A stretch of 64,000 bases of DNA. Origin: Aureibaculum algae (GTDB taxonomy: Bacteria; Bacteroidota; Bacteroidia; Flavobacteriales; Flavobacteriaceae). The notes below the pieces were generated by a model, which did no database searches, was not told the DNA's origin, and was given only the letters and a program-made list of their open reading frames with translations. Below are positions 1 through 64,000 of this stretch, piece by piece. The stretch is taken from assembly GCF_006065315.1 (NCBI RefSeq), contig NZ_CP040749.1:3176501-3240500 (forward strand), read 5' to 3'. Position 1 is the stretch's first letter. Every line of letters begins with the position of its first letter. The position numbers and the translations under genes were made by a program.

Positions 1-600
1 AAGTTTCGCTAAATCTAACTTCTCTTGCTCAAACTCAATCAGTCCTTTTAAGTTTGATATTGCAGCCAATAATGCTACCTGTTGCTGGTAATTTTTATTT
101 ACCGCATAGCTTACTTTTATCTCACCAGTATCTTTTAATTCCTGTGCTTTTTTAACAGCTGACATTGCTTCATCATATTTTTTCAACGCAAAATACAAAT
201 TAGCTAATTTATAAGCATGGTAGTTATTGCCTGACTTTACGGTTAACTTAGCATAGGTTTGAGCTGCTTTATCATAAGCTCCCATATTTTCTAAAGAGAC
301 AGCCTGCATCTCCAAAATTTGTTGTTTACTACCATCTTTACTCAAAACATCTGCACATACCATATAGCAAGAAGGATACTTTCTGTCGTTAAAATATAAA
401 TAAGCTAAACTGTCTTTATAAGTACTATTGTCGCCTTCTTTTGCTATAATATCATACATGCTTTTTTTAGCAACGTCTGAATCTGCATAACGTAAAGCTT
501 GTTTTAATACCGCCTTATCTAATGAAGTATCTGTATTGCTTTGAGCATAAAAAGAAGTTATTGCTAAAAAAGCACTAAATGTAATGTAAAATTTTCTCAT
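1..600 (-). CDS. TPR-repeat secreted protein, 3' end outside window
   Basis: The reverse strand is open from an ATG at 598-600 to the window edge, giving the first 200 residues of a longer protein. Residues 1-20 look like a Sec signal peptide ending in an Ala-Gln cleavage region. The rest consists of helical pairs rich in Ala, Leu and Tyr with TPR-like spacing (for example the run around LANLYFALKKYDEAM). It is therefore probably a periplasmic or surface TPR scaffold protein. The partner is unknown and the C-terminus cannot be seen. Not in the supplied gene calls because it is truncated; the translation was read by hand. Confidence 0.8.
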   Translation of the reverse strand, partial: MRKFYITFSAFLAITSFYAQSNTDTSLDKAVLKQALRYADSDVAKKSMYDIIAKEGDNSTYKDSLAYLYFNDRKYPSCYMVCADVLSKDGSKQQILEMQAVSLENMGAYDKAAQTYAKLTVKSGNNYHAYKLANLYFALKKYDEAMSAVKKAQELKDTGEIKVSYAVNKNYQQQVALLAAISNLKGLIEFEQEKLDLAKL

Positions 601-724
601 ATTTATTATTTTGGGTGTCTACAAATTTATTGAAATTAATCTTAATAAAATGCTAAAGTTTTGTCTGGTTATTTTCTCTTATTTATTATGGTTCAAATCA
701 AAAATAATATGAACCATAAACAAA

Positions 725-757
725 AAAAGCTCCTTATTTCTAAGAAGCCTTATTTTT
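725..757 (-). terminator. Imperfect hairpin terminator after tRNA-His
   Basis: Reading the reverse strand just past the tRNA 3' end there is a stem of the form AAGGCTTCTTA / TAAGGAGCTTT with one mismatch and a bulge, followed by a run of seven T. It is placed where a tRNA transcription terminator is expected. Confidence 0.5.
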
Positions 758-758
758 G

Positions 759-833
759 GGTGGAAGATGGGGCTCGAACCCACGACCCTCGGTACCACAA
801 ACCGATGCTCTAACCAACTGAGCTACAACCACC
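759..833 (-). tRNA. tRNA-His (GTG)
   Basis: The reverse strand folds as a cloverleaf: anticodon stem TCGGT/ACCGA with loop TTGTGGT (anticodon GTG), a T-arm with TTCGAGC loop and a D-arm starting AGCTC. The extra G at position -1 facing C73 is the identity mark of tRNA-His. The acceptor stem carries two T-T oppositions at positions 5:68 and 6:67, which is slightly weak. CCA is not encoded. A promoter and a terminator flank it, so it is a single-gene transcript. Confidence 0.95.
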
Positions 834-873
834 ATTTAATATATTCAGCAAACCATTTCTAGCTTAGCGGATG

Positions 874-903
874 CAAATATAATCTATTTGTAGTATTGTT
901 CAA
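874..903 (-). promoter_or_regulatory. Promoter of tRNA-His
   Basis: On the reverse strand TTG (901-903) is followed after 19 nt by TATATTTG (874-881), an exact match to the Bacteroidetes housekeeping promoter (TTG ... TAnnTTTG). It points into the tRNA gene about 40 nt downstream. Confidence 0.75.
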
Positions 904-977
904 ATAAAAAATGAAAAATTTGTAACTTTAAACCTAATTTGTGCTACTAACTAATAAAACCACTAAACTAAAGTTAG

Positions 978-1667
978 ATGAAACCTAAATTTTTATATTT
1001 CTTTTTTTTCATAATTAGTATCAATTGTACAAAACCAACAAATAGTGATGCTTTTATTGAAAACGTAACTGGACGCTATTTATACGATTCTGATCAAGTG
1101 ATTGAAGTTTACTTTAAGGATAAGGTTTTACTATTAACCTGGAAAGGAATTAAAGACATAAAACCAATGAAGTTTGATGATGATATCTTTTTCGTAAAAG
1201 AAATGAACGAAAAGATCACTTTTAAAACAAATCCTCAAGATCAAAAAGAATATTTGGTATTACTTCCCAAAGAAGAAGGTGCTGAAATCACATTTAATTT
1301 TAAAAAATTAGAGAAAAATGAATTAACACCTAGTGAATATCTAGCAAACGATAATTTTGAAGAAGCATTAGCTGGTTATATAGCTATTCAACAAAAAGAT
1401 TCATTAAACATAGCCGTAAACGAGAATGAGATGAACGCTATAGGTTATTATCATCTTGGACGAAATGAAATCCCAAAAGCCATTAACGTACTAAAAATCA
1501 ATGCTGTTTTACACCCAAAAAGCGATAATGTATTTGATAGTTTAGGGGAAGCTTATTTGAAAAGTGGAGATACATTACAAGCCATAGTTAATTACAAAAA
1601 AGCACTAGCAATAGATTCTGGCAACAGACGTGCAAAAAACGTAGTTGAAAAATTTGATAAAAAATAA
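978..1667 (+). CDS. TPR-containing lipoprotein
   Basis: The N-terminus is a short hydrophobic signal with a lipobox ending at Cys17, so the mature protein is predicted to be lipid-anchored. Residues about 25-115 form a beta-rich segment of unknown family. Residues about 130-229 carry two to three TPR-like helical repeats (YYHLGRNEIPKAINVL, then GEAYLKSGDTLQAIVNYKKAL). TPR proteins of this size usually act as binding scaffolds. No ligand can be inferred. It stands alone between tRNA-His and the convergent bshB1. Confidence 0.75.
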   Translation: MKPKFLYFFFFIISINCTKPTNSDAFIENVTGRYLYDSDQVIEVYFKDKVLLLTWKGIKDIKPMKFDDDIFFVKEMNEKITFKTNPQDQKEYLVLLPKEEGAEITFNFKKLEKNELTPSEYLANDNFEEALAGYIAIQQKDSLNIAVNENEMNAIGYYHLGRNEIPKAINVLKINAVLHPKSDNVFDSLGEAYLKSGDTLQAIVNYKKALAIDSGNRRAKNVVEKFDKK

Positions 1668-1748
1668 AGAAAGTGTTCGAAATAGGATATTAATTGACTC
1701 CTATCTATCCATTATTACTTTTTATAATATTTATGAATAACCTGTTGC

Positions 1749-2465
1749 CTATATCAAATCATCTAAATTATCAACAGCTACATAACGCTCTACCGTAAAT
1801 CCTTCAGCATAATCTGCACCTATTAAACGCCCTAAATCTTTGGCTCTATATTCAATACTTTCTAAAAATGTTTTGGTAGCAATAGGCGAAGTTGGTTCCT
1901 TACTATTTGGATCATAAAATTGCGAGGCATAAGCCTTAATAGCTTCTATTTTTTTATTAATAAATCCAGATACATCAACAACAAAGTCCGGCTCAATGTT
2001 TTTCCATTGTATATAATGGTATACATGTTTTGGTCTCCAAGCTTCTTGATTTTTTCCGTCAACTTCAGTTTCTATCTTTCGTAGACCAGATAAAAAACAA
2101 GCATCGCTAACCAGTTTACTCCCTTTACCATGATCAATATGTCTATCGTCAATAGCATTACACAAAACAATGTTGGGCTTGTACTTTCTGATTATTTTTA
2201 TAACTTCTCTTTGATGTGCTTTATCATTCACAAAAAAAGCATCGCTAAAAGCAAGGTTTTCTCTCACTTCAACTTTTAATATTTTCGCTGCATCAGAGGA
2301 CTCTTTATCACGAATTTCCGCGGAACCTCTTGTTCCTAATTCACCTCTAGTTAAATCTAATATGCCAACCTTTTTTCCTAATGAAATTTCTTTCGCTATT
2401 GTTGCTCCACAACCTAATTCTACATCATCTGGATGTGCCCCTACTGCTAAAATGTCTAATTTCAT
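1749..2465 (-). CDS. bshB1: Bacillithiol biosynthesis deacetylase BshB1
   Basis: A PIG-L/LmbE-family zinc hydrolase of 238 residues. The zinc motif AHPDDVE is at residues 10-16 and the second metal region HIDHG at 109-113. BshB1 removes the acetyl group from N-acetylglucosaminyl-malate to give GlcN-malate, the second step of bacillithiol synthesis; bacillithiol is the low-molecular-weight thiol used by many Bacteroidetes and Firmicutes in place of glutathione. Length and the LTRGELGTRGS block fit the BshB1 subgroup rather than general LmbE proteins. A TATCTTTG -7-like element lies at 2485-2492 on the reverse strand. Single gene. Confidence 0.93.
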   Translation of the reverse strand: MKLDILAVGAHPDDVELGCGATIAKEISLGKKVGILDLTRGELGTRGSAEIRDKESSDAAKILKVEVRENLAFSDAFFVNDKAHQREVIKIIRKYKPNIVLCNAIDDRHIDHGKGSKLVSDACFLSGLRKIETEVDGKNQEAWRPKHVYHYIQWKNIEPDFVVDVSGFINKKIEAIKAYASQFYDPNSKEPTSPIATKTFLESIEYRAKDLGRLIGADYAEGFTVERYVAVDNLDDLI

Positions 2466-2594
2466 ATACTTATTTTATAGAGTTCAAAGATAAGAAAGAA
2501 TTTCATTAGGAAAACTTTAACAATCTAATCATTCTACTTTTTTATTATTAACTATTTTTGCATAAATGGTTAACTAACCCATAAACTGTTCTGA

Positions 2595-3710
2595 ATGAGA
2601 AAAATATTATCAATTATTTTGAGTGTTATCCTTTTAGCTGGTGCAATACTCCTGGCCAACTATTTCATAAAAAATAAAAACAAACCTAAACCTAAGTTTG
2701 ATAAAATTATAAAAACTGTTGCTATTGACACGGTTAAAAACGGCGAAGTTCCTATCATTATTTCTGCTAGTGGAAATTTAGTCGCTAAAAATAAAATTGA
2801 ACTTTACTCTGAGGTACAAGGTGTTTTAAGTACTGTTGGAAAAGATTTTAAAGCCGGTACTAATTATCAAAAAGGTCAAATTATCTTAAAAATAAATAGT
2901 GACGAATTTTATGCGAGTTTACAGTCACAAAAAAGTAATTTATACAATTTAGTTACTTCTATTATGCCAGATATTCGTTTAGATTTTCCAAAAGAGTTTG
3001 AAAAATGGCAATCTTACCTTCAGAGTTTTGACTTGAATAAAGCGACACCAAAACTCCCAGAATATGGATCTGATAAAGAAAAATATTTCATTTCAGGGAG
3101 AAATATTACGACAACATATTACAGTGTTAAAAACCTAGAAGTAAAGTTAGGAAAATATCAAATTAGAGCTCCATATAATGGGATATTAACAGAAGCTTTA
3201 GTTACACCTGGCACATTAATTAGGTCTGGTCAGAAATTAGGTGAATTTATTGATCCTAGTGTTTATGAAATGGAAGTTAACATAAGTTCTGAATTTAGTA
3301 ATTTATTAAAAGTAGGAAACGCGGTTTCTTTACATGATTTAGAAAATACCCAATCATTTACTGGTAAAGTAATTCGTGTAAATGGAAAAATAGACCAAAC
3401 TTCTCAAACGCTAAAAGCTTATATAGAAGTTAAAGATAAGTCATTAAAAGAAGGCATGTATCTCGAAGCTGATTTAACTGCAAAATCAGAGCATAATGCT
3501 TATAAAATCGATAGAAAACTTTTAATTGATAATACCAGTGTTTATGTTGTAAATGACACTCTTTTAGAATTAAAGAGTGTAAACCCTGTCTATTTTGAAG
3601 CCGAAAGTGTCATTATTAAAGGCTTACCCGATAATACTCAATTATTAGCCAATCCAGTATCAGGTGCTTATAATGGAATGCCTGTAAAGGTAAATACTGA
3701 AAAAAAATAG
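2595..3710 (+). CDS. RND efflux periplasmic adaptor (MFP) subunit
   Basis: A 371-residue membrane-fusion protein: one N-terminal membrane segment (about residues 5-27), then the two halves of the lipoyl/barrel-sandwich domain (EVQGVLSTVGKDFKAGTNYQKGQ and YQIRAPYNGILTEALVTPGT), with a short hairpin between them, and a beta-barrel C-terminal part. It links the inner-membrane pump to the outer-membrane channel encoded by the next two genes. Gene order adaptor-pump-TolC is the usual RND operon. The substrate cannot be read from sequence; HAE1-type pumps often export drugs, lipids or bile-like compounds. Confidence 0.9.
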   Translation: MRKILSIILSVILLAGAILLANYFIKNKNKPKPKFDKIIKTVAIDTVKNGEVPIIISASGNLVAKNKIELYSEVQGVLSTVGKDFKAGTNYQKGQIILKINSDEFYASLQSQKSNLYNLVTSIMPDIRLDFPKEFEKWQSYLQSFDLNKATPKLPEYGSDKEKYFISGRNITTTYYSVKNLEVKLGKYQIRAPYNGILTEALVTPGTLIRSGQKLGEFIDPSVYEMEVNISSEFSNLLKVGNAVSLHDLENTQSFTGKVIRVNGKIDQTSQTLKAYIEVKDKSLKEGMYLEADLTAKSEHNAYKIDRKLLIDNTSVYVVNDTLLELKSVNPVYFEAESVIIKGLPDNTQLLANPVSGAYNGMPVKVNTEKK

Positions 3711-3767
3711 CATAAAACGATCATGCTGAAAGCTTTATCACCCTCGTGAATGATGAATAGCCAACAG

Positions 3768-3783
3768 TCCCGACGCTTCGGGA
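3768..3783. repeat. Short palindromic repeat (TCCCGA type)
   Basis: TCCCGACGCTTCGGGA, a 6-bp stem with a 4-nt loop, between the adaptor and pump genes. Related palindromes occur at 59947-59962 and 63181-63196. It is probably a dispersed REP-like hairpin; here it may also affect mRNA stability within the operon. Confidence 0.6.
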
Positions 3784-3813
3784 TGACCGTTAAAAAAACA
3801 ATAAAATAAACAC

Positions 3814-6800
3814 ATGAAAAAAATTATTACTTATTTTATTAAGTATCCAGTTGCTGTTAATGTAGTAATGTGGGCTTTTGTGATTTTTGGTGCCATTGGT
3901 ATTTTTTCAATGAAATCATCTTTTTTCCCATTGGTTGATTCTGAAATTATCAATATTAATTTGGTTTATCCTGGTGCTTCACCTCAAGAGATGGAAGAAG
4001 GGGTTGTATTAAAAATTGAAGATAATTTAAAAGGTCTGGTGGGTATTGACAGAGTTACTTCTGTATCTCGTGAAAATTCAGCTACTGTTACAGTTGAAAT
4101 AGAACGAGGAAGAAATATTGACATTATTCTGACGGAAGTTAAAAATGCAGTAGATCGTGTTCCCTCCTTCCCTAGCGGCATGGAACCTGCAGTTGTCGCT
4201 AAAATTGAAAGTATAAGGCCTACTATTAGTTTTACAGTAAGTGGAGAAAACCTTCCATTAAAAACCTTAAAAAAATATGCCAGAACTGTTGAAAATGACC
4301 TTAGAGCGATAGAGGGTATTTCACAAGTAAGTTTATCTGGATTTCCAGATGAAGAGATTGAAATTGCAGTTCGCGAAAATGATTTAAGAGCATATAATTT
4401 ATCATTTGTTGAAGTAGCGAATGCTGTACAAAATTCGAATTTAATTATTACAGGTGGAAACATAAAAACCTCTGAAGAAGATTATTTAATCCGTGCTAGA
4501 AATAGATTTTATTACGGTGAAGAATTGTTTAATTTAATTGTAAGAACAGATCCTTCTGGAAACATAATCAGACTTCATGACATTGCTGAAATTAAAGACA
4601 TTTGGAATGAAACCCCTGACCGTCTCTATTATAATGGTAATGTCGCAATTAACATTTCTGTTAGTAATACAAACAATGAAGATTTAATTTCGTCAGCTGA
4701 TGCGGTAAAAGAATATATAGATAAATTCAATCAACAACACGATAATGTTACCTTAAACATATCAAGTGATGCTTCTATTACTCTAAATCAACGTACAGAT
4801 TTATTGCTCGAAAACGGGATCATTGGTGTGCTTTTAGTACTACTGTTTTTAGCATTATTTTTAAATATCCGTTTGGCTTTATGGGTGGCCGTTGGTTTGC
4901 CAATATCCTTTTTAGGAATGTTTATTTTTGCTGCTCAATTAGGGGTGACTATTAATGTATTATCACTTTTTGGTATGATTATCGTCATTGGTATTTTAGT
5001 AGATGACGGTATTGTTATTGGTGAAAATATCTATCATCATTATAAAGATAAGGGGAAATCACCAATTAGAGCTGCTATAGATGGTACCATGGAAGTAATC
5101 CCTCCAATAGTATCAGCAATTATAACCACGCTACTAGCTTTCTCCACCTTCTTTTTCTTAGACGGAAGAATGGGTAAGTTTTTTAGTGAAGTATCTACTG
5201 TGGTAATATTAACGCTAACCGTTTCGTTAGTTGAGGCCTTGATTATTTTACCAGCTCATATTGCACATTCAAAAGCTCTGATGGATTCTAGTGCTAAATC
5301 AGGTAAGTTATTTGGCTTTTTTAGAATGATAAATGAGAAAGCTGATGCTGGTTTAGTTTATGTAAGAGAGCGGATGTACATTCCCTATTTAACATTCTTT
5401 TTAAAGCATAAACTATTAGGTTTTGCTATTCCAATTGCCCTATTAATATTTAGTATTGGAGCCTTAGGTGGAGGAATTGTTAGAACTTCTTTTTTTCCAT
5501 CTGTTGCTAGTGACAGGGTTTCTATAGACCTTACAATGCCGCAAGGTACGAATGAAAAAATAACAGACTCTATAATATCAAGTATAGAAGTTGCTGCGTG
5601 GAAGGTAAATGAAGAATATACCAAAAAACAGACAGGTAATGTCTCGGTCATAGAAAATATAATAAAACGTATTGGACCAGGAACTTCTAATGGTACACTT
5701 ACAATAAATTTATTGCCGGGAGAATCAAGAGATGTAAGTTCACCCGAAATAACAAATGCTATTCGAGAAAAAGTAGGTAAGGTTTTAGGCGTTGAAAGCT
5801 TGACCTTTGGTTCTGGTGGAAATTTTGGTGGTAGTCCTGTTTCTGTTTCATTATTAGGTAATAATATTACAGAGCTAAAAGCTGCGAAACTTGAATTGAA
5901 AGGTGAGTTAGAAAAAAACACCCTACTTAAAGACATTTCAGATAATGACCCATTGGGTATAAAAGAAATAAGAATAAAACTTAAGGATAACGCCTATATA
6001 TTAGGGCTAAACCTCCAAACCGTAACAGCACAGATACGGGCTGGTTTTTTTGGTTATCAAGCACAACGTTTTCAACGTGGACAAGATGAGATCAAAGTTT
6101 GGGTACGGTATAAAAAAGAAGATAGATCTTCTTTAACGGATTTAGAAGATATGAGGTTGATTACACCATCGGGTACAAGAGTCCCTTTTGGAGAAATTGC
6201 CACCTACGAAATTGAAAGAGGAGACATTGCCATTAACCATTTAAGTGGACAACGAGAAATTCAAATAAATGCGGATACAAAAAATCCGGAAGAAAGTGCT
6301 ACTGACATTTTAGAAGATATAAAGGTTAATGTAATGCCTCATATTTTTTCGAAATTCCCGTCGGTTTCAGCATCCTATGAAGGACAGAATAGAGAAGCTG
6401 CAAAAACGGTAGGTTCTGTAAGAATAGTTGGACCTATTATTTTAATGTTGATATATATAACTATTGCCTTTACATTTAGGTCTTATAGTCAACCCCTTTT
6501 ACTAATCCTGATGGTTCCTTTTAGTTTAATTGGTGTGGTTTGGGGTCATTTCTTTCATGGTTTTTCAATTAACATTTTATCATGGTTAGGTATCATTGCT
6601 TTGATTGGTATTATGGTTAATGATGGATTGGTACTTATAGGTAAATTTAATACCTACCTTAAAGAAGGTGAGAAATATGATGACGCTTTAATTCACGCAG
6701 GTAGATCACGATTTAGGGCAATTTTACTAACATCATTAACTACTATTGCTGGTTTAGCACCATTGTTATTAGAGAAAAGTCGTCAAGCTCAATTTTTAAA

Positions 6801-7089
6801 ACCAATGGCACTATCCATTTCTTATGGAATTGGTATTGCAACTGTACTTACACTTGTAATGCTACCTTTAATGTTATCTAGTTTTAATTATTTAAAAGTA
6901 TTTGTAAAATGGATGCGTACTGGCGAAAATGTAACAAGAGAAGAGGTTGAAAGAGCTATTATTGAACTAGAAAGTGAACATGAAGAGCTAATTGATGATA
7001 CGATGGTGAACGATGAAATAGAAGAAATAATGGATAAGTTTGATGACAATAATGATGAATTAAATACAAAAAATAATGAAATACATTAA
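3814..7089 (+). CDS. RND efflux transporter permease (HAE1-type)
   Basis: A 1091-residue inner-membrane proton-driven pump. It has the standard duplicated layout: TM1 near residue 10, a large periplasmic porter domain, TM2-6 (about 335-480), TM7 near 535, a second periplasmic loop, then TM8-12 (about 870-1020). The proton-relay aspartate pair of TM4 is visible in GILVDDGIVIGEN. The C-terminal tail after residue 1030 is strongly acidic and unusually long. The gene overlaps the following TolC gene by 14 bases, so translation is coupled. Length and topology are typical of the AcrB/MexB group. Confidence 0.93.
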   Translation: MKKIITYFIKYPVAVNVVMWAFVIFGAIGIFSMKSSFFPLVDSEIININLVYPGASPQEMEEGVVLKIEDNLKGLVGIDRVTSVSRENSATVTVEIERGRNIDIILTEVKNAVDRVPSFPSGMEPAVVAKIESIRPTISFTVSGENLPLKTLKKYARTVENDLRAIEGISQVSLSGFPDEEIEIAVRENDLRAYNLSFVEVANAVQNSNLIITGGNIKTSEEDYLIRARNRFYYGEELFNLIVRTDPSGNIIRLHDIAEIKDIWNETPDRLYYNGNVAINISVSNTNNEDLISSADAVKEYIDKFNQQHDNVTLNISSDASITLNQRTDLLLENGIIGVLLVLLFLALFLNIRLALWVAVGLPISFLGMFIFAAQLGVTINVLSLFGMIIVIGILVDDGIVIGENIYHHYKDKGKSPIRAAIDGTMEVIPPIVSAIITTLLAFSTFFFLDGRMGKFFSEVSTVVILTLTVSLVEALIILPAHIAHSKALMDSSAKSGKLFGFFRMINEKADAGLVYVRERMYIPYLTFFLKHKLLGFAIPIALLIFSIGALGGGIVRTSFFPSVASDRVSIDLTMPQGTNEKITDSIISSIEVAAWKVNEEYTKKQTGNVSVIENIIKRIGPGTSNGTLTINLLPGESRDVSSPEITNAIREKVGKVLGVESLTFGSGGNFGGSPVSVSLLGNNITELKAAKLELKGELEKNTLLKDISDNDPLGIKEIRIKLKDNAYILGLNLQTVTAQIRAGFFGYQAQRFQRGQDEIKVWVRYKKEDRSSLTDLEDMRLITPSGTRVPFGEIATYEIERGDIAINHLSGQREIQINADTKNPEESATDILEDIKVNVMPHIFSKFPSVSASYEGQNREAAKTVGSVRIVGPIILMLIYITIAFTFRSYSQPLLLILMVPFSLIGVVWGHFFHGFSINILSWLGIIALIGIMVNDGLVLIGKFNTYLKEGEKYDDALIHAGRSRFRAILLTSLTTIAGLAPLLLEKSRQAQFLKPMALSISYGIGIATVLTLVMLPLMLSSFNYLKVFVKWMRTGENVTREEVERAIIELESEHEELIDDTMVNDEIEEIMDKFDDNNDELNTKNNEIH

Positions 7090-8392
7090 GTTTATATATA
7101 TCACCTTATTATTTGTTAGTGCAGTAGAAGCACAAGAAGAAACCATTTCAAAAGCTGAAGCTGTAAAAATGGCGTTAGAAAATAATTATGGAATTAAAAT
7201 TGCCGATAACAATTTAAAAATTTCGGAAAACAATAAGAGTATTTATAATTCAGGTTTTTTACCTACTGTTGCAGGAAATGCTGGAGCTACATATAATTTA
7301 GACAATACAGAAGCCGTTTATGCAGATGGAAGAGTAACTAATTTGACTGGAGCTGAAAGTGATCGCTATAACGCATCTGTTAGCTTAAACTATGTGCTTT
7401 TTGATGGAATGGGTAGGCATTATGATTACCAAAGCTTAAAAGAACAATATAACCTATCTGAATTACAAGCTCGTCAAACTATTGAAAACACAATTTTACA
7501 ATTATTTTCAGTGTATTATAACGTGGCTAAATTAACTGAAAATCATGTACTTCTTCAGCAAAGTCTTGCTATTTCTAAAGATAGATTACAACGGGTACAG
7601 TATCAATTTGAATATGGGCAAAACACGAAATTAGCTGTATTAAATGCAGAAGTTGATGTCAATAATGATAGTATCAATCTATTAAACACAAAACAGTCCT
7701 TGATAAATGCAAAACGTGATTTAAATGTTGTTTTAGGGAAAAATACTGCTCCCAATTTTACAGTTGATACTTTAGTGAATTTTACGTTAACACCACATAA
7801 AGAAACATTATTTGAAAAAGTTAAAACCAATAATGTTGAGATGTTACAATTAGATAAAAACATTACGATTAGTGAATTTCAGATCAAAGCAAACAAATCT
7901 GGTTATTTACCAACATTGGGATTAAACGGCACTTATGGTTGGAATAAAAACAATAATAATGCGGCCTCTTTTTTAGCTACTTCAACAAATACAGGTTTGT
8001 CAGCTGGTCTAACACTATCCTGGAATATTTTTGATGGTGGAAGAACTAAAACATTGGTTGATAACGCTAAAATAAATCTAGAAAATCAACAATTTCTTAA
8101 AGAGGAAACGGAACTTGATATTGCACGTACTTTTAATAATGCCTATGATGATTATTTGAATAAATTATTCATTTTACAGACCCAAGAAAAAAACGTACAA
8201 ACCAATACTGATAATTTCAATAGAACGGAAGAACGTTTTAAATTAGGTCAAATAACATCGATAGAATTCAGACAAGCTCAATTAAACCTCATTAATGCTA
8301 AGAATGCAAAAAACAGTGCGAAATATGACGCTAAATTGGCTGAATTAGAAGTATTACAATTAAGTGGAGATTTATTAAATACTGACTTTTAA
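7076..8392 (+). CDS. TolC-family outer-membrane efflux protein
   Basis: A 438-residue protein with a signal peptide (about residues 1-19). It carries the two repeated TolC halves of long amphipathic helices alternating with beta segments (for example SVSLNYVLFDGMGRHYDYQ and SAGLTLSWNIFDGGRTKTL, the paired strand-then-helix starts). It should form the trimeric outer-membrane tunnel for the RND pump encoded just upstream. The start codon lies inside the end of the pump gene. Normal length for the family. Confidence 0.92.
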   Translation: MKYIKFIYITLLFVSAVEAQEETISKAEAVKMALENNYGIKIADNNLKISENNKSIYNSGFLPTVAGNAGATYNLDNTEAVYADGRVTNLTGAESDRYNASVSLNYVLFDGMGRHYDYQSLKEQYNLSELQARQTIENTILQLFSVYYNVAKLTENHVLLQQSLAISKDRLQRVQYQFEYGQNTKLAVLNAEVDVNNDSINLLNTKQSLINAKRDLNVVLGKNTAPNFTVDTLVNFTLTPHKETLFEKVKTNNVEMLQLDKNITISEFQIKANKSGYLPTLGLNGTYGWNKNNNNAASFLATSTNTGLSAGLTLSWNIFDGGRTKTLVDNAKINLENQQFLKEETELDIARTFNNAYDDYLNKLFILQTQEKNVQTNTDNFNRTEERFKLGQITSIEFRQAQLNLINAKNAKNSAKYDAKLAELEVLQLSGDLLNTDF

Positions 8393-8393
8393 A

Positions 8394-8579
8394 ATGTTTG
8401 AACACTTTTTTCAATGCCCTTATTGTTGGGAAGAAATATCAATGTTATTGGATAGATCCATAACAAACACAACCTATATTGAAGATTGTGAAGTGTGTTG
8501 TAGACCTATTGAAGTTCATGTACGTTTTGATACAGCATTAAATTTAGAAAGTTTTTCTGCGGTTGATATTGAACAATAA
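8394..8579 (+). CDS. CPXCG-motif cysteine-rich small protein
   Basis: A 61-residue protein with two Cys pairs that should bind zinc: C8-P-Y-C11 and C32-E-V-C35 (plus C36). This matches the small CPXCG-type zinc-ribbon family common in proteobacteria and Bacteroidetes, whose function is unknown. It starts one base after the TolC stop, so it is probably the last gene of the efflux operon. Confidence 0.8.
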   Translation: MFEHFFQCPYCWEEISMLLDRSITNTTYIEDCEVCCRPIEVHVRFDTALNLESFSAVDIEQ

Positions 8580-8616
8580 AGCTGTATAGAATTAAGTCAA
8601 GTAGAGCTACAGTTAC

Positions 8617-8642
8617 AAAACTAAAAATAGTTGTTTTTTTAT
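8617..8642 (+). terminator. Weak hairpin with T-run after efflux operon
   Basis: AACTA-aaaa-TAGTT followed by G and a run of seven T. The stem is only five pairs, so termination is plausible but weak. It lies between two convergent genes. Confidence 0.4.
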
Positions 8643-8649
8643 CTGAATT

Positions 8650-9444
8650 TTACTCATCCAACAATTCTAAGGTTACTAAATACGCACAATGATCAGATGC
8701 CACAGTATCTTGAATAACTTTAGTTTCTAGTACTCTCCATCTATTTTTAGGATAAAACAGTACGTAATCTATTTTTATAACTGGATTATCTGATGGATAT
8801 GTATATTCAATATTATTTTTATCATAGGCCGCTGTCCATACTTTTTCTAATATGTTTATTGGTGTACTGTTGGGTTCTGCATTTAAATCTCCAGCTAAAA
8901 TAGTTGGGTACTTATTCTTTGAAAATATTTCATTTATTTTTTCTACTTGTAATACCCTATCCCTTTCATCATTTAAATGGTCTAAATGAGTGCCAATAAA
9001 AGAAATAGTATCTTTAGTACTTAATGTAGTTGTTATCTCTAAGGCGGCTCTAGGTTCATGATCGTCATAATATGGCAATGCTATATTTCTAGTACTTAAA
9101 AAGCTAGTCTTAGACAGAATACCTTCACCATATTCACCATTGTCATAGTCCATTGCTTTTCCAAATAACGGGCTCAGTTTTGTTCGCCATCCTAACTCTG
9201 TTACTAAATCGTATTTTTTTGCTCTATTTGTCCTATTATCGACTTCTTGCATGGCCACAAAATCTGGGTTAGCATCTTTTATTACTTTAGCGATAAGGTC
9301 TAAGTTAAAATCACCTTTTGTTGTTGCTCCATGTAATATATTAAACGACAACACACGTACTATCTTTGTACTATCAACTTTCTGTTGAGACCAAGAAATG
9401 GTGCATGACACTATTAGTAATAGTATTGAAAATTTTAGTTTCAT
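8650..9444 (-). CDS. Secreted endonuclease/exonuclease/phosphatase-family protein
   Basis: An EEP-fold hydrolase. The family's metal and catalytic blocks are in order: N in FNILHG, E in MQEVDNRTN, H in GTHLDH, D and N in AGDLNAEP, and the terminal SDH. The start is placed at an internal Met 23 codons into the longest open frame. From there the protein begins with a clear signal peptide (KLKFSILLLIVSCTISWSQ), while the upstream stretch has no such character. Exported EEP proteins of Bacteroidetes act on phosphodiesters, from nucleic acids to phospholipids or inositol phosphates; the substrate is not evident. Confidence 0.85.
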   Translation of the reverse strand: MKLKFSILLLIVSCTISWSQQKVDSTKIVRVLSFNILHGATTKGDFNLDLIAKVIKDANPDFVAMQEVDNRTNRAKKYDLVTELGWRTKLSPLFGKAMDYDNGEYGEGILSKTSFLSTRNIALPYYDDHEPRAALEITTTLSTKDTISFIGTHLDHLNDERDRVLQVEKINEIFSKNKYPTILAGDLNAEPNSTPINILEKVWTAAYDKNNIEYTYPSDNPVIKIDYVLFYPKNRWRVLETKVIQDTVASDHCAYLVTLELLDE

Positions 9445-9533
9445 GTTTTTTATAAATAATTTATTTAGAATAATCCGTTTTGACCCCACCTCAATAAAAT
9501 CCAAATACCTCATGCATTAAATTTCTTTTATTA

Positions 9534-10688
9534 TTAAAACTCACTACCTCTTAACCCCAATTCAATATCCGCAATAATATCATTTACATCTTCAATTCCT
9601 ACAGAGAAACGCAACAAATTATCTGAAATACCTATTTCCATTCGTTGTTCAGCAGTTAATAATCCATGCGAAGTTAGTGAAGGCAGTAATATAGTTGACT
9701 CTACCCCTGCTAAACTCATACTAGGCTTTATTAGTTTTAGGTTGTTCTGAAAAGTTACGGCATTATAATCCGATTTCAATTCAAAAGACAGCATACCTCC
9801 ATAGCCATGCATTTGTTTTTTTGCAATGTCATGATTATGATGAGATTCTAATCCCGGATAATATACTTTTTCAACCGCTTTATGAATATCTAGATACTCG
9901 GCAATATACTGTGCATTTGAATTATGTCTATCTACACGAACGCCTAACGTTTTAATGCTTCTTTCTAATAAATAGGCAATAAAATCATTTAAATGTCCCC
10001 CTAAATTTTTGGCTTTATTCCAAATGATGTCCATATTTCGCTCTGAAGAAGCTACGGCACCTGCACTAATATCACTATGACCGCCTAAATACTTTGTAGC
10101 TGAATGTATAGAAACATCAATACCTAAATCTAATGGTGTTTGATTAATAGGTGAAGCGAAGGTATTATCAATCATTGTCATTATACCTTGACTTTTTGAA
10201 AGCCTAGCAACGCCTTCTATATCCGTAATACTTAACAACGGATTTGAAGGTGTTTCGATATAAATTATCTTGGTATTAGATTGAATTTTTTCTTCAAAAT
10301 GATTGACTTCAATTCCCTCTGTAAAAGAATATTCAATTCCCATTTTATCAAACTCTTCAACTATTAAGTTAAACGTACCACCATAAATCTCATTTGCTAA
10401 AACGATATGATCTCCATGACTTAAAAAAGCAAATAGTGTTGTACTGATTGCGGCCATACCTGAGCCAAAAACCATACCTGCTTCTGCATGCTCTAAAGCT
10501 GCTATTTTATCAGCAACGGCTTTTTGATTAGGTGTATTAAAATATCTCGGATATCGCTTTACATCCACATCCATAAATGGATAGGAAGTTGTCATATAAA
10601 TCGGTGAAATTGCTCCACCAAATTGCGTGTCTTTTACTTCTCCTGTGTGTGTGCAAATAGTATTTACACCTAGTTTTTTCGTTGTCAT
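9534..10688 (-). CDS. PLP-dependent trans-sulfuration enzyme (Cys/Met metabolism family)
   Basis: A 384-residue fold-type I PLP enzyme of the cystathionine gamma-synthase/gamma-lyase/methionine gamma-lyase group. The Schiff-base lysine is K199 in SATKYLGGH and the cofactor-ring aspartate is D174 in IDNTF; the phosphate-binding GSGMAA block is at 75-80. Sequence alone does not separate the synthase (methionine synthesis), lyase (cysteine synthesis) and methionine gamma-lyase roles. No neighbouring sulfur-pathway gene helps. Length is normal. Confidence 0.88.
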   Translation of the reverse strand: MTTKKLGVNTICTHTGEVKDTQFGGAISPIYMTTSYPFMDVDVKRYPRYFNTPNQKAVADKIAALEHAEAGMVFGSGMAAISTTLFAFLSHGDHIVLANEIYGGTFNLIVEEFDKMGIEYSFTEGIEVNHFEEKIQSNTKIIYIETPSNPLLSITDIEGVARLSKSQGIMTMIDNTFASPINQTPLDLGIDVSIHSATKYLGGHSDISAGAVASSERNMDIIWNKAKNLGGHLNDFIAYLLERSIKTLGVRVDRHNSNAQYIAEYLDIHKAVEKVYYPGLESHHNHDIAKKQMHGYGGMLSFELKSDYNAVTFQNNLKLIKPSMSLAGVESTILLPSLTSHGLLTAEQRMEIGISDNLLRFSVGIEDVNDIIADIELGLRGSEF

Positions 10689-10774
10689 TTTTGTAAATTA
10701 AAAGAAGTGTAATTTACAAAAACTTATCCTAATATAAATATTTATGGAAAGACATCCGATACGAATTGTTTATT

Positions 10775-11240
10775 ACTAATTATGAATAATTTGTATCAAG
10801 AAATTTTAGGAGATTCAACTTAAATCGCTTCTCGATATATTTTTAATTGTAGCTACCACAACATTAAAAACACTCGAAGATACGTTTTATTGTTGTTTTT
10901 CACTTACAATAAAACCAAGCAAGGAGCCTGCGTGATGCTATTAGAAATAATTAAGTTTTGGTATAAATATTTGTTAGGAGTATGAACCACTTCTTAATAT
11001 ATTTTTCATGTCGCTATCGCAACATTAAAAAAACTCGAAGTGACGTTATATTGTTGTTTTTCACTTACAATAAAACCAAGCCAATAACCTGCGTGATGCT
11101 ATTAGAAATAATTAAGTTTTGGTATAAATCTTCGTTGGGAGTATGAACCACTTCTCGATACATTTTTTATGATGCTATCGCAACATTAAAAACACTCGAA
11201 GAGACGTTATATTATTGTTTATATGTAAAACCAATGATTG
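10775..11240. repeat. Tandem repeat, three copies of about 162 bp
   Basis: This gap between the PLP enzyme and the peroxidase gene holds no gene. Copies begin with CTTCTCGATAY-like sequence at 10828, 10990 and 11151 (periods 162 and 161), and a decayed left part of a further copy seems to start near 10775. Inside each unit are the blocks CGCAACATTAAAAA, CTCGAAG, TTGTTTTTCACTTACAATAAAACC and GCGTGATGCTATTAG, the last two missing from the shortened third copy. CACTTC-TC-GA near the start pairs with TCGAAGTG about 50 nt later, so each unit can fold. These are probably non-coding dispersed elements amplified in place. Confidence 0.75.
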
Positions 11241-11249
11241 AGCTTCTTT

Positions 11250-11864
11250 CTATCCTTTAATCCATTTCACGATAACATCATCTGTTGGTAATGTTTTAGG
11301 ATCAATAACTTTAGCTACGTGTCCACTTTCATCAATTAGGTATTTTTGAAAATTCCAAGAAACTTCAGAATCCTCCAAACCATTTTTGGCTTTTTCTGTT
11401 AAAAACTGATATAATGGGTGCATATCATCTCCTTTTACAGATATTTTAGACATCATTGGAAAAGATACGCCATAGTTTTGCTGACAAAATTCAGCTATTT
11501 CAGTATTTGTACCTGGTTCTTGTTTCCCAAAGTTATTTGCAGGAAAACCAACAATGACAAAGTTCTTATCTTTATACGCATCGTACAATTGTTGTAATTG
11601 TTCATATTGAGGTGTCAGTCCACACTTTGAAGCTGTATTTACCACTAATATTTTTTTCCCTTTTAAAGTTGAAAAATCAAAATCATCTTCCGTTAAGGTT
11701 TTTACTTTAAATTGATAAATATCTTCCATATTTTCCTGATTTACAGCCATTGCTGATTGATTGGCAATGGTATCTTTTTCTGAACTATTCGCTTTGGTAT
11801 CTTTAGTAGTTTCTTTACAACTTACCAGCGTTAAAACCAATACTATTATCGCTAATTTTTTCAC
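11250..11864 (-). CDS. Glutathione-peroxidase-family lipoprotein
   Basis: A 204-residue thiol peroxidase with a lipobox ending at Cys16, so probably an envelope-anchored enzyme. The catalytic cysteine is C81 in TASKCGLTPQY, the helper Gln Q115 in the NNFGKQEPG block, and the Trp lies in SWNFQKYL. In bacteria lacking glutathione such Cys-type GPx proteins use thioredoxin as reductant and remove hydroperoxides. The second block reads FPANNFG where most members have FPCNQFG, so the usual resolving cysteine there is Ala. Closely followed (16 nt) on the same strand by the downstream end of ccsA. Confidence 0.88.
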   Translation of the reverse strand: MKKLAIIVLVLTLVSCKETTKDTKANSSEKDTIANQSAMAVNQENMEDIYQFKVKTLTEDDFDFSTLKGKKILVVNTASKCGLTPQYEQLQQLYDAYKDKNFVIVGFPANNFGKQEPGTNTEIAEFCQQNYGVSFPMMSKISVKGDDMHPLYQFLTEKAKNGLEDSEVSWNFQKYLIDESGHVAKVIDPKTLPTDDVIVKWIKG

Positions 11865-11880
11865 TTTTTTCAGAGTTTTA

Positions 11881-14800
11881 TTATTTTTTTAAATCCCTCG
11901 ATGAGGGTTTCTTGTAATATTTTTTATACTTAATATACGCTAAAATACTAATTATTGCAGAAACAATCAACCAACCCCAAATTTCATTAGGGATAGGTGC
12001 AGCATCTCCCGTGGCATACGAATGCAACCCGGATAATAAATGATTTACCCCCAAATAGGTCATTAAAATAGTAGTGTATGCAAATACGGCTACCATATTA
12101 AAAGTAAAACGACTTCTTAACCCTGGTACAATACGCATATGCAACACAAATGCATAGACCATGATACTTACCAAAGCCCATGTTTCTTTTGGATCCCAGC
12201 CCCAATAACGCCCCCAACTTTCATTGGCCCACATACCACCCAAAAAGTTACCGATGGTTAACATTATCAAACCTATAGTTATTGACATTTCATTAATTAC
12301 AGTAATTTCTTTAATCGCTAAGTCTATCTTCCTTTTATTGTTCTTTGTAGTGATAGCAAATAAAACTAGAGAAATTAGTCCTAAAATCATACCAATGGTA
12401 AAAGGTCCATAACTGGCTACTATAATAGCCACGTGAATCATTAACCAATAGGAATCTAATACAGGAACTAAGGTACCAATGGAAGGATCCATCCAATTCC
12501 AGTGAGCGATCATTAAAATCATTGAAGTTACAAAAGTAGTAGCCGCAACAGTTAGTGCTGATTTTTTACCAAATAATAATCCGAAAAGCATGGTTGCCCA
12601 AGCGATATAAATCATTGATTCATAACCGTTACTCCAAGGTGCATGCCCAGAAATATACCAACGAATACCCAACCCAATTGTATGATAAATAAACAACCCT
12701 GCAATTATAAAAATACCGGCCTTTACTAATTTATTGACAAGTGTGGAGCCGTTGAAAATTTGAACCATTACTACAATAAACAAGAATAATGCCCCGTACA
12801 TGTAATACATAAACAGACTCTTAAAAATGTCATATTTATTGTAAAAAATCTCTAATTCCACTTTCCGGTCAGAAGGCATTACTGCTCCACCAAACTTATG
12901 TTGGTATTTATGAATACTTTCTAAAAATTCATTGGCTTTAGAATAATCTTTTTTTGATGTCGCCAATTTTAAACTTCCTGAATATAACGGAATAATATTA
13001 GCTACATACAAAGAATCCGTTCCTGTAAACCCAGCTAATTTATGTTCTACATATGAAAACCATTTGTTGTTTTCTTCATTTTGTAATGGAAAAAATTTAA
13101 AAATACTTCCATTTATTATAGCCTGATATAATAGTGTAACCCTACCGTCAACATTCAATACACTTTCTTCAAATTTATTTTTAATCTTCTTTTTATAAGC
13201 TTTTTCAACTTCTTGACTTAATTTATACTCACCTCTATCGGTAAACATATCTGATAATCGTAAATATTCTTGATCTTCTGGAACACCTAGTATATCTCGT
13301 AATTTCGTATTTGCTGACTTTACATAAATAAAAGGAACCGACATCCAAATTCTAGGATTGGTAACCATAGAAACTGCCACTTGGTTAGCATTCATACCAT
13401 TGTAAGTATCCTTTTTACTTACTTTTCTTAACAATTCAGAAGTAAAAGTATTTACGGGTTTCATTCTACCGTTTTCATCTTGAATAATTAGACTTCCAAA
13501 TCTTTGTGCGTGCTCAACAGAAACTTTTTGTGCGGTTAATGTAGAATCTACCTGTACCTTAGACATGCCATGTTGAATATGACTTCCTTGTGCAAAAGTC
13601 AATCCGCTAAACATCAATATCAATATCGTCAGAGCCTCTTTTTTCTTTTTAATTTTATTCAACATTCTACGTAAATCTGCAAAACGTGAAGTCTTTGAAA
13701 ACAATATCATAATCAGCCCCGTGTAAAGCAGTGAATACCCTAAATAAGTAACCCAAGTACCAACGGCATCATGATTTACAGACAGATGTGTTTCTTCATA
13801 TTCATCAGTAATAGTATAACTAGATTGAAAAAATTTATACCCTTTATGAATTAAAATATTATTCATAAAAACTCTAAAATCAAAATTTTCACCATTATCC
13901 ATTACAGTTACTTCACTAGCATATGATTTGGGACTATTAGACCCTGGATATCTATCCAATTGAAAATCGTTAAGTTTAATTGAAAAAGGCAATTGTAATT
14001 GTTTAGCTCCATAAGAAATTCTGAAGTTTAACCCATCCATAGAAAACATTTCAGGTGGTGTAGCGGCATACTTATAACCGTATAAATCGACTATTTTTTT
14101 ATCGTTTTTGGTAACTACTTCTATGGTTAACTTATCGGCAGGGTGTTCCTCTTTATTTTCAGATGAAACTTCCACTAATTTACCTTTTATACCTTTTTCA
14201 GGAACTACAAATTGTAAACTACCTATGTTGTGCAACGCTCTTAAATTAAAAACTTGTACAGAGTCTTTTACAATAGTACCTGTTGCTTGGGTAGCCATAA
14301 CCATATAATTACCCTCAAAAGGCGATTTAATTCTCAGTGTATCATTTTCTGTAAATATGTTTACAGCACCTTCTGTTTGATTTTCAAAAGCAACTAAGGC
14401 ATTGTGAATATTAGCAACTTCACCCTTTTTGATATAATGATCGTGTCTTCCACCTCCACCCGACTCTACAAAGTGTAAAAACTCTTCGCCTGAGGTATCT
14501 TCTTCAAATTTCTCAAAGGCATTCGGTAGAAAACTAACATAATTAACCGTTACTGGTTTATCTCTAAAATCAGCTTTCAATGAAAAATTATTACCGCCTC
14601 TTAAAAAATTAAAAAATTTAGAAACCATCGGTATAAATCGCGTTTCTGACCCAATTTCTGGAGTAAAATAATAAAGTTTATTTATCTCTCTTGCTTCATT
14701 ACCATCATCTACATGAACATTAAGCGTAGTTTTCTCTGACAGCATTAAATTAGTAGTTTCACCTTCTTGAATAGGCATAATAGCCTCATAACTTATATAT

Positions 14801-15087
14801 CTTGTAATAGCGGCACCCACTATGATAACAATGAAAGCTAAGTGAAACATTAAAACGGAAATCTTCTCTTTGCGAAGTAATCTATATCTAAATATATTAC
14901 CTATAAAATTACCTACAAAAATGAGCATGGTTAATTGAAACCACCACGAATTGTAAACTAAGGCTTTAGAAGCCTGGGTTCCATAATCATTTTCTATAAA
15001 TGTTGCAATACCCATAGCGGCACCAAAGACAACAAATAAAATAGCAGTAAGACGGGTTGAGAAGAGAATATTGTATATTTTTTTCAT
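11881..15087 (-). CDS. ccsA: Cytochrome c biogenesis protein, fused ResB/CcsB-ResC/CcsA
   Basis: A 1068-residue fusion for System II cytochrome c maturation. The N-terminal part is ResB-like (membrane segments near residues 10-30, 50-65 and 75-95, a large periplasmic domain, another segment near 445-465). A second exported stretch follows, and the C-terminal part is a multi-spanning ResC/CcsA domain with the haem-handling WGWDPKE motif at 962-968. It exports haem and attaches it to CXXCH apoproteins in the periplasm, so it should serve the c-type cytochrome and nos genes further along. The fused form is standard in Bacteroidetes and epsilonproteobacteria. Confidence 0.93.
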   Translation of the reverse strand: MKKIYNILFSTRLTAILFVVFGAAMGIATFIENDYGTQASKALVYNSWWFQLTMLIFVGNFIGNIFRYRLLRKEKISVLMFHLAFIVIIVGAAITRYISYEAIMPIQEGETTNLMLSEKTTLNVHVDDGNEAREINKLYYFTPEIGSETRFIPMVSKFFNFLRGGNNFSLKADFRDKPVTVNYVSFLPNAFEKFEEDTSGEEFLHFVESGGGGRHDHYIKKGEVANIHNALVAFENQTEGAVNIFTENDTLRIKSPFEGNYMVMATQATGTIVKDSVQVFNLRALHNIGSLQFVVPEKGIKGKLVEVSSENKEEHPADKLTIEVVTKNDKKIVDLYGYKYAATPPEMFSMDGLNFRISYGAKQLQLPFSIKLNDFQLDRYPGSNSPKSYASEVTVMDNGENFDFRVFMNNILIHKGYKFFQSSYTITDEYEETHLSVNHDAVGTWVTYLGYSLLYTGLIMILFSKTSRFADLRRMLNKIKKKKEALTILILMFSGLTFAQGSHIQHGMSKVQVDSTLTAQKVSVEHAQRFGSLIIQDENGRMKPVNTFTSELLRKVSKKDTYNGMNANQVAVSMVTNPRIWMSVPFIYVKSANTKLRDILGVPEDQEYLRLSDMFTDRGEYKLSQEVEKAYKKKIKNKFEESVLNVDGRVTLLYQAIINGSIFKFFPLQNEENNKWFSYVEHKLAGFTGTDSLYVANIIPLYSGSLKLATSKKDYSKANEFLESIHKYQHKFGGAVMPSDRKVELEIFYNKYDIFKSLFMYYMYGALFLFIVVMVQIFNGSTLVNKLVKAGIFIIAGLFIYHTIGLGIRWYISGHAPWSNGYESMIYIAWATMLFGLLFGKKSALTVAATTFVTSMILMIAHWNWMDPSIGTLVPVLDSYWLMIHVAIIVASYGPFTIGMILGLISLVLFAITTKNNKRKIDLAIKEITVINEMSITIGLIMLTIGNFLGGMWANESWGRYWGWDPKETWALVSIMVYAFVLHMRIVPGLRSRFTFNMVAVFAYTTILMTYLGVNHLLSGLHSYATGDAAPIPNEIWGWLIVSAIISILAYIKYKKYYKKPSSRDLKK

Positions 15088-15191
15088 ACGTATATAAGAT
15101 GCAAATAAACTCGGGCGAAGATACTTAATTTTGTGTGTAAATTACTACTTTTAACGTTTTATTGTGAACCGCAAAAATTCAAAATCAGGAG

Positions 15192-15950
15192 ATGATTTCA
15201 GTAATTCTATTAGGAACGGGTAATCTTGCCAATCATCTAATCGATGCATTCTTACAAACAAAAAACGTTAATTTGGTACAGGTTTATGGTAGAAATGCCG
15301 CTGCTTTAGCAAAATTTAAAAAGACAGTTGATACTACTTCCAATTTAGCTCACCTTAAAGAGGCTGATATTTATATTATAGCGATATCTGACGATGCTAT
15401 TGCTGAATTTTCAGAGCAATTATTGGTAAGAGATAAATTGGTGGTACATACTTCCGGAAGTGTTTCAATAGATGCCATAAAAACTTCTAATAGAGGTGTT
15501 TTTTATCCATTACAAACCTTTACGAAAGACAAACCTATTAATTTTACAGCCATTCCCATTTGTATTGAAACTAAACAAAAGGAAGATTTTAATCAGTTAC
15601 AGCAACTGGCTTCGTTACTTTCTAATAATGTTTACACTATAGATTCAAACCAAAGAAAATATATTCATCTCGCTGCCGTTTTTACGAATAATTTTGTGAA
15701 TTACATGTACAAAATTGGTAATGATATTTGTGATGAAAATAATATCCCTTTTGAAATTTTACATCCACTAATTTTAGAATCAGCAACTAAAATCAAAAAT
15801 AATAAGCCTGTGTCTATTCAAACAGGACCTGCTGTTAGAAATGATAAAAAGACAATATCAAATCATTTAAAATTGCTAAAGGACGATGAAAAGGAAATTT
15901 ACAACCTATTAACCCAATCAATACAAAACACTTATGGAAAAAAGTTATAA
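15192..15950 (+). CDS. Rossmann-fold DUF2520 family protein
   Basis: 252 residues. An N-terminal NAD(P)-binding Rossmann start (LLGTGNLANHLIDAF) resembles pyrroline-5-carboxylate reductase and 6-phosphogluconate dehydrogenase relatives, and an all-helical C-terminal DUF2520 domain starts near residue 125. The family is a predicted oxidoreductase without established substrate. The gene overlaps the downstream phosphatase by 17 bases, an arrangement that suggests co-transcription. Confidence 0.85.
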   Translation: MISVILLGTGNLANHLIDAFLQTKNVNLVQVYGRNAAALAKFKKTVDTTSNLAHLKEADIYIIAISDDAIAEFSEQLLVRDKLVVHTSGSVSIDAIKTSNRGVFYPLQTFTKDKPINFTAIPICIETKQKEDFNQLQQLASLLSNNVYTIDSNQRKYIHLAAVFTNNFVNYMYKIGNDICDENNIPFEILHPLILESATKIKNNKPVSIQTGPAVRNDKKTISNHLKLLKDDEKEIYNLLTQSIQNTYGKKL

Positions 15951-16461
15951 AGAAATAATGCCTCAAATTACTACTTTTATTTTTGATGTAGATGGCGTTT
16001 TAACAGATGGAAATGTAATGATATTCCCTGACGGCCAACTAATTAGATCAATGAATATAAAAGATGGTTATGCATTAAAAACAGCAGTTGATCAGGGGTT
16101 TAATGTCTGTATAATTTCGGGTGGCACCAACGAAGCCGTCAAATTACGATTGAAAGCTTTAGGTATTACCGACATCTTTTTAGGAGCACATCAAAAAGTA
16201 AAACAATTGAATGAATATCTAAATACCTACAATATTAAAGCTGAAAATGTATTATATATGGGGGATGATATTCCTGACCATCCTGTAATGGAAATTGTAG
16301 GTTTGCCTACATGCCCTAAAGATGCTGTTCCTGAAATTCAGAATATCTCACTGTATGTTTCACAAAAAAAAGGTGGTAATGGCTGTGTACGAGATGTAAT
16401 TGAACAGGTTTTAAAAGTTCAGGATAAATGGCATACAAATTTTGATGCTAAGTTAGATTAG
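15934..16461 (+). CDS. HAD-family KdsC-like phosphatase
   Basis: A 175-residue type C0 HAD phosphatase. The nucleophile motif FDVDGVLTDG gives D18 (nucleophile) and D20 (acid/base); motif II is ISGG and motif IV is MGDDIPD. Length and motifs match 3-deoxy-D-manno-octulosonate 8-phosphate phosphatase (KdsC), which makes Kdo for lipopolysaccharide. Related sugar-acid phosphatases are hard to exclude, because no kdsA or kdsB lies nearby. Likely second gene of a short operon with the DUF2520 gene. Confidence 0.85.
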   Translation: MEKSYKEIMPQITTFIFDVDGVLTDGNVMIFPDGQLIRSMNIKDGYALKTAVDQGFNVCIISGGTNEAVKLRLKALGITDIFLGAHQKVKQLNEYLNTYNIKAENVLYMGDDIPDHPVMEIVGLPTCPKDAVPEIQNISLYVSQKKGGNGCVRDVIEQVLKVQDKWHTNFDAKLD

Positions 16462-16467
16462 TCAAAT

Positions 16468-17397
16468 ATGACAACTGAGGAAAAACTCTTAAAAATACCT
16501 ATTTTAAGTTGGTTCGTTAAACTTTTTTTAAAGATTAAGGTTCCAGGCTTAGAAGGCATGTCTTTATATAACGTTCTTGAAATGTACGTTTTAGGGATTG
16601 TTAGAGGTGCCTTAACAGCAAGAGCTGGTGGAATTGCTTTTAGTTTTTTCATGGCCTTATTTCCTTTTGCATTATTTATTTTAACTTTAATTCCTTACAT
16701 CACGATAGAGGGTTTTCAGGCTGGTTTTATGGATTTTATCCATCAAGCATTACCTCCACAAACCTTTGAAGCTGTAGACTCCGTACTTAACGACATCATC
16801 AATAATAAATACAGTGGTTTATTGTCTTTTGGTTTTATTATGTCCATAATTCTAATGACCAATGGTATCAATGCTCTATTTGGTGGTTTTGAAGACAGTT
16901 ACCATAAATTACAAACACGATCAATGATCAGGCAATTTTTGATATCTATGGCTATATCAATCGTATTGGCACTATTATTGCTCGTTACAGTTGCAGTCAT
17001 TATTTACTTTGAAATTGCAATCAGTAGTTTTAAAGAGAAAGGATATGTTTCTGATGATTTATTTTGGATAGATATGGGTAGATATGTTATCGTTTTAGCC
17101 ATGATATTAATAACAGTCGCATTATTTTACTTTTTTGGTACTAAAGAAGGAAGACAAATTTCTTTTTTTTCGCCAGGAGCTGTACTTACCACCTTATTAA
17201 TTTTACTAAACTTTAATATTTTTGGAATTTACGTCAGGAAATTCGCACAATATAACGAGCTTTACGGAACTGTAGGTACCTTACTCGTGCTCATGCTATT
17301 TATTTGGCTTAATTCCATTATACTTTTATTAGGGTTTGAATTGAATGCCGCAATGATTGGATTAAAAAGAAATATAAAGGCCAATAATGAACAATAA
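16468..17397 (+). CDS. YihY/BrkB-family membrane protein
   Basis: 309 residues with about six membrane segments (starting near residues 55, 105, 125, 155, 195 and 230-290) and the conserved family start GIVRGALTARAGGIAFSFF. The family was once called ribonuclease BN by error; it is an inner-membrane protein of unknown transport or envelope role. It starts six bases after the phosphatase gene and overlaps the next gene by 11 bases, so all four genes look co-transcribed. Confidence 0.87.
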   Translation: MTTEEKLLKIPILSWFVKLFLKIKVPGLEGMSLYNVLEMYVLGIVRGALTARAGGIAFSFFMALFPFALFILTLIPYITIEGFQAGFMDFIHQALPPQTFEAVDSVLNDIINNKYSGLLSFGFIMSIILMTNGINALFGGFEDSYHKLQTRSMIRQFLISMAISIVLALLLLVTVAVIIYFEIAISSFKEKGYVSDDLFWIDMGRYVIVLAMILITVALFYFFGTKEGRQISFFSPGAVLTTLLILLNFNIFGIYVRKFAQYNELYGTVGTLLVLMLFIWLNSIILLLGFELNAAMIGLKRNIKANNEQ

Positions 17398-17869
17398 GAA
17401 TAAAATGAATAAGATAGTTTACATATTGTTAGTTTTATTTATTTACAACACAAATGGTATTGCACAAAATAAAAAGTCAATTGATTTAAATTGGCAAACC
17501 GATTTTGCTAAAGCAAAAAAATTGGCTTCATCTGAAAATAAAGGTATACTAATTTATTTTACTGGACATGACCGAACGGATTCTTGTCAGATGTTAAATG
17601 AAGATTTTTTCTATACCGAAAAATTCCAAAATATTGCTAAAAACCATCTAATTTTAGTTAGAGTAAATTCTGATTTGAGAAATAGTGCTGTTTCCAATGA
17701 TCAAAAAAAGAAAAATACAGCTCTTAGTAAACAGTTTAATCAAAGTGTACATCCAACAGTTGTATTAACAGATGCAAATGGTAAACTTATAGGTAAGATT
17801 GAAAGTTATAATTATCTGCGAGATACGAGCAAGCATTATGCTTTGTTGGATAGGGCTATAGAAAATTAA
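17387..17869 (+). CDS. Exported thioredoxin-fold protein without CXXC
   Basis: 160 residues; a second in-frame ATG at 17405 gives a better-proportioned signal peptide (MNKIVYILLVLFIYNTNGIAQ) and may be the true start. The mature part matches the thioredoxin-like family used for periplasmic redox work (FAKAKKLASSENKGILIYFTG, then HPTVVLTDANGK with the conserved cis-Pro region). The active site reads D-S-C-Q-M, so only one cysteine remains. It may bind or isomerise rather than act as a dithiol reductase. Last gene of the run. Confidence 0.78.
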   Translation: MNNKNKMNKIVYILLVLFIYNTNGIAQNKKSIDLNWQTDFAKAKKLASSENKGILIYFTGHDRTDSCQMLNEDFFYTEKFQNIAKNHLILVRVNSDLRNSAVSNDQKKKNTALSKQFNQSVHPTVVLTDANGKLIGKIESYNYLRDTSKHYALLDRAIEN

Positions 17870-18350
17870 AAAATAATCAATTCATTCTAGTATACTTTTT
17901 ATAGACAGGCTTGTCTCCTTCTCTACTTTCATTATTTGCAGTACTTGTTAAAAGAATTGAGTTTTACGCCTAAGTAAATTTTATGTAATGGTGTTGTTTT
18001 AAACTTTCAACGCTACAAACTCATAAATACCGTTGAGCTTTAAATATGGTGATGCTTTAGTTATGATTATCATTGAATCAATATTACATCATCCAACCTA
18101 ATTTGTTTCTTTCCCAATAGAGAAAGCAATCGTATTTAGATATGCTCAAATCAATTTGTTGGCTAATCATCAAAATATTTATTCTTTTTTTCATAAATTA
18201 CGTACATTATCTTTATCTTTTTATCAACTAAAATAACAAAAAAAAAAATTATTAAAGGAAGAAAATGTTGATTACAGGTCTAATTTCTACATACATTTGC
18301 AATTGCTAATGTTTTATTTATTGAACAGATAACATTGAAAAATCACATTA
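17870..18350. other. Intergenic stretch of 481 bp
   Basis: No credible coding frame on either strand. A short hairpin AGACA-ggct-TGTCT lies near 17902. A poly-A tract (about 18238-18249) lies roughly 100 nt before the glycosyltransferase start. TGATTATCA at 18064-18072 superficially resembles the regulatory palindromes of the next region but has the wrong spacing. Confidence 0.5.
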
Positions 18351-19400
18351 ATGTATAAAGTAAAATTTACTCCATACCGTGAAAGTTTAGGCAAAATAAT
18401 GCTAAGACAAACAAAAGATGGTAAAGGAATATCTACTGATGGGCGTTATCAGTTTTATATTGATGAAGAAATTGAAGAACCGGATTTTTGGGTTGTACAA
18501 GGGAAAGGTGTAAGAGCAGGTGAAACCTACAAAGTAGCTCCAGAAAATACAATATTATTAACTACAGAACCTAAATCAGTTCTAGTCTATCCTAAAGGGT
18601 ATATAAAACAATTTGGGACTGTATGTTCCTGTCAAGAGCAAACTAAACATAAAAATTTAGTTTTAGGCCCTGCCATACTTCCGTGGTTTGTTGGATTTAA
18701 AAAATTAAAAGATAATACACTTTCATATTCATTGACCTATAACGACTTATTAAACAATAAGTCGGTAAAGAAAACGAAACTCATCTCTGTGATAACAAGT
18801 AATAAGGCATTTACAAAAGGTCATCTTGAAAGAATTGAGTTTGTTGAGAAGTTAAAGGCATATTATGGAGATCAGATTGATGTATTTGGACATGGATTCA
18901 ACGATTTTGATGATAAATGGGATGTTTTATCACCTTATAAATATCATATCGCCATAGAAAATTCATCAGAAAATTATTATTGGACTGAGAAAATCTCCGA
19001 TTGTTTTTTAGCGGAAACATTCCCCATCTATTATGGTTGTAAAAACCTCTCTGACTATTTTAATAAAGAATCCTATCAAGCCATCGATATTCATGATTTT
19101 GATGCTTCAGTTGCCATTATTGATAAAATAATCAAGGAAGATACTTTTGAAAAAAAACAAGCCTACCTAAAAGACGCTAAGATTAAAGCAGTAACAGAGT
19201 ATAATATGTTCGATTATGTGGCATCTTTATGCGACCAGATGGATGCGGAGCTACCAAAAGAAATGGTAACCATAAACAAATGTAATTCATCAGAAGATTA
19301 TCATAATTTATACAACTACTTGATAAAGCATTCGCTGTTTAAATTGAAACAAAAAATTAAAGAAGTATTTAAAGGTAAATCTTTATTATATAAAAAGTAA
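18351..19400 (+). CDS. Glycosyltransferase family 10 (fucosyltransferase-like)
   Basis: 349 residues. The C-terminal half carries the GT10 nucleotide-sugar signature in the expected order: YKYHIAIENSSENYYWTEKISDCFLAETFPIYYG, broken here as a recognisable pair of blocks (IAIENS and WTEKI...PIYYG, about residues 203-233). GT10 enzymes transfer fucose from GDP-fucose in alpha-1,3/1,4 linkage. In Bacteroidetes they decorate lipopolysaccharide or surface glycans. No signal peptide, so it acts in the cytoplasm or at the membrane face. It stands alone, with a strong terminator behind it; there are no other glycan genes nearby. Confidence 0.82.
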   Translation: MYKVKFTPYRESLGKIMLRQTKDGKGISTDGRYQFYIDEEIEEPDFWVVQGKGVRAGETYKVAPENTILLTTEPKSVLVYPKGYIKQFGTVCSCQEQTKHKNLVLGPAILPWFVGFKKLKDNTLSYSLTYNDLLNNKSVKKTKLISVITSNKAFTKGHLERIEFVEKLKAYYGDQIDVFGHGFNDFDDKWDVLSPYKYHIAIENSSENYYWTEKISDCFLAETFPIYYGCKNLSDYFNKESYQAIDIHDFDASVAIIDKIIKEDTFEKKQAYLKDAKIKAVTEYNMFDYVASLCDQMDAELPKEMVTINKCNSSEDYHNLYNYLIKHSLFKLKQKIKEVFKGKSLLYKK

Positions 19401-19424
19401 AAAATCATTTTACTACATAAAAAA

Positions 19425-19448
19425 GCCGTCTCAATTAATTGAGACGGC
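19425..19448. terminator. Bidirectional rho-independent terminator
   Basis: A perfect 12-bp palindrome (GCCGTCTCAATT/AATTGAGACGGC) flanked by A-run on the left and T-run on the right. It serves the glycosyltransferase on the plus strand and rpsA on the minus strand. Confidence 0.95.
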
Positions 19449-19474
19449 TTTTAAAATTTATTAAGATTTAATGA

Positions 19475-21739
19475 TTACTTTTTATCAGCATCCATTTTAT
19501 CTTTTAAAGCTGCTAAAGCAGAAATATCTCCTAATGTAGATTTCTCTATATTATCGTCCATTTTCTTTTTAGTTGCTCTAACTGTTTTCTCTTCTTGCTC
19601 TCTAAAGTTAGCGGTATGAGAAACTACTAGTCTTCTATATTCTTTATTGAATTCTAAAACTTTAAAGTCAACTTTATCTCCTTTAACGATTTTAGATCCA
19701 TCTTCTTTTTCCATGTGGCGTTGAGGCACAAATGCTTCAACATCATCATCTCCAAAAGAAACTAAAGCTCCTTTATCAGTTACAGAAGTTACTTCACCAG
19801 CATGAACAGAATCAATTGAGAACTTATCTTCATAAGCATCCCAAGGATTTTCAGTAGTTTGTTTATGACCTAAATTTAATTTACGTCCTTCTACATCTAA
19901 TTCTAATACTTCAACTTCTAATTTATCACCAACTTTTACAAAATCAGATGGGTGTTTTACTTTAGTTGTCCAAGATAAATCAGAAATATAAACTAAACCG
20001 TCAATACCTTCTTCTAACTCAACAAACACACCAAAATTAGTGTAATTTCTTACCGTACCAGTATGTTTAGAACCTACAGGATATTTAGTAGTTACATCTG
20101 TCCAAGGATCTGGATGTAATTGTTTCATACCAAGAGACATTTTACGCTCTTCTCTATCTAGAGTTAAGATTACTGCTTCTACTTCATCACCTACTTTTAC
20201 GAAATCTTGTGCAGAACGTAAATGTGTAGACCATGACATTTCAGAAACGTGAATTAATCCTTCAACACCTTGACTTACTTCAATAAATGCACCATAATCA
20301 GCAATAATAGCAACTTTACCTTTTACTTTATCACCAACTTTAAGTTCATTATCTAACGCTTCCCAAGGATGTTTCTGTAATTGTTTTAATCCTAATTGAA
20401 TTCTAGATTTGTTATCATCAAAATCAAGGATTACTACATTTATTTTCTCATCTAATTCAAGTACTTCACTTGGGTGATTAATTCTACTCCAAGATAAATC
20501 TGTAATATGAACTAAACCATCAACACCACCTAAATCAACAAATACACCATAAGAAGTAATATTTTTAACAATACCTTCTAATACTTGTCCTTTTTCTAAT
20601 TGGCCAATGATTTCTTTTTTCTGTTCAGCAAGATCAGCTTCAATTAATGCTTTGTGAGATACTACAACGTTTTTAAATTCGTGATTTACTTTAACCACTT
20701 TGAATTCCATTGTTTTATCAACATATTGATCGTAATCTCTAATTGGTTTAACATCAATTTGAGAACCTGGTAAGAATGCTTCGATTCCGAAAACATCTAC
20801 AATCATACCACCTTTAGTTCTACATTTGATGTAACCATTAACCACTTCTTGAGTTTCATGTGCTGTATTAACACGTTCCCAAGCCTTGATTACTCTTGCT
20901 TTTTTGTGTGATAATACTAATTGACCAGTACTATCTTCACGCTTATCTACCAATACCTCAACAGTATCACCTACTGCTAAATTTGGGTTATATCTAAATT
21001 CGTTTAAAGAAATTACACCTTCTGATTTTGAATTGATATCAATAATCGCTTCTCTATCAGTCAATCTAATAACTTCTCCATCTATAACTTGACGCTCCTC
21101 AACAAAACCTACAGTTCCTTTAAGTGCTTTATCAAATTCTTCTAATTTTGATTCATCAACTGCTTCAATACCTTCTTCGTATTTATGCCAGTTAAAGTTA
21201 TCTAAAAATTCTTGAGTGTTTGTTGGTTCCGGAGCAGGAGCTTCTGCTTTAACTTCTTCAGTTTTAGCAACAACTTCTTTTTCTTCTTTCTTTGGAGCCT
21301 CTTCCTTTACTTCTTCAACAACAGCTGCTTTCTCCTCTTTTTTAGGAGCCTCTTTAGCTGCTACTTCTTCTTTCGGAGCTTCAACTTCTTCTTTTGCATC
21401 TTCAGCGTATACTGCTTGTGCTCCAAATTCTTCAACTAAAATAGTATAGAAAATAGCTCTGTACTTATTTCTGTTTGAAGATCCTATTGTTTCAATAGCC
21501 TTTTGGATAGCTTCATCTAATTTTGGAGTATCTTCTAATCCTAATTTTTTAATTAAAAAATTCTTCTTTACAGTATCTAATTCTTTTGTGTCAGAACTTG
21601 ATACTTTTTCAGCATCAACTTTGTAGATTGAAGGACCTAATCCTTTGGTTACACTTGCTAATAAATTAGTATCTAATTTTAAACCTAATTTGTTAACTTC
21701 TTCTGTGTATTGATCTATTTTTTCTTGTAGTTTAGACAT
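19475..21739 (-). CDS. rpsA: 30S ribosomal protein S1
   Basis: 754 residues with a series of S1 (OB-fold) RNA-binding domains through the second half; recurrent blocks such as YGVFVDLGGVDGLVHITDLSW and NFGVFVELEEGIDGLVYISDLSW are recognisable. The N-terminal ~115 residues and the following Glu/Lys/Ala-rich low-complexity linker (about 115-175) form the extension typical of Bacteroidetes S1. The protein recruits mRNA to the ribosome, which matters here because these bacteria rarely use strong Shine-Dalgarno pairing. Plus-strand open frames over the linker are artefacts of its low complexity. Confidence 0.96.
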   Translation of the reverse strand: MSKLQEKIDQYTEEVNKLGLKLDTNLLASVTKGLGPSIYKVDAEKVSSSDTKELDTVKKNFLIKKLGLEDTPKLDEAIQKAIETIGSSNRNKYRAIFYTILVEEFGAQAVYAEDAKEEVEAPKEEVAAKEAPKKEEKAAVVEEVKEEAPKKEEKEVVAKTEEVKAEAPAPEPTNTQEFLDNFNWHKYEEGIEAVDESKLEEFDKALKGTVGFVEERQVIDGEVIRLTDREAIIDINSKSEGVISLNEFRYNPNLAVGDTVEVLVDKREDSTGQLVLSHKKARVIKAWERVNTAHETQEVVNGYIKCRTKGGMIVDVFGIEAFLPGSQIDVKPIRDYDQYVDKTMEFKVVKVNHEFKNVVVSHKALIEADLAEQKKEIIGQLEKGQVLEGIVKNITSYGVFVDLGGVDGLVHITDLSWSRINHPSEVLELDEKINVVILDFDDNKSRIQLGLKQLQKHPWEALDNELKVGDKVKGKVAIIADYGAFIEVSQGVEGLIHVSEMSWSTHLRSAQDFVKVGDEVEAVILTLDREERKMSLGMKQLHPDPWTDVTTKYPVGSKHTGTVRNYTNFGVFVELEEGIDGLVYISDLSWTTKVKHPSDFVKVGDKLEVEVLELDVEGRKLNLGHKQTTENPWDAYEDKFSIDSVHAGEVTSVTDKGALVSFGDDDVEAFVPQRHMEKEDGSKIVKGDKVDFKVLEFNKEYRRLVVSHTANFREQEEKTVRATKKKMDDNIEKSTLGDISALAALKDKMDADKK

Positions 21740-21861
21740 ATGGTCTAATAAATTTTGTATTTTACTGAAATTCAGATTTTTAACGACAACCTCAATAAAA
21801 GAGTTTATATTAATTTTTGTTTTCTAATTCCTTTCTAAATCTGTACTCGTAAAAAGGAGTG

Positions 21862-21892
21862 CAAAAGTATTGATTTTTTCTCAATCTAACAA
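21862..21892 (-). promoter_or_regulatory. rpsA promoter
   Basis: On the reverse strand TTG (21890-21892) is followed after 20 nt by TACTTTTG (21862-21869), matching the TTG ... TAnnTTTG housekeeping form. It leaves a leader of about 115 nt before rpsA, long enough for autoregulation, though no structure was identified. Confidence 0.65.
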
Positions 21893-21987
21893 TAAGAATA
21901 TCAAATAAATGCAAAGAAAAAACAGAGAATTTATTGTTTAGAGATTACCTATTGCAATTACCCTAAATATTGATGTTATTTTTATCA

Positions 21988-21999
21988 TGATAAATATCA
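21988..21999 (+). promoter_or_regulatory. CRP/FNR-type box 1 (usp)
   Basis: TGATAAATATCA, extended palindrome ATGAT-N4-ATCAT. A -7-like TAAATTTA at 22023-22030 begins 29.5 nt from the box centre, and the first usp gene follows. Confidence 0.7.
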
Positions 22000-22055
22000 T
22001 TTTTTTTATAGGTTTTAACTTCTAAATTTACCTTACAATTTTTAAAGTAGATACC

Positions 22056-22913
22056 ATGAAAAATATACTTTACGCTACTGACTATTCAAAGTATTCTGTT
22101 ACCGCGTTACAATATGCATATCAGTTAAGTACAAAAATGAATATCCAATTAAAGGTAATTCATGTGTTTCACTATCCATCCACATTATTAAATATTGTTG
22201 GAGATACTGAACCAGACTTTGGTGTAAACTATTTTGAAAAACACGCCTCCAAATTAGAACAATTTTGTATCGATAATTTAGGCTATGATTTAAAAAATAT
22301 AACTGTTGAAGCTGTTGAAAATAAATCCGTTTTAAACGGAATTATCGAAAAAGCTCAAGAATTAGATTCAACATTTGTAGTTGTTGGTACCAAAGGTAAT
22401 GGTACTATAAAGGATTTTATAATGGGTAATACCACTAAAAATTTGATAGAAAAAAGTTTGTTCCCTATACTATCAATACCTTACCAAAAAAGAATCTCAA
22501 AAATAAAAACGATAGTATATGCTACTGCCTTTGAAGAAGATGACATACATGCTATTTGTAAATTAACTGAAATTGCAGAACCTTTAAAATCAGAAATAAA
22601 AGTAGTACATGCTTCTTTAAAAAATGAATACCCTGGTGAGGTTCAAATGGCATGGTTTAAAGAAATGATTGCCAATAAAATAAAATATGAAAAAATTAAC
22701 TTTGAAGTAATTTCTTCAGATGACGTTTTTAATTCATTGCGATTATATGCTGAAAAAAATGATGCTGATTTAATAGCGATGCTTGATCGTAAGAAAGGTG
22801 GATTTATAAAAAAATTATTAAATAAAGATACCGTATTGTTAATGAATGATTATGGTAAATATCCACTGATTAGTTTTAATGTTAGTAATTGTCTAAAACT
22901 AAATCTTTCTTGA
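22056..22913 (+). CDS. Universal stress protein, two-domain (Usp 1)
   Basis: 285 residues made of two UspA-like domains. The first (about 1-145) has the start KNILYATDYSKYS and the ATP-binding pattern G-2x-G-9x-G-S/T, read as GTKGNGTIKDFIMGNT. The second domain (about 150-285) lacks that pattern. Tandem Usp proteins are soluble cytoplasmic stress factors; in several bacteria they are induced at low oxygen. It is the first of four Usp genes in a row, preceded by a CRP/FNR-type box, which supports oxygen- or energy-dependent control. Confidence 0.88.
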   Translation: MKNILYATDYSKYSVTALQYAYQLSTKMNIQLKVIHVFHYPSTLLNIVGDTEPDFGVNYFEKHASKLEQFCIDNLGYDLKNITVEAVENKSVLNGIIEKAQELDSTFVVVGTKGNGTIKDFIMGNTTKNLIEKSLFPILSIPYQKRISKIKTIVYATAFEEDDIHAICKLTEIAEPLKSEIKVVHASLKNEYPGEVQMAWFKEMIANKIKYEKINFEVISSDDVFNSLRLYAEKNDADLIAMLDRKKGGFIKKLLNKDTVLLMNDYGKYPLISFNVSNCLKLNLS

Positions 22914-22930
22914 TTTAGAAATCAAAAGAC

Positions 22931-22942
22931 TGATTTAGGTCA
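22931..22942 (+). promoter_or_regulatory. CRP/FNR-type box 2 (usp)
   Basis: TGATTTAGGTCA, with TTTATTTG at 22966-22973 starting 29.5 nt from the centre. It drives the second Usp gene separately from the first. Confidence 0.65.
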
Positions 22943-22990
22943 TTTTATTTTAGTCACAATTAATGTTTATTTGAAAAAATAGTAATCATC

Positions 22991-23836
22991 ATGAAAAATA
23001 TACTTTTACCCACAGACTTTTCTGAAAATTCTAAAAATGCTATTAATTATGCCTTAGAATTATTTAATAATGAACCGTGTAAATTTTATATTTTAAATAC
23101 CTATACGCCTATTATCTATAACTACGATTATCAAATGAGTAGCGGTGCTTATATAGGTAATGTAGTTGATGTTATAAGGAATAACTCTTTAGAGGCATTA
23201 AATGATCTTGAAAAATATGTAATTGAAAAATATAACAATCCCAAACACGAATTCGAATTAATCTCTTCATTTAGCACCCTTACCGATGAAATTGATTTGC
23301 TCGTAGCTCAAAAGAATTTGGATTTAATAATTATGGGTACAAAAGGAGCTTCTGGTGTTGAAGAAGTGCTTTTTGGCACAAATACCATTCATACCATAAA
23401 AAAAGTCAAATGCCCCGTGTTGGCAATACCTGATGGTTTTTTCTTTGAAAAACCAAAAGACATTCTTTTTCCTACGGACTATAAAATTGATTACTCGGCT
23501 AAACATTTAGATATTTTAGAAACAATTAGCAGTATATACAACTCTAAAGTGCATATACTGCATGTTTCTTTAAATAGAGATTTAAATGAAGAAGAAAACA
23601 CACATAAAAATAAATTAGATAATTTATTAAATTCAATACATAAAGAATTTTATTCTGTAAAAGATCAAGAAATTCCACAAGCAATTAATGAATTTCAGAA
23701 ATCTACTTATGTCCACATGTTAATGATGATTAAAAATAAACATACTTTTTTAGAAAACTTATTTTTTAAGAAAGTGATCAATCAAATTGGATTTCATTTA
23801 ACGGTTCCGTTCTTGGTTGTTCCTTCTAATTTTTAA
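22991..23836 (+). CDS. Universal stress protein, two-domain (Usp 2)
   Basis: 281 residues. It begins KNILLPTDFSENSKNA, the consensus start of this subfamily. Domain one keeps the nucleotide-binding glycines (GTKGASGVEEVLFGTN). Domain two starts near residue 155 (DILFPTDYK) and has lost them. It has its own regulatory box and -7 element. The next Usp gene begins 10 bases after its stop with no promoter between, so the two are probably one transcript. Confidence 0.88.
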   Translation: MKNILLPTDFSENSKNAINYALELFNNEPCKFYILNTYTPIIYNYDYQMSSGAYIGNVVDVIRNNSLEALNDLEKYVIEKYNNPKHEFELISSFSTLTDEIDLLVAQKNLDLIIMGTKGASGVEEVLFGTNTIHTIKKVKCPVLAIPDGFFFEKPKDILFPTDYKIDYSAKHLDILETISSIYNSKVHILHVSLNRDLNEEENTHKNKLDNLLNSIHKEFYSVKDQEIPQAINEFQKSTYVHMLMMIKNKHTFLENLFFKKVINQIGFHLTVPFLVVPSNF

Positions 23837-23846
23837 TTTAAACAAC

Positions 23847-24677
23847 ATGAAAAACATATTAATACCGATCGACTTTTCTAAAAATTCACAAAGTGCCGTA
23901 CAATACGCATTAATGCTTTATAAAAATGAGGTATGTACTTTTTACTTTTTACATTCTACTAATTTTATCAACTCTACTTCTAGAACATATATAACACCAC
24001 ATTATGTTGAGGAATCATATAAAAAAGGGTTGAAAAAAATGCAAGAATTAGAATTAAAAACTAAACGGGAAAATGCAAATACAAAACATGATTATAAGAA
24101 TATTATAAGCAATGACAAATTACATACCGCCATTGATAAAGCCATTAAACAAAATGATATTGAGCTCATAATAATGGGTACTAAAGGATGTACTGCAGCT
24201 GTTGAATTCTTTGCGGGCAGTAATACCGTTGAAGTCATTAATAAAGTAAAAAATTGTCCTATTTTAGTTATTCCAGAAGAATATAGTTTTGTTGCTCCAA
24301 AACAAATTGGTTTTCCAACAGATTATAACCGGAAGTATACGGATAGAGAATTGGAGACACTTAAAAACATGACCACGTTATATAATTCTGAAATAAGAAT
24401 TGTACATATCAATGTCGAAAAAAGTTTAACGCTTGCTCAAAAGCATAATATAGAAAGACTAGAGAAATATTTAGCCGACCAGAAATACAATTTTCATTAC
24501 ATTGATGACAATTCAAAAAAATCAGAAAACATAATTATGTTTATCAAAGATTATAAGATAGACATGCTTGCCATGGTAAATTATGAACATGGTCCTATTG
24601 AGAATGTACTAAAGGAACCTGTGATAAAAAAATTAGCTTTTCATCCTAGAATTCCACTTTTAGTAATACCTGAATAA
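23847..24677 (+). CDS. Universal stress protein, two-domain (Usp 3)
   Basis: 276 residues from the ATG at 23847. An open frame extends 10 codons further upstream into the preceding gene, but the family start KNILIPIDFSKNS aligns with this Met, so the shorter start is chosen. The ATP-binding pattern reads GTKGCTAAVEFFAGSNT. The second domain begins near QIGFPTDYN and is degenerate. Likely co-transcribed with Usp 2. Confidence 0.87.
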   Translation: MKNILIPIDFSKNSQSAVQYALMLYKNEVCTFYFLHSTNFINSTSRTYITPHYVEESYKKGLKKMQELELKTKRENANTKHDYKNIISNDKLHTAIDKAIKQNDIELIIMGTKGCTAAVEFFAGSNTVEVINKVKNCPILVIPEEYSFVAPKQIGFPTDYNRKYTDRELETLKNMTTLYNSEIRIVHINVEKSLTLAQKHNIERLEKYLADQKYNFHYIDDNSKKSENIIMFIKDYKIDMLAMVNYEHGPIENVLKEPVIKKLAFHPRIPLLVIPE

Positions 24678-24745
24678 TATATTCAAAAACAACGTATTAT
24701 TTGTTAAAATACTGATTACAATTTGTTCAATTAAAATTAGTACTA

Positions 24746-25588
24746 ATGAAAAATATTTTAATACCTACCGACTTTTCTGATAATGCCTGGGATGCATTAC
24801 TCTATGCCATTAGATTGTACGATGCTGTTCCTGCCCATTTTTATATTTTACATACCTACCAAGCGGGTACTTCTAGAACTAGTAACCGAATGTCTAAGTA
24901 TAGAGATACGCATCTTCATAGGGTATTAAAAGATGAATCAGAAAAAGGACTGAAAAAAATTCAACGTTATTTAGATGAAAATTTATTAAATGACGATCAC
25001 AAATACCAAACAATTTCTCAAGCTGGTGATTTAGTTTTTCAAATTAAACAAGTTGTTACAAATTACAATATTGATATCATTGTTATGGGCACTACTGGTG
25101 CTACTGGTGCTAAGGAGATTTTTATGGGAAGTAATGCCGTTAGCGTTATTAATCATATAGAACTTTGCCCCGTATTAACGGTGCCAAAAGATTATGAATT
25201 TACAGAATTAAAAAATATCATTTTTGCCACGGATTTAAAAAGAAGATTCTACTCCATTGAGCTATTTTCTTTAATTGAATTGCAAACGATTCATGAAAGT
25301 AATATCTGTTTATTGAATGTCAAGGAAGGTGATGATTTAGATAAAACGAAACTTCATAATTTAAAAGATATCAAAGCATTATTCAAGGATGGTACCGTTT
25401 CTTTTGAACAAACCGAATTAGATGGTAAAGTTGCAAAATCAATAATGAATTTCAGCAAAAACCACAATTCTGATTTAGTTTGCTTAGTAAATTCTGAAAA
25501 AAAATTCCTTAAAAAATTAATTGAGGAAGCTGTCATAAAAAAAGTAAGCTTTCACAGTGCAATACCTCTATTAGTAATACCTATTTAG
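24746..25588 (+). CDS. Universal stress protein, two-domain (Usp 4)
   Basis: 280 residues with the usual start KNILIPTDFSDNAWDA. The first domain carries GTTGATGAKEIFMGSNA for nucleotide binding; the second starts at NIIFATDLK. Unlike its neighbours it has no recognisable TGAY-N4-RTCA box in the 68-nt gap before it, so it probably depends on read-through from Usp 2-3 or on another signal. Confidence 0.87.
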   Translation: MKNILIPTDFSDNAWDALLYAIRLYDAVPAHFYILHTYQAGTSRTSNRMSKYRDTHLHRVLKDESEKGLKKIQRYLDENLLNDDHKYQTISQAGDLVFQIKQVVTNYNIDIIVMGTTGATGAKEIFMGSNAVSVINHIELCPVLTVPKDYEFTELKNIIFATDLKRRFYSIELFSLIELQTIHESNICLLNVKEGDDLDKTKLHNLKDIKALFKDGTVSFEQTELDGKVAKSIMNFSKNHNSDLVCLVNSEKKFLKKLIEEAVIKKVSFHSAIPLLVIPI

Positions 25589-25710
25589 TGTGGTTTAAGC
25601 TTCTTTAAAACTAATTATAGAGCATTAGCAAAACTTAATCATATTATTTTAATAGGTGCTTTTGTGTAAATTTAACGCACGATACTTAACCAATTCATGT
25701 CGTACCAAAC

Positions 25711-25722
25711 TGATTAATATCA
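25711..25722 (+). promoter_or_regulatory. CRP/FNR-type box 3 (lipoprotein)
   Basis: TGATTAATATCA, with TATTTTTA at 25746-25753 starting 29.5 nt from the centre. It lies 54 nt before the lipoprotein start. Confidence 0.65.
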
Positions 25723-25775
25723 TTTCAGTCATAAAATTATAGTGTTATTTTTAAAAAACTAAATGTAGCACTATT

Positions 25776-26405
25776 ATGAAAAAAATAATCAGTATACTAC
25801 TTGGGTTTATACTAGTAAGCTGTTCTTCGGCTGAACTCGTTAACAATTGGAAAAATCCGGATATTGACTCTTTCGCACCTGCCAAAATATTAATAATAGG
25901 AATGACTTCTAATGACGAAGCTAGACAAAAATTTGAAGAAAAATTAAAACAAAAATATCAATCGAGAGGTGTTGAAGCGGTGACAAGTTACGAGCTATTT
26001 GATGAATCTCTTATGAGCTACAGAAGATCTGAAGATGACTTAATTATGCTAGAAGATAGCCTAATAAAAGATGGGTTTGACAGCGTTTTGTTAACCAAAG
26101 TTGCTGGTGTAGAAGACCGTACCGCATTTTTCAATAAATTTGATAAAGACACAAACTATGGTTTTAAATATGATTATTACAATAATCAAGAAATATATTT
26201 TAATAGAAATTATTATGATGAATATAAAGTATATCATGTAGAAACCTCATTGTATTGTATTTGTAAAACAGAAGAAAGAACGCTCATTTGGAAAGGTTAT
26301 ATTGATATAATTGACCCTAATTCCATAAATGAAACGGTAAAAGATTATATTAATTTAGTATTGTTTGTATTAGAAGAACAAAACTTAATACAAAAAAATG
26401 AATAA
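25776..26405 (+). CDS. Lipoprotein of unknown function
   Basis: 209 residues; the lipobox ends at Cys16 (GFILVSC). The mature part starts ELVNNWKNPD, a pattern seen in small Bacteroidetes lipoproteins that form an alpha/beta domain near the membrane, but no named family is assigned with confidence. The regulatory box upstream places it in the same putative regulon as the stress proteins. It ends convergently with the lipid-transport operon. Confidence 0.7.
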   Translation: MKKIISILLGFILVSCSSAELVNNWKNPDIDSFAPAKILIIGMTSNDEARQKFEEKLKQKYQSRGVEAVTSYELFDESLMSYRRSEDDLIMLEDSLIKDGFDSVLLTKVAGVEDRTAFFNKFDKDTNYGFKYDYYNNQEIYFNRNYYDEYKVYHVETSLYCICKTEERTLIWKGYIDIIDPNSINETVKDYINLVLFVLEEQNLIQKNE

Positions 26406-26498
26406 CTAGATTTAAGACGATAAGTCTCTATAGTTCACCTATGATATTATAAATTGTAATTCTACTACCAACCTTATAATTTAACGCTGTAGTATTTT

Positions 26499-27485
26499 CT
26501 AATTGTCTTTATTATTCTCTTTCAGTTTCTTCTTCTCCAATTTTTTGAAATAACCTCTGAATAAAAAATTATGCTTTAACGCTTCTAAATTTTCATTTAA
26601 AAGGGTACTTCCATCCTTTAGGTTCATCATAGTACTATCTATATTCTTAACAAAAACAGTATCATTAATCATATAATTGAGTGCTCCATCACCTGATTTT
26701 ATCCCTATAACCACATTATTTATATTAGTAAGTACTGAATCTATTTTACTACTAGAGTAATCAAGGTTTTGAATGATAGATTTCATTTTTTTTGCTGATA
26801 TAGAATCACTCAATAAGACAGCCGCCACACTCTCATTATAATTTACAGAATTAATAATTTTATTAAGTTTATCTATAGTTTCTGAAGCACTAATACTGGC
26901 GGATTTTAATGTTAAAAAAGTCTCTTTTATGTTTAACGCCAAGCTTTCATCATTGATTAGCATCCCTAGGGTCCCTTTTCCTTGATTAACTTCGGTGGTT
27001 ATTTTTAGTAAATCTGATGTTAGTAGTGCTGCGTTTTCATTGGTAGTATTTAAAGTTGACATCATATCACTGGTTGAAATTTTGCTAAATGATTTAATCG
27101 TATCTCCAGACATTAATGCTTCCGAACTTTCTTTTACGGGAACAATGTTAATAATCATACTACCCACCAAACCGTCAGAACTAATCGCTGCCAATGCGTT
27201 CTTTTTTAAATGTTGTAAAATTTTATCTTCAACAATCATGTCTACACAAATTGTAGTGTCATTAATCATTTCGATACTTTTTACGGTACCAACATTAATA
27301 CCCGAATATCTAACATTATTACCTAATTGTAAGCCGTTCACATTATTAAACACGGCACTTATTTTAAATGTTTTACCAAAAATATTTTGTTTATTCCCTA
27401 TAAAATAAAGAGCAATTATTAATAATAGTGTACTCACAATTATAAATAAACCCAATTTAAATTTCTGTGTTTTCGTTTGTTGCAT
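26499..27485 (-). CDS. MlaD-like MCE-domain protein
   Basis: 328 residues from the ATG at 27485. The longest frame starts 25 codons earlier inside the ATPase gene, but the internal Met precedes a short basic stretch and the single membrane anchor (LGLFIIVSTLLLIIALYFIG), as in MlaD. One MCE domain follows (FKISAVFNNVNGLQLGNNVRYSGINVG), then a long helical C-terminal tail. MCE proteins form periplasmic rings that bind phospholipid. Third gene of a permease-ATPase-MCE operon. Confidence 0.87.
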   Translation of the reverse strand: MQQTKTQKFKLGLFIIVSTLLLIIALYFIGNKQNIFGKTFKISAVFNNVNGLQLGNNVRYSGINVGTVKSIEMINDTTICVDMIVEDKILQHLKKNALAAISSDGLVGSMIINIVPVKESSEALMSGDTIKSFSKISTSDMMSTLNTTNENAALLTSDLLKITTEVNQGKGTLGMLINDESLALNIKETFLTLKSASISASETIDKLNKIINSVNYNESVAAVLLSDSISAKKMKSIIQNLDYSSSKIDSVLTNINNVVIGIKSGDGALNYMINDTVFVKNIDSTMMNLKDGSTLLNENLEALKHNFLFRGYFKKLEKKKLKENNKDN

Positions 27486-27492
27486 AGCTTCA

Positions 27493-28233
27493 TTATTTAA
27501 AAAATGCTTTAATATTTTTATCCGTTGATAATGCCAATTCTGCAAAACTACCTTCAGCATAATTTACACCATCAATTAGCAGAATCATTCTGTTCGCAAT
27601 TACTCGAGCACAATCAACATCGTGCGTTATTATTAACGATGAAGCTCCATATTTTTCCTGAATATCTCTCATCAATTGAATAATTTCTTTTGAGGTTATC
27701 GGATCTAATCCCGTCGTTGGTTCATCATAAATTATAATTTTAGGTTTTAGAATAATAGCTCTTGCTAAAGCAACTCTACGTTTCATACCTCCAGAGAGTT
27801 CTTCGGGCATTAAATCCATTACATGAGCTAAACCAACACTATCTAATGCTTCTAATACTAAAGCATCTTTTTGCTTAAACTTTTCTTTGTTTTTACGTAG
27901 CGGAAACTCTAAATTTTCGCGTACCGTCATAGAATCATAAAGAGCACTACCTTGAAAAAGAAACCCTATTTGTGATCTTAAGTCATTTAATTGATTCTGT
28001 GTGAGTTTAGACAGATCATGGCCCATAATTTCAATAAGACCACTATCATGCATTAACAAGCCCATTAAACATTTAATCATTACTGATTTACCAGAACCTG
28101 ATTTTCCCATAATCACTAAACTTTCACCTTTGTATAACTCTAAAGAAAATCCATTAAGCACATGGTTATCTCCAAAACTTTTTTTCAAGTCTACTATTTT
28201 TAAAACGGGTTCTCTGTTGTTTGTTTTTTCCAT
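27493..28233 (-). CDS. MlaF-like ABC transporter ATP-binding protein
   Basis: 246 residues with Walker A GKSGSGKSV (about 38-46), signature ELSGGMKRRVALARA and Walker B KIIIYDEPTTGLDP, ending with the switch His in IITHD. It powers the MCE lipid transporter together with the adjacent permease. Only two bases separate it from the permease gene and seven from the MCE gene. Confidence 0.92.
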   Translation of the reverse strand: MEKTNNREPVLKIVDLKKSFGDNHVLNGFSLELYKGESLVIMGKSGSGKSVMIKCLMGLLMHDSGLIEIMGHDLSKLTQNQLNDLRSQIGFLFQGSALYDSMTVRENLEFPLRKNKEKFKQKDALVLEALDSVGLAHVMDLMPEELSGGMKRRVALARAIILKPKIIIYDEPTTGLDPITSKEIIQLMRDIQEKYGASSLIITHDVDCARVIANRMILLIDGVNYAEGSFAELALSTDKNIKAFFK

Positions 28234-28235
28234 AT

Positions 28236-29021
28236 TTAAACTTCAAAAAATATATCAACAATAAAAACAGCTATAAAGTCTATTACAAAAAGGAGCATAG
28301 AAGTATAAACTACAGCTGAATTAGAAGCTTCGCCAACACCAACAGTTCCTTTTTTACAATAATACCCCTTAAATGTACCGACCAAACCAATGGCAAAACC
28401 AAAGAAAAATGTTTTGATAGTTGCTGGAATAACATCAGAAAATTCTAGTGCATTTGTCACTTTATTAAAATAAAGTAAAAATGATACTTCTCCTTTTAGG
28501 TTCTCTACTATTGCGGAGCCAACTAAAGCAATGGCATCACCAAAAATAATAAGTAAAGGAAGCATAAGTGTAGCAGCTAAAATACGTGTTACCACTAAAT
28601 ACTTAAAGGGATTTGTACCCGAAACCTCCATGGCATCAATTTGTTCTGTCACTCTCATAGAGCCTAGTTCAGCACCAATACCAGAGCCAATTCTTCCTGC
28701 ACAAATTAGTGCAATAATAACAGGTCCTATTTCTCTCACTATAGAAATACTGACCATGGAGGGCATCCAAGATTCAGCTCCAAATTCCATTAAAGTGGGG
28801 CGTGATTGCAGTGTAAAAACCAAGCCTAATATAAATCCCGTTACACCCACCAATAACAACGAACGGTTACCCATATTATAACATTGGCGTAACAATTCTT
28901 TAAATTCAAAAGGTCTCGTGAAGACTTCTTTAAAAAAGCGACCTGCAAAATATGCCAGGTCACCTATTTCTTCAAAAAAAGATTTAAATTTCGTCGCTAA
29001 TTGTGTTGATTTGGATTTCAT
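28236..29021 (-). CDS. MlaE-family ABC permease
   Basis: 261 residues with about five membrane segments and the family core GFILGLVFTLQSRPTLMEFG and EIGPVIIALICAGRIGSGIGAELGSMRVTEQIDAM broken into the same order as in MlaE. It forms the inner-membrane channel for phospholipid or lipid movement between membranes. First gene of the operon. Its promoter -7 element ends only about eight bases before the ATG, so its mRNA may be nearly leaderless. Confidence 0.92.
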   Translation of the reverse strand: MKSKSTQLATKFKSFFEEIGDLAYFAGRFFKEVFTRPFEFKELLRQCYNMGNRSLLLVGVTGFILGLVFTLQSRPTLMEFGAESWMPSMVSISIVREIGPVIIALICAGRIGSGIGAELGSMRVTEQIDAMEVSGTNPFKYLVVTRILAATLMLPLLIIFGDAIALVGSAIVENLKGEVSFLLYFNKVTNALEFSDVIPATIKTFFFGFAIGLVGTFKGYYCKKGTVGVGEASNSAVVYTSMLLFVIDFIAVFIVDIFFEV

Positions 29022-29028
29022 ATCAATA

Positions 29029-29071
29029 CAAATTTACCACTGATATTTATGTAATAAAATGATTTAGATCA
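29029..29071 (-). promoter_or_regulatory. CRP/FNR-type box 4 and promoter (mlaE operon)
   Basis: TGATTTAGATCA at 29060-29071, with TAAATTTG (exact TAnnTTTG) at 29029-29036 on the reverse strand, 29.5 nt from the centre. Confidence 0.75.
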
Positions 29072-29133
29072 TTTATAATCATTGAGGTTATTAGTCCTTT
29101 CTTTAATAAAATAGTCAACAAGACAGAACTTAT

Positions 29134-29835
29134 CTAAAGGATAAGGCTAAATTTTTCTTTTACTTTATTCACCACTTTCTTGACCATCAGTTCTTCTATA
29201 ATTAAAATTTCAGAAATTTCACTCACACTTTGATTTGCAAAAACATACAACTCAATAATGGCTTTACTTCTTGGTGGCATCTTAAAAAATAGGCTTCCTA
29301 ATAATTTTCGTTTTTTAGCAGATTGTAATGTCAAATCTTCTAAATTTAGTTTACTGGTAATTAGTTTTTCTATGGATTGATCTAAGATAATATGTTTAGG
29401 CTTAAAATCATTTTGATGGTAAGAAATATCATCTAATTCCTCATACAAAATAAAATCACCATCGCCATCAGTAGTATACCTTTCATCCATGGTTTGCAAT
29501 TCTTCTTTTAATATTTCACCAATATTGATATTATTTTCAAATTGGTGACCTAATATGGTTATTTCATCAATTTTTTCAACACTTTTTTCAAAAAGCATTC
29601 TTCTTAAATCCTTTTTGGCAATTTTATTATTGAAATTTTCAAATACGTCAAGGTATACATCATCTAAAATATCATTAGGATTAAAAAAATTCTTATCTAT
29701 TACCCCTAAATCCTCCGCAATATTTAGCTTTCTTGCTATAAAATCTTTAAGACTAGGTATAAAGCTTGAAACTTTTATATAAAAATGTTTAAAATTATTC
29801 TCTAATCTTAATTGTTGTAATTCTTTAGTAATCAT
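29134..29835 (-). CDS. Sigma-70-like protein with C-terminal HTH, uncharacterised
   Basis: 233 residues. The N-terminal part (FIARKLNIAEDLGVIDKNFFNPNDILDDVYLDVFENF) has the look of a divergent sigma region 2. The C-terminal 50 residues (SKAIIELYVFANQSVSEISEILIIEELMVKKVVNKVKEKF) fit a sigma region 4 helix-turn-helix. It may be a degenerate sigma-like regulator. No DNA-binding target or anti-sigma partner is visible. No box of the surrounding regulon was found at its promoter. Confidence 0.55.
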   Translation of the reverse strand: MITKELQQLRLENNFKHFYIKVSSFIPSLKDFIARKLNIAEDLGVIDKNFFNPNDILDDVYLDVFENFNNKIAKKDLRRMLFEKSVEKIDEITILGHQFENNINIGEILKEELQTMDERYTTDGDGDFILYEELDDISYHQNDFKPKHIILDQSIEKLITSKLNLEDLTLQSAKKRKLLGSLFFKMPPRSKAIIELYVFANQSVSEISEILIIEELMVKKVVNKVKEKFSLIL

Positions 29836-29906
29836 GATTCGGAAATTTAGATAGTTAGAATTATATATATGTTAAAGCATGCACGTAAAATAAATCAAAA
29901 TTGACT

Positions 29907-30362
29907 TTAATTTTTTCTTTTCCTTCCTGTCATTTCATTAATTTTAATCTGAAAGACAATGGGTTCCCCATCATCATAAATCTTACTTGAAAACTCACTA
30001 ATAAAATGAAGGTCTTTCAGTTCTTTTTTTCTAATTATATCCTTTATACATATAGAAAAATCATGCAGATAATATTTTGCATCAACACCTGACAATTCCT
30101 TATATTCACCATGTACAAGCACAGATCTCCAATTACTAGGCGATTGAATTTCTGCAACTTCCAATGAAACAAAATTGTTTTTTCGCATAGCCATCGTTTT
30201 TTGACCACCTTCAGTATACCCTATGATACAATTATTCTCTTTACAGTAATAGTAGGTTATAGGTACAACAAATGGCCTATTCTGAAATATATACCCTAGG
30301 AAACCGATATAATTGGAACTGAGTATTTGAATTAACTCTTTATCTTTAACTAGCTGTATCAT
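29907..30362 (-). CDS. Pyridoxamine-5'-phosphate-oxidase-like flavoprotein (NimA-like)
   Basis: 151 residues of the FMN-binding split-barrel fold. The family blocks are present: GYIFQNRPFVVPITYYYCKE, then IGYTEGGQKTMAMRKNNFVSLEVAEI and WRSVLVHGEY. This subgroup reduces flavin- or nitro-type substrates and is often annotated as nitroimidazole-resistance-like; the physiological substrate is unknown. A regulatory box stands 48 nt upstream, so the protein is expected when oxygen is low. Confidence 0.82.
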   Translation of the reverse strand: MIQLVKDKELIQILSSNYIGFLGYIFQNRPFVVPITYYYCKENNCIIGYTEGGQKTMAMRKNNFVSLEVAEIQSPSNWRSVLVHGEYKELSGVDAKYYLHDFSICIKDIIRKKELKDLHFISEFSSKIYDDGEPIVFQIKINEMTGRKRKN

Positions 30363-30378
30363 CCTTTAATATTTTTAC

Positions 30379-30421
30379 TAAAAATAATAAGAAATTAGCT
30401 GTTTTAAAATGACCAATATCA
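30379..30421 (-). promoter_or_regulatory. CRP/FNR-type box 5 and promoter (NimA-like)
   Basis: TGACCAATATCA at 30410-30421, with TATTTTTA at 30379-30386 on the reverse strand at the standard distance. Confidence 0.65.
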
Positions 30422-30436
30422 GTTGAACAAAATGTA

Positions 30437-31351
30437 TTAGTTCGTTTTATTTACATCTACTTCTAGTTTAGGTATTTTTATCAATTCTAATGTCGTAGAG
30501 GCTAACATTACTTTTCCATTAGTCAAATAAATTTCTTTTCTAATTTCATCATTCAATACATCTTTTGTGCCACGGCGTTTCTTATAATCAACAATATATC
30601 TAAGATTGAATTGTATCCAATTATCATTTAAGGTTATCGCTAAAGTTGGATCTACCTCAGCATTTTCTATATAATATTTATTTACAACATCATTCCATTT
30701 AGCCTTTGAGTTTAAGGTATAATCTGATAATACTTTACGAGCTATTTTAATAACAATAAGTTTTGCTAATTCAATGTCTGAACCATATTTAATAGGTAAG
30801 TTAAACTCATCCCAGATAAAGGGGAAATCTTGAGAATAATTATATATGGGGCCTTTAAACACAAAGGCGTTACTCAATTTTACAATTCTACCACTGTAAT
30901 TATCACTACTTACCCATTGGCCAATTTCCATCATGGTGGTATAAATACTATCCACATCAATTACATCGCCTTTAATACCATTAATTTCAATTCTATCTCC
31001 AGGTTTGTACACTTTAACTAAAAAAATATAAACAGATCCGGCCAAGCTTAAAATCAATTCTTGTAATGTAAAAGCAATACCCGCCGTAAAAACACCAATA
31101 GCAATAGTGAAATTTTTCATTGAACCTGAAAAATAGAAAAGGGATAAAAGAATTAATAATATATATCCTAATATTTCAATGCCTTTTTGAGATTTATACC
31201 TTGCACTTGTGTTTGAAATTCTCCTTCTTAAAACTCTCCTCGTCAATTTTATAACGATAATAATAAAAAGCACCCATAATAAGTATTTAACGATTCCCAC
31301 AACAAAAGGATTTTCAGAAATCCAAATTTTAATATCTTCTATTAAATTCAT
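30437..31351 (-). CDS. MscS-family mechanosensitive ion channel
   Basis: 304 residues: three membrane segments (about 18-38, 60-80, 85-110), of which the last, GIAFTLQELILSLAGSVYIFL region, is the pore helix, followed by the MscS beta domain (YKPGDRIEINGIKGDVIDVDSIYTTM). MscS channels release solutes on hypo-osmotic shock. The C-terminal vestibule domain is longer than in minimal MscS. The regulatory box shared with the histidine kinase gene fits this gene's promoter rather than the kinase's. Confidence 0.88.
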   Translation of the reverse strand: MNLIEDIKIWISENPFVVGIVKYLLWVLFIIIVIKLTRRVLRRRISNTSARYKSQKGIEILGYILLILLSLFYFSGSMKNFTIAIGVFTAGIAFTLQELILSLAGSVYIFLVKVYKPGDRIEINGIKGDVIDVDSIYTTMMEIGQWVSSDNYSGRIVKLSNAFVFKGPIYNYSQDFPFIWDEFNLPIKYGSDIELAKLIVIKIARKVLSDYTLNSKAKWNDVVNKYYIENAEVDPTLAITLNDNWIQFNLRYIVDYKKRRGTKDVLNDEIRKEIYLTNGKVMLASTTLELIKIPKLEVDVNKTN

Positions 31352-31380
31352 AGTATTTAAGAATTAATTAATATTTGTAC

Positions 31381-31423
31381 TAAAGTTAATAGATCCTAAA
31401 GCCTTTAAAAATGATACATATCA
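31381..31423 (-). promoter_or_regulatory. CRP/FNR-type box 6 and promoter (mscS)
   Basis: TGATACATATCA at 31412-31423. On the reverse strand TAACTTTA (31381-31388) sits at the standard distance. On the forward strand the equivalent position has no -7 element, so the divergent kinase gene is probably not activated from this box. Confidence 0.65.
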
Positions 31424-31523
31424 TCTAAAAAACCACCACTATAGTTTAATCGTTTATAATTATTATGCTGAAGGAATTTTTGTAACTTTACTACAGTTAT
31501 CATCTTATAAAAAATCTTGTAAA

Positions 31524-33404
31524 ATGTTTCAACAAAATCAAGATATATTTAGCATTCTATCTGAAGCAATTTCTGAATGTATTATCATTATTGATAATGA
31601 TCAAAAAATTGTATCAACCAATTCGTCTACCAATAAAGTATTTGGTTATACCTCTGCCGAATTAATAGGAAAATATTTGGAAAAACTAATTCCAAAAAAA
31701 TATCATAAAATTCAAAAAGTACTCTTCAAAAAGTTTGTTAAAAAAGGTGAGAAAAGGCAAATTTCAGATAGTATTGAACTTTATGGCTTACGAAAAAATG
31801 GTGCCATTTTTCCTACTGAAATTGGTTTAAATCCTTTTACGGTTTATGGTAAAACCTATAACATGGTTTTATTGATTGATATTACCGAAAGAAAGGAAAA
31901 TGAAAAAAATTTACTCATAAAAAGTGAAGCTCTGCAGTCAGCAGCTAATGGTATTGTTATAACCGATGCACTACAATATGACAACCCTATCATTTATTGC
32001 AATTCCGCTTTTATTAAACTCACCGGGTATTCAGAATCTGAAATCATAAATAAAAATTGCAGGTTCTTACAAACTGATGATAGAGATCAAGAAAGCATAG
32101 AGCAAATTCGATTGGCTATAAAAAAAGGAATAAGTTGTAGTACAATTCTGCGTAATTATAAAAAAGACGGTACTTTATTTTGGAATGACCTGTCTGTAAC
32201 GCCTATAAAGAATAATGATGGTGTTGTTACTCATTTTATTGGAATCCAAAATGATATTACAAAGCGGATGTATGCTGAGCAAGAACTTAAGCATTGGGCT
32301 TCTATTTTTGATGAATCATTAAATGAAATATTTATATTCGATAAAGTATCATTAAAATTTTTAAATGCTAATAGAGGAGCACAAAAAAATATAGGTTATA
32401 CTCTTGAAGAACTTAAAGAATTGACCCCTTTCGATATAAAACCTGAAATTACCGAAAATGATTTTAGAACATTGATAGCTCCTCTAATTCATAAGGATAA
32501 AGAAAAAATTGAATTTGAAGCCATCCATCAAAGAAAAGATGGCACCACGTACCCTATTGAGGTACACTTACAACTATCTTCATCTGAAGATCATGAATTA
32601 CTCGTTGCGATAATCTTAGATATTACTGAGCGAAAAAATTATACAGAAAAGTTAGAAAATACCGTCGCAAAACGGACCGAACAATTGAAAATTGCCTTGA
32701 CTAAAGAAAAAGAACTAAACGAACTTAAAACAAAGTTTCTGTCTTTAGTATCGCATGAATTTAAAACACCATTAAGTGGCATTTTAACATCAACTATTTT
32801 ACTAGAAAAATACAAGCTCACTGAACAACAAGAAAAAAGAGATAAACACTTAAATATAATTACGAGTAAAGTACATTACCTTAACAATATTCTTAACGAT
32901 TTTTTATCTATTGAACGTTTAGAATTAGGAAAAGTAACTTATAAATTTACTGATTTTAATTTGAGTAAAGTCGTAAACGAAGTGGTTTATAATGCAAATA
33001 TGTTATTAAAAGGCGGACAAAGAATTAATATTTCTCAAAATAGTGATGAATTTAACTTACATCAAGATGAGCGGATTTTAGAATTAATTTTATCTAATTT
33101 AATTTATAATTCCATAAAATATTCACCTGAAAACACAGACATTAATCTTGAAGTTTCAGAATGTGAAAATAATTTAATTTTAAAGGTTATTGATTATGGA
33201 ATAGGAATTCCGATAAATGACCAAAAACACATATTTAATCGTTACTTTAGAGCTGAAAATGTATTGAATAATCATGGTACAGGCATAGGTCTAAATATTA
33301 TAAAAGCACATTTAGAAAATTTAGGTGGAACAATAAACTTCAAAAGTGAAGAAAATAGCGGATCTACATTTATAGTTGAACTTCCAAAGATAATTGAAAA
33401 ATGA
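31524..33404 (+). CDS. PAS-LOV-PAS sensor histidine kinase
   Basis: 626 residues, no membrane segment. PAS 1 spans about 1-120, PAS 2 about 135-247, PAS 3 about 255-375, then a coiled coil and HisKA with phospho-acceptor H411 (LVSHEFKTPLSG) and an HATPase domain (N-box LSNLIYNSIKYSP, G1 DYGIGI, G2 GTGIGL). PAS 2 is a LOV domain: NCRFLQ at 178-183 includes the photoactive C179 that bonds FMN, and the flavin contacts N211, N221 (FWND) and Q242 (IGIQ) are all present. It should therefore bind flavin and respond to blue light or redox state. The stop overlaps the start of the response regulator. Confidence 0.88.
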   Translation: MFQQNQDIFSILSEAISECIIIIDNDQKIVSTNSSTNKVFGYTSAELIGKYLEKLIPKKYHKIQKVLFKKFVKKGEKRQISDSIELYGLRKNGAIFPTEIGLNPFTVYGKTYNMVLLIDITERKENEKNLLIKSEALQSAANGIVITDALQYDNPIIYCNSAFIKLTGYSESEIINKNCRFLQTDDRDQESIEQIRLAIKKGISCSTILRNYKKDGTLFWNDLSVTPIKNNDGVVTHFIGIQNDITKRMYAEQELKHWASIFDESLNEIFIFDKVSLKFLNANRGAQKNIGYTLEELKELTPFDIKPEITENDFRTLIAPLIHKDKEKIEFEAIHQRKDGTTYPIEVHLQLSSSEDHELLVAIILDITERKNYTEKLENTVAKRTEQLKIALTKEKELNELKTKFLSLVSHEFKTPLSGILTSTILLEKYKLTEQQEKRDKHLNIITSKVHYLNNILNDFLSIERLELGKVTYKFTDFNLSKVVNEVVYNANMLLKGGQRINISQNSDEFNLHQDERILELILSNLIYNSIKYSPENTDINLEVSECENNLILKVIDYGIGIPINDQKHIFNRYFRAENVLNNHGTGIGLNIIKAHLENLGGTINFKSEENSGSTFIVELPKIIEK

Positions 33405-34456
33405 AAAAAATTTTATTAATAGAAGATGACGTAGTAGTCAGAGAAAACACAGCAGAACTGTTAGAGTTGTCTAATTATAAGGTTTTTACAGCTGCAGATG
33501 GTAAAATGGGAATTACAAAAGCAATCACAGAATTACCTGATGTAATTATATGTGATATAATGATGCCTGAAATAAATGGTTATGAAGTATTAAATGTACT
33601 TTCTAAAACAATTGCTACACAGCATATTCCTTTTATTTTTTTATCCGCAAAAACTGAATATAGCGATATTCGAAAAGGAATGGATATGGGTGCTGACGAT
33701 TATTTGACCAAACCTTTTAATGAAGCTGAACTTATTAGTGCTATAGAAAGTCGAATTGCCAAAGTAGCACTTCTAAATGAGAATTCAGATTTGAAAAGCT
33801 TAATACAATCATATAATAGTGATGATAATCTAAAAACAATTGATCAGCTTAAAAACTATTTTTCTGATAATGCAGAAGAAGTTACATATAACCTTGATCA
33901 AACTATATATAGAGAAGGAGATCATTCAAATTATATATATTTAATATATAAAGGGGTTGTAAAAACCTCAAAAACTGATGAACAAGGCAAAGAATTAATT
34001 ACCGCATTACACAAAGGGGACGATTTTTTTGGGCTAACTTCTTTATCTCACAATAGGCCTTATAAAGAATCTGCAATAGCTCTCGAAAAAACACAAGTTT
34101 TCAGATTGGTAAAAAATGATTTTAAAGATCTTTTATTAAAAAATCATGCCTTAACATTAGAGTTGTTGGACTATTCTACAGAAAATGTAACCGAAATTAA
34201 AGGTCAATTATTACAAATGGCATACAGTTCTGTTAGAAAAAAAACGGCAAATACGATATTACAGTTTGCTGAAAAAATTAAAAAACATCCAAAAGATGGT
34301 ATTCGAATCTCAAGAAGTGACTTGGCTAGTGTAGCTGGTATTGCCACCGAGACTTTTATAAGAACATTAACACGTTTAAAAAAGGAAGGTATCATTGATA
34401 TTGAAGGAAGAAATATAAAGGTAATTGATATTGACTTATTAAAACAAGTTTATTAA
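33401..34456 (+). CDS. Response regulator with CRP/FNR output domain
   Basis: 351 residues. An N-terminal receiver (phospho-acceptor D52, acidic pocket D9/D10) is fused to a cyclic-nucleotide-type sensor domain (about 150-265) and a CRP/FNR helix-turn-helix (about 275-351). The recognition helix reads ETFIRTLTRL; the Glu and Arg four apart are the residues that contact TGA half-sites in FNR and CRP. There is no N-terminal Cys cluster, so it is not an iron-sulfur FNR; input should come by phosphorylation from the LOV kinase whose gene it overlaps by four bases. Best local candidate for binding the twelve TGAY-N4-RTCA boxes. Confidence 0.9.
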   Translation: MKKILLIEDDVVVRENTAELLELSNYKVFTAADGKMGITKAITELPDVIICDIMMPEINGYEVLNVLSKTIATQHIPFIFLSAKTEYSDIRKGMDMGADDYLTKPFNEAELISAIESRIAKVALLNENSDLKSLIQSYNSDDNLKTIDQLKNYFSDNAEEVTYNLDQTIYREGDHSNYIYLIYKGVVKTSKTDEQGKELITALHKGDDFFGLTSLSHNRPYKESAIALEKTQVFRLVKNDFKDLLLKNHALTLELLDYSTENVTEIKGQLLQMAYSSVRKKTANTILQFAEKIKKHPKDGIRISRSDLASVAGIATETFIRTLTRLKKEGIIDIEGRNIKVIDIDLLKQVY

Positions 34457-34471
34457 AAATTGATTTTAAAT

Positions 34472-34483
34472 TGATATATATCA
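34472..34483 (+). promoter_or_regulatory. CRP/FNR-type box 7 (usp)
   Basis: TGATATATATCA, with the weaker -7-like TAATTTAG at 34507-34514 at the standard distance, before Usp 5. Confidence 0.6.
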
Positions 34484-34537
34484 TTGTATAAAATCTATAA
34501 CACGTCTAATTTAGATGTAAATTATAGAACGAATAGA

Positions 34538-35380
34538 ATGATGACTAATATTTTAATCCCCACAGACTTTTCGGAAAATTCATGGAATGCTATCGCATAT
34601 TCCATAAAGTATTTTGAAAAATCAACATGTAATTTTTATTTACTACATGTTACTCCGATTATTAATTATGCAAGTGGTGAAACGCCCCCACTCCCCTTCA
34701 GTGGCTCTGTAGAAAAGGAACTATTACAGCAATCGAAATCTGATTTACAAGACCTATTAAATAGGATTAAGAAAATAGATTTAAATACCAAACATACTTT
34801 TATTACCATACCTAGTTACGATTATTTTATTGATTCCATAAGGGGGCAAATTGAAGAAAAAAAGATTGACCTTGTTGTTATGGCAACTAAAGGTGCCTCT
34901 GGTATTAAAAAAATAGTAATTGGCAGTAATACTGGCGATTTAATTACAAAGGTAAAAATACCTGTAATGGTTATACCTGAAAAAGCAACATTTAAGCCCC
35001 CTAAAGAAATAGCTTTTCCGACTGACTATAACATATTTTATCACACCAAAATTATAAGTGATATTTTAGAATTTTCTAAAAAACATGATACTATTATTAG
35101 AGTAGTCCATGTTGCTAAAAAAAATGAGGAATTAACACAATTCCAATTAGAAAATAAAGAATATTTAGAGGAAGTTTTAAGTACAATCCCCCATAGTTTT
35201 CATAGAATAAGTAATAAAAAAATTGAAGCAGGTATTGAATGTTTTGTAGAAAGCAGAGATATAGATATGATATTTATGGTAGCAAAAAACTTAACTCTTT
35301 TTCAGCAAGTTATGTTTAAGCCAACTGTAGAAGAGATAAGTTATCGAACTAAGATTCCCTTTATCGTATTACATGAATAA
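34538..35380 (+). CDS. Universal stress protein, two-domain (Usp 5)
   Basis: 281 residues from the Met-Met pair at 34538-34543; a longer frame begins at 34484 but its 18 extra residues do not match the family, whose start is TNILIPTDFSENSW. The nucleotide-binding pattern of domain one reads ATKGASGIKKIVIGSNT. The gene lies directly behind the kinase/regulator pair and shares its strand, with its own box between. Confidence 0.87.
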   Translation: MMTNILIPTDFSENSWNAIAYSIKYFEKSTCNFYLLHVTPIINYASGETPPLPFSGSVEKELLQQSKSDLQDLLNRIKKIDLNTKHTFITIPSYDYFIDSIRGQIEEKKIDLVVMATKGASGIKKIVIGSNTGDLITKVKIPVMVIPEKATFKPPKEIAFPTDYNIFYHTKIISDILEFSKKHDTIIRVVHVAKKNEELTQFQLENKEYLEEVLSTIPHSFHRISNKKIEAGIECFVESRDIDMIFMVAKNLTLFQQVMFKPTVEEISYRTKIPFIVLHE

Positions 35381-35394
35381 AAAACATAATAATT

Positions 35395-35784
35395 ATGGAA
35401 AATATATCTATTTTTTTAGCAAAATTTTGGGGATGGTATTTAATTATTTTCTTTTTGATATTAAGTCTAAACCCTAAAAGGATCAAACAAATCTTTGAAG
35501 ATTTGAAAGATCAAAAATTTCTTATAATTACGGCTTTCATAGCCATTATAATTGGCTTACTAAATATTTTATTTCACAATATTTGGGAAGATAGTTGGAC
35601 GATTGTAATTACATTTATTGGATATATATCACTTCTAATTGGTTTGTCTTTATTTGTTTTTCCTGACAAAACCATCAATTGGATAAACATTATAAATATT
35701 AAATTTTTACAGCTATTATATATGCTATTATTTTTAGTAGGTGTTTTCCTTTTAAATATGGCCTATGGTATTGTACCGTTTTAA
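35395..35784 (+). CDS. Small membrane protein of unknown function
   Basis: 129 residues with about four membrane segments (near 8-28, 42-62, 68-90 and 103-125) and almost no soluble part. It starts 14 bases after Usp 5 and is followed by a terminator, so it is the last gene of that transcript. No family recognised. A role at the membrane during the same low-oxygen response is an inference from position only. Confidence 0.7.
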   Translation: MENISIFLAKFWGWYLIIFFLILSLNPKRIKQIFEDLKDQKFLIITAFIAIIIGLLNILFHNIWEDSWTIVITFIGYISLLIGLSLFVFPDKTINWINIINIKFLQLLYMLLFLVGVFLLNMAYGIVPF

Positions 35785-35812
35785 AAAATATTTTTCCTCA
35801 TTAATATTTATT

Positions 35813-35846
35813 ATAAAACAGGTAAGTTAATACTCACCTGTTTTAT
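35813..35846 (+). terminator. Rho-independent terminator
   Basis: ATAAAACAGGTAAGT pairs with ACTCACCTGTTTTAT (one mismatch), ending in a T-run. It closes the Usp 5-membrane protein transcript. Confidence 0.85.
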
Positions 35847-35956
35847 AATTTAACCTAACATAAATGAACATCCTATTTTTATTTTTTATAACAATTAAAC
35901 TAGAAGCAATAATATTGGAGAAAAAACTTGGAGGTAAAATTTTAGAGTCATTTTTT

Positions 35957-36040
35957 TTACAGCTGCCAAATCCTCATTAAAAGGTGAAAAAAAATCTGAT
36001 TGACAAAAAAGCACAGCACTAAAACAATTAAATTTTTCAT
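35957..36040 (-). CDS. Small ORF, probably frameshifted secreted peptide
   Basis: From the ATG at 36038-36040 on the reverse strand the reading begins MKNLIVLVLCFFVNQIFF, which has the look of a signal peptide, then stops at 27 residues. If the run of eight T in the middle is read one base shifted, the frame continues as SPFNEDLAAVKKMTLKFY and ends after about 48 residues. A regulatory box with an exact TAATTTTG -7 element stands at the right distance upstream, which argues that the gene is, or recently was, real. Confidence 0.4.
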   Translation of the reverse strand: MKNLIVLVLCFFVNQIFFHLLMRIWQL

Positions 36041-36064
36041 GATTGTATCTATTTGTAATTCAAT

Positions 36065-36138
36065 CAAAATTACTAACGCCGGTATTTTCACGAATTGATC
36101 CGGATCATTTTTTATGAAATCCAATTATAATAGTTTTA
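36065..36138. promoter_or_regulatory. CRP/FNR-type box 8, two-way
   Basis: TGATCCGGATCA at 36096-36107. Both directions have a -7 element at 29.5 nt: TAATTTTG on the reverse strand (36065-36072, towards the small ORF) and TAGTTTTA on the forward strand (36131-36138). Confidence 0.6.
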
Positions 36139-36178
36139 ACAAAAGAAAAATTTACCTCTTGATATCTAATTATGTAAC

Positions 36179-36190
36179 TGATATATATCA
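36179..36190 (+). promoter_or_regulatory. CRP/FNR-type box 9
   Basis: TGATATATATCA, with TATATTAG at 36214-36221 at the standard distance. The leader to the next sizeable gene is long (about 170 nt) and contains a 19-codon reading frame at 36278-36337 that may or may not be translated. Confidence 0.55.
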
Positions 36191-36398
36191 TTTCAAATTA
36201 GAATCATTATAAGTATATTAGTATTCATGATTCTAAAGCTTATACATTAGGCAATTTTTAAATTTTATTTATTGCAAATGGAAGAAGCTAAAGCATCATC
36301 AAAAAAAATTGATAGAAGTACTATACTAATTCTTTAATTAGAGGCTAACAAATACTTCTGTTTCATTCTAATTTTTATAACACTATAAATAACTTAAA

Positions 36399-36836
36399 AT
36401 GGAAACTAAAATCAAAAAAGATTGGTTGGGCAGAGTTAAAAGCATTGAAGAATTGCATGATGACTCAAAACTTTGGATTTCTGAAGTAAGTTTTATTAAT
36501 GATGAATTACATTTTTTTAATGATTTATTAAGTACCTATTATATTGATATTATTGATTCTGGTTTGTCTGATGAAATCAATAAAATAATAAAAAAAATAA
36601 CTCAAGAAAAAGAATCATATAATGCATTTATGAAATTGATTCAATATCAGGAAAACCTATTATCTAAACTAATTTACACAGGTAGTGTTACCAGCAATCC
36701 AAATTATTTAAAAATGCATCAAGATTTAGAATTTAAAGTTAATGCCTATATTAAAAATTCTAAATTATTAAAAAAACAAATTTTTAGCATTGTAGAAGAT
36801 CAAATGAGAAAGAAAGAGCAAAAAAAATTACTATGA
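36399..36836 (+). CDS. Helical protein of unknown function
   Basis: 145 residues, almost wholly predicted helical and rich in Lys, Leu, Ile and Glu, with no signal peptide and no cysteines. It looks like a cytoplasmic coiled-coil or helical-bundle protein. No family recognised. The two boxes upstream place it in the low-oxygen/stress regulon; a terminator shared with the convergent Usp 6 follows. Confidence 0.7.
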   Translation: METKIKKDWLGRVKSIEELHDDSKLWISEVSFINDELHFFNDLLSTYYIDIIDSGLSDEINKIIKKITQEKESYNAFMKLIQYQENLLSKLIYTGSVTSNPNYLKMHQDLEFKVNAYIKNSKLLKKQIFSIVEDQMRKKEQKKLL

Positions 36837-36864
36837 AAAGGACCTATTTCTATGAAAAGGACTT

Positions 36865-36918
36865 AAAAGATAGTATCGGTTATAACCTTTTAGGTTAAGA
36901 ACCTTTACTATCTTTTAT
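36865..36918. terminator. Bidirectional terminator
   Basis: AAAGATAGTA (36866-36875) pairs with TACTATCTTT (36906-36915), with an inner GGTTATAACC palindrome. A-run and T-run flank the stem. It lies between two convergent genes. Confidence 0.85.
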
Positions 36919-36984
36919 TGCTAATACGAACTTCACAACACTTTTTCCTTAAAGAATCTACTTTAAAAAAGCACTTGAAATAAC

Positions 36985-37809
36985 TTACAAAAACAATAAA
37001 GGTATTTTACTAGCATACGTTATCTCTGTCATACTCGCCTTTGTAAATATTCTTTTAAAAAAAGATTCGACATGTATAATTTTAGCAACTAAATGCACTT
37101 CTTTTGTTGCTATAATATGCTCAACGGCATTTTCAATTGACTTATTTTGGTCCGTATAAAAGTTCAGTATGGTGTCTTTAAAAAATGAATTTAAGGTCTC
37201 TTTTTGAAGGTTATATTTATCTTGTTCATTCTGATTAACCATTGTTAATACATTCAGATGTGAATTAAATTTTGATATTATACCAAGTAATGGTTTTACA
37301 ATATTCTTTTCTAAACTTATTTCTGTTTCATTGATAAATAAAACTTGCGATGGTTTACAGAACTTGTGCTTTTTAGGAATAACCAAAATAGGTAAATCAA
37401 CTTTTTCAATAACCTGAATTGTATTAGAACCAAAAACAGCTTCTTTTATACTTGAAGCTCCATTTGTTCCCATCACAATCATATCCACATGTTCAATTTC
37501 TACTAATTGTTTTATAGCACTGACAAAGCTATCATAATCACAAATTCCTTCAAAAGTATAGTCTTCATTAGCGTATTCTTTCTTTAAATCATTTACTAAA
37601 ATCTCTAATGCTTTTTTAGGATTTTTTATGACAGAATCGTAAATAGATTTTTTGGGAGATGCAATTAAATCACTTGTAATATATTTGGAAACTTTCTGCA
37701 CATTGAGCACATAAAACGTAATGGTGTCTCCACTAAAAAACTGCATCGCATATGTTATAGCATTACTAGCATTCTTTGAAAAATCTGTTAATAATAGTAT
37801 CCGTTTCAT
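36985..37809 (-). CDS. Universal stress protein, two-domain (Usp 6)
   Basis: 274 residues from the ATG at 37807-37809. A longer frame adds 21 residues but would run over the -7 element and does not match the family start KRILLLTDFSKNA. Nucleotide-binding pattern GTNGASSIKEAVFGSNT; the second domain (QVLFINETE) is degenerate. Divergent from hemN and sharing one regulatory box with it. Confidence 0.87.
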   Translation of the reverse strand: MKRILLLTDFSKNASNAITYAMQFFSGDTITFYVLNVQKVSKYITSDLIASPKKSIYDSVIKNPKKALEILVNDLKKEYANEDYTFEGICDYDSFVSAIKQLVEIEHVDMIVMGTNGASSIKEAVFGSNTIQVIEKVDLPILVIPKKHKFCKPSQVLFINETEISLEKNIVKPLLGIISKFNSHLNVLTMVNQNEQDKYNLQKETLNSFFKDTILNFYTDQNKSIENAVEHIIATKEVHLVAKIIHVESFFKRIFTKASMTEITYASKIPLLFL

Positions 37810-37828
37810 AATTATATTTTTTCTCTTA

Positions 37829-37902
37829 TAAAAATACAAATTACAACGTATTGTAAATATGACATTTATCATTGTATCTCCATCATAACAACATTAATTT
37901 TG
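37829..37902. promoter_or_regulatory. CRP/FNR-type box 10, two-way (hemN / usp 6)
   Basis: TGACATTTATCA at 37860-37871. Forward -7 element TAATTTTG (37895-37902) for hemN is exact; reverse TATTTTTA (37829-37836) for Usp 6. Both lie 29.5 nt from the centre. Confidence 0.75.
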
Positions 37903-37926
37903 GCAACAAGAAAATAAGTTAATCCT

Positions 37927-39294
37927 ATGCCAAATTCAACATTAATTCAAAAGTATAATGTACCTGGTCCAAGATATACTAGTTACCCTACAGTTCCTTA
38001 TTGGAATGAAGATAGCATAGATGAAAATAGCTGGAAGCAATCCATTAAAAAGTCTTTTGATGAAAGCAATTCTTCAAAGGGAATTAGTTTATATCTACAC
38101 CTTCCTTTTTGTGAAAGTTTGTGTACTTTTTGTGCTTGTCATAAATACATTACGAAGCGACATGAATTAGAAACACCCTATATTGAAACGTTGTTAGCTG
38201 AGTGGCAACTTTACTTGCAACAATTTGATAAAAAACCGTTGTTAAAAGAGTTACATTTAGGTGGTGGGACTCCTACTTTTTTTGATGTGGAAAATTTAGA
38301 ACTGTTGATAAAAACCATTCTAAAAACAGTTGATTTACATAGAGATTTTGAATTTAGTTTTGAAGGTCATCCTAACAATACTACCAAAGAACATTTACAA
38401 ACCTTATATAATTTAGGTTTTACTCGAGTGAGTTATGGTGTACAAGATTATTCAGAAAAAATTCAAAAAGCGATCAATAGAAAGCAGTCTTTTGAAGATG
38501 TAAAAAATGTAACGCAATGGGCTAGAGATATTGGCTACACTTCTATTAGCCACGACCTTATTTTCGGATTACCGTTTCAGACCATTAACGACATTATAGA
38601 TACCATAAAAAAAACGAAAGAATTAAAACCTGAACGTATTTCGTTTTATAGTTATGCTCATGTACCATGGATTAAAGGTGTTGGTCAAAGAGGTTTTAAA
38701 GATTCAGATATACCTAATGGTGATGAAAAACGAAAACTATATGAAATGGGTAAACATATGTTACTGAACCTAGGATATATTGAAACGGGCATGGATCATT
38801 TTGCATTACCAACAGATTCCCTCTCTAGAGCTTTTAAAGATGCTAATATGCACAGGAACTTTATGGGATACACTACAAATCCAACACAATTAATGATAGG
38901 GTTGGGCATGTCTGCCATTAGCGATTCTTGGTATAGTTTTTCACAAAATGAGAAAACGTTAAAAGCATATCAAGATCAAATTGAAAAAGGAGTACTTCCT
39001 CTTTTAAAGGGTCATTTATTAACCGAAGAAGATTTAATAATCAGAAAACACATACTAAACATTATGTGTCATTTTAAAACTTCTTGGAAAAATGACAATA
39101 TGAAATTTAAGGAGCTTTCAGAAACATTAGGCCGTTTAAAGGAATTAGAAAAAGATGGCTTAGTTGTAATTTTAGATGATGAACTCATTATTCCTGAAAA
39201 TGCAAGGGCATTTGTAAGAAATATATGTATGGCATTTGATTTACGAATGGTTCGTAACAAGCCAAATACCAAATTATTTTCATTGACAGTATGA
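37927..39294 (+). CDS. hemN: Oxygen-independent coproporphyrinogen III oxidase
   Basis: 455 residues, radical-SAM enzyme. The iron-sulfur cluster cysteines C62, C66 and C69 form CX3CX2C (FCESLCTFC), as in HemN; the N-terminal YNVPGPRYTSYPT block is also diagnostic. HemN converts coproporphyrinogen III to protoporphyrinogen IX without oxygen and is needed for haem synthesis under anoxia. FNR-type control of hemN is well established in other bacteria, so its box is a useful internal control for the regulon reading. Confidence 0.95.
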   Translation: MPNSTLIQKYNVPGPRYTSYPTVPYWNEDSIDENSWKQSIKKSFDESNSSKGISLYLHLPFCESLCTFCACHKYITKRHELETPYIETLLAEWQLYLQQFDKKPLLKELHLGGGTPTFFDVENLELLIKTILKTVDLHRDFEFSFEGHPNNTTKEHLQTLYNLGFTRVSYGVQDYSEKIQKAINRKQSFEDVKNVTQWARDIGYTSISHDLIFGLPFQTINDIIDTIKKTKELKPERISFYSYAHVPWIKGVGQRGFKDSDIPNGDEKRKLYEMGKHMLLNLGYIETGMDHFALPTDSLSRAFKDANMHRNFMGYTTNPTQLMIGLGMSAISDSWYSFSQNEKTLKAYQDQIEKGVLPLLKGHLLTEEDLIIRKHILNIMCHFKTSWKNDNMKFKELSETLGRLKELEKDGLVVILDDELIIPENARAFVRNICMAFDLRMVRNKPNTKLFSLTV

Positions 39295-39395
39295 TATTAA
39301 GATGCAAAAATTTAGACCGAGAATAAGGTAAAAATGGTAGCTTATAAATTAATTTTAAGGATTATAAACTAAAGTTAAACCTAGCGGAAAGAAGA

Positions 39396-39824
39396 TTAAA
39401 AAAGGTGTGTATGTCCCTCTTTTATTTCCTTAGAGAAACTTGCAATTGTTTTGTTTGTGAGTTCCCCTACTAATTTATTTCTTAAGGGTGATACTAAATG
39501 ATGAATTGGACAAGGGTTTTCACTATCACAAACAGGTAAACCTAAAGAACATCCTTGAAATTTTTCTAACCCATCTATGGCAGCTACTATAGATATCATT
39601 GAATTTTGTCTATCAGCATCCGTAAGGTAAAAACCTCCGTTCCTACCCTTTCTTGAAGAAATAATATTTCTTTTGGTAAGTTCTTGCAAGGTTTTAGCTA
39701 AAAAAGGAGCTGGTATATCAATTATTTCAGCAATTGATTTTGGATTATATTTTTTTTCATCATCAGAATTTAATGATAAAAACAGTACTGCTCTAATGGC
39801 GTAAGTACTAGATTTTGAAAGCAT
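39396..39824 (-). CDS. Rrf2-family transcriptional regulator (NsrR/IscR-like)
   Basis: 142 residues with an N-terminal winged helix (YAIRAVLFLSLNS ... FLAKTLQELTKRNII) and three conserved cysteines C92, C99 and C105 in the pattern expected for a [2Fe-2S] or [4Fe-4S] cluster. Rrf2 members of this kind sense nitric oxide (NsrR) or cluster status (IscR). Its position, divergent from the fasciclin-nos transcript with a shared regulatory box, favours a nitrogen-oxide sensing role, which is inference. Confidence 0.87.
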   Translation of the reverse strand: MLSKSSTYAIRAVLFLSLNSDDEKKYNPKSIAEIIDIPAPFLAKTLQELTKRNIISSRKGRNGGFYLTDADRQNSMISIVAAIDGLEKFQGCSLGLPVCDSENPCPIHHLVSPLRNKLVGELTNKTIASFSKEIKEGHTHLF

Positions 39825-39847
39825 ATTTTATAATTTTAACAAGATAA

Positions 39848-39921
39848 CAAAGTAAAAAGATAATAATATCTTTTTATATGACAAATGTCATATTTTCATT
39901 TAAGCACTACTTATATATTTG
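39848..39921. promoter_or_regulatory. CRP/FNR-type box 11, two-way (nos cluster / rrf2)
   Basis: TGACAAATGTCA at 39879-39890. Forward -7 element TATATTTG (39914-39921), exact, towards the fasciclin-cytochrome-nosZ genes; reverse TTACTTTG (39848-39855), one mismatch, towards the Rrf2 gene. Confidence 0.75.
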
Positions 39922-39945
39922 TACAAAATTAACAAACTTTATATT

Positions 39946-40533
39946 ATGAAACTTAAAACTCTAATTCCAATTTTAATCATCGCCATCATGATTTCTTGTA
40001 AAAATGAAAAACAAGAAAGCACAGAAACAACACCAGCTGCTACTGAACAAGCTTCACCAGAAGCATCAGAAAATCAAGGTCAAGCTTCTGTTACAGATAA
40101 AGTGTCTGATGCAAATGCATTACAAGTGGCTCAATCATTACCTGATTTTTCAACATTAGTAACGGCTATTGAAGCTGCTGGTTTAGAAAACTCAGTTGTA
40201 AATGCGGGTCCTTTAACAATTTTCGCTCCTACCAACGAAGCATTCGGTAAATTACCAGAAGGTACTGTTGAAACATTAGTAAAGCCCGAAAACAAAGAAA
40301 AATTAGCCTTTATTTTAAAAAACCATGTAGCTCCGGCAAATTATCCAGACACACAATTAGAAAAAGAAGCTAAAAAGGGTCGTAAATTATATATGGCTTC
40401 CGGAGAATATTTAGAAGTAGTGAAAAAGGATGATGGTCTTTATGTTGGCGGAACTAAAATATTAAAAACAGTAAAAGTTAGCAACGGTTGGATTCACGTC
40501 ATAGGAGATGTGATTGTACCTAAAGATAAATAA
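39946..40533 (+). CDS. Fasciclin-domain lipoprotein
   Basis: 195 residues from the ATG at 39946; a longer frame from 39919 overlaps the -7 element and spoils the lipoprotein signal. The lipobox ends at the Cys of AIMISCKNE. After a Ser/Glu/Thr-rich linker, one fasciclin (FAS1) domain covers about residues 70-190 (GPLTIFAPTNEAFGKLPEG and NGWIHVIGDVI). FAS1 proteins mediate adhesion or bind small ligands. It is the first gene of the nos transcript, and similar lipoproteins near nosZ suggest an envelope role in that pathway, not demonstrated. Confidence 0.87.
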   Translation: MKLKTLIPILIIAIMISCKNEKQESTETTPAATEQASPEASENQGQASVTDKVSDANALQVAQSLPDFSTLVTAIEAAGLENSVVNAGPLTIFAPTNEAFGKLPEGTVETLVKPENKEKLAFILKNHVAPANYPDTQLEKEAKKGRKLYMASGEYLEVVKKDDGLYVGGTKILKTVKVSNGWIHVIGDVIVPKDK

Positions 40534-40574
40534 GCGTTTCAATTCAATAAATAATTAAACTAAAAACTAAAATA

Positions 40575-41039
40575 ATGAAAAAAGTAATTTTAAGCGTATT
40601 TGTGCTCTCACTTGCTGTATTGGTAAGTTGTGGTGACAAAACAAAAAAGGATAGTACTGAGGCTCCAAAAGAAGAAGTCGTAAAAGAAGAGGTTGTAGAA
40701 GTTGATCCAATGCAAAATAAAGGAATTGGACCTATTACAAGTGTAACCTTAGCTGCTGAAGTAGATCAAGAATTAGCAAAAACAGGTAAGGAAGTATATG
40801 AAAAAATGTGTACTGCTTGTCATAAAGCTGAAAAAAAGTTTATCGGTCCTGCTCCAAAAGGAATATTGGAAAGAAGAAGTCCAGAATGGGTTATGAATAT
40901 GATTTTGAATCCTGACGGAATGGTTAAAGAAGATCCTATTGCAAAAGCATTATTAGCTGAATATTTGTCTCCAATGTCAAATCAGAATTTGACGGAAGAA
41001 CAAGCAAGAGCTGTCTTAGAATATTTTAGAACATTATAA
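40575..41039 (+). CDS. Cytochrome c lipoprotein
   Basis: 154 residues. The lipobox ends in LVSC, then an acidic linker leads to one cytochrome c domain with a single haem site CTACH; the axial Met is probably in LSPMSNQNL. As a membrane-anchored mono-haem cytochrome directly before nosZ it is the likely electron donor to nitrous oxide reductase, carrying electrons from the quinol pool. 41 nt after the fasciclin gene with no promoter or terminator between. Confidence 0.88.
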   Translation: MKKVILSVFVLSLAVLVSCGDKTKKDSTEAPKEEVVKEEVVEVDPMQNKGIGPITSVTLAAEVDQELAKTGKEVYEKMCTACHKAEKKFIGPAPKGILERRSPEWVMNMILNPDGMVKEDPIAKALLAEYLSPMSNQNLTEEQARAVLEYFRTL

Positions 41040-41066
41040 ATAAATCAAACTTTAAATTAACTTTAT

Positions 41067-43034
41067 ATGAAATCAATACTTAAAATAATGACGCTGTTAT
41101 TTTCGGCTTCTGTTTTACTGAGCAGTTGTGGTAATAATAATGGTAAATCTTCGGGTAACAATAGTGCTTTAAATAGCAGTAACGCCGAAAAAGTGTATGT
41201 TGCACCAGGTGAATATGACGAGTTTTATGCGTTTATGTCTGGAGGTTATAGTGGTAACCTTACTGTTTATGGTTTACCTTCTGGTAGAATGTTTAAAGAG
41301 ATTCCTGTTTTTTCTCAGTTTCCAACCACAGGTTATGGTTACTCTGAAGAAACTAAACCAATGCTAAATACTTCATTTGGTATGGTACCTTGGGATGATT
41401 CTCACCACCCTGATATTTCTCAAACCAATGGTGTTTTAGATGGTAGATGGGTATTTATAAATGGTAACAATACACCACGTATTGCTAGAATTAGTCTTAA
41501 AACTTTTGAAACTGAAGAAATTATTGAAGTACCTAATAGTGCAGGTAACCATAGTTCTTCATTTATAACTGAAAACACAGAATATGTAGTTGCAGGTACA
41601 CGTTTTTCTGTTCCTGTTCCTCAAGCTGATTTACCTATTAATGAATATAAAGGTAAATTTAAAGGAGCTTTATCTTTTATTAGTGTAGATAAAGAAACGG
41701 GTAGAATGGGTATTAAATTTCAAATATTAATGCCAGGTTTTAACTATGATCTTTCTCACCCTGGTAGAGATAAGTCTCATGGTTGGTTCTTCTTTACTAC
41801 TTACAATACAGAAGAAGCGAACTCATTATTAGAAGTAAATGCTTCTCAAAATGACAAAGATTTCATTGCTGCGATCAATTGGAAAAAAATTGAAGAATAT
41901 GTAAATAATGGTGGTGGTACTAAAATGCCGGCAAATTATGCACACAACGTTTATGATGAGCATACACATACGGCTACTTCTACTATGGAAAAAGAAGTAT
42001 TGACTGTAAACCCTGCAGATATACCTGGAGCTATTTATTTCTTACCTACTCCAAAATCACCTCATGGTTGTGATGTAACTCCTTCAGGAGAATACATTAT
42101 CGGTAATGGTAAATTATCAGCAGACTTAACAGTACATTCATTTGCAAAAATGTTAGATGCTATTGAAAACAAAAAATTTGACGGTGATGCTTATGGAATT
42201 CCAATCTTAAAATATGAAGATATTTTAGCTGGTGTTGTAAAATCTGGTGGTTTAGGCCCATTACATACAGAATTTGATGATAAAGGAAATGCGTATACTA
42301 CATTCTTTATTTCTTCTGAAGTAGTAAAATGGAAAATAGGTACTTGGGAAGTAATTGATAGAAAACCTACTTATTATTCAGTAGGTCACTTAATGATTCC
42401 TGGTGGAAATTCTAGAAAACCTTTCGGAAAATACGTGGTTGCCATGAATAAAATTACGAAGGACCGTTATTTACCAACTGGACCTGAGTTAGAGCATTCA
42501 GCACAACTATATGATATTTCAGGTGAAAAAATGGAGTTAATTTATGATTTTCCAACACATGGTGAACCTCATTATGCTGCAGGTATTCCAGCTGATCTAA
42601 TCAAAGGTAATTCACAAAAAATCTACAGATTAGATGAGAACAAACATCCATATGCCATAACTTCTCCAGATCAAGCCAAAGTGACTAGAAATGGTAAAGA
42701 AGTACATATATCTATGGCAATGATTAGATCTCATTTTACACCAGATAATATTGAAGGTGTTAAAGTTGGTGATAAAGTATATTTCCATATCACAAACCAC
42801 GAACAAGATTTTGATGTACCTCATGGATTTGCTATGATCGGTGCAAACAATTCTGAATTGCTAATTATGCCAGGACAAACAAAAACCCTTACATGGGAAC
42901 CTAAACAAGTAGGTGTTTGGCCTTTCTATTGTACAGATTTCTGTAGTGCATTGCATCAAGAAATGCAGGGATATGTCAGAGTATCACCAGCAAATTCAGA
43001 TATAGAGCTATCATGGTCTTTAGACGGTGAATAA
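41067..43034 (+). CDS. nosZ: Nitrous oxide reductase, clade II (Sec/lipoprotein type)
   Basis: 655 residues. The export signal ends in a lipobox at Cys21 and lacks a twin-arginine motif, which marks the clade II enzyme found in Bacteroidetes. CuZ histidines start with H113-H114 (WDDSHHPD) in the seven-bladed propeller. The C-terminal cupredoxin has the CuA ligands C622, C626, H630 and M633 (CTDFCSALHQEM). It reduces N2O to N2 in the periplasm. A hairpin terminator follows, separating it from the assembly genes. No nir or nor gene is in the window, so the cell may be a non-denitrifying N2O consumer. Confidence 0.97.
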   Translation: MKSILKIMTLLFSASVLLSSCGNNNGKSSGNNSALNSSNAEKVYVAPGEYDEFYAFMSGGYSGNLTVYGLPSGRMFKEIPVFSQFPTTGYGYSEETKPMLNTSFGMVPWDDSHHPDISQTNGVLDGRWVFINGNNTPRIARISLKTFETEEIIEVPNSAGNHSSSFITENTEYVVAGTRFSVPVPQADLPINEYKGKFKGALSFISVDKETGRMGIKFQILMPGFNYDLSHPGRDKSHGWFFFTTYNTEEANSLLEVNASQNDKDFIAAINWKKIEEYVNNGGGTKMPANYAHNVYDEHTHTATSTMEKEVLTVNPADIPGAIYFLPTPKSPHGCDVTPSGEYIIGNGKLSADLTVHSFAKMLDAIENKKFDGDAYGIPILKYEDILAGVVKSGGLGPLHTEFDDKGNAYTTFFISSEVVKWKIGTWEVIDRKPTYYSVGHLMIPGGNSRKPFGKYVVAMNKITKDRYLPTGPELEHSAQLYDISGEKMELIYDFPTHGEPHYAAGIPADLIKGNSQKIYRLDENKHPYAITSPDQAKVTRNGKEVHISMAMIRSHFTPDNIEGVKVGDKVYFHITNHEQDFDVPHGFAMIGANNSELLIMPGQTKTLTWEPKQVGVWPFYCTDFCSALHQEMQGYVRVSPANSDIELSWSLDGE

Positions 43035-43052
43035 ACAATTATTTTAGTTTGA

Positions 43053-43098
43053 AAAGGCTGTATTGAAAATTTCAATCCTTTAGTTTCGTACAGCCTTT
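43053..43098 (+). terminator. Terminator after nosZ
   Basis: AAAGGCTGTA pairs with TACAGCCTTT, followed by T-run; a smaller palindrome TTGAAAATTTCAA sits in the loop. Probably partial, letting some reading through to the assembly genes. Confidence 0.85.
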
Positions 43099-43162
43099 TT
43101 GTTTTTACTTATAGATTACCTCATTCTACCAATCACTCCAAAAGGAGCATAATTACAATAAG

Positions 43163-43774
43163 ATGAAAAAAGCAGGTATTATAATGATTATCGGCTCTTT
43201 ATTACTAATGGGCCTATTCAAATTTCCTTTATGGAATATTATGTTAGGAGCACCTCAATATCCTGAACCGTTAGGTATGGATATTTATATTGATGGTATC
43301 AAGGGGGTTTCCGAATTTGATTTACAAAATATAGATGGCTTAAACCATTATATTGGTATGAAAGTAATACCTAAACCAGAAGAAATGTGGGAATTCTCCG
43401 CCTTTCCTAAAGTTATTGGAGGTATGGTGGCATTAGGAGTTCTTATTGGTATTTTAGGTTTTATGGGGAAAGTTTCCTATAAATGGTTTATCGGTTGGTT
43501 TATACTTATGTCCATTTTAGGGGTATTAGGTATGTATGATTTCAACCAATGGTTAACTGAGTATGGTGGAGATTTAGATCCACATGCTATTATAAAAGTA
43601 ATAAATCCTGATGGAACACCTATGACATACAAACCACCATTATTAGGGTATCAAAAAATGTTAAATTTTGATGTTACTTCATTACCGCACACAGGTGCTT
43701 ACATGATGTTTGTAGGAATGATGCTTACAATAGTTGCATTTTTTGTAGGAAAAAAAGAGCATAAAAAGGCATAA
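43163..43774 (+). CDS. nos-cluster membrane protein, uncharacterised
   Basis: 203 residues with about four membrane segments (near 5-22, 90-110, 115-135 and 175-195) and a periplasmic loop between the first two. It lies between nosZ and nosL, where clade II clusters carry a membrane gene often called nosB, of unknown function. Placement and topology fit; sequence identity was not checked. It may take part in NosZ maturation or electron delivery. Confidence 0.72.
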   Translation: MKKAGIIMIIGSLLLMGLFKFPLWNIMLGAPQYPEPLGMDIYIDGIKGVSEFDLQNIDGLNHYIGMKVIPKPEEMWEFSAFPKVIGGMVALGVLIGILGFMGKVSYKWFIGWFILMSILGVLGMYDFNQWLTEYGGDLDPHAIIKVINPDGTPMTYKPPLLGYQKMLNFDVTSLPHTGAYMMFVGMMLTIVAFFVGKKEHKKA

Positions 43775-43852
43775 AACAGTGTCTGTTCGAGTGTCACTCA
43801 TTGTGTGGTGTAATGAGAGCGGTATAATTGGAATAGTTAAATCTAGACAAAA

Positions 43853-44299
43853 ATGAAAAAATTATTTTTTTTACTTTCATTATCTCTGATATTGGTTTCA
43901 TGTGCTATTGAACCCTCAAAAATTGAATATGGTAAAGATGCCTGCAATTTTTGTAAAATGACAATTGTAGATAAAACACATGCTGCTCAAATTGTTACTA
44001 AAAAAGGGAAGTCTTTTAAATATGATGCTATTGAATGTATGTTAAATGACATGAAGGATAAAGATAAAAGCAAAATGGAATTATTTCTGGTTACAGACTA
44101 TCTAAATCCCACAACATTAATAGATGCCAATTCCGCAACCTTTTTAATTTCTCCTGCAATAAAAAGTCCTATGGGAGCTAACCTATCTGCTTTCAAAAAT
44201 AAAGAAGATGTAGCAAAGCTTATCAAAACTGATGTAGACAAAAGCTATAACTGGAAAGAGCTACTGGCACGTTATCAGTCTGGTTCTCAAGGTAAATAA
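43853..44299 (+). CDS. nosL: NosL copper-binding lipoprotein
   Basis: 148 residues. The lipobox ends in SCAIEP; the copper-binding block CNFCKM is at the start of the mature part, followed by the NosL core (AAQIVTKKGKSFKYDAIECM). NosL binds Cu(I) and feeds it to NosDFY for building the CuZ site of NosZ. A terminator-like hairpin follows it, before the cupin gene. Confidence 0.92.
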   Translation: MKKLFFLLSLSLILVSCAIEPSKIEYGKDACNFCKMTIVDKTHAAQIVTKKGKSFKYDAIECMLNDMKDKDKSKMELFLVTDYLNPTTLIDANSATFLISPAIKSPMGANLSAFKNKEDVAKLIKTDVDKSYNWKELLARYQSGSQGK

Positions 44300-44318
44300 A
44301 TACTCACTCAAATTAGCT

Positions 44319-44353
44319 AAAGCTGTCTTAAACTTTAAATTTAGGGCAGCTTT
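44319..44353 (+). terminator. Terminator or attenuator after nosL
   Basis: AAAGCTGTCTTAAA pairs with TTTAGGGCAGCTTT (14 positions, two G-T), ending in a T-run. It lies within the nos gene series, so it probably lowers rather than ends expression of nosDFY. Confidence 0.75.
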
Positions 44354-44367
44354 TTTAAATCTAAAAA

Positions 44368-44655
44368 ATGAATAAAAATAGTATTACAGACATCCCTATT
44401 AAAGGTTTAAACGTTACTAAAATCTTTACAACAGATAGTACTGAAACGTTGTTAATAAGCTTAGAAAAAGGTGAAACTTTTCCAACACATACATCACCCA
44501 AAACTACTCTTCTTGTTGTTTTAGAGGGAAAAATCGATTTCCATATTGAAAATAAAATTGTTACTTTAGCTAAACATCAGTGTTATAGTTTTGAAAAAAA
44601 CATTGAGCATTACGTTACTGCTCATAAAAATTCTAGATTTTTGATAATTAGATAG
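44368..44655 (+). CDS. Small cupin-domain protein
   Basis: 95 residues forming a single cupin barrel: ISLEKGETFPTHTSPKTTLLVVLEGKIDFHIE and the closing FEKNIEHYVTAHKNSRFLII. The usual metal-binding HxH of cupin motif 1 reads THTS, so metal binding is uncertain. It sits between nosL and nosD, only five bases before nosD. Its role in nitrous oxide reduction is not known. Confidence 0.8.
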   Translation: MNKNSITDIPIKGLNVTKIFTTDSTETLLISLEKGETFPTHTSPKTTLLVVLEGKIDFHIENKIVTLAKHQCYSFEKNIEHYVTAHKNSRFLIIR

Positions 44656-44659
44656 TAAA

Positions 44660-45895
44660 ATGCTAAAGAAAACACTTCCCCTTTTATTATTCCTTTTTAT
44701 AATTTCAAATAGTTATACTCAATCTATAGAGGTATGTGCTACTTGCGATGTTAACTCACTTACAGATGCTATCGCTAAATCTAAACCACATGATAAAATA
44801 ACGATACAAAAGGGTACGTACTTAGAAAGCAATGTTATAATTGACAAGCCTTTACAAATAATTGGTGAGGGTAATCCAATAATTGATGGAGAAAAAAAAG
44901 GATATGTACTTATTGTAAAATCTGACAGTGTTTCTGTTACCGGACTGGTAATTAAAAACCCAGGGAAAAGTTATACCAAAGATTATGCAGCCGTTTATAT
45001 TTCTCAGAGTAACCATTTCACTTTTGAAAACAATACCTTAGAGAGTGTCTTTTTTGGTTTTCTAATTGAAAAATCTCATCATGGAAAAATCGTTAAAAAT
45101 CATGTTTCAAGTCAAGCGATAGATCAATCAGCCTCAGGTAATGGCATTCATTTATGGAATTGTTCAAATATGCTTATTGATGGAAATAAAGCACATAATT
45201 TAAGAGATGGTATTTATTTAGAATTTACCAAAGAAACTAAGGTTACCAATAACCAAAGCTATGACAATATGCGTTATGGTTTACATTTTATGTTTTCAAA
45301 CCATAACGAATACCATAACAATACATTTACGAATAATGGTGCCGGCGTTGCTGTTATGTTTTCCAAATTTATTAAAATGACTGGCAACACATTTACCAAA
45401 AACTGGGGAACTGCATCTTACGGATTACTTTTAAAAGAAATTTATGATGCCGAAATTGAAAACAATACTTTTCAAGAAAACACTATTGGTATTAACGTTG
45501 AAGGTTCTACCAGAATAAATTATCTCAAAAATAATTTTATAAGCAACGGTTGGTCTGTAAAAATTGCTGGTGCTTGTTATGCCAATATATTTAAGGAAAA
45601 TAATTTTTTAAACAATTCTTTTGACATTTCATACAACAGCAATATGAACGATAATAAATTTGACAGTAATTATTGGAGCTCATATACGGGGTACGATTTA
45701 GATAAAAATGGCATAGGTGACATTCCTTATCGTCCTGTAAAGCTATTTTCTTATATCGTAAATAAAACCCCAGAAACAATTATATTATTGCGAAGTTTAT
45801 TTGTAGATATTATCAATTTTTCAGAAAAAGTGTCACCAGTGTTCACACCTGATGAATTGGTAGACAGTACACCATTAATGACTCCTATTAAATGA
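44660..45895 (+). CDS. nosD: NosD, periplasmic beta-helix NosZ assembly protein
   Basis: 411 residues with a signal peptide (about 1-20), then parallel right-handed beta-helix repeats rich in Asn (for example NHFTFENNTLESVFFGF, SNMLIDGNKAHNLRDGIYLEFTK), the CASH/NosD pattern. NosD receives copper or sulfur species through NosFY and passes them to NosZ for CuZ assembly. Its stop overlaps the nosF start by four bases (ATGA). Confidence 0.93.
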   Translation: MLKKTLPLLLFLFIISNSYTQSIEVCATCDVNSLTDAIAKSKPHDKITIQKGTYLESNVIIDKPLQIIGEGNPIIDGEKKGYVLIVKSDSVSVTGLVIKNPGKSYTKDYAAVYISQSNHFTFENNTLESVFFGFLIEKSHHGKIVKNHVSSQAIDQSASGNGIHLWNCSNMLIDGNKAHNLRDGIYLEFTKETKVTNNQSYDNMRYGLHFMFSNHNEYHNNTFTNNGAGVAVMFSKFIKMTGNTFTKNWGTASYGLLLKEIYDAEIENNTFQENTIGINVEGSTRINYLKNNFISNGWSVKIAGACYANIFKENNFLNNSFDISYNSNMNDNKFDSNYWSSYTGYDLDKNGIGDIPYRPVKLFSYIVNKTPETIILLRSLFVDIINFSEKVSPVFTPDELVDSTPLMTPIK

Positions 45896-46611
45896 TAGAA
45901 ATAAAAAATTTATATAAAAAATTTGGAAAGGTTGAAGTCTTAAAAGGGCTAGACTTGACCATTAACCCCAATACTTCTGAAGGTGGCATTTTTGCAGTTT
46001 TAGGTCCTAACGGCTCCGGTAAAACAACATTAATTAAAAGTATTTTAGGGATGGTTATTCCCAATAAAGGGGAAATTGAAATTCAAGGAAAAAGTGTCTT
46101 AAAAAAACATCAATATAGGAATAACATCAATTATTTACCACAAATTGCCAATTTTCCAAGCAATTTAAGTGTAAACGAATTGATTAAAATGGTTAAAAAC
46201 CTAAGACCTAAACCTGCGGCTGATCAAGAATTTATTGATTTGTTTCGTTTAGAACCTTTTCTAGACAAAAAACTAGGCAACTTATCAGGTGGTACGAAGC
46301 AAAAAGTAAACATCCTACTGACTTTTATGTTTGATAGTGAACTAATTATCTTAGATGAGCCCACAACTGGTTTAGACCCAATTTCTTTACTCAATCTTAA
46401 AAAAATAATCTTGGCTGAAAAAGAAAAGGGTAAAATGATATTAATTACTTCTCACATTATGAGTTTTGTAGAAGAAATGGCTGATGAAATTGTGTTTCTA
46501 TTAGATGGTAAAATCTATTTTAAAGGAACATTAGCTGCCATAAAAGAGCAGACCAAACAAACCGATTTAGAACATGCTATTGCAGCAATTTTAACAAAAG
46601 AAAATGTTTAA
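45892..46611 (+). CDS. nosF: NosF, ABC transporter ATP-binding protein
   Basis: 239 residues: Walker A GPNGSGKTT (about 43-51), signature LSGGTKQKV, Walker B LIILDEPTTGLDP and the switch His in ITSHIM. It energises the NosFY transporter that works with NosD. Overlaps nosY by eight bases. Confidence 0.93.
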   Translation: MIEIKNLYKKFGKVEVLKGLDLTINPNTSEGGIFAVLGPNGSGKTTLIKSILGMVIPNKGEIEIQGKSVLKKHQYRNNINYLPQIANFPSNLSVNELIKMVKNLRPKPAADQEFIDLFRLEPFLDKKLGNLSGGTKQKVNILLTFMFDSELIILDEPTTGLDPISLLNLKKIILAEKEKGKMILITSHIMSFVEEMADEIVFLLDGKIYFKGTLAAIKEQTKQTDLEHAIAAILTKENV

Positions 46612-47386
46612 AATATTAAAATATAGTTTTTACGATTTAATGCGTAGCAGTTGGAGTTACGTATATTTTTTATTCTATTTAGGCTTAGGTTCTGTATTAC
46701 TATTTTTAAATAATGACGTGTCAAAAGCGGTTATTACTTTAATGAATATTATTGTGGTACTTACACCATTAATAGGAACCATTTTTGGGGTTATGTATTA
46801 TTATAACTCCCGTGAGTTTACGGAGTTATTGTTAGCCCAACCCTTAAAAAGATCAACCATTTTTATTGGTCAATATTTAGGAGTGGCCATTTCACTCTCT
46901 TTAAGTTTAGTGATTGGTTTAGGTATCCCATTTTTAGCATATGGACTACTACAATCATCAGAAATTTTTAATTTTTTATCTCTTATAGTGGTTGGTGCAT
47001 TTTTGACTTTTATCTTTGTAGCCTTGGCATTTAATATTGCTCTTTCTAACGAAAATAAAATTAAAGGCTTTGGTTATGCTATTTTAATGTGGTTATTTTT
47101 AGCTGTAATTTATGATGGGCTATTTTTAATTTCTCTAGTAATGCTTCAAGAATATCCATTAGATAAATTCTCTTTAGTAGCAACCATGTTTAACCCTATA
47201 GATTTATCGAGAATTTTAATACTTTTAAAATTAGACATCTCTGCCCTACTCGGCTATACAGGTGCTGTTTTTCAAAAATTCTTCGGTACTAATTTCGGCA
47301 TGGTAATTTCTTTTAGTGTACTTTCTCTTTGGGTTGTTTTTCCCATATTAAGAATCCTATTTAAATCAAAAAGAAAAGATTTTTAA
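46604..47386 (+). CDS. nosY: NosY, ABC transporter permease
   Basis: 260 residues with six membrane segments and the family blocks MYYYNSREFTELLLAQPLKRSTIF and FNPIDLSRILILLKLD. With NosF it forms the transporter that supplies the CuZ site. Last gene of the nos series; no hairpin terminator was seen after it. Confidence 0.92.
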   Translation: MFKILKYSFYDLMRSSWSYVYFLFYLGLGSVLLFLNNDVSKAVITLMNIIVVLTPLIGTIFGVMYYYNSREFTELLLAQPLKRSTIFIGQYLGVAISLSLSLVIGLGIPFLAYGLLQSSEIFNFLSLIVVGAFLTFIFVALAFNIALSNENKIKGFGYAILMWLFLAVIYDGLFLISLVMLQEYPLDKFSLVATMFNPIDLSRILILLKLDISALLGYTGAVFQKFFGTNFGMVISFSVLSLWVVFPILRILFKSKRKDF

Positions 47387-47434
47387 TTTTTAAATCTTAA
47401 TTGAATGTTAAATCAATCATAATTCATAATTACA

Positions 47435-47477
47435 TGATAATCATCATGTTTTTGCTTATTTGTTAATCCTATTTTTG
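47435..47477 (+). promoter_or_regulatory. CRP/FNR-type box 12 and promoter
   Basis: TGATAATCATCA at 47435-47446 inside ATGAT-N4-ATCAT, with an exact TATTTTTG -7 element at 47470-47477. It precedes the 602-residue protein. Confidence 0.75.
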
Positions 47478-47513
47478 ACTTTGCTAGGTTTATACAAATT
47501 TTAATCATAAAAC

Positions 47514-49322
47514 ATGACAAAAGCTCACTCTTTTCATATACCTGTTATGGGTATCGGTTACACTATAGATACCCCTTATAAAGTTGCTCATTTAGGCATC
47601 GATTCTGTTATTTCTTTAGTGGACGACATTTTACTTGAAAAACTCAGGAAAATGTATAGTGAAAAACTGGAGATTCCATACACTGCAATTACTGATAAAA
47701 TTAATGATTTCAGAGCCAAACGAGTTACATCTTATTTAAATATGATGAATAATTTGGTCGACAAAAAATTTGAAGAATTAAAGAATTCAGCCGCTGATGT
47801 AAAAGAATATTTTAATCGGTTACCAGACAGCTCCTCCATAAAAAAAGAGTTTAAAAAAATTACAGCCCACCATTTTAATCTAGAAGACATAAGAACATGG
47901 ATTGACACTACGATTACCAAAGGTAGTATAGATGTTAATATCATGACCAAGGTTGACAAAGACAATTATATTGGTGACGAAAAATTACCCATTGAATTTA
48001 ATGATGCTCATGCTGCCTTAAGAGGTTTTGCAGAAAGCGATTTAAATGCCTCTGTGATTCTTTCTGCAGGTATGAACCCAAGACTTTATGCTTATCTTGA
48101 AAACTTTGACGCATTTTATCCAAATGAAAAAGGTGAAGTTGACAAAAAGATTGTTTTAAAAGTTAGCGATTATCGTTCTGCATTAATTCAAGGGAAATTT
48201 TTAGCAAAAAAAGGAATCTGGGTTTCAGAATATCGCGTTGAGTCTGGTTTAAATTGTGGTGGACATGCCTTTGCAACTGATGGAAATTTATTAGGCCCAA
48301 TATTGGCAGAATTTAGAGACCATAAACAAGAAATTACGCAAACGGTTCATGAACTCTTAATAAAGGCATTAGCGGATAAAAACAAAACCATCCCAAAAGA
48401 ACCATTAGCTTTAAAAATAACAGCCCAAGGTGGTGTTGGTACTTCAGAAGAACATGACTTTTTATTAGATCATTACAAAGTTGATTCTGTAGGATGGGGT
48501 ACGCCATTTTTACTAGTTCCAGAAGCGACAACCGTTGATGTTGATACCTTAGAAAAATTAGAAGACGCAAAAGAAAAAGATTTATACTTAAGTAATATCT
48601 CTCCTTTAGGCGTTCCTTTTAATAACCTTAGAGGAAATACAAAAGACGAACAAAAGTTTAAAAATATCGCAAAAAATAGACCTGGAAGTGCATGCCCAAA
48701 AAAATACGTAGCCTTAAACTATGAGTTTGATAAAAAAGGCTTGTGTACAGCTTCAAGACAATATCAGCACTTAAAACTAAATAGCTTAGCTGAACAAAAT
48801 TTATCAGAAATTGAACATGAAAAAGAATATACTAAAATTATAGAAAAATCTTGTGTTTGTGTTGGGTTAGGAACCTCTTCTTTATTGAGCCATGGTGTAG
48901 AAACCAAAAAAGAAGGCACTGGTGTTTCTATTTGTCCTGGTCCGAATTTGGCATATTTCTCTGATAAAATGAGTCTAAAAAACATAACTGACCATATTTA
49001 TGGAAGAGCAAACATGATTTCTAGATCTGATAGACCGAATATGTTCATTAAAGAATTGAATATTTATATTGAATATCTTAAAAATAAATTGGAAGAAACG
49101 GCAACTTCGATGGATGCCAAACAAGAAAAATATTTTAAGAAATTTAGTAATAACCTAAATGAAGGAATTACCTATTATCACAATTTATTTAATTCAGTTA
49201 CCGCAAACTTTAGAGATGCAAAGGTTTCTATTTTCAATGAACTTGAAACGAGTAAACGTAACTTGAAACAAATTGTAACTGATATAGAACTAAAAAAAGA
49301 AAGTATGCTAGAAAAAGCATAA
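47514..49322 (+). CDS. Uncharacterised 602-residue protein, possible flavin TIM barrel
   Basis: Family not recognised by name. The middle resembles nitronate monooxygenase/FabK-type FMN barrels: a Gly-rich CGGHAFATDGNLLGPIL block (C248) followed by KITAQGGVGT (AQGGVG at 304-309) and DSVGWGTPFLLVPEAT, which match the order of the flavin phosphate-binding elements. After it come conserved-looking cysteines C394, C411, C447, C449 and C474, the last four perhaps metal ligands. A helical C-terminal tail (about 500-602) is predicted. No signal peptide. Its own regulatory box and exact -7 element imply expression with hemN and nosZ, so an anaerobic redox role is a fair hypothesis. Confidence 0.65.
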   Translation: MTKAHSFHIPVMGIGYTIDTPYKVAHLGIDSVISLVDDILLEKLRKMYSEKLEIPYTAITDKINDFRAKRVTSYLNMMNNLVDKKFEELKNSAADVKEYFNRLPDSSSIKKEFKKITAHHFNLEDIRTWIDTTITKGSIDVNIMTKVDKDNYIGDEKLPIEFNDAHAALRGFAESDLNASVILSAGMNPRLYAYLENFDAFYPNEKGEVDKKIVLKVSDYRSALIQGKFLAKKGIWVSEYRVESGLNCGGHAFATDGNLLGPILAEFRDHKQEITQTVHELLIKALADKNKTIPKEPLALKITAQGGVGTSEEHDFLLDHYKVDSVGWGTPFLLVPEATTVDVDTLEKLEDAKEKDLYLSNISPLGVPFNNLRGNTKDEQKFKNIAKNRPGSACPKKYVALNYEFDKKGLCTASRQYQHLKLNSLAEQNLSEIEHEKEYTKIIEKSCVCVGLGTSSLLSHGVETKKEGTGVSICPGPNLAYFSDKMSLKNITDHIYGRANMISRSDRPNMFIKELNIYIEYLKNKLEETATSMDAKQEKYFKKFSNNLNEGITYYHNLFNSVTANFRDAKVSIFNELETSKRNLKQIVTDIELKKESMLEKA

Positions 49323-49338
49323 TTATAATAAAAATATC

Positions 49339-49371
49339 AATCCCCTTTTGTATACTTTACAGTAGGGGATT
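49339..49371. terminator. Bidirectional terminator
   Basis: AATCCCCT pairs with AGGGGATT, followed by a T-run on the plus strand. It lies between the 602-residue protein gene and convergent nadB. Confidence 0.8.
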
Positions 49372-49374
49372 TTT

Positions 49375-50964
49375 TTAGTTACCAATCAAATCTAAATTAT
49401 AAAAACCTCCACAATTGGTTTTTCTATTCTTTGAAAATTGGGTTATTAAGTAGGCGGTTGTTATTAGGTTTCTCAATTCACAGAGGTCTATAGATAATTC
49501 GGAATGATCATACAATCTTTTATTGTCTTCATACAAGCCTTTTAGCCTTCTTTCTGCCCTTAACAATCTTTCATCAGACCTTACAATACCTACATAATTA
49601 CTCATTATTGTTTTAACTTCTGCCCTATCGTGCGTAATTAATATGTTTTCCATATTCTTTACAACACCACTATCATTCCAAACGGGAATATTATCTGGCA
49701 TGTTCACCTTTGCATACTTTTTAGATGCATTTAAAAAAGCTCGATGTGAATACACAAGAGCTTCCAGTAAAGAATTTGATGCTAGTCTGTTTGCACCGTG
49801 TAAACCTGTTCTAGAAACCTCTCCGCAGGCATATAAATTTTTGATTGAAGTTTTCGCTTTCTTATTTACATTTACGCCTCCACAGATATAATGCGACGCA
49901 GGTACTACGGGTATAAAATCGTTACGAATATCAATACCTAAAGATGCACATTTCTCGGTAATATTTGGAAAGTGTGCTTGAAACTTTTCAAAATCTAAAT
50001 GTGTACAATCCAGATATACATGAGCCGCACCACTCCTTTTCAATTCATTATCAATTGCTCTTGCCACAATATCTCTAGAAGCTAATTCTTCACGATCGTC
50101 GTAGCGATGCATAAATTTTTGCTTCTTAAAATCTCTTAATTTGGCACCAAAACCTCTCACAGCTTCAGAGATTAAAAATGCTGGATATTCACCTGGGTTA
50201 TACAATGCCGTTGGATGAAACTGAATGAACTCAACTTCAGATATTTCCGCTTTTGCCCTGTAGGCTAAACCTAAGCCGTCTCCTGTTGCTACTTCCGGAT
50301 TTGTAGTCGTTGTATAAACCTGCCCACTGCCACCTGTTGCTAACAATGTAAATTTAGAAACAAATGTTTTTACAACATCAGCTTTAGCATCCAAAACATA
50401 AGCTCCAAAACATGATAATTTAGAATTTCTTTTCGTTTTTTTCTTTTGAGCTTGATGCTCTGTAATTAAATCAATGGCATAATGATATGTCAAGTAATTG
50501 ATATTATCAGCCTCTTTTACTTGTTCAATTAAAGCCCGTTCTATTTCGCCTCCAGTAATATCTTTATAATGTAAAACTCTATTTTGTGAATGACCACCTT
50601 CTTTTCCTAAATCAAAAGTTCCTTTCTTATTAGTATCAAACCGAGTACCCCAATCAATCAATTCTTGAATTCTGGTCGGAGCATCTTTTATGACCATACG
50701 CACCACCTTTTCATCACACAAGCCATCTCCTGCAACTAACGTATCTTCAATATGTTGCTCAAAAGTATCTACTGATTGATTATAAACAGAAGCTATTCCG
50801 CCTTGAGCATATTTCGTATTAGATTCGTCAATTTCATTTTTTGTAACAATAGTAACTGTGGCATCTTTATATTTTTCAGCGATTTTTAAAGCAAAACTTA
50901 ATCCTGAAATACCAGAACCCAATACCAAAAAATCCGTTTTATACAATTCTGTATTACTTTTCAT
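49375..50964 (-). CDS. nadB: L-aspartate oxidase
   Basis: 529 residues. FAD-binding start VLGSGISGLSFALKIAEKY (about 14-32), the succinate-dehydrogenase-like second FAD block TLLATGGSGQVYTTTTNPEVATGDG and the active-site region HFICGGVNV-like stretch (SHYICGGVNV). It oxidises L-aspartate to iminoaspartate, the first step of NAD synthesis, and passes it to NadA. Six bases separate it from nadA. Length is normal. Confidence 0.95.
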   Translation of the reverse strand: MKSNTELYKTDFLVLGSGISGLSFALKIAEKYKDATVTIVTKNEIDESNTKYAQGGIASVYNQSVDTFEQHIEDTLVAGDGLCDEKVVRMVIKDAPTRIQELIDWGTRFDTNKKGTFDLGKEGGHSQNRVLHYKDITGGEIERALIEQVKEADNINYLTYHYAIDLITEHQAQKKKTKRNSKLSCFGAYVLDAKADVVKTFVSKFTLLATGGSGQVYTTTTNPEVATGDGLGLAYRAKAEISEVEFIQFHPTALYNPGEYPAFLISEAVRGFGAKLRDFKKQKFMHRYDDREELASRDIVARAIDNELKRSGAAHVYLDCTHLDFEKFQAHFPNITEKCASLGIDIRNDFIPVVPASHYICGGVNVNKKAKTSIKNLYACGEVSRTGLHGANRLASNSLLEALVYSHRAFLNASKKYAKVNMPDNIPVWNDSGVVKNMENILITHDRAEVKTIMSNYVGIVRSDERLLRAERRLKGLYEDNKRLYDHSELSIDLCELRNLITTAYLITQFSKNRKTNCGGFYNLDLIGN

Positions 50965-50970
50965 TTGAAT

Positions 50971-51966
50971 TTACTTAGATAATTCTAACATTCTGTTAAT
51001 TGAAACTATGGCTTTTTTACTTAGATCTTTGTCAACTTCAATAGCTGGTAATTCATACTGCATACATAAATACAATTTCTTCATGTTATTCATTTTCATA
51101 TACATACATTCGCTACAGGCACAGGTATTATCTTCTTTAGCCGGAGCTGGTATTATCTCTTTATCAGGATTATCTAACATCATTTGATATAAAATTCCCG
51201 CCTCTGTGGCCACAATAAATGTCTCTTTATCGCTATTCTTTACATGATTTAACAAACCTGAAGTAGAACCTATATAAGATGCTGCTTTTAAAATATGAGC
51301 TTGAGATTCTGGATGAGCAATAATTTCAGCCGTTGGATGCTTTTGATATAGTGTAATTAATTTTTCGACAGAAAATGCTTCATGGACCATACATGCACCA
51401 TCCCAAAGTAACATTTCTCTACCTGTCTCCTTATTTAAATAAGCACCTAAATTTCTATCAGGTGCAAAAATAATTGGTTGATCCATTGGGATAGAATCAA
51501 TTATCTTTTTGGCATTAGAAGAGGTACATACAATATCGCTTAAGGCCTTAATTTCTGCCGAACAGTTTATATAAGTAACCACAACATGATTTGGATGCTC
51601 TTTTTTAAATGCCGCAAATTCTTTTGGCGGACAACTATCTGCCAATGAGCAACCGGCTTTTAAATCAGGTAATACCACTTTTTTGGTTGGATTTAAAATT
51701 TTAGCGGTTTCAGCCATAAAATGTACCCCAGCAAAAACAATCATATCTGCATCAGTTTCAGCTGCCTTTTGTGCTAAATACAAGCTATCACCAACAAAAT
51801 CAGCTATGGCCTGAATTTCATCAATTTGATAATAATGAGCTAAGATTACGGCATTCTTTTCTTTTTTTAATCTTTTTATTTCAACAACATAATCAATATC
51901 TGGTGTATTTATTTCTAAAAACCCCTTATTCTCTATATTTCTCTTTGCTTTTTCTAAAATCTCCAT
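50971..51966 (-). CDS. nadA: Quinolinate synthase
   Basis: 331 residues with the threefold NadA layout and three cluster cysteines, in GCSLADSCPP, in VVTYINCSAEIKAL and in the C-terminal CACSECMYMKMN block. It condenses iminoaspartate with dihydroxyacetone phosphate using a [4Fe-4S] cluster. First gene of nadA-nadB with its own promoter. Confidence 0.95.
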   Translation of the reverse strand: MEILEKAKRNIENKGFLEINTPDIDYVVEIKRLKKEKNAVILAHYYQIDEIQAIADFVGDSLYLAQKAAETDADMIVFAGVHFMAETAKILNPTKKVVLPDLKAGCSLADSCPPKEFAAFKKEHPNHVVVTYINCSAEIKALSDIVCTSSNAKKIIDSIPMDQPIIFAPDRNLGAYLNKETGREMLLWDGACMVHEAFSVEKLITLYQKHPTAEIIAHPESQAHILKAASYIGSTSGLLNHVKNSDKETFIVATEAGILYQMMLDNPDKEIIPAPAKEDNTCACSECMYMKMNNMKKLYLCMQYELPAIEVDKDLSKKAIVSINRMLELSK

Positions 51967-52000
51967 AGTTCAATTTTATCGTATATATTTTGATACTGAA

Positions 52001-52031
52001 CAAAGATAGTTTTTGTTTATAAGGTTGACAA
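52001..52031 (-). promoter_or_regulatory. nadA promoter
   Basis: On the reverse strand TTG (52029-52031), 20 nt, TATCTTTG (52001-52008): exact housekeeping form, about 35 nt before the nadA start. Confidence 0.75.
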
Positions 52032-52192
52032 TTTATTTACTTTAGAAAAAAAAACTTAGCTAATTTATAGGAATCTCATTTCACTGATTAGTTTGGTATA
52101 TTAATATCTATTTCACTACTATCTTCTTCACTTTTTTGTAAATTTACACCTAACAAATTTCATTTTTTCATATACTAATTGAAGTAGATTTT

Positions 52193-53650
52193 ATGCCCGA
52201 AAAAACACATGCCCCTCTCACATTAACCACAGAGGAAATGCAACAATATGGCTATAAAGTTGTAGATTTAATTGTTTCTCATTTTGGAGACTTAAGCTCT
52301 ACAAACATAGTCAGTCTAGCCGATAGAAAACAGATGGATGAACTCCTACAGCAGCCTATCCCCAATAAACCCAGCTCACCAGAAAAAGTTTTACAAGATG
52401 TTGTCGATAACGTTTTAACTAATGTCGACTTTTTAACACATCCTAAGTTTTACTCGTTTGTTCCTAGTCCTAGTAATTTTATAAGTGCTATGGCAGACGC
52501 CATTGCTTCTGGTTTTAATATTTTCTCTGGTGGATGGTCAACTTCTCCTGCTGCAGCAGAATTAGAAATTGTAGTGATCAACTGGTTTTTAGAAATGTTT
52601 CATTTTCCTGTGGTAGAAGGTGGTGGTATTTTAACCAGTGGTGGCTCAATGGCAAATTTAACGGCCTTGACTACTGCTAGGCGAATTAAGTGTAAAAATG
52701 AGTATTCAAAAGCCACTATATATCTATCTGACCAAGCCCATTCTTCAAATATTAAAGCAATCAGGGTGTTGGGTTTTAAAGAACGACAAGTAAGGATAAT
52801 TCCTACAGACATGGAATTTAAAATGTCTTTAAATAAGCTTAAAAATGCTATTGCTAAAGACAAATTGGAAGGTTATACCCCTTTTTGTATTATTGCTTCT
52901 GCTGGTACAACAAACACGGGTACTGTAGACCCTTTAGAAGAAATAGCTGATATCTGTGCCAAAGAAAATTTATGGATGCATGTTGATGGTGCTTATGGTG
53001 GAGCTGCTATTTTAGCTGATAAAGGAAAAACCTATTTAAAAGGCATTGAAAGAGCAGATTCTCTTACGGTAGATCCTCACAAATGGTTTTTTCAACCATA
53101 TGAAATTGGATGCCTTTTGGTGAGAAATCACAAATGGTTAAGTAAAACGTTTAGCGAGAAACCCGTTTATTTACGAGATATTGAAGGTAATGAATCTGAA
53201 ATAAATTTTTATGATCATGGTATTCAATTAACACGTGGTTTTAGAGCGTTAAAACTCTATATGTCTATAAAAACGTTTGGATTAGATCAATTTAAAGAAG
53301 CCATACAGTCAGGTATTTCACTTACCGAAAATGTAGAAGATTTCTTACGAAAAAGTTCAAAATGGGAAGTGGTTTCACCTGCAACACTAGCTATTATTAA
53401 CTTCAGATGTAATCCGATTGAACAAAACTTAACTGAAAAAGAATTAGATGCGTTAAATCAGTATATCTCCAAAGAAATATTAAATTCACACAGTGCTGTT
53501 TTGGTTACTACTATTTTACAAGACCAAGTGGTATTGAGAATGTGTCTTATTAACCCGAGAACTACGCTTGACGATATAAAAGACACGCTTAATTCTTGCG
53601 AAAAATTTGCGACAACATTTATTAAAAACATGACTCATGAATCTATATAA
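52193..53650 (+). CDS. Group II PLP-dependent amino-acid decarboxylase
   Basis: 485 residues of the aromatic-L-amino-acid/glutamate/2,4-diaminobutyrate decarboxylase family. The Schiff-base lysine is K297 in TVDPHKWFF and the cofactor aspartate D265 in HVDGAYGG; the substrate end is SAGTTNTGTVDP. The exact substrate is not readable; relatives act on Tyr, Trp, Glu or diaminobutyrate. It overlaps the next lipoprotein gene by 14 bases. Normal length. Confidence 0.88.
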   Translation: MPEKTHAPLTLTTEEMQQYGYKVVDLIVSHFGDLSSTNIVSLADRKQMDELLQQPIPNKPSSPEKVLQDVVDNVLTNVDFLTHPKFYSFVPSPSNFISAMADAIASGFNIFSGGWSTSPAAAELEIVVINWFLEMFHFPVVEGGGILTSGGSMANLTALTTARRIKCKNEYSKATIYLSDQAHSSNIKAIRVLGFKERQVRIIPTDMEFKMSLNKLKNAIAKDKLEGYTPFCIIASAGTTNTGTVDPLEEIADICAKENLWMHVDGAYGGAAILADKGKTYLKGIERADSLTVDPHKWFFQPYEIGCLLVRNHKWLSKTFSEKPVYLRDIEGNESEINFYDHGIQLTRGFRALKLYMSIKTFGLDQFKEAIQSGISLTENVEDFLRKSSKWEVVSPATLAIINFRCNPIEQNLTEKELDALNQYISKEILNSHSAVLVTTILQDQVVLRMCLINPRTTLDDIKDTLNSCEKFATTFIKNMTHESI

Positions 53651-54299
53651 ATATTTATTTATTTTTACATTAATTACAGTTGTTGGCTGTACAAAAAAGA
53701 CCATAAAAATTCCTGTATTAAATGTTGCGGGTATACAAGATACTATTTATGACAATTCTCAGATTTGGATTTTTGCAGAAGAAAAAGATGGTGATACCAT
53801 TGCTACATTAAATAGAAAAAACAGCATTGCCACCACAAGTTGGATCTATAATATTGACAAAAATTTACCCATGTCTTTAGTGGTACCCTATTTACAGAAG
53901 CTAACAGAAAAAAGAGAGAAACCTGCTTTACATGAAAAAGATGAAGACGATTTTAATTATTTCTCTTATGTAGATTCTGATGCGAACCTCTTATCTATGG
54001 TTAAGTTTGATGTTATTTATTTTGACACTAATAAAAGCATTGACAAAAATTCATTTTTAAAAGACACACTGAATAAACATGTAGTAATAGATTATAATCA
54101 AAAGGGGTTGGCCATAAATGACAGCGTAATTTCAATAGACAATTTGAATAATTATTTTGTAAAACGATCGCCAGAAAAGAAAACAACTGTCCACTTAACT
54201 TTTGATAAAGACCTCAAATACGAAGATTATTTACTTTTAAAAGCTCGCTTGCAAAATAGTAACAACATTAAGCTTGACACCATTGAATTTGTAAATTAA
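53637..54299 (+). CDS. Lipoprotein of unknown function
   Basis: 220 residues; lipobox ending at the Cys in ITVVGC. The mature part has charged, soluble character without recognisable repeats. It starts inside the end of the decarboxylase gene, so the two are probably translated together, but no functional link is known. Confidence 0.65.
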   Translation: MNLYKYLFIFTLITVVGCTKKTIKIPVLNVAGIQDTIYDNSQIWIFAEEKDGDTIATLNRKNSIATTSWIYNIDKNLPMSLVVPYLQKLTEKREKPALHEKDEDDFNYFSYVDSDANLLSMVKFDVIYFDTNKSIDKNSFLKDTLNKHVVIDYNQKGLAINDSVISIDNLNNYFVKRSPEKKTTVHLTFDKDLKYEDYLLLKARLQNSNNIKLDTIEFVN

Positions 54300-54383
54300 A
54301 TTCTAATTATATTTACGGATAGTTCAAGTATGCTTGTATAATTGTTGTATGTCATTTAAAAAATCTTGATTAGAATATTATAT

Positions 54384-54483
54384 TTATATGCTAAAACATA
54401 TAAATTAATGTTTTAGCATCAAATTATATCTAATTGCATATAATTTAATATATTTGTTTAATATTATATTTAAAAGCATATAA
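54384..54483 (+). promoter_or_regulatory. Three HipB-type operators
   Basis: Sites at 54384-54403, 54424-54443 and 54464-54483 each read TTATAT-N8-ATATAA. The spacers are gctaaaac, ctaattgc and ttaaaagc, so one end of each spacer carries GC next to the arm. Centres are exactly 40 bp apart. The last site runs into the hipB start codon. They are probably autoregulatory operators of the toxin-antitoxin module. Confidence 0.7.
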
Positions 54484-54692
54484 TGAAGCAATTAGCAGAG
54501 TTTGTCAAAGAACGGAGAAAAGAAGTTAATCTGACTCAGAAAGAATTCGCTGAACGAGCAGGAGTAGCACTAACTGTTGTACGTAAAATCGAACAGGGTA
54601 AAACGAATCTAAATATGGATAAGGTAAATCTAGTTCTTAATATGTTTGGACATGAATTAGCTCCTGTTAATAGTAAAAAACGGGCTGAATGA
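54483..54692 (+). CDS. hipB: HipB-like antitoxin, XRE helix-turn-helix
   Basis: 69 residues, nearly all one XRE domain (LTQKEFAERAGVALTVVRKIEQGKTN, helices 2-3 about residues 17-40) followed by a short tail ending in LAPV. In HipBST systems HipB binds DNA and the complex represses its own promoter. Three palindromes upstream fit that. Its stop overlaps the hipS start by four bases. Confidence 0.85.
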   Translation: MKQLAEFVKERRKEVNLTQKEFAERAGVALTVVRKIEQGKTNLNMDKVNLVLNMFGHELAPVNSKKRAE

Positions 54693-55026
54693 GAAAGGGA
54701 AAGGTATTTTATAAAAACCATTTGGCTGGCATTATTACGGAGACGAATAGGGTGAATATGAATTTCAATATAACAATCAATACGCCAAAGATCATCCAAA
54801 TGACTTCATTACGTTCACTATGCCAGTTAGAGAGAAGCCATATAAAGAGAAGCGACTCTTTCCTTTTTTTGAAGGATTGATACCTGAAGGGTGGTTGTTA
54901 GATATAGCTTCCAAAAACTGGAAAATCAATAAAAATGATCGTATGGGATTACTTCTGACCTGCTGTCAGAATTGTATCGGTGCAGTAAGTGTGGAACCTA
55001 TAACAGAAGAAGAAAATGGAGCATAA
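54689..55026 (+). pseudogene. HipS-like N-terminal HipA subdomain protein, frameshifted
   Basis: The frame opens MRKGKVFYKNHLAGIITETN and then leaves the family. Adding one base near 54748 restores GEYEFQYNNQYAKDHPNDF and the known block FPFFEGLIPEGWLLDIASKNW to the stop at 55024-55026, giving about 112 residues. The total of 338 nt is one base short of whole codons. It matches the N-subdomain of HipA that exists as the free antitoxin HipS in HipBST systems. The lesion may be real or a sequence error. Its end overlaps hipT. Confidence 0.78.
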
Positions 55027-55963
55027 ATGCTTATATTGTTATGAACCTGTTGAAAATGAACTGGACTTTCACGAAAAGTGTTCAATTGAATTCTTTGGAA
55101 CACCAACACCTCCTAAAATTGAATATTCGCTTGACCAAATGGACGAACTTGCGAAAAATGTCGTAGAGCGAAGTATTGCTATCCCAGGGGTTCAGCCGAA
55201 ACTATCTATGTCTATGGTCAAAGAAACCAAGGAGAATTCGGACACACGACTGACTGTAGTTGGTGCATTAGGTGGACAATTTATATTTAAACCACCTACT
55301 GACAGATTTCCAGAAATGCCTGAAAACGAACATGTAACAATGCGAATAGGTGAAGCTTTAGGAATTCGAGTAGTACCATCATCATTGATTCGAATTTTAT
55401 CTGGAGAACTTTCCTATATAACTAAACGAGTTGACCGAACAGAAACTGGAGAAAAAATCCACATGCTCGATATGTTTCAGATCACTGAAGCATTTGATAA
55501 GTATAAAGGTTCAATGGAGAAAATTGGAAAAGCATTAGACCACTATTCAAGTAACACTTTGCTTGATAAAACCTTTTTCTTTGACGTAGCTCTTTTCTCC
55601 TTTTTAACAGGAAATAGCGATATGCACTTAAAGAACTTCTCGATGATCGAAAGCCCTTCTGGTTGGATTTTGTGTCCTGCCTATGACCTTTTGAATGTTG
55701 CAATTGTGTTTCCAGAAGATACAGAAGAACTTGCACTGACATTAGTTTGGAAGAAAAAGAAGTTAAAACGTGAACACTTTGAACAGTTAGCAGAAGGATT
55801 AGGATTAAATCCTAAACAGATTAAAGGAGCTTTTAATCGAATGATAAAGAATAAATCAAAAGCATTCAATTGGATTGATCGATCGTTTCTATCAAATGAA
55901 ATGAAAACTGCCTATAAAGAGTTGCTAGAAGGTAGATACAAACAATTAGGACATAAAGAATAA
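55016..55963 (+). CDS. HipT-like serine/threonine kinase toxin
   Basis: 315 residues. It opens with a two-Cys-pair zinc-ribbon-like start (CLYCYEP ... FHEKCSIEFFG). The kinase core has ATP-site lysine K92 (FIFKP), catalytic D202 and N207 (GNSDMHLKNFS) and metal-binding D224 (CPAYDLLNV). HipT kinases phosphorylate a tRNA synthetase or similar target and stop growth. The loop S53-I-A55 corresponds to the autophosphorylation motif S-X-S of HipT with the second serine replaced. The frame is intact although hipS is not. Confidence 0.82.
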   Translation: MEHKCLYCYEPVENELDFHEKCSIEFFGTPTPPKIEYSLDQMDELAKNVVERSIAIPGVQPKLSMSMVKETKENSDTRLTVVGALGGQFIFKPPTDRFPEMPENEHVTMRIGEALGIRVVPSSLIRILSGELSYITKRVDRTETGEKIHMLDMFQITEAFDKYKGSMEKIGKALDHYSSNTLLDKTFFFDVALFSFLTGNSDMHLKNFSMIESPSGWILCPAYDLLNVAIVFPEDTEELALTLVWKKKKLKREHFEQLAEGLGLNPKQIKGAFNRMIKNKSKAFNWIDRSFLSNEMKTAYKELLEGRYKQLGHKE

Positions 55964-56090
55964 GACGAAACCACAACCACAACTACCACTATCATCCATT
56001 GTGTCAGCCGCGAAGCTTCGGGCTTTTACCAAAAATTGCTATCTTTAAACCATGGCTTGGTGCTCACGGAATAGTCCTCTCATGCTAAAG

Positions 56091-56104
56091 CATGTCAATT
56101 ATTG
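56091..56104. repeat. Small palindrome
   Basis: CATGCT-aa-AGCATG in the gap between hipT and the LytTR gene. No T-run, so not a clear terminator. The rest of this gap holds no gene. Confidence 0.5.
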
Positions 56105-56186
56105 CCAAAAGGCGGCACAAGTTAGATAATTTCACACCGAAACCTAAGCCAAAGCGTTATGTACAATCCTGAAAAAAATCAGAACT

Positions 56187-57025
56187 ATGATACCATCAGC
56201 TTTACAAAAAAAAACGAATTACACCTTTTCAGCGGACACAAATAAAAATATAGCAATACTATTGGCCGTATTTTTTTCCATCATAAGTCTTACAGTATTT
56301 CAAGATTTTTTAGAATCGAATAGAAATGGGTATTCATTTTATATTAGTGAATCTATCTTATTTAAAACAATTTGGATTCTTTTCATTCCGCTCCTGGTTT
56401 TATTAGGTAAAATTCTCAAAAAGCAACAATTAGATTCAATAGGCAAAACAACGTTTTTTATAGTTACACCAATAGCAGTCCATCTATTTGTTCTTCCTTT
56501 TGTTTTTTTATTTTTTTCTGTTCTTTTCTATAATGGCAGGTACGACTTTCATAAAATAATGACTTATACTTTAGCTAATGACTTATATAAAATTATTATA
56601 ATTTATTCAGCTTTTGTCTTTGGTCATAAGTATCTTTCTGATAAACTAACTGAATTGGTTCCTATAAATAAACAATCCTATCTCAAAAAAATAATTATTG
56701 GTAACGGTAAGAATAATGCAGTTATTGATGTTAACGACATTTATCAAATTACAGCGGAAACACCATACATTTCAATTCAACTCGAAGAAAAAAATATCTT
56801 CATACAGAAACGCTAAAATCCATTGCAAAACAATTAGATAATAAGGCATTTATCAGAGTCCATAAATCTACAATTGTCAATTTTAACAAAGTAGCTTCTT
56901 TTAAATCCAGGCTTAATGGCGACTATGACATCTTTTTAAAAAATGGAGTTAAATTAAGGTTGAGCAGAACTTATGTAGCCAATTTCAAAAGCAACTTTAA
57001 AAACGGCAATCGGGTTACAACATAA
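56187..57025 (+). pseudogene. Membrane-anchored LytTR regulator, frameshifted
   Basis: The first 209 residues contain four membrane segments (about 28-48, 68-88, 98-118 and 132-150) and the start of a LytTR DNA-binding domain, then a stop at 56814-56816. Shifting the frame near 56806 continues the domain as ETLKSIAKQLDNKAFIRVHK and on to VKLRLSRTYVANFK with a stop at 57023-57025, about 279 residues in all. LytTR membrane regulators control neighbouring genes, so the dioxygenase-like gene might be its target. One missing base explains the break; it could be a true mutation or a sequence error. Confidence 0.72.
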
Positions 57026-57108
57026 ACTCATCGTCTCAACACATTTAACTTCTGTTTGAAGATTTCCAAAACTACCTTTGTGTTAAAAGGAACTTAAAAC
57101 ACATTATA

Positions 57109-58353
57109 ATGGATGTTCAAACACCACCACTTAGATACCCAATAAATGTATTGCGTTTCATCTTCTTGCTTACTTTTATAGGCATTTTGACAAATTGTAA
57201 TGGACAAACAAAAACCAACACGCAACAAACGAATGTAAAAACCGAAAAGAAAAAACTTGTTGATGGTGGCTGTGATGGTTGCGAACTAATGTACATCGGA
57301 ATGCCACAAAATATGAAGTCCGTAGACACAAGTTCAGGATGGTCTGAAAAAGGACAAAAACTTCTGATAACAGGAACTGTCTATAGGCTAGGTGGTAAAA
57401 TTCCTGCACCAAATGTGATCATTTATTATTGGCAAACCGATACTGATGGATATTATTCGCCAAGAGAGGGAATGGACGAACAAGCAAAAAAAAACGGGCA
57501 TATTAGAGGTTGGGTAAAAACGGACGAAAACGGTAATTACTCCATTTATACCATTAGACCTGTAGCTTATCCAAATCGTGATATACCTGCACATATTCAT
57601 ATTTCAATAAAAGAACCAAACATTAAGGATGAGTATTACATTGATGGACTTGTTTTTGACGATGATATATTGTTGACTGGAAATGAAAGAAAAAAACTTG
57701 AAAATCGTGGAGGTAGTGGAGTTTTGAGAGTATTGATTGACAAGAATATACAAATAGCAGAACACAATATTATTTTAGGCCTCAACATTCCAAATTATCC
57801 TGAAAAAAATCAAGCTAAACTAAATTCGGGACTTGAAATCGGTGAAGATAATCCTTCGTTTACACCATTCCACGCATATGGCCCTGATAAAGGAACGAGA
57901 ACTTGTCCTGTGTGCAAGTATGGAAGATTTCACGGAATAGTTTATTTTGTTGGTAACCATCCTAATTGGAAAAATTTAAAAAAATGGTTGTCATTCTTGG
58001 AACTCGAAAGTATAAATCGCAGTAAATATTTAAAAGTCTATTTTGTATATGGTAATGAAAACGATTACAACAAAGACAAAAGACAAAAAGATTTAGCAAA
58101 GTTGGGAAGTCAACTAAACATAAAGAATATGGCATTAACCTTTGTTCCGTCATTTTCTGACGAGGAGAGTGAAGTAAACTTGAATAAAATAAATCCAGAT
58201 GTAGAAAATACATTTATCATGTATAGGCAGAGAACAATAATTGACAAATTTGTGAATTTAAAACCAACAAGAAAAAATTACAAACTGATTTCACAGACGT
58301 TAGACAAAACGAAAAGCGAATTTTTTAACATTCAAGAACCAAAACACCATTAA
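57109..58353 (+). CDS. Intradiol-dioxygenase-like lipoprotein with C-terminal CPVC domain
   Basis: 414 residues. Lipobox at Cys30. The N-terminal half (about 85-215) is an intradiol ring-cleavage dioxygenase fold (GTVYRLGGKIPAPNVIIYYWQTD, then GHIRGWVKTDENGNYSIYTIRP). Candidate iron ligands are Y115/Y116, Y154, H162 and H164. The C-terminal half (about 245-400) begins with a CPVC dithiol (C266, C269) in TRTCPVCKYG and has a peroxiredoxin/thioredoxin-like look. The fusion is uncommon. It may act on aromatic or protein substrates at the cell surface, unproven. Confidence 0.75.
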   Translation: MDVQTPPLRYPINVLRFIFLLTFIGILTNCNGQTKTNTQQTNVKTEKKKLVDGGCDGCELMYIGMPQNMKSVDTSSGWSEKGQKLLITGTVYRLGGKIPAPNVIIYYWQTDTDGYYSPREGMDEQAKKNGHIRGWVKTDENGNYSIYTIRPVAYPNRDIPAHIHISIKEPNIKDEYYIDGLVFDDDILLTGNERKKLENRGGSGVLRVLIDKNIQIAEHNIILGLNIPNYPEKNQAKLNSGLEIGEDNPSFTPFHAYGPDKGTRTCPVCKYGRFHGIVYFVGNHPNWKNLKKWLSFLELESINRSKYLKVYFVYGNENDYNKDKRQKDLAKLGSQLNIKNMALTFVPSFSDEESEVNLNKINPDVENTFIMYRQRTIIDKFVNLKPTRKNYKLISQTLDKTKSEFFNIQEPKHH

Positions 58354-59106
58354 AAAGGGGAAGCACGCAACAAAGCACATAGGTACTATCAAGTAAACAC
58401 CAATTTTCACACTACACGTTCACCATAGTTACTACCCAACTATTCTATTTGCTTTATTGCCATTTTATAGCTACTTTTGAAAGGCTGTCGCTAAATAAAA
58501 CCCTACTCCAACCCTATTGAAGTGCTGTTATCTTTAGCTTCTTAATTTAAGAAAATCCAATAATGAATAAGAACGTATTGCGTTTATACAATTGTTAATA
58601 GTCATTAATTCGGAGGTTCGTAAAATCCAATGGTTATGGAGAGTAATAAGATGTAAAATAACCGTGACATTGATAAAGAAAAGGGATTACTTTCACCCAC
58701 ACCGACTTTAGATTCAGGGAATCGAGTAAAACCTGATTTACAATCGTTTCACGATATAAAGTCGAATTGAGTTCAAGGTACTGTTTTATTATGACAAAGT
58801 CAAGTTTATTGGTCTGTACAGTCTTCCTCTCTACGTTTTTTAGCTCTAGCTAAAATCCATAGAGGCAAGTTATTTTACTTACTAACTCAAAGGAAACTGC
58901 CTTTGAGTTCCGATTAACAACAACTAACACTATGTAAAGAGAATAAAACTAACGTTTTACTATCTTTACACATATGTTGTGTGTCATACCCGAAAACGAC
59001 TAAAATTGAGGAATTGGCACAGATGACGTAAAGATGACATAAAGATGACGCTACTTAAATATAAAATTCGATTTAGTTTTGTTCGAAATAATTAAATCTC
59101 GGAAAA
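58354..59106. other. Non-coding stretch with repeat copy A and three hairpins
   Basis: No credible gene. 58368-58576 is copy A of the dispersed repeat. Then three stem-loops in a row: CCTCT...AGAGG with inner TTAGCT/AGCTAA (58826-58865), AACTCAAAGG/CCTTTGAGTT (58884-58909, perfect), and GTAAAGA...TCTTTAC with inner TAAAAC/GTTTTA (58934-58969). The 5' arm of the next module follows at 58976. Confidence 0.6.
58368..58576 (+). repeat. Dispersed repeat copy A
   Basis: Starts CAACAAAG and ends near GAATAAGAACGT; 209 bp. It shares long nearly identical blocks (ACCATAGTTACTACCC, TCTATTTGCTTTATTGCC) with copies B (59726-59905) and C (63789-64000). No reading frame is conserved among the copies, so it is non-coding. 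Confidence 0.85.
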
Positions 59107-59729
59107 ATGAAGAACAAAGAATTAGCAAAAAGAGTAAGAGAATTAAGAAAAAGAAAAGGTTTATCTCAAGAGGAGTTGACTGAAGATTCTGGACTTAGTT
59201 TAAGAACAATCCAACGAATTGAAAACGGAGAAACCGAACCAACGGGCGATACTCTCAAAAGAATATCTAACGCATTGAATGTTAATCCAGATGAATTAAT
59301 TGATTGGACAATTAAAGAAGATAGAGGTTATCTAAAAGCACTTAACTTATCTACTCTTACTTTTCTTTTCTTTCCTTTACTTGGAATTCTAGTCCCTTTA
59401 ATTTTGTGGAATTCCAAAAAAGACAAATTAAAAGATATCAATAAAATAGGAAAAGACATTATTAACTTTGAGATTTCTTGGACAATATTTTTTTTCCTTG
59501 GGTTTATATTAAATACAATTTATATGGCAAGTAAGTGGCATACGGATGAATTTATTTCTGGAGGCAGTATAGCATCAAGTATGAAATTTAACTTTTTCTT
59601 TCTGATTTTTATGTATGCATTTAATTTTGCGTTTATAATTTTCAATACACTCTTAATTGGAAAAGGAAAAGATGTAAAATACTATCCAAAGTTTAGATTC
59701 TTGAGAAATTAAAAAGTACGTCACACAAC
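58976..59729. repeat. Module 1 with inverted arms
   Basis: GTTGTGTG (58976-58983) and CACACAAC (59722-59729) are perfect complements and bracket the XRE gene. The 3' arm ends in AAC and leads straight into repeat copy B. Confidence 0.6.
59107..59712 (+). CDS. XRE helix-turn-helix protein with membrane domain
   Basis: 201 residues. Residues 5-60 form an XRE-type DNA-binding domain (LSQEELTEDSGLSLRTIQRIENGE). Three membrane segments follow (about 78-102, 118-140 and 160-185), giving a membrane-tethered repressor of the DUF4870-like type. Target unknown. It is the cargo of module 1. Confidence 0.82.
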   Translation: MKNKELAKRVRELRKRKGLSQEELTEDSGLSLRTIQRIENGETEPTGDTLKRISNALNVNPDELIDWTIKEDRGYLKALNLSTLTFLFFPLLGILVPLILWNSKKDKLKDINKIGKDIINFEISWTIFFFLGFILNTIYMASKWHTDEFISGGSIASSMKFNFFFLIFMYAFNFAFIIFNTLLIGKGKDVKYYPKFRFLRN

Positions 59730-59905
59730 AAAGAACTGAGTTAAAAACAACCAAACACACCATTTTTCACACTACACCTTAACCATAGTTACTACCCAAC
59801 TATTCTATTTGCTTTATTGCCATTTTAATGCTACATTTGAAAGGCAGTCGCTAAATAAAACCCTACTCCAACCCTATTGAAGTCTTGTTCACTTTAGCTT
59901 CTTAT
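59726..59905 (+). repeat. Dispersed repeat copy B
   Basis: Same start CAACAAAG as copies A and C, directly after module 1's 3' arm; the last 30 or so bases differ from A and C. Confidence 0.8.
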
Positions 59906-59946
59906 AAACAATTAAAAACAATTGCAACTATAATGGATATTACCAC

Positions 59947-59962
59947 TCCCGAAGTGTCGGGA
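59947..59962. repeat. Short palindromic repeat (TCCCGA type)
   Basis: TCCCGA-agtg-TCGGGA, 6-bp stem, just before the 5' arm of module 2. Confidence 0.6.
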
Positions 59963-59975
59963 TGGTAATACGTAT

Positions 59976-60819
59976 GTTACCCAACATTTGAGAAAAACCA
60001 TTTTCATATTAAACTTAATTTTCAGCACATTAATTTTTGCTCAAAACCCTGAATCCTCAACTCTATATGAAAAAGAGTATTCCGATTTAATTAATTACGT
60101 GCCGAAAAACTTGAAATTTGACTCAATTCACAAACCTGAAAGTCATCTATTACAAACTGAATTAAATACAATAAACAGTATTCAAATTTACAGCGGATTT
60201 AGAAAAGATTTTAAATTGTCCGAAAGTGACAACCAATGGTTAGACAATAGAATTAATCAAATTGCGACCGAATTATTTCTTGATGGAAAAAGAATTTTAG
60301 TAAGTGCTGTTGGAGGTTATTCTGGTTGTCCAAATAAAATGATTGACACTCTTCAATTAAATAACATCGAAATTGTTAATTTAAAATTCTGCCACACTTG
60401 TGCCAATTCATATCGAGATAAGAAGTTTATCGAAATATTTAATAGCAAAATGTATTCTTTAATGGAAATTGAACCACCAAATAGAAAAACAAAATTATTC
60501 TATGGCGAATTTCAAGGGAGAAGCAAAGAACGATATGAAATTAAATTAATTTTAAAAGAGGAAAGAACATTTAAATATTGGGTAAATAAAGGACACGGTT
60601 CAGATTTTACAGAAGGCTTGTGGAAAAACATTAATGAAACGCTGATTTTAAATTCTCGGAATCTAAATAAGGACGATGAAATAAGTTTTGCTTTGTCTAG
60701 TGCAAAATGGATTGAATTTAAAGGCTTGGAGTTTCGTTTGAAAAAAGGAAAACTGACTGAATTAAATGGCGAAAATCGGAAATTAAAACAAACAGTCGAA
60801 TAAAAAAACGTTGGGTAAC
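59976..60819. repeat. Module 2 with inverted arms
   Basis: GTTACCCAAC (59976-59985) and GTTGGGTAAC (60810-60819) are perfect complements. Similarity extends outwards: ATACG(TA)TGTTACCC on one side and, reversed, ATACG(G)TGTTACCC on the other. The arms sit two bases before the start codon and six after the stop. Confidence 0.65.
59988..60803 (+). CDS. Exported protein of unknown function, TTG start
   Basis: 271 residues beginning at a TTG codon directly behind the module arm; no better start is visible. A signal peptide (RKTIFILNLIFSTLIFAQ) follows. The mature part contains a few cysteines (SGCPNKM, NLKFCHTCANSY) but no known domain. The C-terminal half (KERYEIKLILKEERTFKYW) looks like a beta-rich domain. 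Family not recognised. Confidence 0.65.
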   Translation: MRKTIFILNLIFSTLIFAQNPESSTLYEKEYSDLINYVPKNLKFDSIHKPESHLLQTELNTINSIQIYSGFRKDFKLSESDNQWLDNRINQIATELFLDGKRILVSAVGGYSGCPNKMIDTLQLNNIEIVNLKFCHTCANSYRDKKFIEIFNSKMYSLMEIEPPNRKTKLFYGEFQGRSKERYEIKLILKEERTFKYWVNKGHGSDFTEGLWKNINETLILNSRNLNKDDEISFALSSAKWIEFKGLEFRLKKGKLTELNGENRKLKQTVE

Positions 60820-60839
60820 ACCGTATCCTATGTAAAGCA

Positions 60840-61149
60840 CTTTCCCGAGTCTTAGGTTAAATATACAATATTTTTCTTTTTTTTAATTCATGATATTATT
60901 TTTAGTGTTGAACTGTTGATTACGCTTTTTGCGTTATCAATAATTCAATGCTAGCTTTATAAAACTCCGCATCCTATATGTGGTATCCGTCTTTAGCGAA
61001 TCCACCAGCATCTCTATGATGATTTTGGCAAACAAGGCAACTTGCTATAAATATGTGATAACTGTATTAGAGTTTCACCTACGGTGTTTTGTTGTCCTAT
61101 CTTTTGTGCCAATTTTATAATGAGTTTTAAGCTTGTTTTATGTTTTTAT
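60840..61149 (-). ncRNA. Candidate bridge RNA region
   Basis: Non-coding side of the IS element, downstream of the transposase stop. It contains a strong stem (TTGATTACGC-ttttt-GCGTTATCAA, 60916-60940, one mismatch, outer TTGAA/TTCAA) and CCGCAT-cctat-ATGTGG. On the reverse strand 61080-61088 reads AACACCGTA, identical to the nine bases at the insertion target 60817-60825, as expected for a target-recognition loop. Boundaries and folding are not established. Confidence 0.45.
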
Positions 61150-62205
61150 TTAACTAACTACACCTACTTCATAAGGAATTTCAGTTCTAATTACTGCATG
61201 AATTCGACTCAAGAGTTTCCTCGCTACTTTTACCAATATGCGTTTGACATCTTTACCTGAATGTGACCGATAATAGGCCTGCATAACTGGATCAAAACGC
61301 AACGCTTGCCAAGTAGCTTCTACCAAATAACTACGCATTAGCCGATTTGCTCTTGGGGTTAACCCTGAAGTTTTGAGATTATCTCCACTTTGGTGTACCC
61401 AGGGAACCAATCCTACATAACTGGCTAATTGTTTGAAATTTTTAAAACGCCTTAAATCACCCAATTCACATAATAATCCACAAGCTACTATGCCTCCTAC
61501 TCCCGGAACTGATCGTAATAAATAATAATCTTTCTTATAATGCTTACGACAATAGGCACGTAATTTTGTACTCACATCTCGCTTTTGCTTATCTATATAT
61601 TCATAGGTAATAAGACGTGTCTCAAAACAATAATCCATTGTAGGATATTCAAAAGTCAAATTTCTTAACCAATCTCTAAAATTATGAGACCAATGACTAT
61701 TGTCAAATGGCTTTGGAATTTCAATCCCCAAATACAACAATTGCATCTTTATTTGAGTCTTTATTTTTCGATGTTCTTTAACCAGCTCATTTCTTCGACG
61801 AAACAAACATCTTAACTGCTCTCGTTCTATTGAAGGAACATGAATTCCTTTGAGTCGGCCATCCTTTAATTCTTTACATAACATACGTGCATCGATCTTG
61901 TCGGTCTTTTGAAACTGGGCCTTGGCTGGACGATGAACATCTGCAGGGTTAACAACCTTTGCATGCCATCCAAATGAAATAAAATGTCGATAATGACTAA
62001 AGCCACAACAACCCGATTCATAACAGCAATAAACAGTATATCCCTTAAAATGCCTATCCACATACTTTTTTAAACTAAATGCATCTGGTGGAATAGTTAA
62101 CGATGATCCATCAAAAAGATCCGTTGCAGTACGAATTTTCCAACTTCGCTTGTGTACGTCAATTCCAATAAATAACTTTGATCTAGTAGTATCCTTTGTT
62201 TTCAT
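61150..62205 (-). CDS. IS110-family transposase (IS1111 type)
   Basis: 351 residues. The N-terminal DEDD RuvC-like domain starts FIGIDVHKRSWK and includes the KTDKIDARML block. The C-terminal Transposase_20 domain has LRSVPGVGGIVACGLLCELGD and the catalytic-serine region VPWVHQSGDN. It cuts and joins DNA guided by an element-encoded bridge RNA in studied members. The frame is intact, so the element may be active. Confidence 0.93.
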   Translation of the reverse strand: MKTKDTTRSKLFIGIDVHKRSWKIRTATDLFDGSSLTIPPDAFSLKKYVDRHFKGYTVYCCYESGCCGFSHYRHFISFGWHAKVVNPADVHRPAKAQFQKTDKIDARMLCKELKDGRLKGIHVPSIEREQLRCLFRRRNELVKEHRKIKTQIKMQLLYLGIEIPKPFDNSHWSHNFRDWLRNLTFEYPTMDYCFETRLITYEYIDKQKRDVSTKLRAYCRKHYKKDYYLLRSVPGVGGIVACGLLCELGDLRRFKNFKQLASYVGLVPWVHQSGDNLKTSGLTPRANRLMRSYLVEATWQALRFDPVMQAYYRSHSGKDVKRILVKVARKLLSRIHAVIRTEIPYEVGVVS

Positions 62206-62300
62206 AATAATAAGTTTTTGAACCTTAAAATTATTAACTAAACTTTGGATACTGCTTTTACATGGTTGCTAAAATTAATTGCTAGTTAGAGCCTATTTAC

Positions 62301-62320
62301 GAAAGTCCTCGCGGACTTTC
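62301..62320. repeat. Perfect hairpin between modules
   Basis: GAAAGTCC-tcgc-GGACTTTC, 8-bp stem, in the spacer between the IS element and module 3. Confidence 0.7.
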
Positions 62321-62380
62321 TATCTGTGATTTATTTGCTAACTTTAATGTTTAAACACGCAAAGAAATCATACACAAAAC

Positions 62381-63119
62381 GCTAGCAAACATTCTCTAAA
62401 TGAAAACAACAAGAGGAAAAATATTAACTTTATTATTTATTATTTTTATCTCAATTAGTAGCTATGTTATTTATGACCTTTTTCTTTTTGACTACTTTAA
62501 CAACAAACGTCTTGAACAAAGAAAAGTTGAACTTGTAGAAAATTACTACAAAAATGAGGACTCGTTTGCAAAATTTAAATCACTAATTGAGGGCATTGGA
62601 AACGTATCTAACTTACATTTTTTTGAACCTAATCAAATCAGTTTTTCAATATTCAGTAAAAACTACGATTCAAACAATGACATCGCACCTTTGGTCCTTG
62701 AGATTTATAATGATGGTGATAGTTTAACCATGGATTATAAATTTAATAAAGATTATTCAATAACTTTAAATAATACTGACTCTGTTGAAACATTTAGTGA
62801 ATGGCAATTTTACATTGACACTGATCAAAATGATAAAAGAATAATACAGTTACTCGATTATATTGATTTAACTCCAGAGAAACTAATTACTATTAAAAAC
62901 GAGTTAAGTAATTTGAATTGTAAAGCCTTAAATAGAAATAATCAGCTCATTAAATTTAGATACGCGGGTCATTTGGGCAAATCATTGGACTACATTATTC
63001 CGTTGAATCAAAAAGAAATTGAGAATACGATTATAAAAATTAAGGACAGATTTCACTATGGAATTACAAATGATTTTACCTATTGTGGAATTACAAAATG
63101 GTAAAAAAAGTTTGCCAAC
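62381..63119. repeat. Module 3 with inverted arms
   Basis: GCTAGCAAAC (62381-62390) and GTTTGCCAAC (63110-63119) pair over ten positions with two differences, both G-T compatible. The 3' arm lies five bases after the stop codon. Confidence 0.5.
62400..63104 (+). CDS. Membrane-anchored protein of unknown function
   Basis: 234 residues with one N-terminal membrane anchor (LTLLFIIFISISSYVIYDLFLF) and a soluble outer part with no recognised domain or cysteine pattern beyond two Cys near the C-terminus. It is the cargo of module 3. Confidence 0.65.
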   Translation: MKTTRGKILTLLFIIFISISSYVIYDLFLFDYFNNKRLEQRKVELVENYYKNEDSFAKFKSLIEGIGNVSNLHFFEPNQISFSIFSKNYDSNNDIAPLVLEIYNDGDSLTMDYKFNKDYSITLNNTDSVETFSEWQFYIDTDQNDKRIIQLLDYIDLTPEKLITIKNELSNLNCKALNRNNQLIKFRYAGHLGKSLDYIIPLNQKEIENTIIKIKDRFHYGITNDFTYCGITKW

Positions 63120-63212
63120 AATTACTATAATTCACTTTAGCTTCGTAATTAAAAGAAAATACCATAACGAGTATGAACGCTTCCGAATTATCGGGACGTT
63201 TAAATAATTGTT
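63117..63212. repeat. Spacer between modules 3 and 4
   Basis: AACAATTA (63117-63124) pairs with TAATTGTT (63205-63212), so the spacer itself is bounded by complements. It also contains a shortened relative of the dispersed repeat (TTTAGCTTCGTAATT ... GAACG) and the palindrome TTCCGA-atta-TCGGGA (63181-63196). Confidence 0.5.
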
Positions 63213-63792
63213 GTAAACAATTAAACGGAACAATTTTTGATAACAAAGTATTGGTTATAAATTAAGAAATTATGAAAAAATTACTATTTATTTTGACATC
63301 TCTAGTTCTATTTAGTTGCGGTAATAAAGCGAATAAAAAAAATCATTCTATAATAGGAATGGAATTTCAAAAGTTCTACGAAATAGAAAGACTTTCAGAT
63401 TATTCTAAAATAAGTGATACTACTGTTTACGGAAATAATTCTGAACTAAAACATGGAATTCTTCATTTACGAGATAAAAAAAACAATCTTATAATTTTAA
63501 AAAGCATAACTCTTGACTCAAAAAATGAAAATAGAATTTATAAAATTCTGGATACTTTAATAATACCAAATTTGAATAAACCTGAATTAATCACAATTGG
63601 ATATTGTCAAATAAATGAAGATAGCGATAAAAACCTTATAGCAATTGTTGACAAAACCGATAGTTTAAAAATTCAGAATATTAGAAAAATATGAAGAGCG
63701 AATACAAGTACTAATAAAATTGAAATTGTAAATAACCTAAACGGAATTAATTGTTTCAATGAATGGTTTTTGGAAAAATAACTGTTTACAAC
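63210..63792. repeat. Module 4 with inverted arms
   Basis: GTTGTAAACA (63210-63219) and TGTTTACAAC (63783-63792) are perfect complements and enclose the small lipoprotein gene. The 3' arm again runs into the CAACAAAG start of a dispersed repeat copy. Confidence 0.6.
63272..63694 (+). CDS. Small lipoprotein of unknown function
   Basis: 140 residues; lipobox ending in the Cys of LFSCGNK. The mature part is soluble and beta-rich without known family. It is the cargo of module 4. Confidence 0.65.
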   Translation: MKKLLFILTSLVLFSCGNKANKKNHSIIGMEFQKFYEIERLSDYSKISDTTVYGNNSELKHGILHLRDKKNNLIILKSITLDSKNENRIYKILDTLIIPNLNKPELITIGYCQINEDSDKNLIAIVDKTDSLKIQNIRKI

Positions 63793-64000
63793 AAAGTCCT
63801 CTATTAAAAACCACCAAACCACACCATTTTTTCACACTACACCTTAACCATAGTTACTACCCAAATCTTCTATTTGCTTTATTGCCATTTTATAGCTACT
63901 TTTGAAAGGCTGTCGCTAAATAAAACCTACTCCAACCCAATTGAAGTCCTGTTCTCTTTAGCTTCGTAATTTAAGAAAATCCAATAATGAATAAGAACGT
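63789..64000 (+). repeat. Dispersed repeat copy C, cut by window end
   Basis: Closely matches copy A over its whole visible length, including the terminal GAATAAGAACGT, and starts with the same CAACAAAG directly after module 4's 3' arm. Confidence 0.85.

Follow-up and report, generated by a model that had tools for sequence, protein, structure and literature searches.

A receiver-CRP fusion protein as best candidate regulator of class II-type promoters in an Aureibaculum algae gene island

In Alphaproteobacteria, the FixL-FixJ-FixK system places a CRP/FNR-family activator that has no cysteine cluster under two-component control, and its targets include hemN, cbb3-type oxidase and nos genes (PMC4999443). 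The DosR/DevR and OsdR systems of Actinobacteria are described with a hypoxia-induced regulon of usp, redox and stress genes (PMC5069765). LOV domains act upstream of stress programmes, as YtvA in Bacillus and as LOV kinases in Alphaproteobacteria (PMC6798134, PMC4438053, PMC5964349), and YF1 is an engineered LOV-FixL kinase (PMC6798134). A -33/-7 promoter motif is reported for Bacteroides (PMC10620806). For a two-component system of Riemerella, the accessible part of the source (PMC5399024) does not describe a CRP output. A search of open-access papers gave no general stress regulator described for flavobacteria, and we found no prior work on a receiver-CRP regulator or on the site motif presented below among the titles and abstracts listed; receiver-CRP fusions may already be listed in earlier literature.

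The window analysed here is a whole 64-kb stretch of Aureibaculum algae DNA with a GC content of 31%. An exact-motif scan of this window detected 17 TGAYNNNNRTCA palindromes, compared with a mean of 4.4 and a maximum of 13 in 100 shuffles. They include all twelve palindromes that a preliminary description had located in front of genes. The same description had placed a -7 element 29.5 nt from the palindrome centre. In order to score this, each arm was given its number of matches to the six fixed positions of TAnnTTTG at a gap of 23 nt, which equals 29.5 nt from the centre. Every one of the twelve palindromes has at least one arm with 5 or 6 matches; overall, 15 of the 24 arms reach this score and five are perfect. 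At the other offsets between 5 and 59, never more than two arms did so. The remaining five exact palindromes (4976, 31592, 32078, 61694 and 62816) all lie within ORFs and none of their ten arms reaches 5/6. When a final A was also permitted in the element, 16/24 arms passed in the set of twelve versus 1/10 in the in-gene set (32078, minus arm).

The same spacing was observed far beyond the window. In the 5.17-Mb genome, the strict pair of palindrome and element occurs 52 times at the 23-nt gap versus 1.8 times per spacing at gaps 24–36, and only once in the backwards orientation. Twelve sites of this genome-wide list fall within an island at 2.15–2.19 Mb. In 80 loci of relatives, 347 strict pairs were counted at gap 23, and 0–9 at other gaps except for gap 45 (20 matches). 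This second peak was considered as a class I position and rejected: 15 of the 20 matches are tandem palindromes 22 bp apart, so it does not represent a separate promoter class. Across 199 genomes of the family, 2708 strict sites were found versus 100 backwards. The preliminary description had named an equal frequency elsewhere as what would refute the motif-spacing pair; compared with the other spacings and the backwards pattern, the pair was not refuted. Chance pairing, in which AT-rich intergenic DNA often gives a palindrome together with TAnnTTTG, could appeal to the low GC content and to the 4.4 palindromes expected in the window, but it is refuted by all of these controls and we give it practically no credit. 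A promoter signature this rigid makes regulons readable directly from sequence.

In the relatives' loci, where coding sequence makes up 84% of the DNA, 335 of the 347 site centres are intergenic; an ATG lies within 300 nt of 314 sites, with distance quartiles of 21, 25 and 33 nt. ATCA is followed by T rather than A in 95% of these sites. The -33 element is largely absent, as initially proposed: TTG directly follows the palindrome in 25/347 sites and TTTG is found near that position in 12/347. With the gap before the -7 element held at 23 nt, the palindrome centre comes to lie near -41.5 relative to the presumed transcription start. Class II geometry of the CRP/FNR type is thus strongly supported by a spacing that is fixed in the window, the genome and the relatives and, as far as sequence can tell, the sites are class II-type promoters of the CRP/FNR family, conserved in Flavobacteriaceae. 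The twelve sites of the window would be activator-dependent promoters of the Bacteroidota type, with the -7 TAnnTTTG present and the -33 element mostly missing, at which a CRP/FNR-family dimer centred 29.5 nt ahead of the -7 element (near -42) would recruit RNA polymerase. Geometry alone would also be compatible with operators at which a CRP-type protein blocks promoters. The missing -33 element and the exact distance held across relatives nevertheless fit polymerase contact better than simple blocking, and we consider repressor operators very improbable.

For 11 of the 12 palindromes an ATG is present 7–36 nt downstream of the element. On the plus strand, sites at 21988–22030 (-7 TAAATTTA) and 22931–22973 (TTTATTTG) precede Usp genes at 22056 and 22991, whose ATG lies 25 and 17 nt downstream, respectively, and the site at 25711–25753 (TATTTTTA) precedes the gene at 25776, whose 209-aa product has a weak phosphatidyltransferase-like match, below the cut-off. 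Three sites follow on the minus strand. The first, 29029–29071 (TAAATTTG), faces an MlaE-type permease gene (28236–29021) and then lipid-transport genes; the second, 30379–30421 (TATTTTTA), a pyridoxamine-phosphate-oxidase-like gene (29907–30362), called NimA-like in the preliminary description; and the third, 31381–31423 (TAACTTTA), an MscS-type gene (30437–31351). At this last palindrome (31412), the good arm faces the MscS gene, and the plus arm towards the kinase gene discussed below is weak (TAATCGTT, 3/6). The plus-strand site at 34472–34514 (TAATTTAG) belongs to a Usp gene listed from a TTG at 34484; its true start is likely an ATG 23 nt downstream of the -7 element.

The palindrome at 36096 has two arms. 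On the minus strand (36065–36107, TAATTTTG) its ATG, counted among the 11, opens merely a 27-residue ORF, which looks like a gene remnant; on the plus strand (36096–36138, TAGTTTTA) the next gene start, 36399, is 260 nt away. The same gene start is 177 nt from the plus-strand site at 36179–36221 (TATATTAG), for which this is the next ATG; a family search with the 145-aa product gave nothing above its cut-off. At 37860, the minus arm (37829–37871, TATTTTTA) faces a Usp gene (36985–37872) whose true start is likely 19 nt downstream of the -7 element, and the plus arm (37860–37902, TAATTTTG) faces hemN (37927–39294). At 39879, an Rrf2-family gene (39396–39824) lies on the minus side (39848–39890, TTACTTTG) and a fasciclin gene (39919) on the plus side (39879–39921, TATATTTG), followed by cytochrome c, nosZ and other nos genes up to 47386. 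Finally, the plus-strand site at 47435–47477 (TATTTTTG) precedes the gene at 47514, which encodes a predicted 602-aa protein. Elements in both directions had been proposed for three palindromes; those at 36096 and 37860 are good, and the second arm at 39879 matches at 5/6. Two-way activation was rejected as a design rule: it concerns two or three sites in the window, yet among the 336 palindromes of relatives that bear an element, just 11 have the strict one on both sides. An Rfam search of the window and of L088, L091 and L102 returned tRNAs only.

Universal stress proteins, not respiration genes, form the commonest class of site targets in relatives (134/314), and Usp-like genes bear sites in 75 of the 80 loci. 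Predicted targets in relatives also include a ribosome-hibernation-type factor and cbb3-type oxidase. Taken with the Usp, lipid-transport and MscS genes that bear sites in the window, the predicted output looks like a survival programme.

The preliminary description is strongly supported in its CRP/FNR-type class II promoters, but it missed a candidate regulator encoded within the island itself. The gene at 33401–34456 (plus strand) encodes a 351-aa fusion of a receiver, a cNMP-binding domain and HTH_Crp_2 (Pfam), and overlaps the end of a kinase gene by 4 nt. The fusion belongs to the CRP/FNR superfamily (PF00027, 70.4 bits for a cut-off of 27.5; PF13545, 47.4 bits for a cut-off of 27) and to the response regulators (PF00072, 96.9 bits, with the acid pocket and the Asp, and a kinase adjoining). 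Residues D9, D10, D52, K104, E317 and R321 are kept in 81/81 aligned relatives, the window protein included. Its single cysteine, Cys51, lies in the receiver, so the protein is without an FNR-type cysteine cluster and is not an FNR proper. It scores 71.6 bits against the FixK equivalog of NCBIfam (cut-off 300) and just below this, 67.4 of 266 bits, against the CRP model, and with cNMP-binding and HTH_Crp_2 as output it is not a DosR/DevR protein either. A structure model (mean pLDDT 73.7, pTM 0.42) was taken as no more than an approximate check on the order of the domains. Sites cluster around the fusion gene in 78 of the 80 relatives' loci, and the density there (347 in 1.48 Mb of fusion-gene neighbourhoods) compares with 52 in 5.17 Mb for the whole A. 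algae genome. The fusion is therefore the best candidate regulator of the island as judged from these sequences, and naming it provides a gene that can be deleted. As the kinase-regulator operon's own site arm scores 3/6, there is no clear autoregulation.

The adjoining gene (31524–33404, plus strand) encodes a 626-aa histidine kinase with PAS, LOV, PAS, HisKA and HATPase domains (Pfam). Its LOV domain (residues ~135–257) matches PDB entries of LOV photoreceptors with an E-value near 1e-34, and NCRFLQ with the predicted photoactive Cys, RNYKKDG, FWN and GIQND align to solved LOV domains. The kinase matches the YtvA-family model at E 3.3e-53, yet below the curated cut-off (180.7 of 250 bits), and it likewise stays under the cut-off of every curated LOV-kinase model. 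It is not a FixL-type haem-PAS protein, with Gln and Ile in place of the His and Arg that we take to be the haem residues of FixL. Both residues are retained in 38/60 LOV-less versus 3/16 LOV kinases (window included). In L115, a typical relative, FixL is the best PDB match of the kinase's first PAS domain, with His and Arg aligned and, by sequence comparison, a FixL-like PAS of the haem type is present in many of the relatives' kinases. A coupling of LOV gain to loss of the FixL-type Arg was rejected (well supported branches gave just 3 independent pairs, with a median p of 1). So was a single LOV origin: the labels need 6 changes on the regulator tree, 4 of these forced and one dependent on L164, which has a truncated kinase, versus 14.9 changes for shuffled labels.

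A second potential reader is encoded 27 kb outside the window in the same genome. This FNR-like protein (L001) has 228 aa and the N-terminus MSKCQQC. In raw counts over the 199 family genomes, uncorrected for descent or genome size, the mean number of sites is 26.3 with fusion and FNR-like protein, 15.8 with the fusion alone, 11.0 with the FNR-like protein alone (n=68) and 2.0 with neither. Among genomes with neither regulator, 4/45 have 5 or more sites, including G138, which is 99% complete. Site numbers track regulator content, so both proteins probably read this kind of site, and the sites of FNR-like-only genomes indicate that there is a reader besides the fusion. An oxygen-dependent activation of the promoters by L001 alone, with the fusion binding something else, would agree with these 68 genomes, with site sequences that resemble those of fusion-only genomes and with hemN and nos being FnrN/FixK-type targets (PMC4999443). 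It is at odds with the 37/37 genomes that have the fusion without a close FNR-like protein and carry 6–37 sites, with the crowding of sites around the fusion gene and with the higher counts where both regulators are present; we regard it as unlikely. An attempt to distinguish by sequence between FNR sites and fusion sites was abandoned: the two sets, compared among the matches listed (34 of G059, G044 and G072 versus 35 of G143 and G027, leaving out the FNR-like-only genome G017, which has 4 sites among the matches listed), are too alike. As the FNR-like protein is probably a second reader of this site, hemN and nos may still be under FNR control, and these respiratory members may be shared with it or be mainly its own.

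Together, these results make it probable that the fusion, switched at Asp52 by the adjoining kinase, is the main activator of the twelve class II-type promoters and that the FNR-like protein shares their sites. The kinase would phosphorylate Asp52, and its LOV domain would let light act as an input. More tentatively, and with clear reservations, we suggest a general stress or dormancy system of Flavobacteriaceae in which receiver-CRP fusions run survival islands rich in Usp genes by way of these rigid class II promoters, and in which a blue-light LOV domain, added to the sensor in Aureibaculum and several other lineages, lets light gate a survival and low-oxygen programme with N2O reduction as one part. 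A working LOV input would give flavobacteria a link between light and their genes for survival and N2O reduction.

Several known systems resemble this one in part. Like the FNR regulon, it has a TGA half-site core, a centre near -42 and hemN and nos among its targets. The E. coli FNR site is TTGAT-N4-ATCAA, whereas T follows ATCA in nearly all sites here and the main candidate lacks FNR-type cysteines. As with DosR/DevR and OsdR, a response regulator is found amid many usp genes; the DosR output domain is of the NarL/LuxR type, unlike the CRP-type output here, and the binding motif is another one. A LOV domain upstream of a stress programme recalls YtvA and the LOV kinases, but the proposed output is a CRP-type activator, without partner-switching or a stress sigma factor. 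YF1 likewise carries a LOV sensor on a FixL-type kinase; here the arrangement is natural, with LOV inserted between two PAS domains instead of substituting the sensor, and a working LOV input would make it the natural counterpart of that engineered protein. With FixL-FixJ-FixK, as described in the source cited above, the proposed system shares a two-component input, a CRP/FNR-family activator without cysteine cluster and hemN, nos and cbb3-type oxidase targets. It differs in a kinase that has Gln/Ile for His/Arg and carries a LOV domain, and in Usp genes as the commonest targets. As receiver and CRP module reside in one protein, the FixJ step is skipped and, by analogy, kinase and fusion resemble a FixL-FixJ-FixK cascade condensed into a pair of proteins, to which LOV has been added in this genome.

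The window contains 17 copies of the palindrome TGAYNNNNRTCA, where 4.4 would be expected. According to a preliminary description, twelve of these palindromes lie in front of genes and nearly all carry a TAnnTTTG-like -7 element at a fixed distance. This spacing held: 15 of their 24 arms (sides) match the element at 5 or 6 of its 6 fixed positions at a gap of 23 nt, that is 29.5 nt from the palindrome centre, versus at most two such arms at any other offset from 5 to 59. The remaining five exact palindromes all lie within genes, and none of their ten arms reaches 5 of 6 with TAnnTTTG; one does when a final A is permitted. When mismatches were permitted in both palindrome and element, 19 pairs were detected at gap 23, 16 of them arms of the same twelve palindromes, versus 1 to 8 per gap at 19-22 and 24-27.

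The position of the palindromes in front of genes was confirmed except for 36096 and 36179, where no plus-side gene start lies within 170 nt. At 31412, the strong arm points to the MscS gene and not to the kinase gene. Downstream of the 36096 minus arm lies an ORF of 27 residues (region 35700-36070, minus strand). It begins MKNLIVLVLCFF, similar to the N-terminus of a 204-residue protein that has a site in a relative (locus L086), and is probably a decayed gene. Two Usp ORFs, 34484-35380 (+) and 36985-37872 (-), have a first start codon that touches or overlaps the palindrome; their true starts are probably the ATGs located 23 and 19 nt, respectively, past the -7 elements. The nosZ gene (41067-43034, +) belongs to the Sec-dependent type, scoring 950 bits with TIGR04246 (cut-off 625). 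Behind the nos genes, a 602-residue protein with its own site (47514-49322, +) matched no Pfam or NCBIfam model above cut-off.

The strict pattern, TGAYNNNNRTCA-N23-TANNTTTR, was searched in the whole genome, a single 5.17 Mb contig in which the window spans C1:3176501-3240500. It matched 52 times forward and once backwards; gaps 24 to 36 gave 23 matches in total, or 1.8 per spacing, and 25 backwards. The motif-spacing pair is thus commoner than in these controls, as had been predicted. The sites are clustered: 11 lie in the stretch 21988..47477 of the window, 12 at 2,153,393-2,186,515 (the second island), 7 at 2,402,978-2,416,319 and 3 at 4,088,720-4,102,653, and the other 19 are scattered.

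The candidate regulator of the window island is a fusion of receiver, cNMP-binding and Crp-type helix-turn-helix domains (33401-34456, +). Its gene overlaps the 3' end of a 626-residue histidine kinase gene (31524-33404, +) by 4 nt, and the protein is 95-96% identical to its counterparts in Aureibaculum luteum and A. flavum, which places the host in or near Aureibaculum (Flavobacteriaceae). The HTH_Crp_2 model gave nine matches in the genome, six above cut-off: this fusion, a paralogous receiver-CRP fusion (L002), an FNR-like protein without receiver (L001; C1:3267520-3268203, 27 kb past the window end) and L004-L006. The recognition helix has the form E-x-x-x-R in both fusions and in L001; the helices of L004-L006 differ, as judged by eye. 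In E. coli FNR, E and R at the same spacing read TGA.

Relatives' loci were taken from genome records with up to 10 kb on either side of the fusion gene, and the best 80 of 179 were analyzed; all counts in this paragraph and the next refer to them. Strict sites number 347 in 1.48 Mb and occur in 78 loci, with 0-9 at each other gap except gap 45 (20). Their centres are intergenic in 335 cases, in DNA that is 84% coding, and T follows ATCA in 95% of sites. An ATG lies within 300 nt of 314 sites (quartiles 21, 25 and 33 nt past the element) and is absent from this distance in 33. The proteins encoded downstream of these 314 sites were grouped into clusters, and a single representative of each of ten was scanned. 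Usp proteins are the commonest family (134, in 75 loci), followed by two unnamed families (27 and 20), S30AE ribosome-hibernation type (19), MlaE (13), cytochrome oxidase with a FixO domain (10), sigma-70 region 4-like (7), CDP-alcohol phosphatidyltransferase (6), DnaJ (6) and radical SAM, HemN-like (2); the kinase gene itself is downstream in only 2. Fifteen cases were also observed in which two palindromes stand in tandem at a spacing of exactly 22 bp and the -7 element follows at gap 23 (for example L088:12384, L089:12405 and 13006, L091:12510, L102:12381); 12 of these are in Lutibacter records. Past the L088 tandem lie near-identical repeats, then an S30AE-like gene; no ORF longer than 50 aa stands directly behind that promoter.

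The kinase adjoins the fusion in 79 of these 80 loci. In the window kinase, residues about 135-257 match LOV photoreceptors (E about 1e-34) and the NCRFLQ cysteine is present. After four incomplete relatives' kinases were set aside, LOV was present in 15 of the remaining 75 and absent from 60. For the first PAS domain of L115, a kinase that lacks LOV, the best match is FixL, ahead of other haem-PAS sensors. Of the 60 LOV-less kinases, 38 retain both the His and the Arg that align with FixL there, versus 3 of the 16 LOV kinases; the window kinase, one of the 16, has Gln and Ile at these positions. The regulator tree requires about 6 changes of the LOV label, and the association between LOV presence and Arg loss is not significant when descent is counted.

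Site number was compared with regulator content in 199 genomes of 198 genera, our own included, where the strict pattern matched 2708 times forward and 100 backwards. Presence was called at a best E-value of 1e-60 for the fusion (no genome between 4.6e-38 and 6.0e-76) and 1e-55 for the FNR-like protein (none between 1.5e-44 and 1.9e-59). The fusion class mixes both fusion types: in G001, G025, G119, G146 and G180 the best match is only 42-45% identical, as for L002. Genomes with both regulators have a mean of 26.3 sites (n=49), those with the fusion only 15.8 (range 6-37, n=37), those with the FNR-like protein only 11.0 (1-36, n=68) and those with neither 2.0 (median 1, range 0-29, n=45). Each single-regulator class differs from the last (Mann-Whitney p < 1e-11, kinship ignored), p values that overstate the strength because the genomes are related and many of those with neither are small. 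Three genomes with neither regulator contain no site despite their size (G177, 5.0 Mb; G039, 3.4 Mb; G073, 3.3 Mb). Four of the 45 have five or more: G048 (29), G147 (16), G138 (10) and G051 (5). The assembly of G138 is 99% complete and the other three are below 90%; a more divergent CRP-type protein could be recognising the site in these genomes.

L002 is encoded at 2,187,492-2,188,562, next to the gene of an 801-residue kinase without LOV motif. Genes of the second island encode BON, ferritin, YtxH, aldehyde dehydrogenase, ferric-reductase-like and MscS proteins; those of the two further clusters encode SpoIIAA-like, YtxH, HSP20, LigD primase-polymerase, erythromycin-esterase-like and AhpC/TSA proteins. 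Second-island sites read TGAYCTAGGTCA, and GGTCA ends 9 of 12 of them versus 1 of 11 strict window-island sites (Fisher p 0.003, the test being applied after the difference was noticed). The second fusion may therefore have its own site specificity.

Each island also encodes one of two related proteins (29% identity; 29134-29835 (-) and C1:2183724-2184497 (-)). The first has a weak sigma-factor match (28.5 versus a cut-off of 42.9 bits); a relative in L091 matches sigma-70 region 4 above cut-off (27.9 versus 25.7), and seven genes of this kind have a promoter site in the best 80 of 179 loci. Small proteins of about 135-156 residues, look-alike by eye, recur across islands (36399-36836 (+); C1:2153586, 2182357, 2411269 and 2416987); the three scanned (36399, 2153586 and 2411269) have no Pfam match above cut-off.

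To the observed site layout, gene content, fusion regulator, kinase domains and co-occurrence, a putative mechanism can be added. A signal would set phosphorylation of the fusion at Asp52; here the input would be light, sensed by LOV, and in many relatives a haem-type PAS would sense oxygen. The CRP module would bind TGAY-N4-RTCA and, from near -42, assist polymerase where the -33 element of the promoter is poor, and the FNR-like protein could add a separate input where sites are shared. Full-text searches of open-access literature yielded no work recognised as describing this regulator. Papers on LOV/YF1 (PMC6798134), a Riemerella two-component system (PMC5399024) and the Bacteroides -33/-7 motif (PMC10620806) were also compared. 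In DosR/OsdR regulons, a defining feature of which was not found here, the likeness lies in the Usp-rich island (PMC5069765). FixL-FixJ-FixK likewise has a defining feature that was not found here, but it resembles the present system in its working, the last two steps being united here in one protein (PMC4999443).
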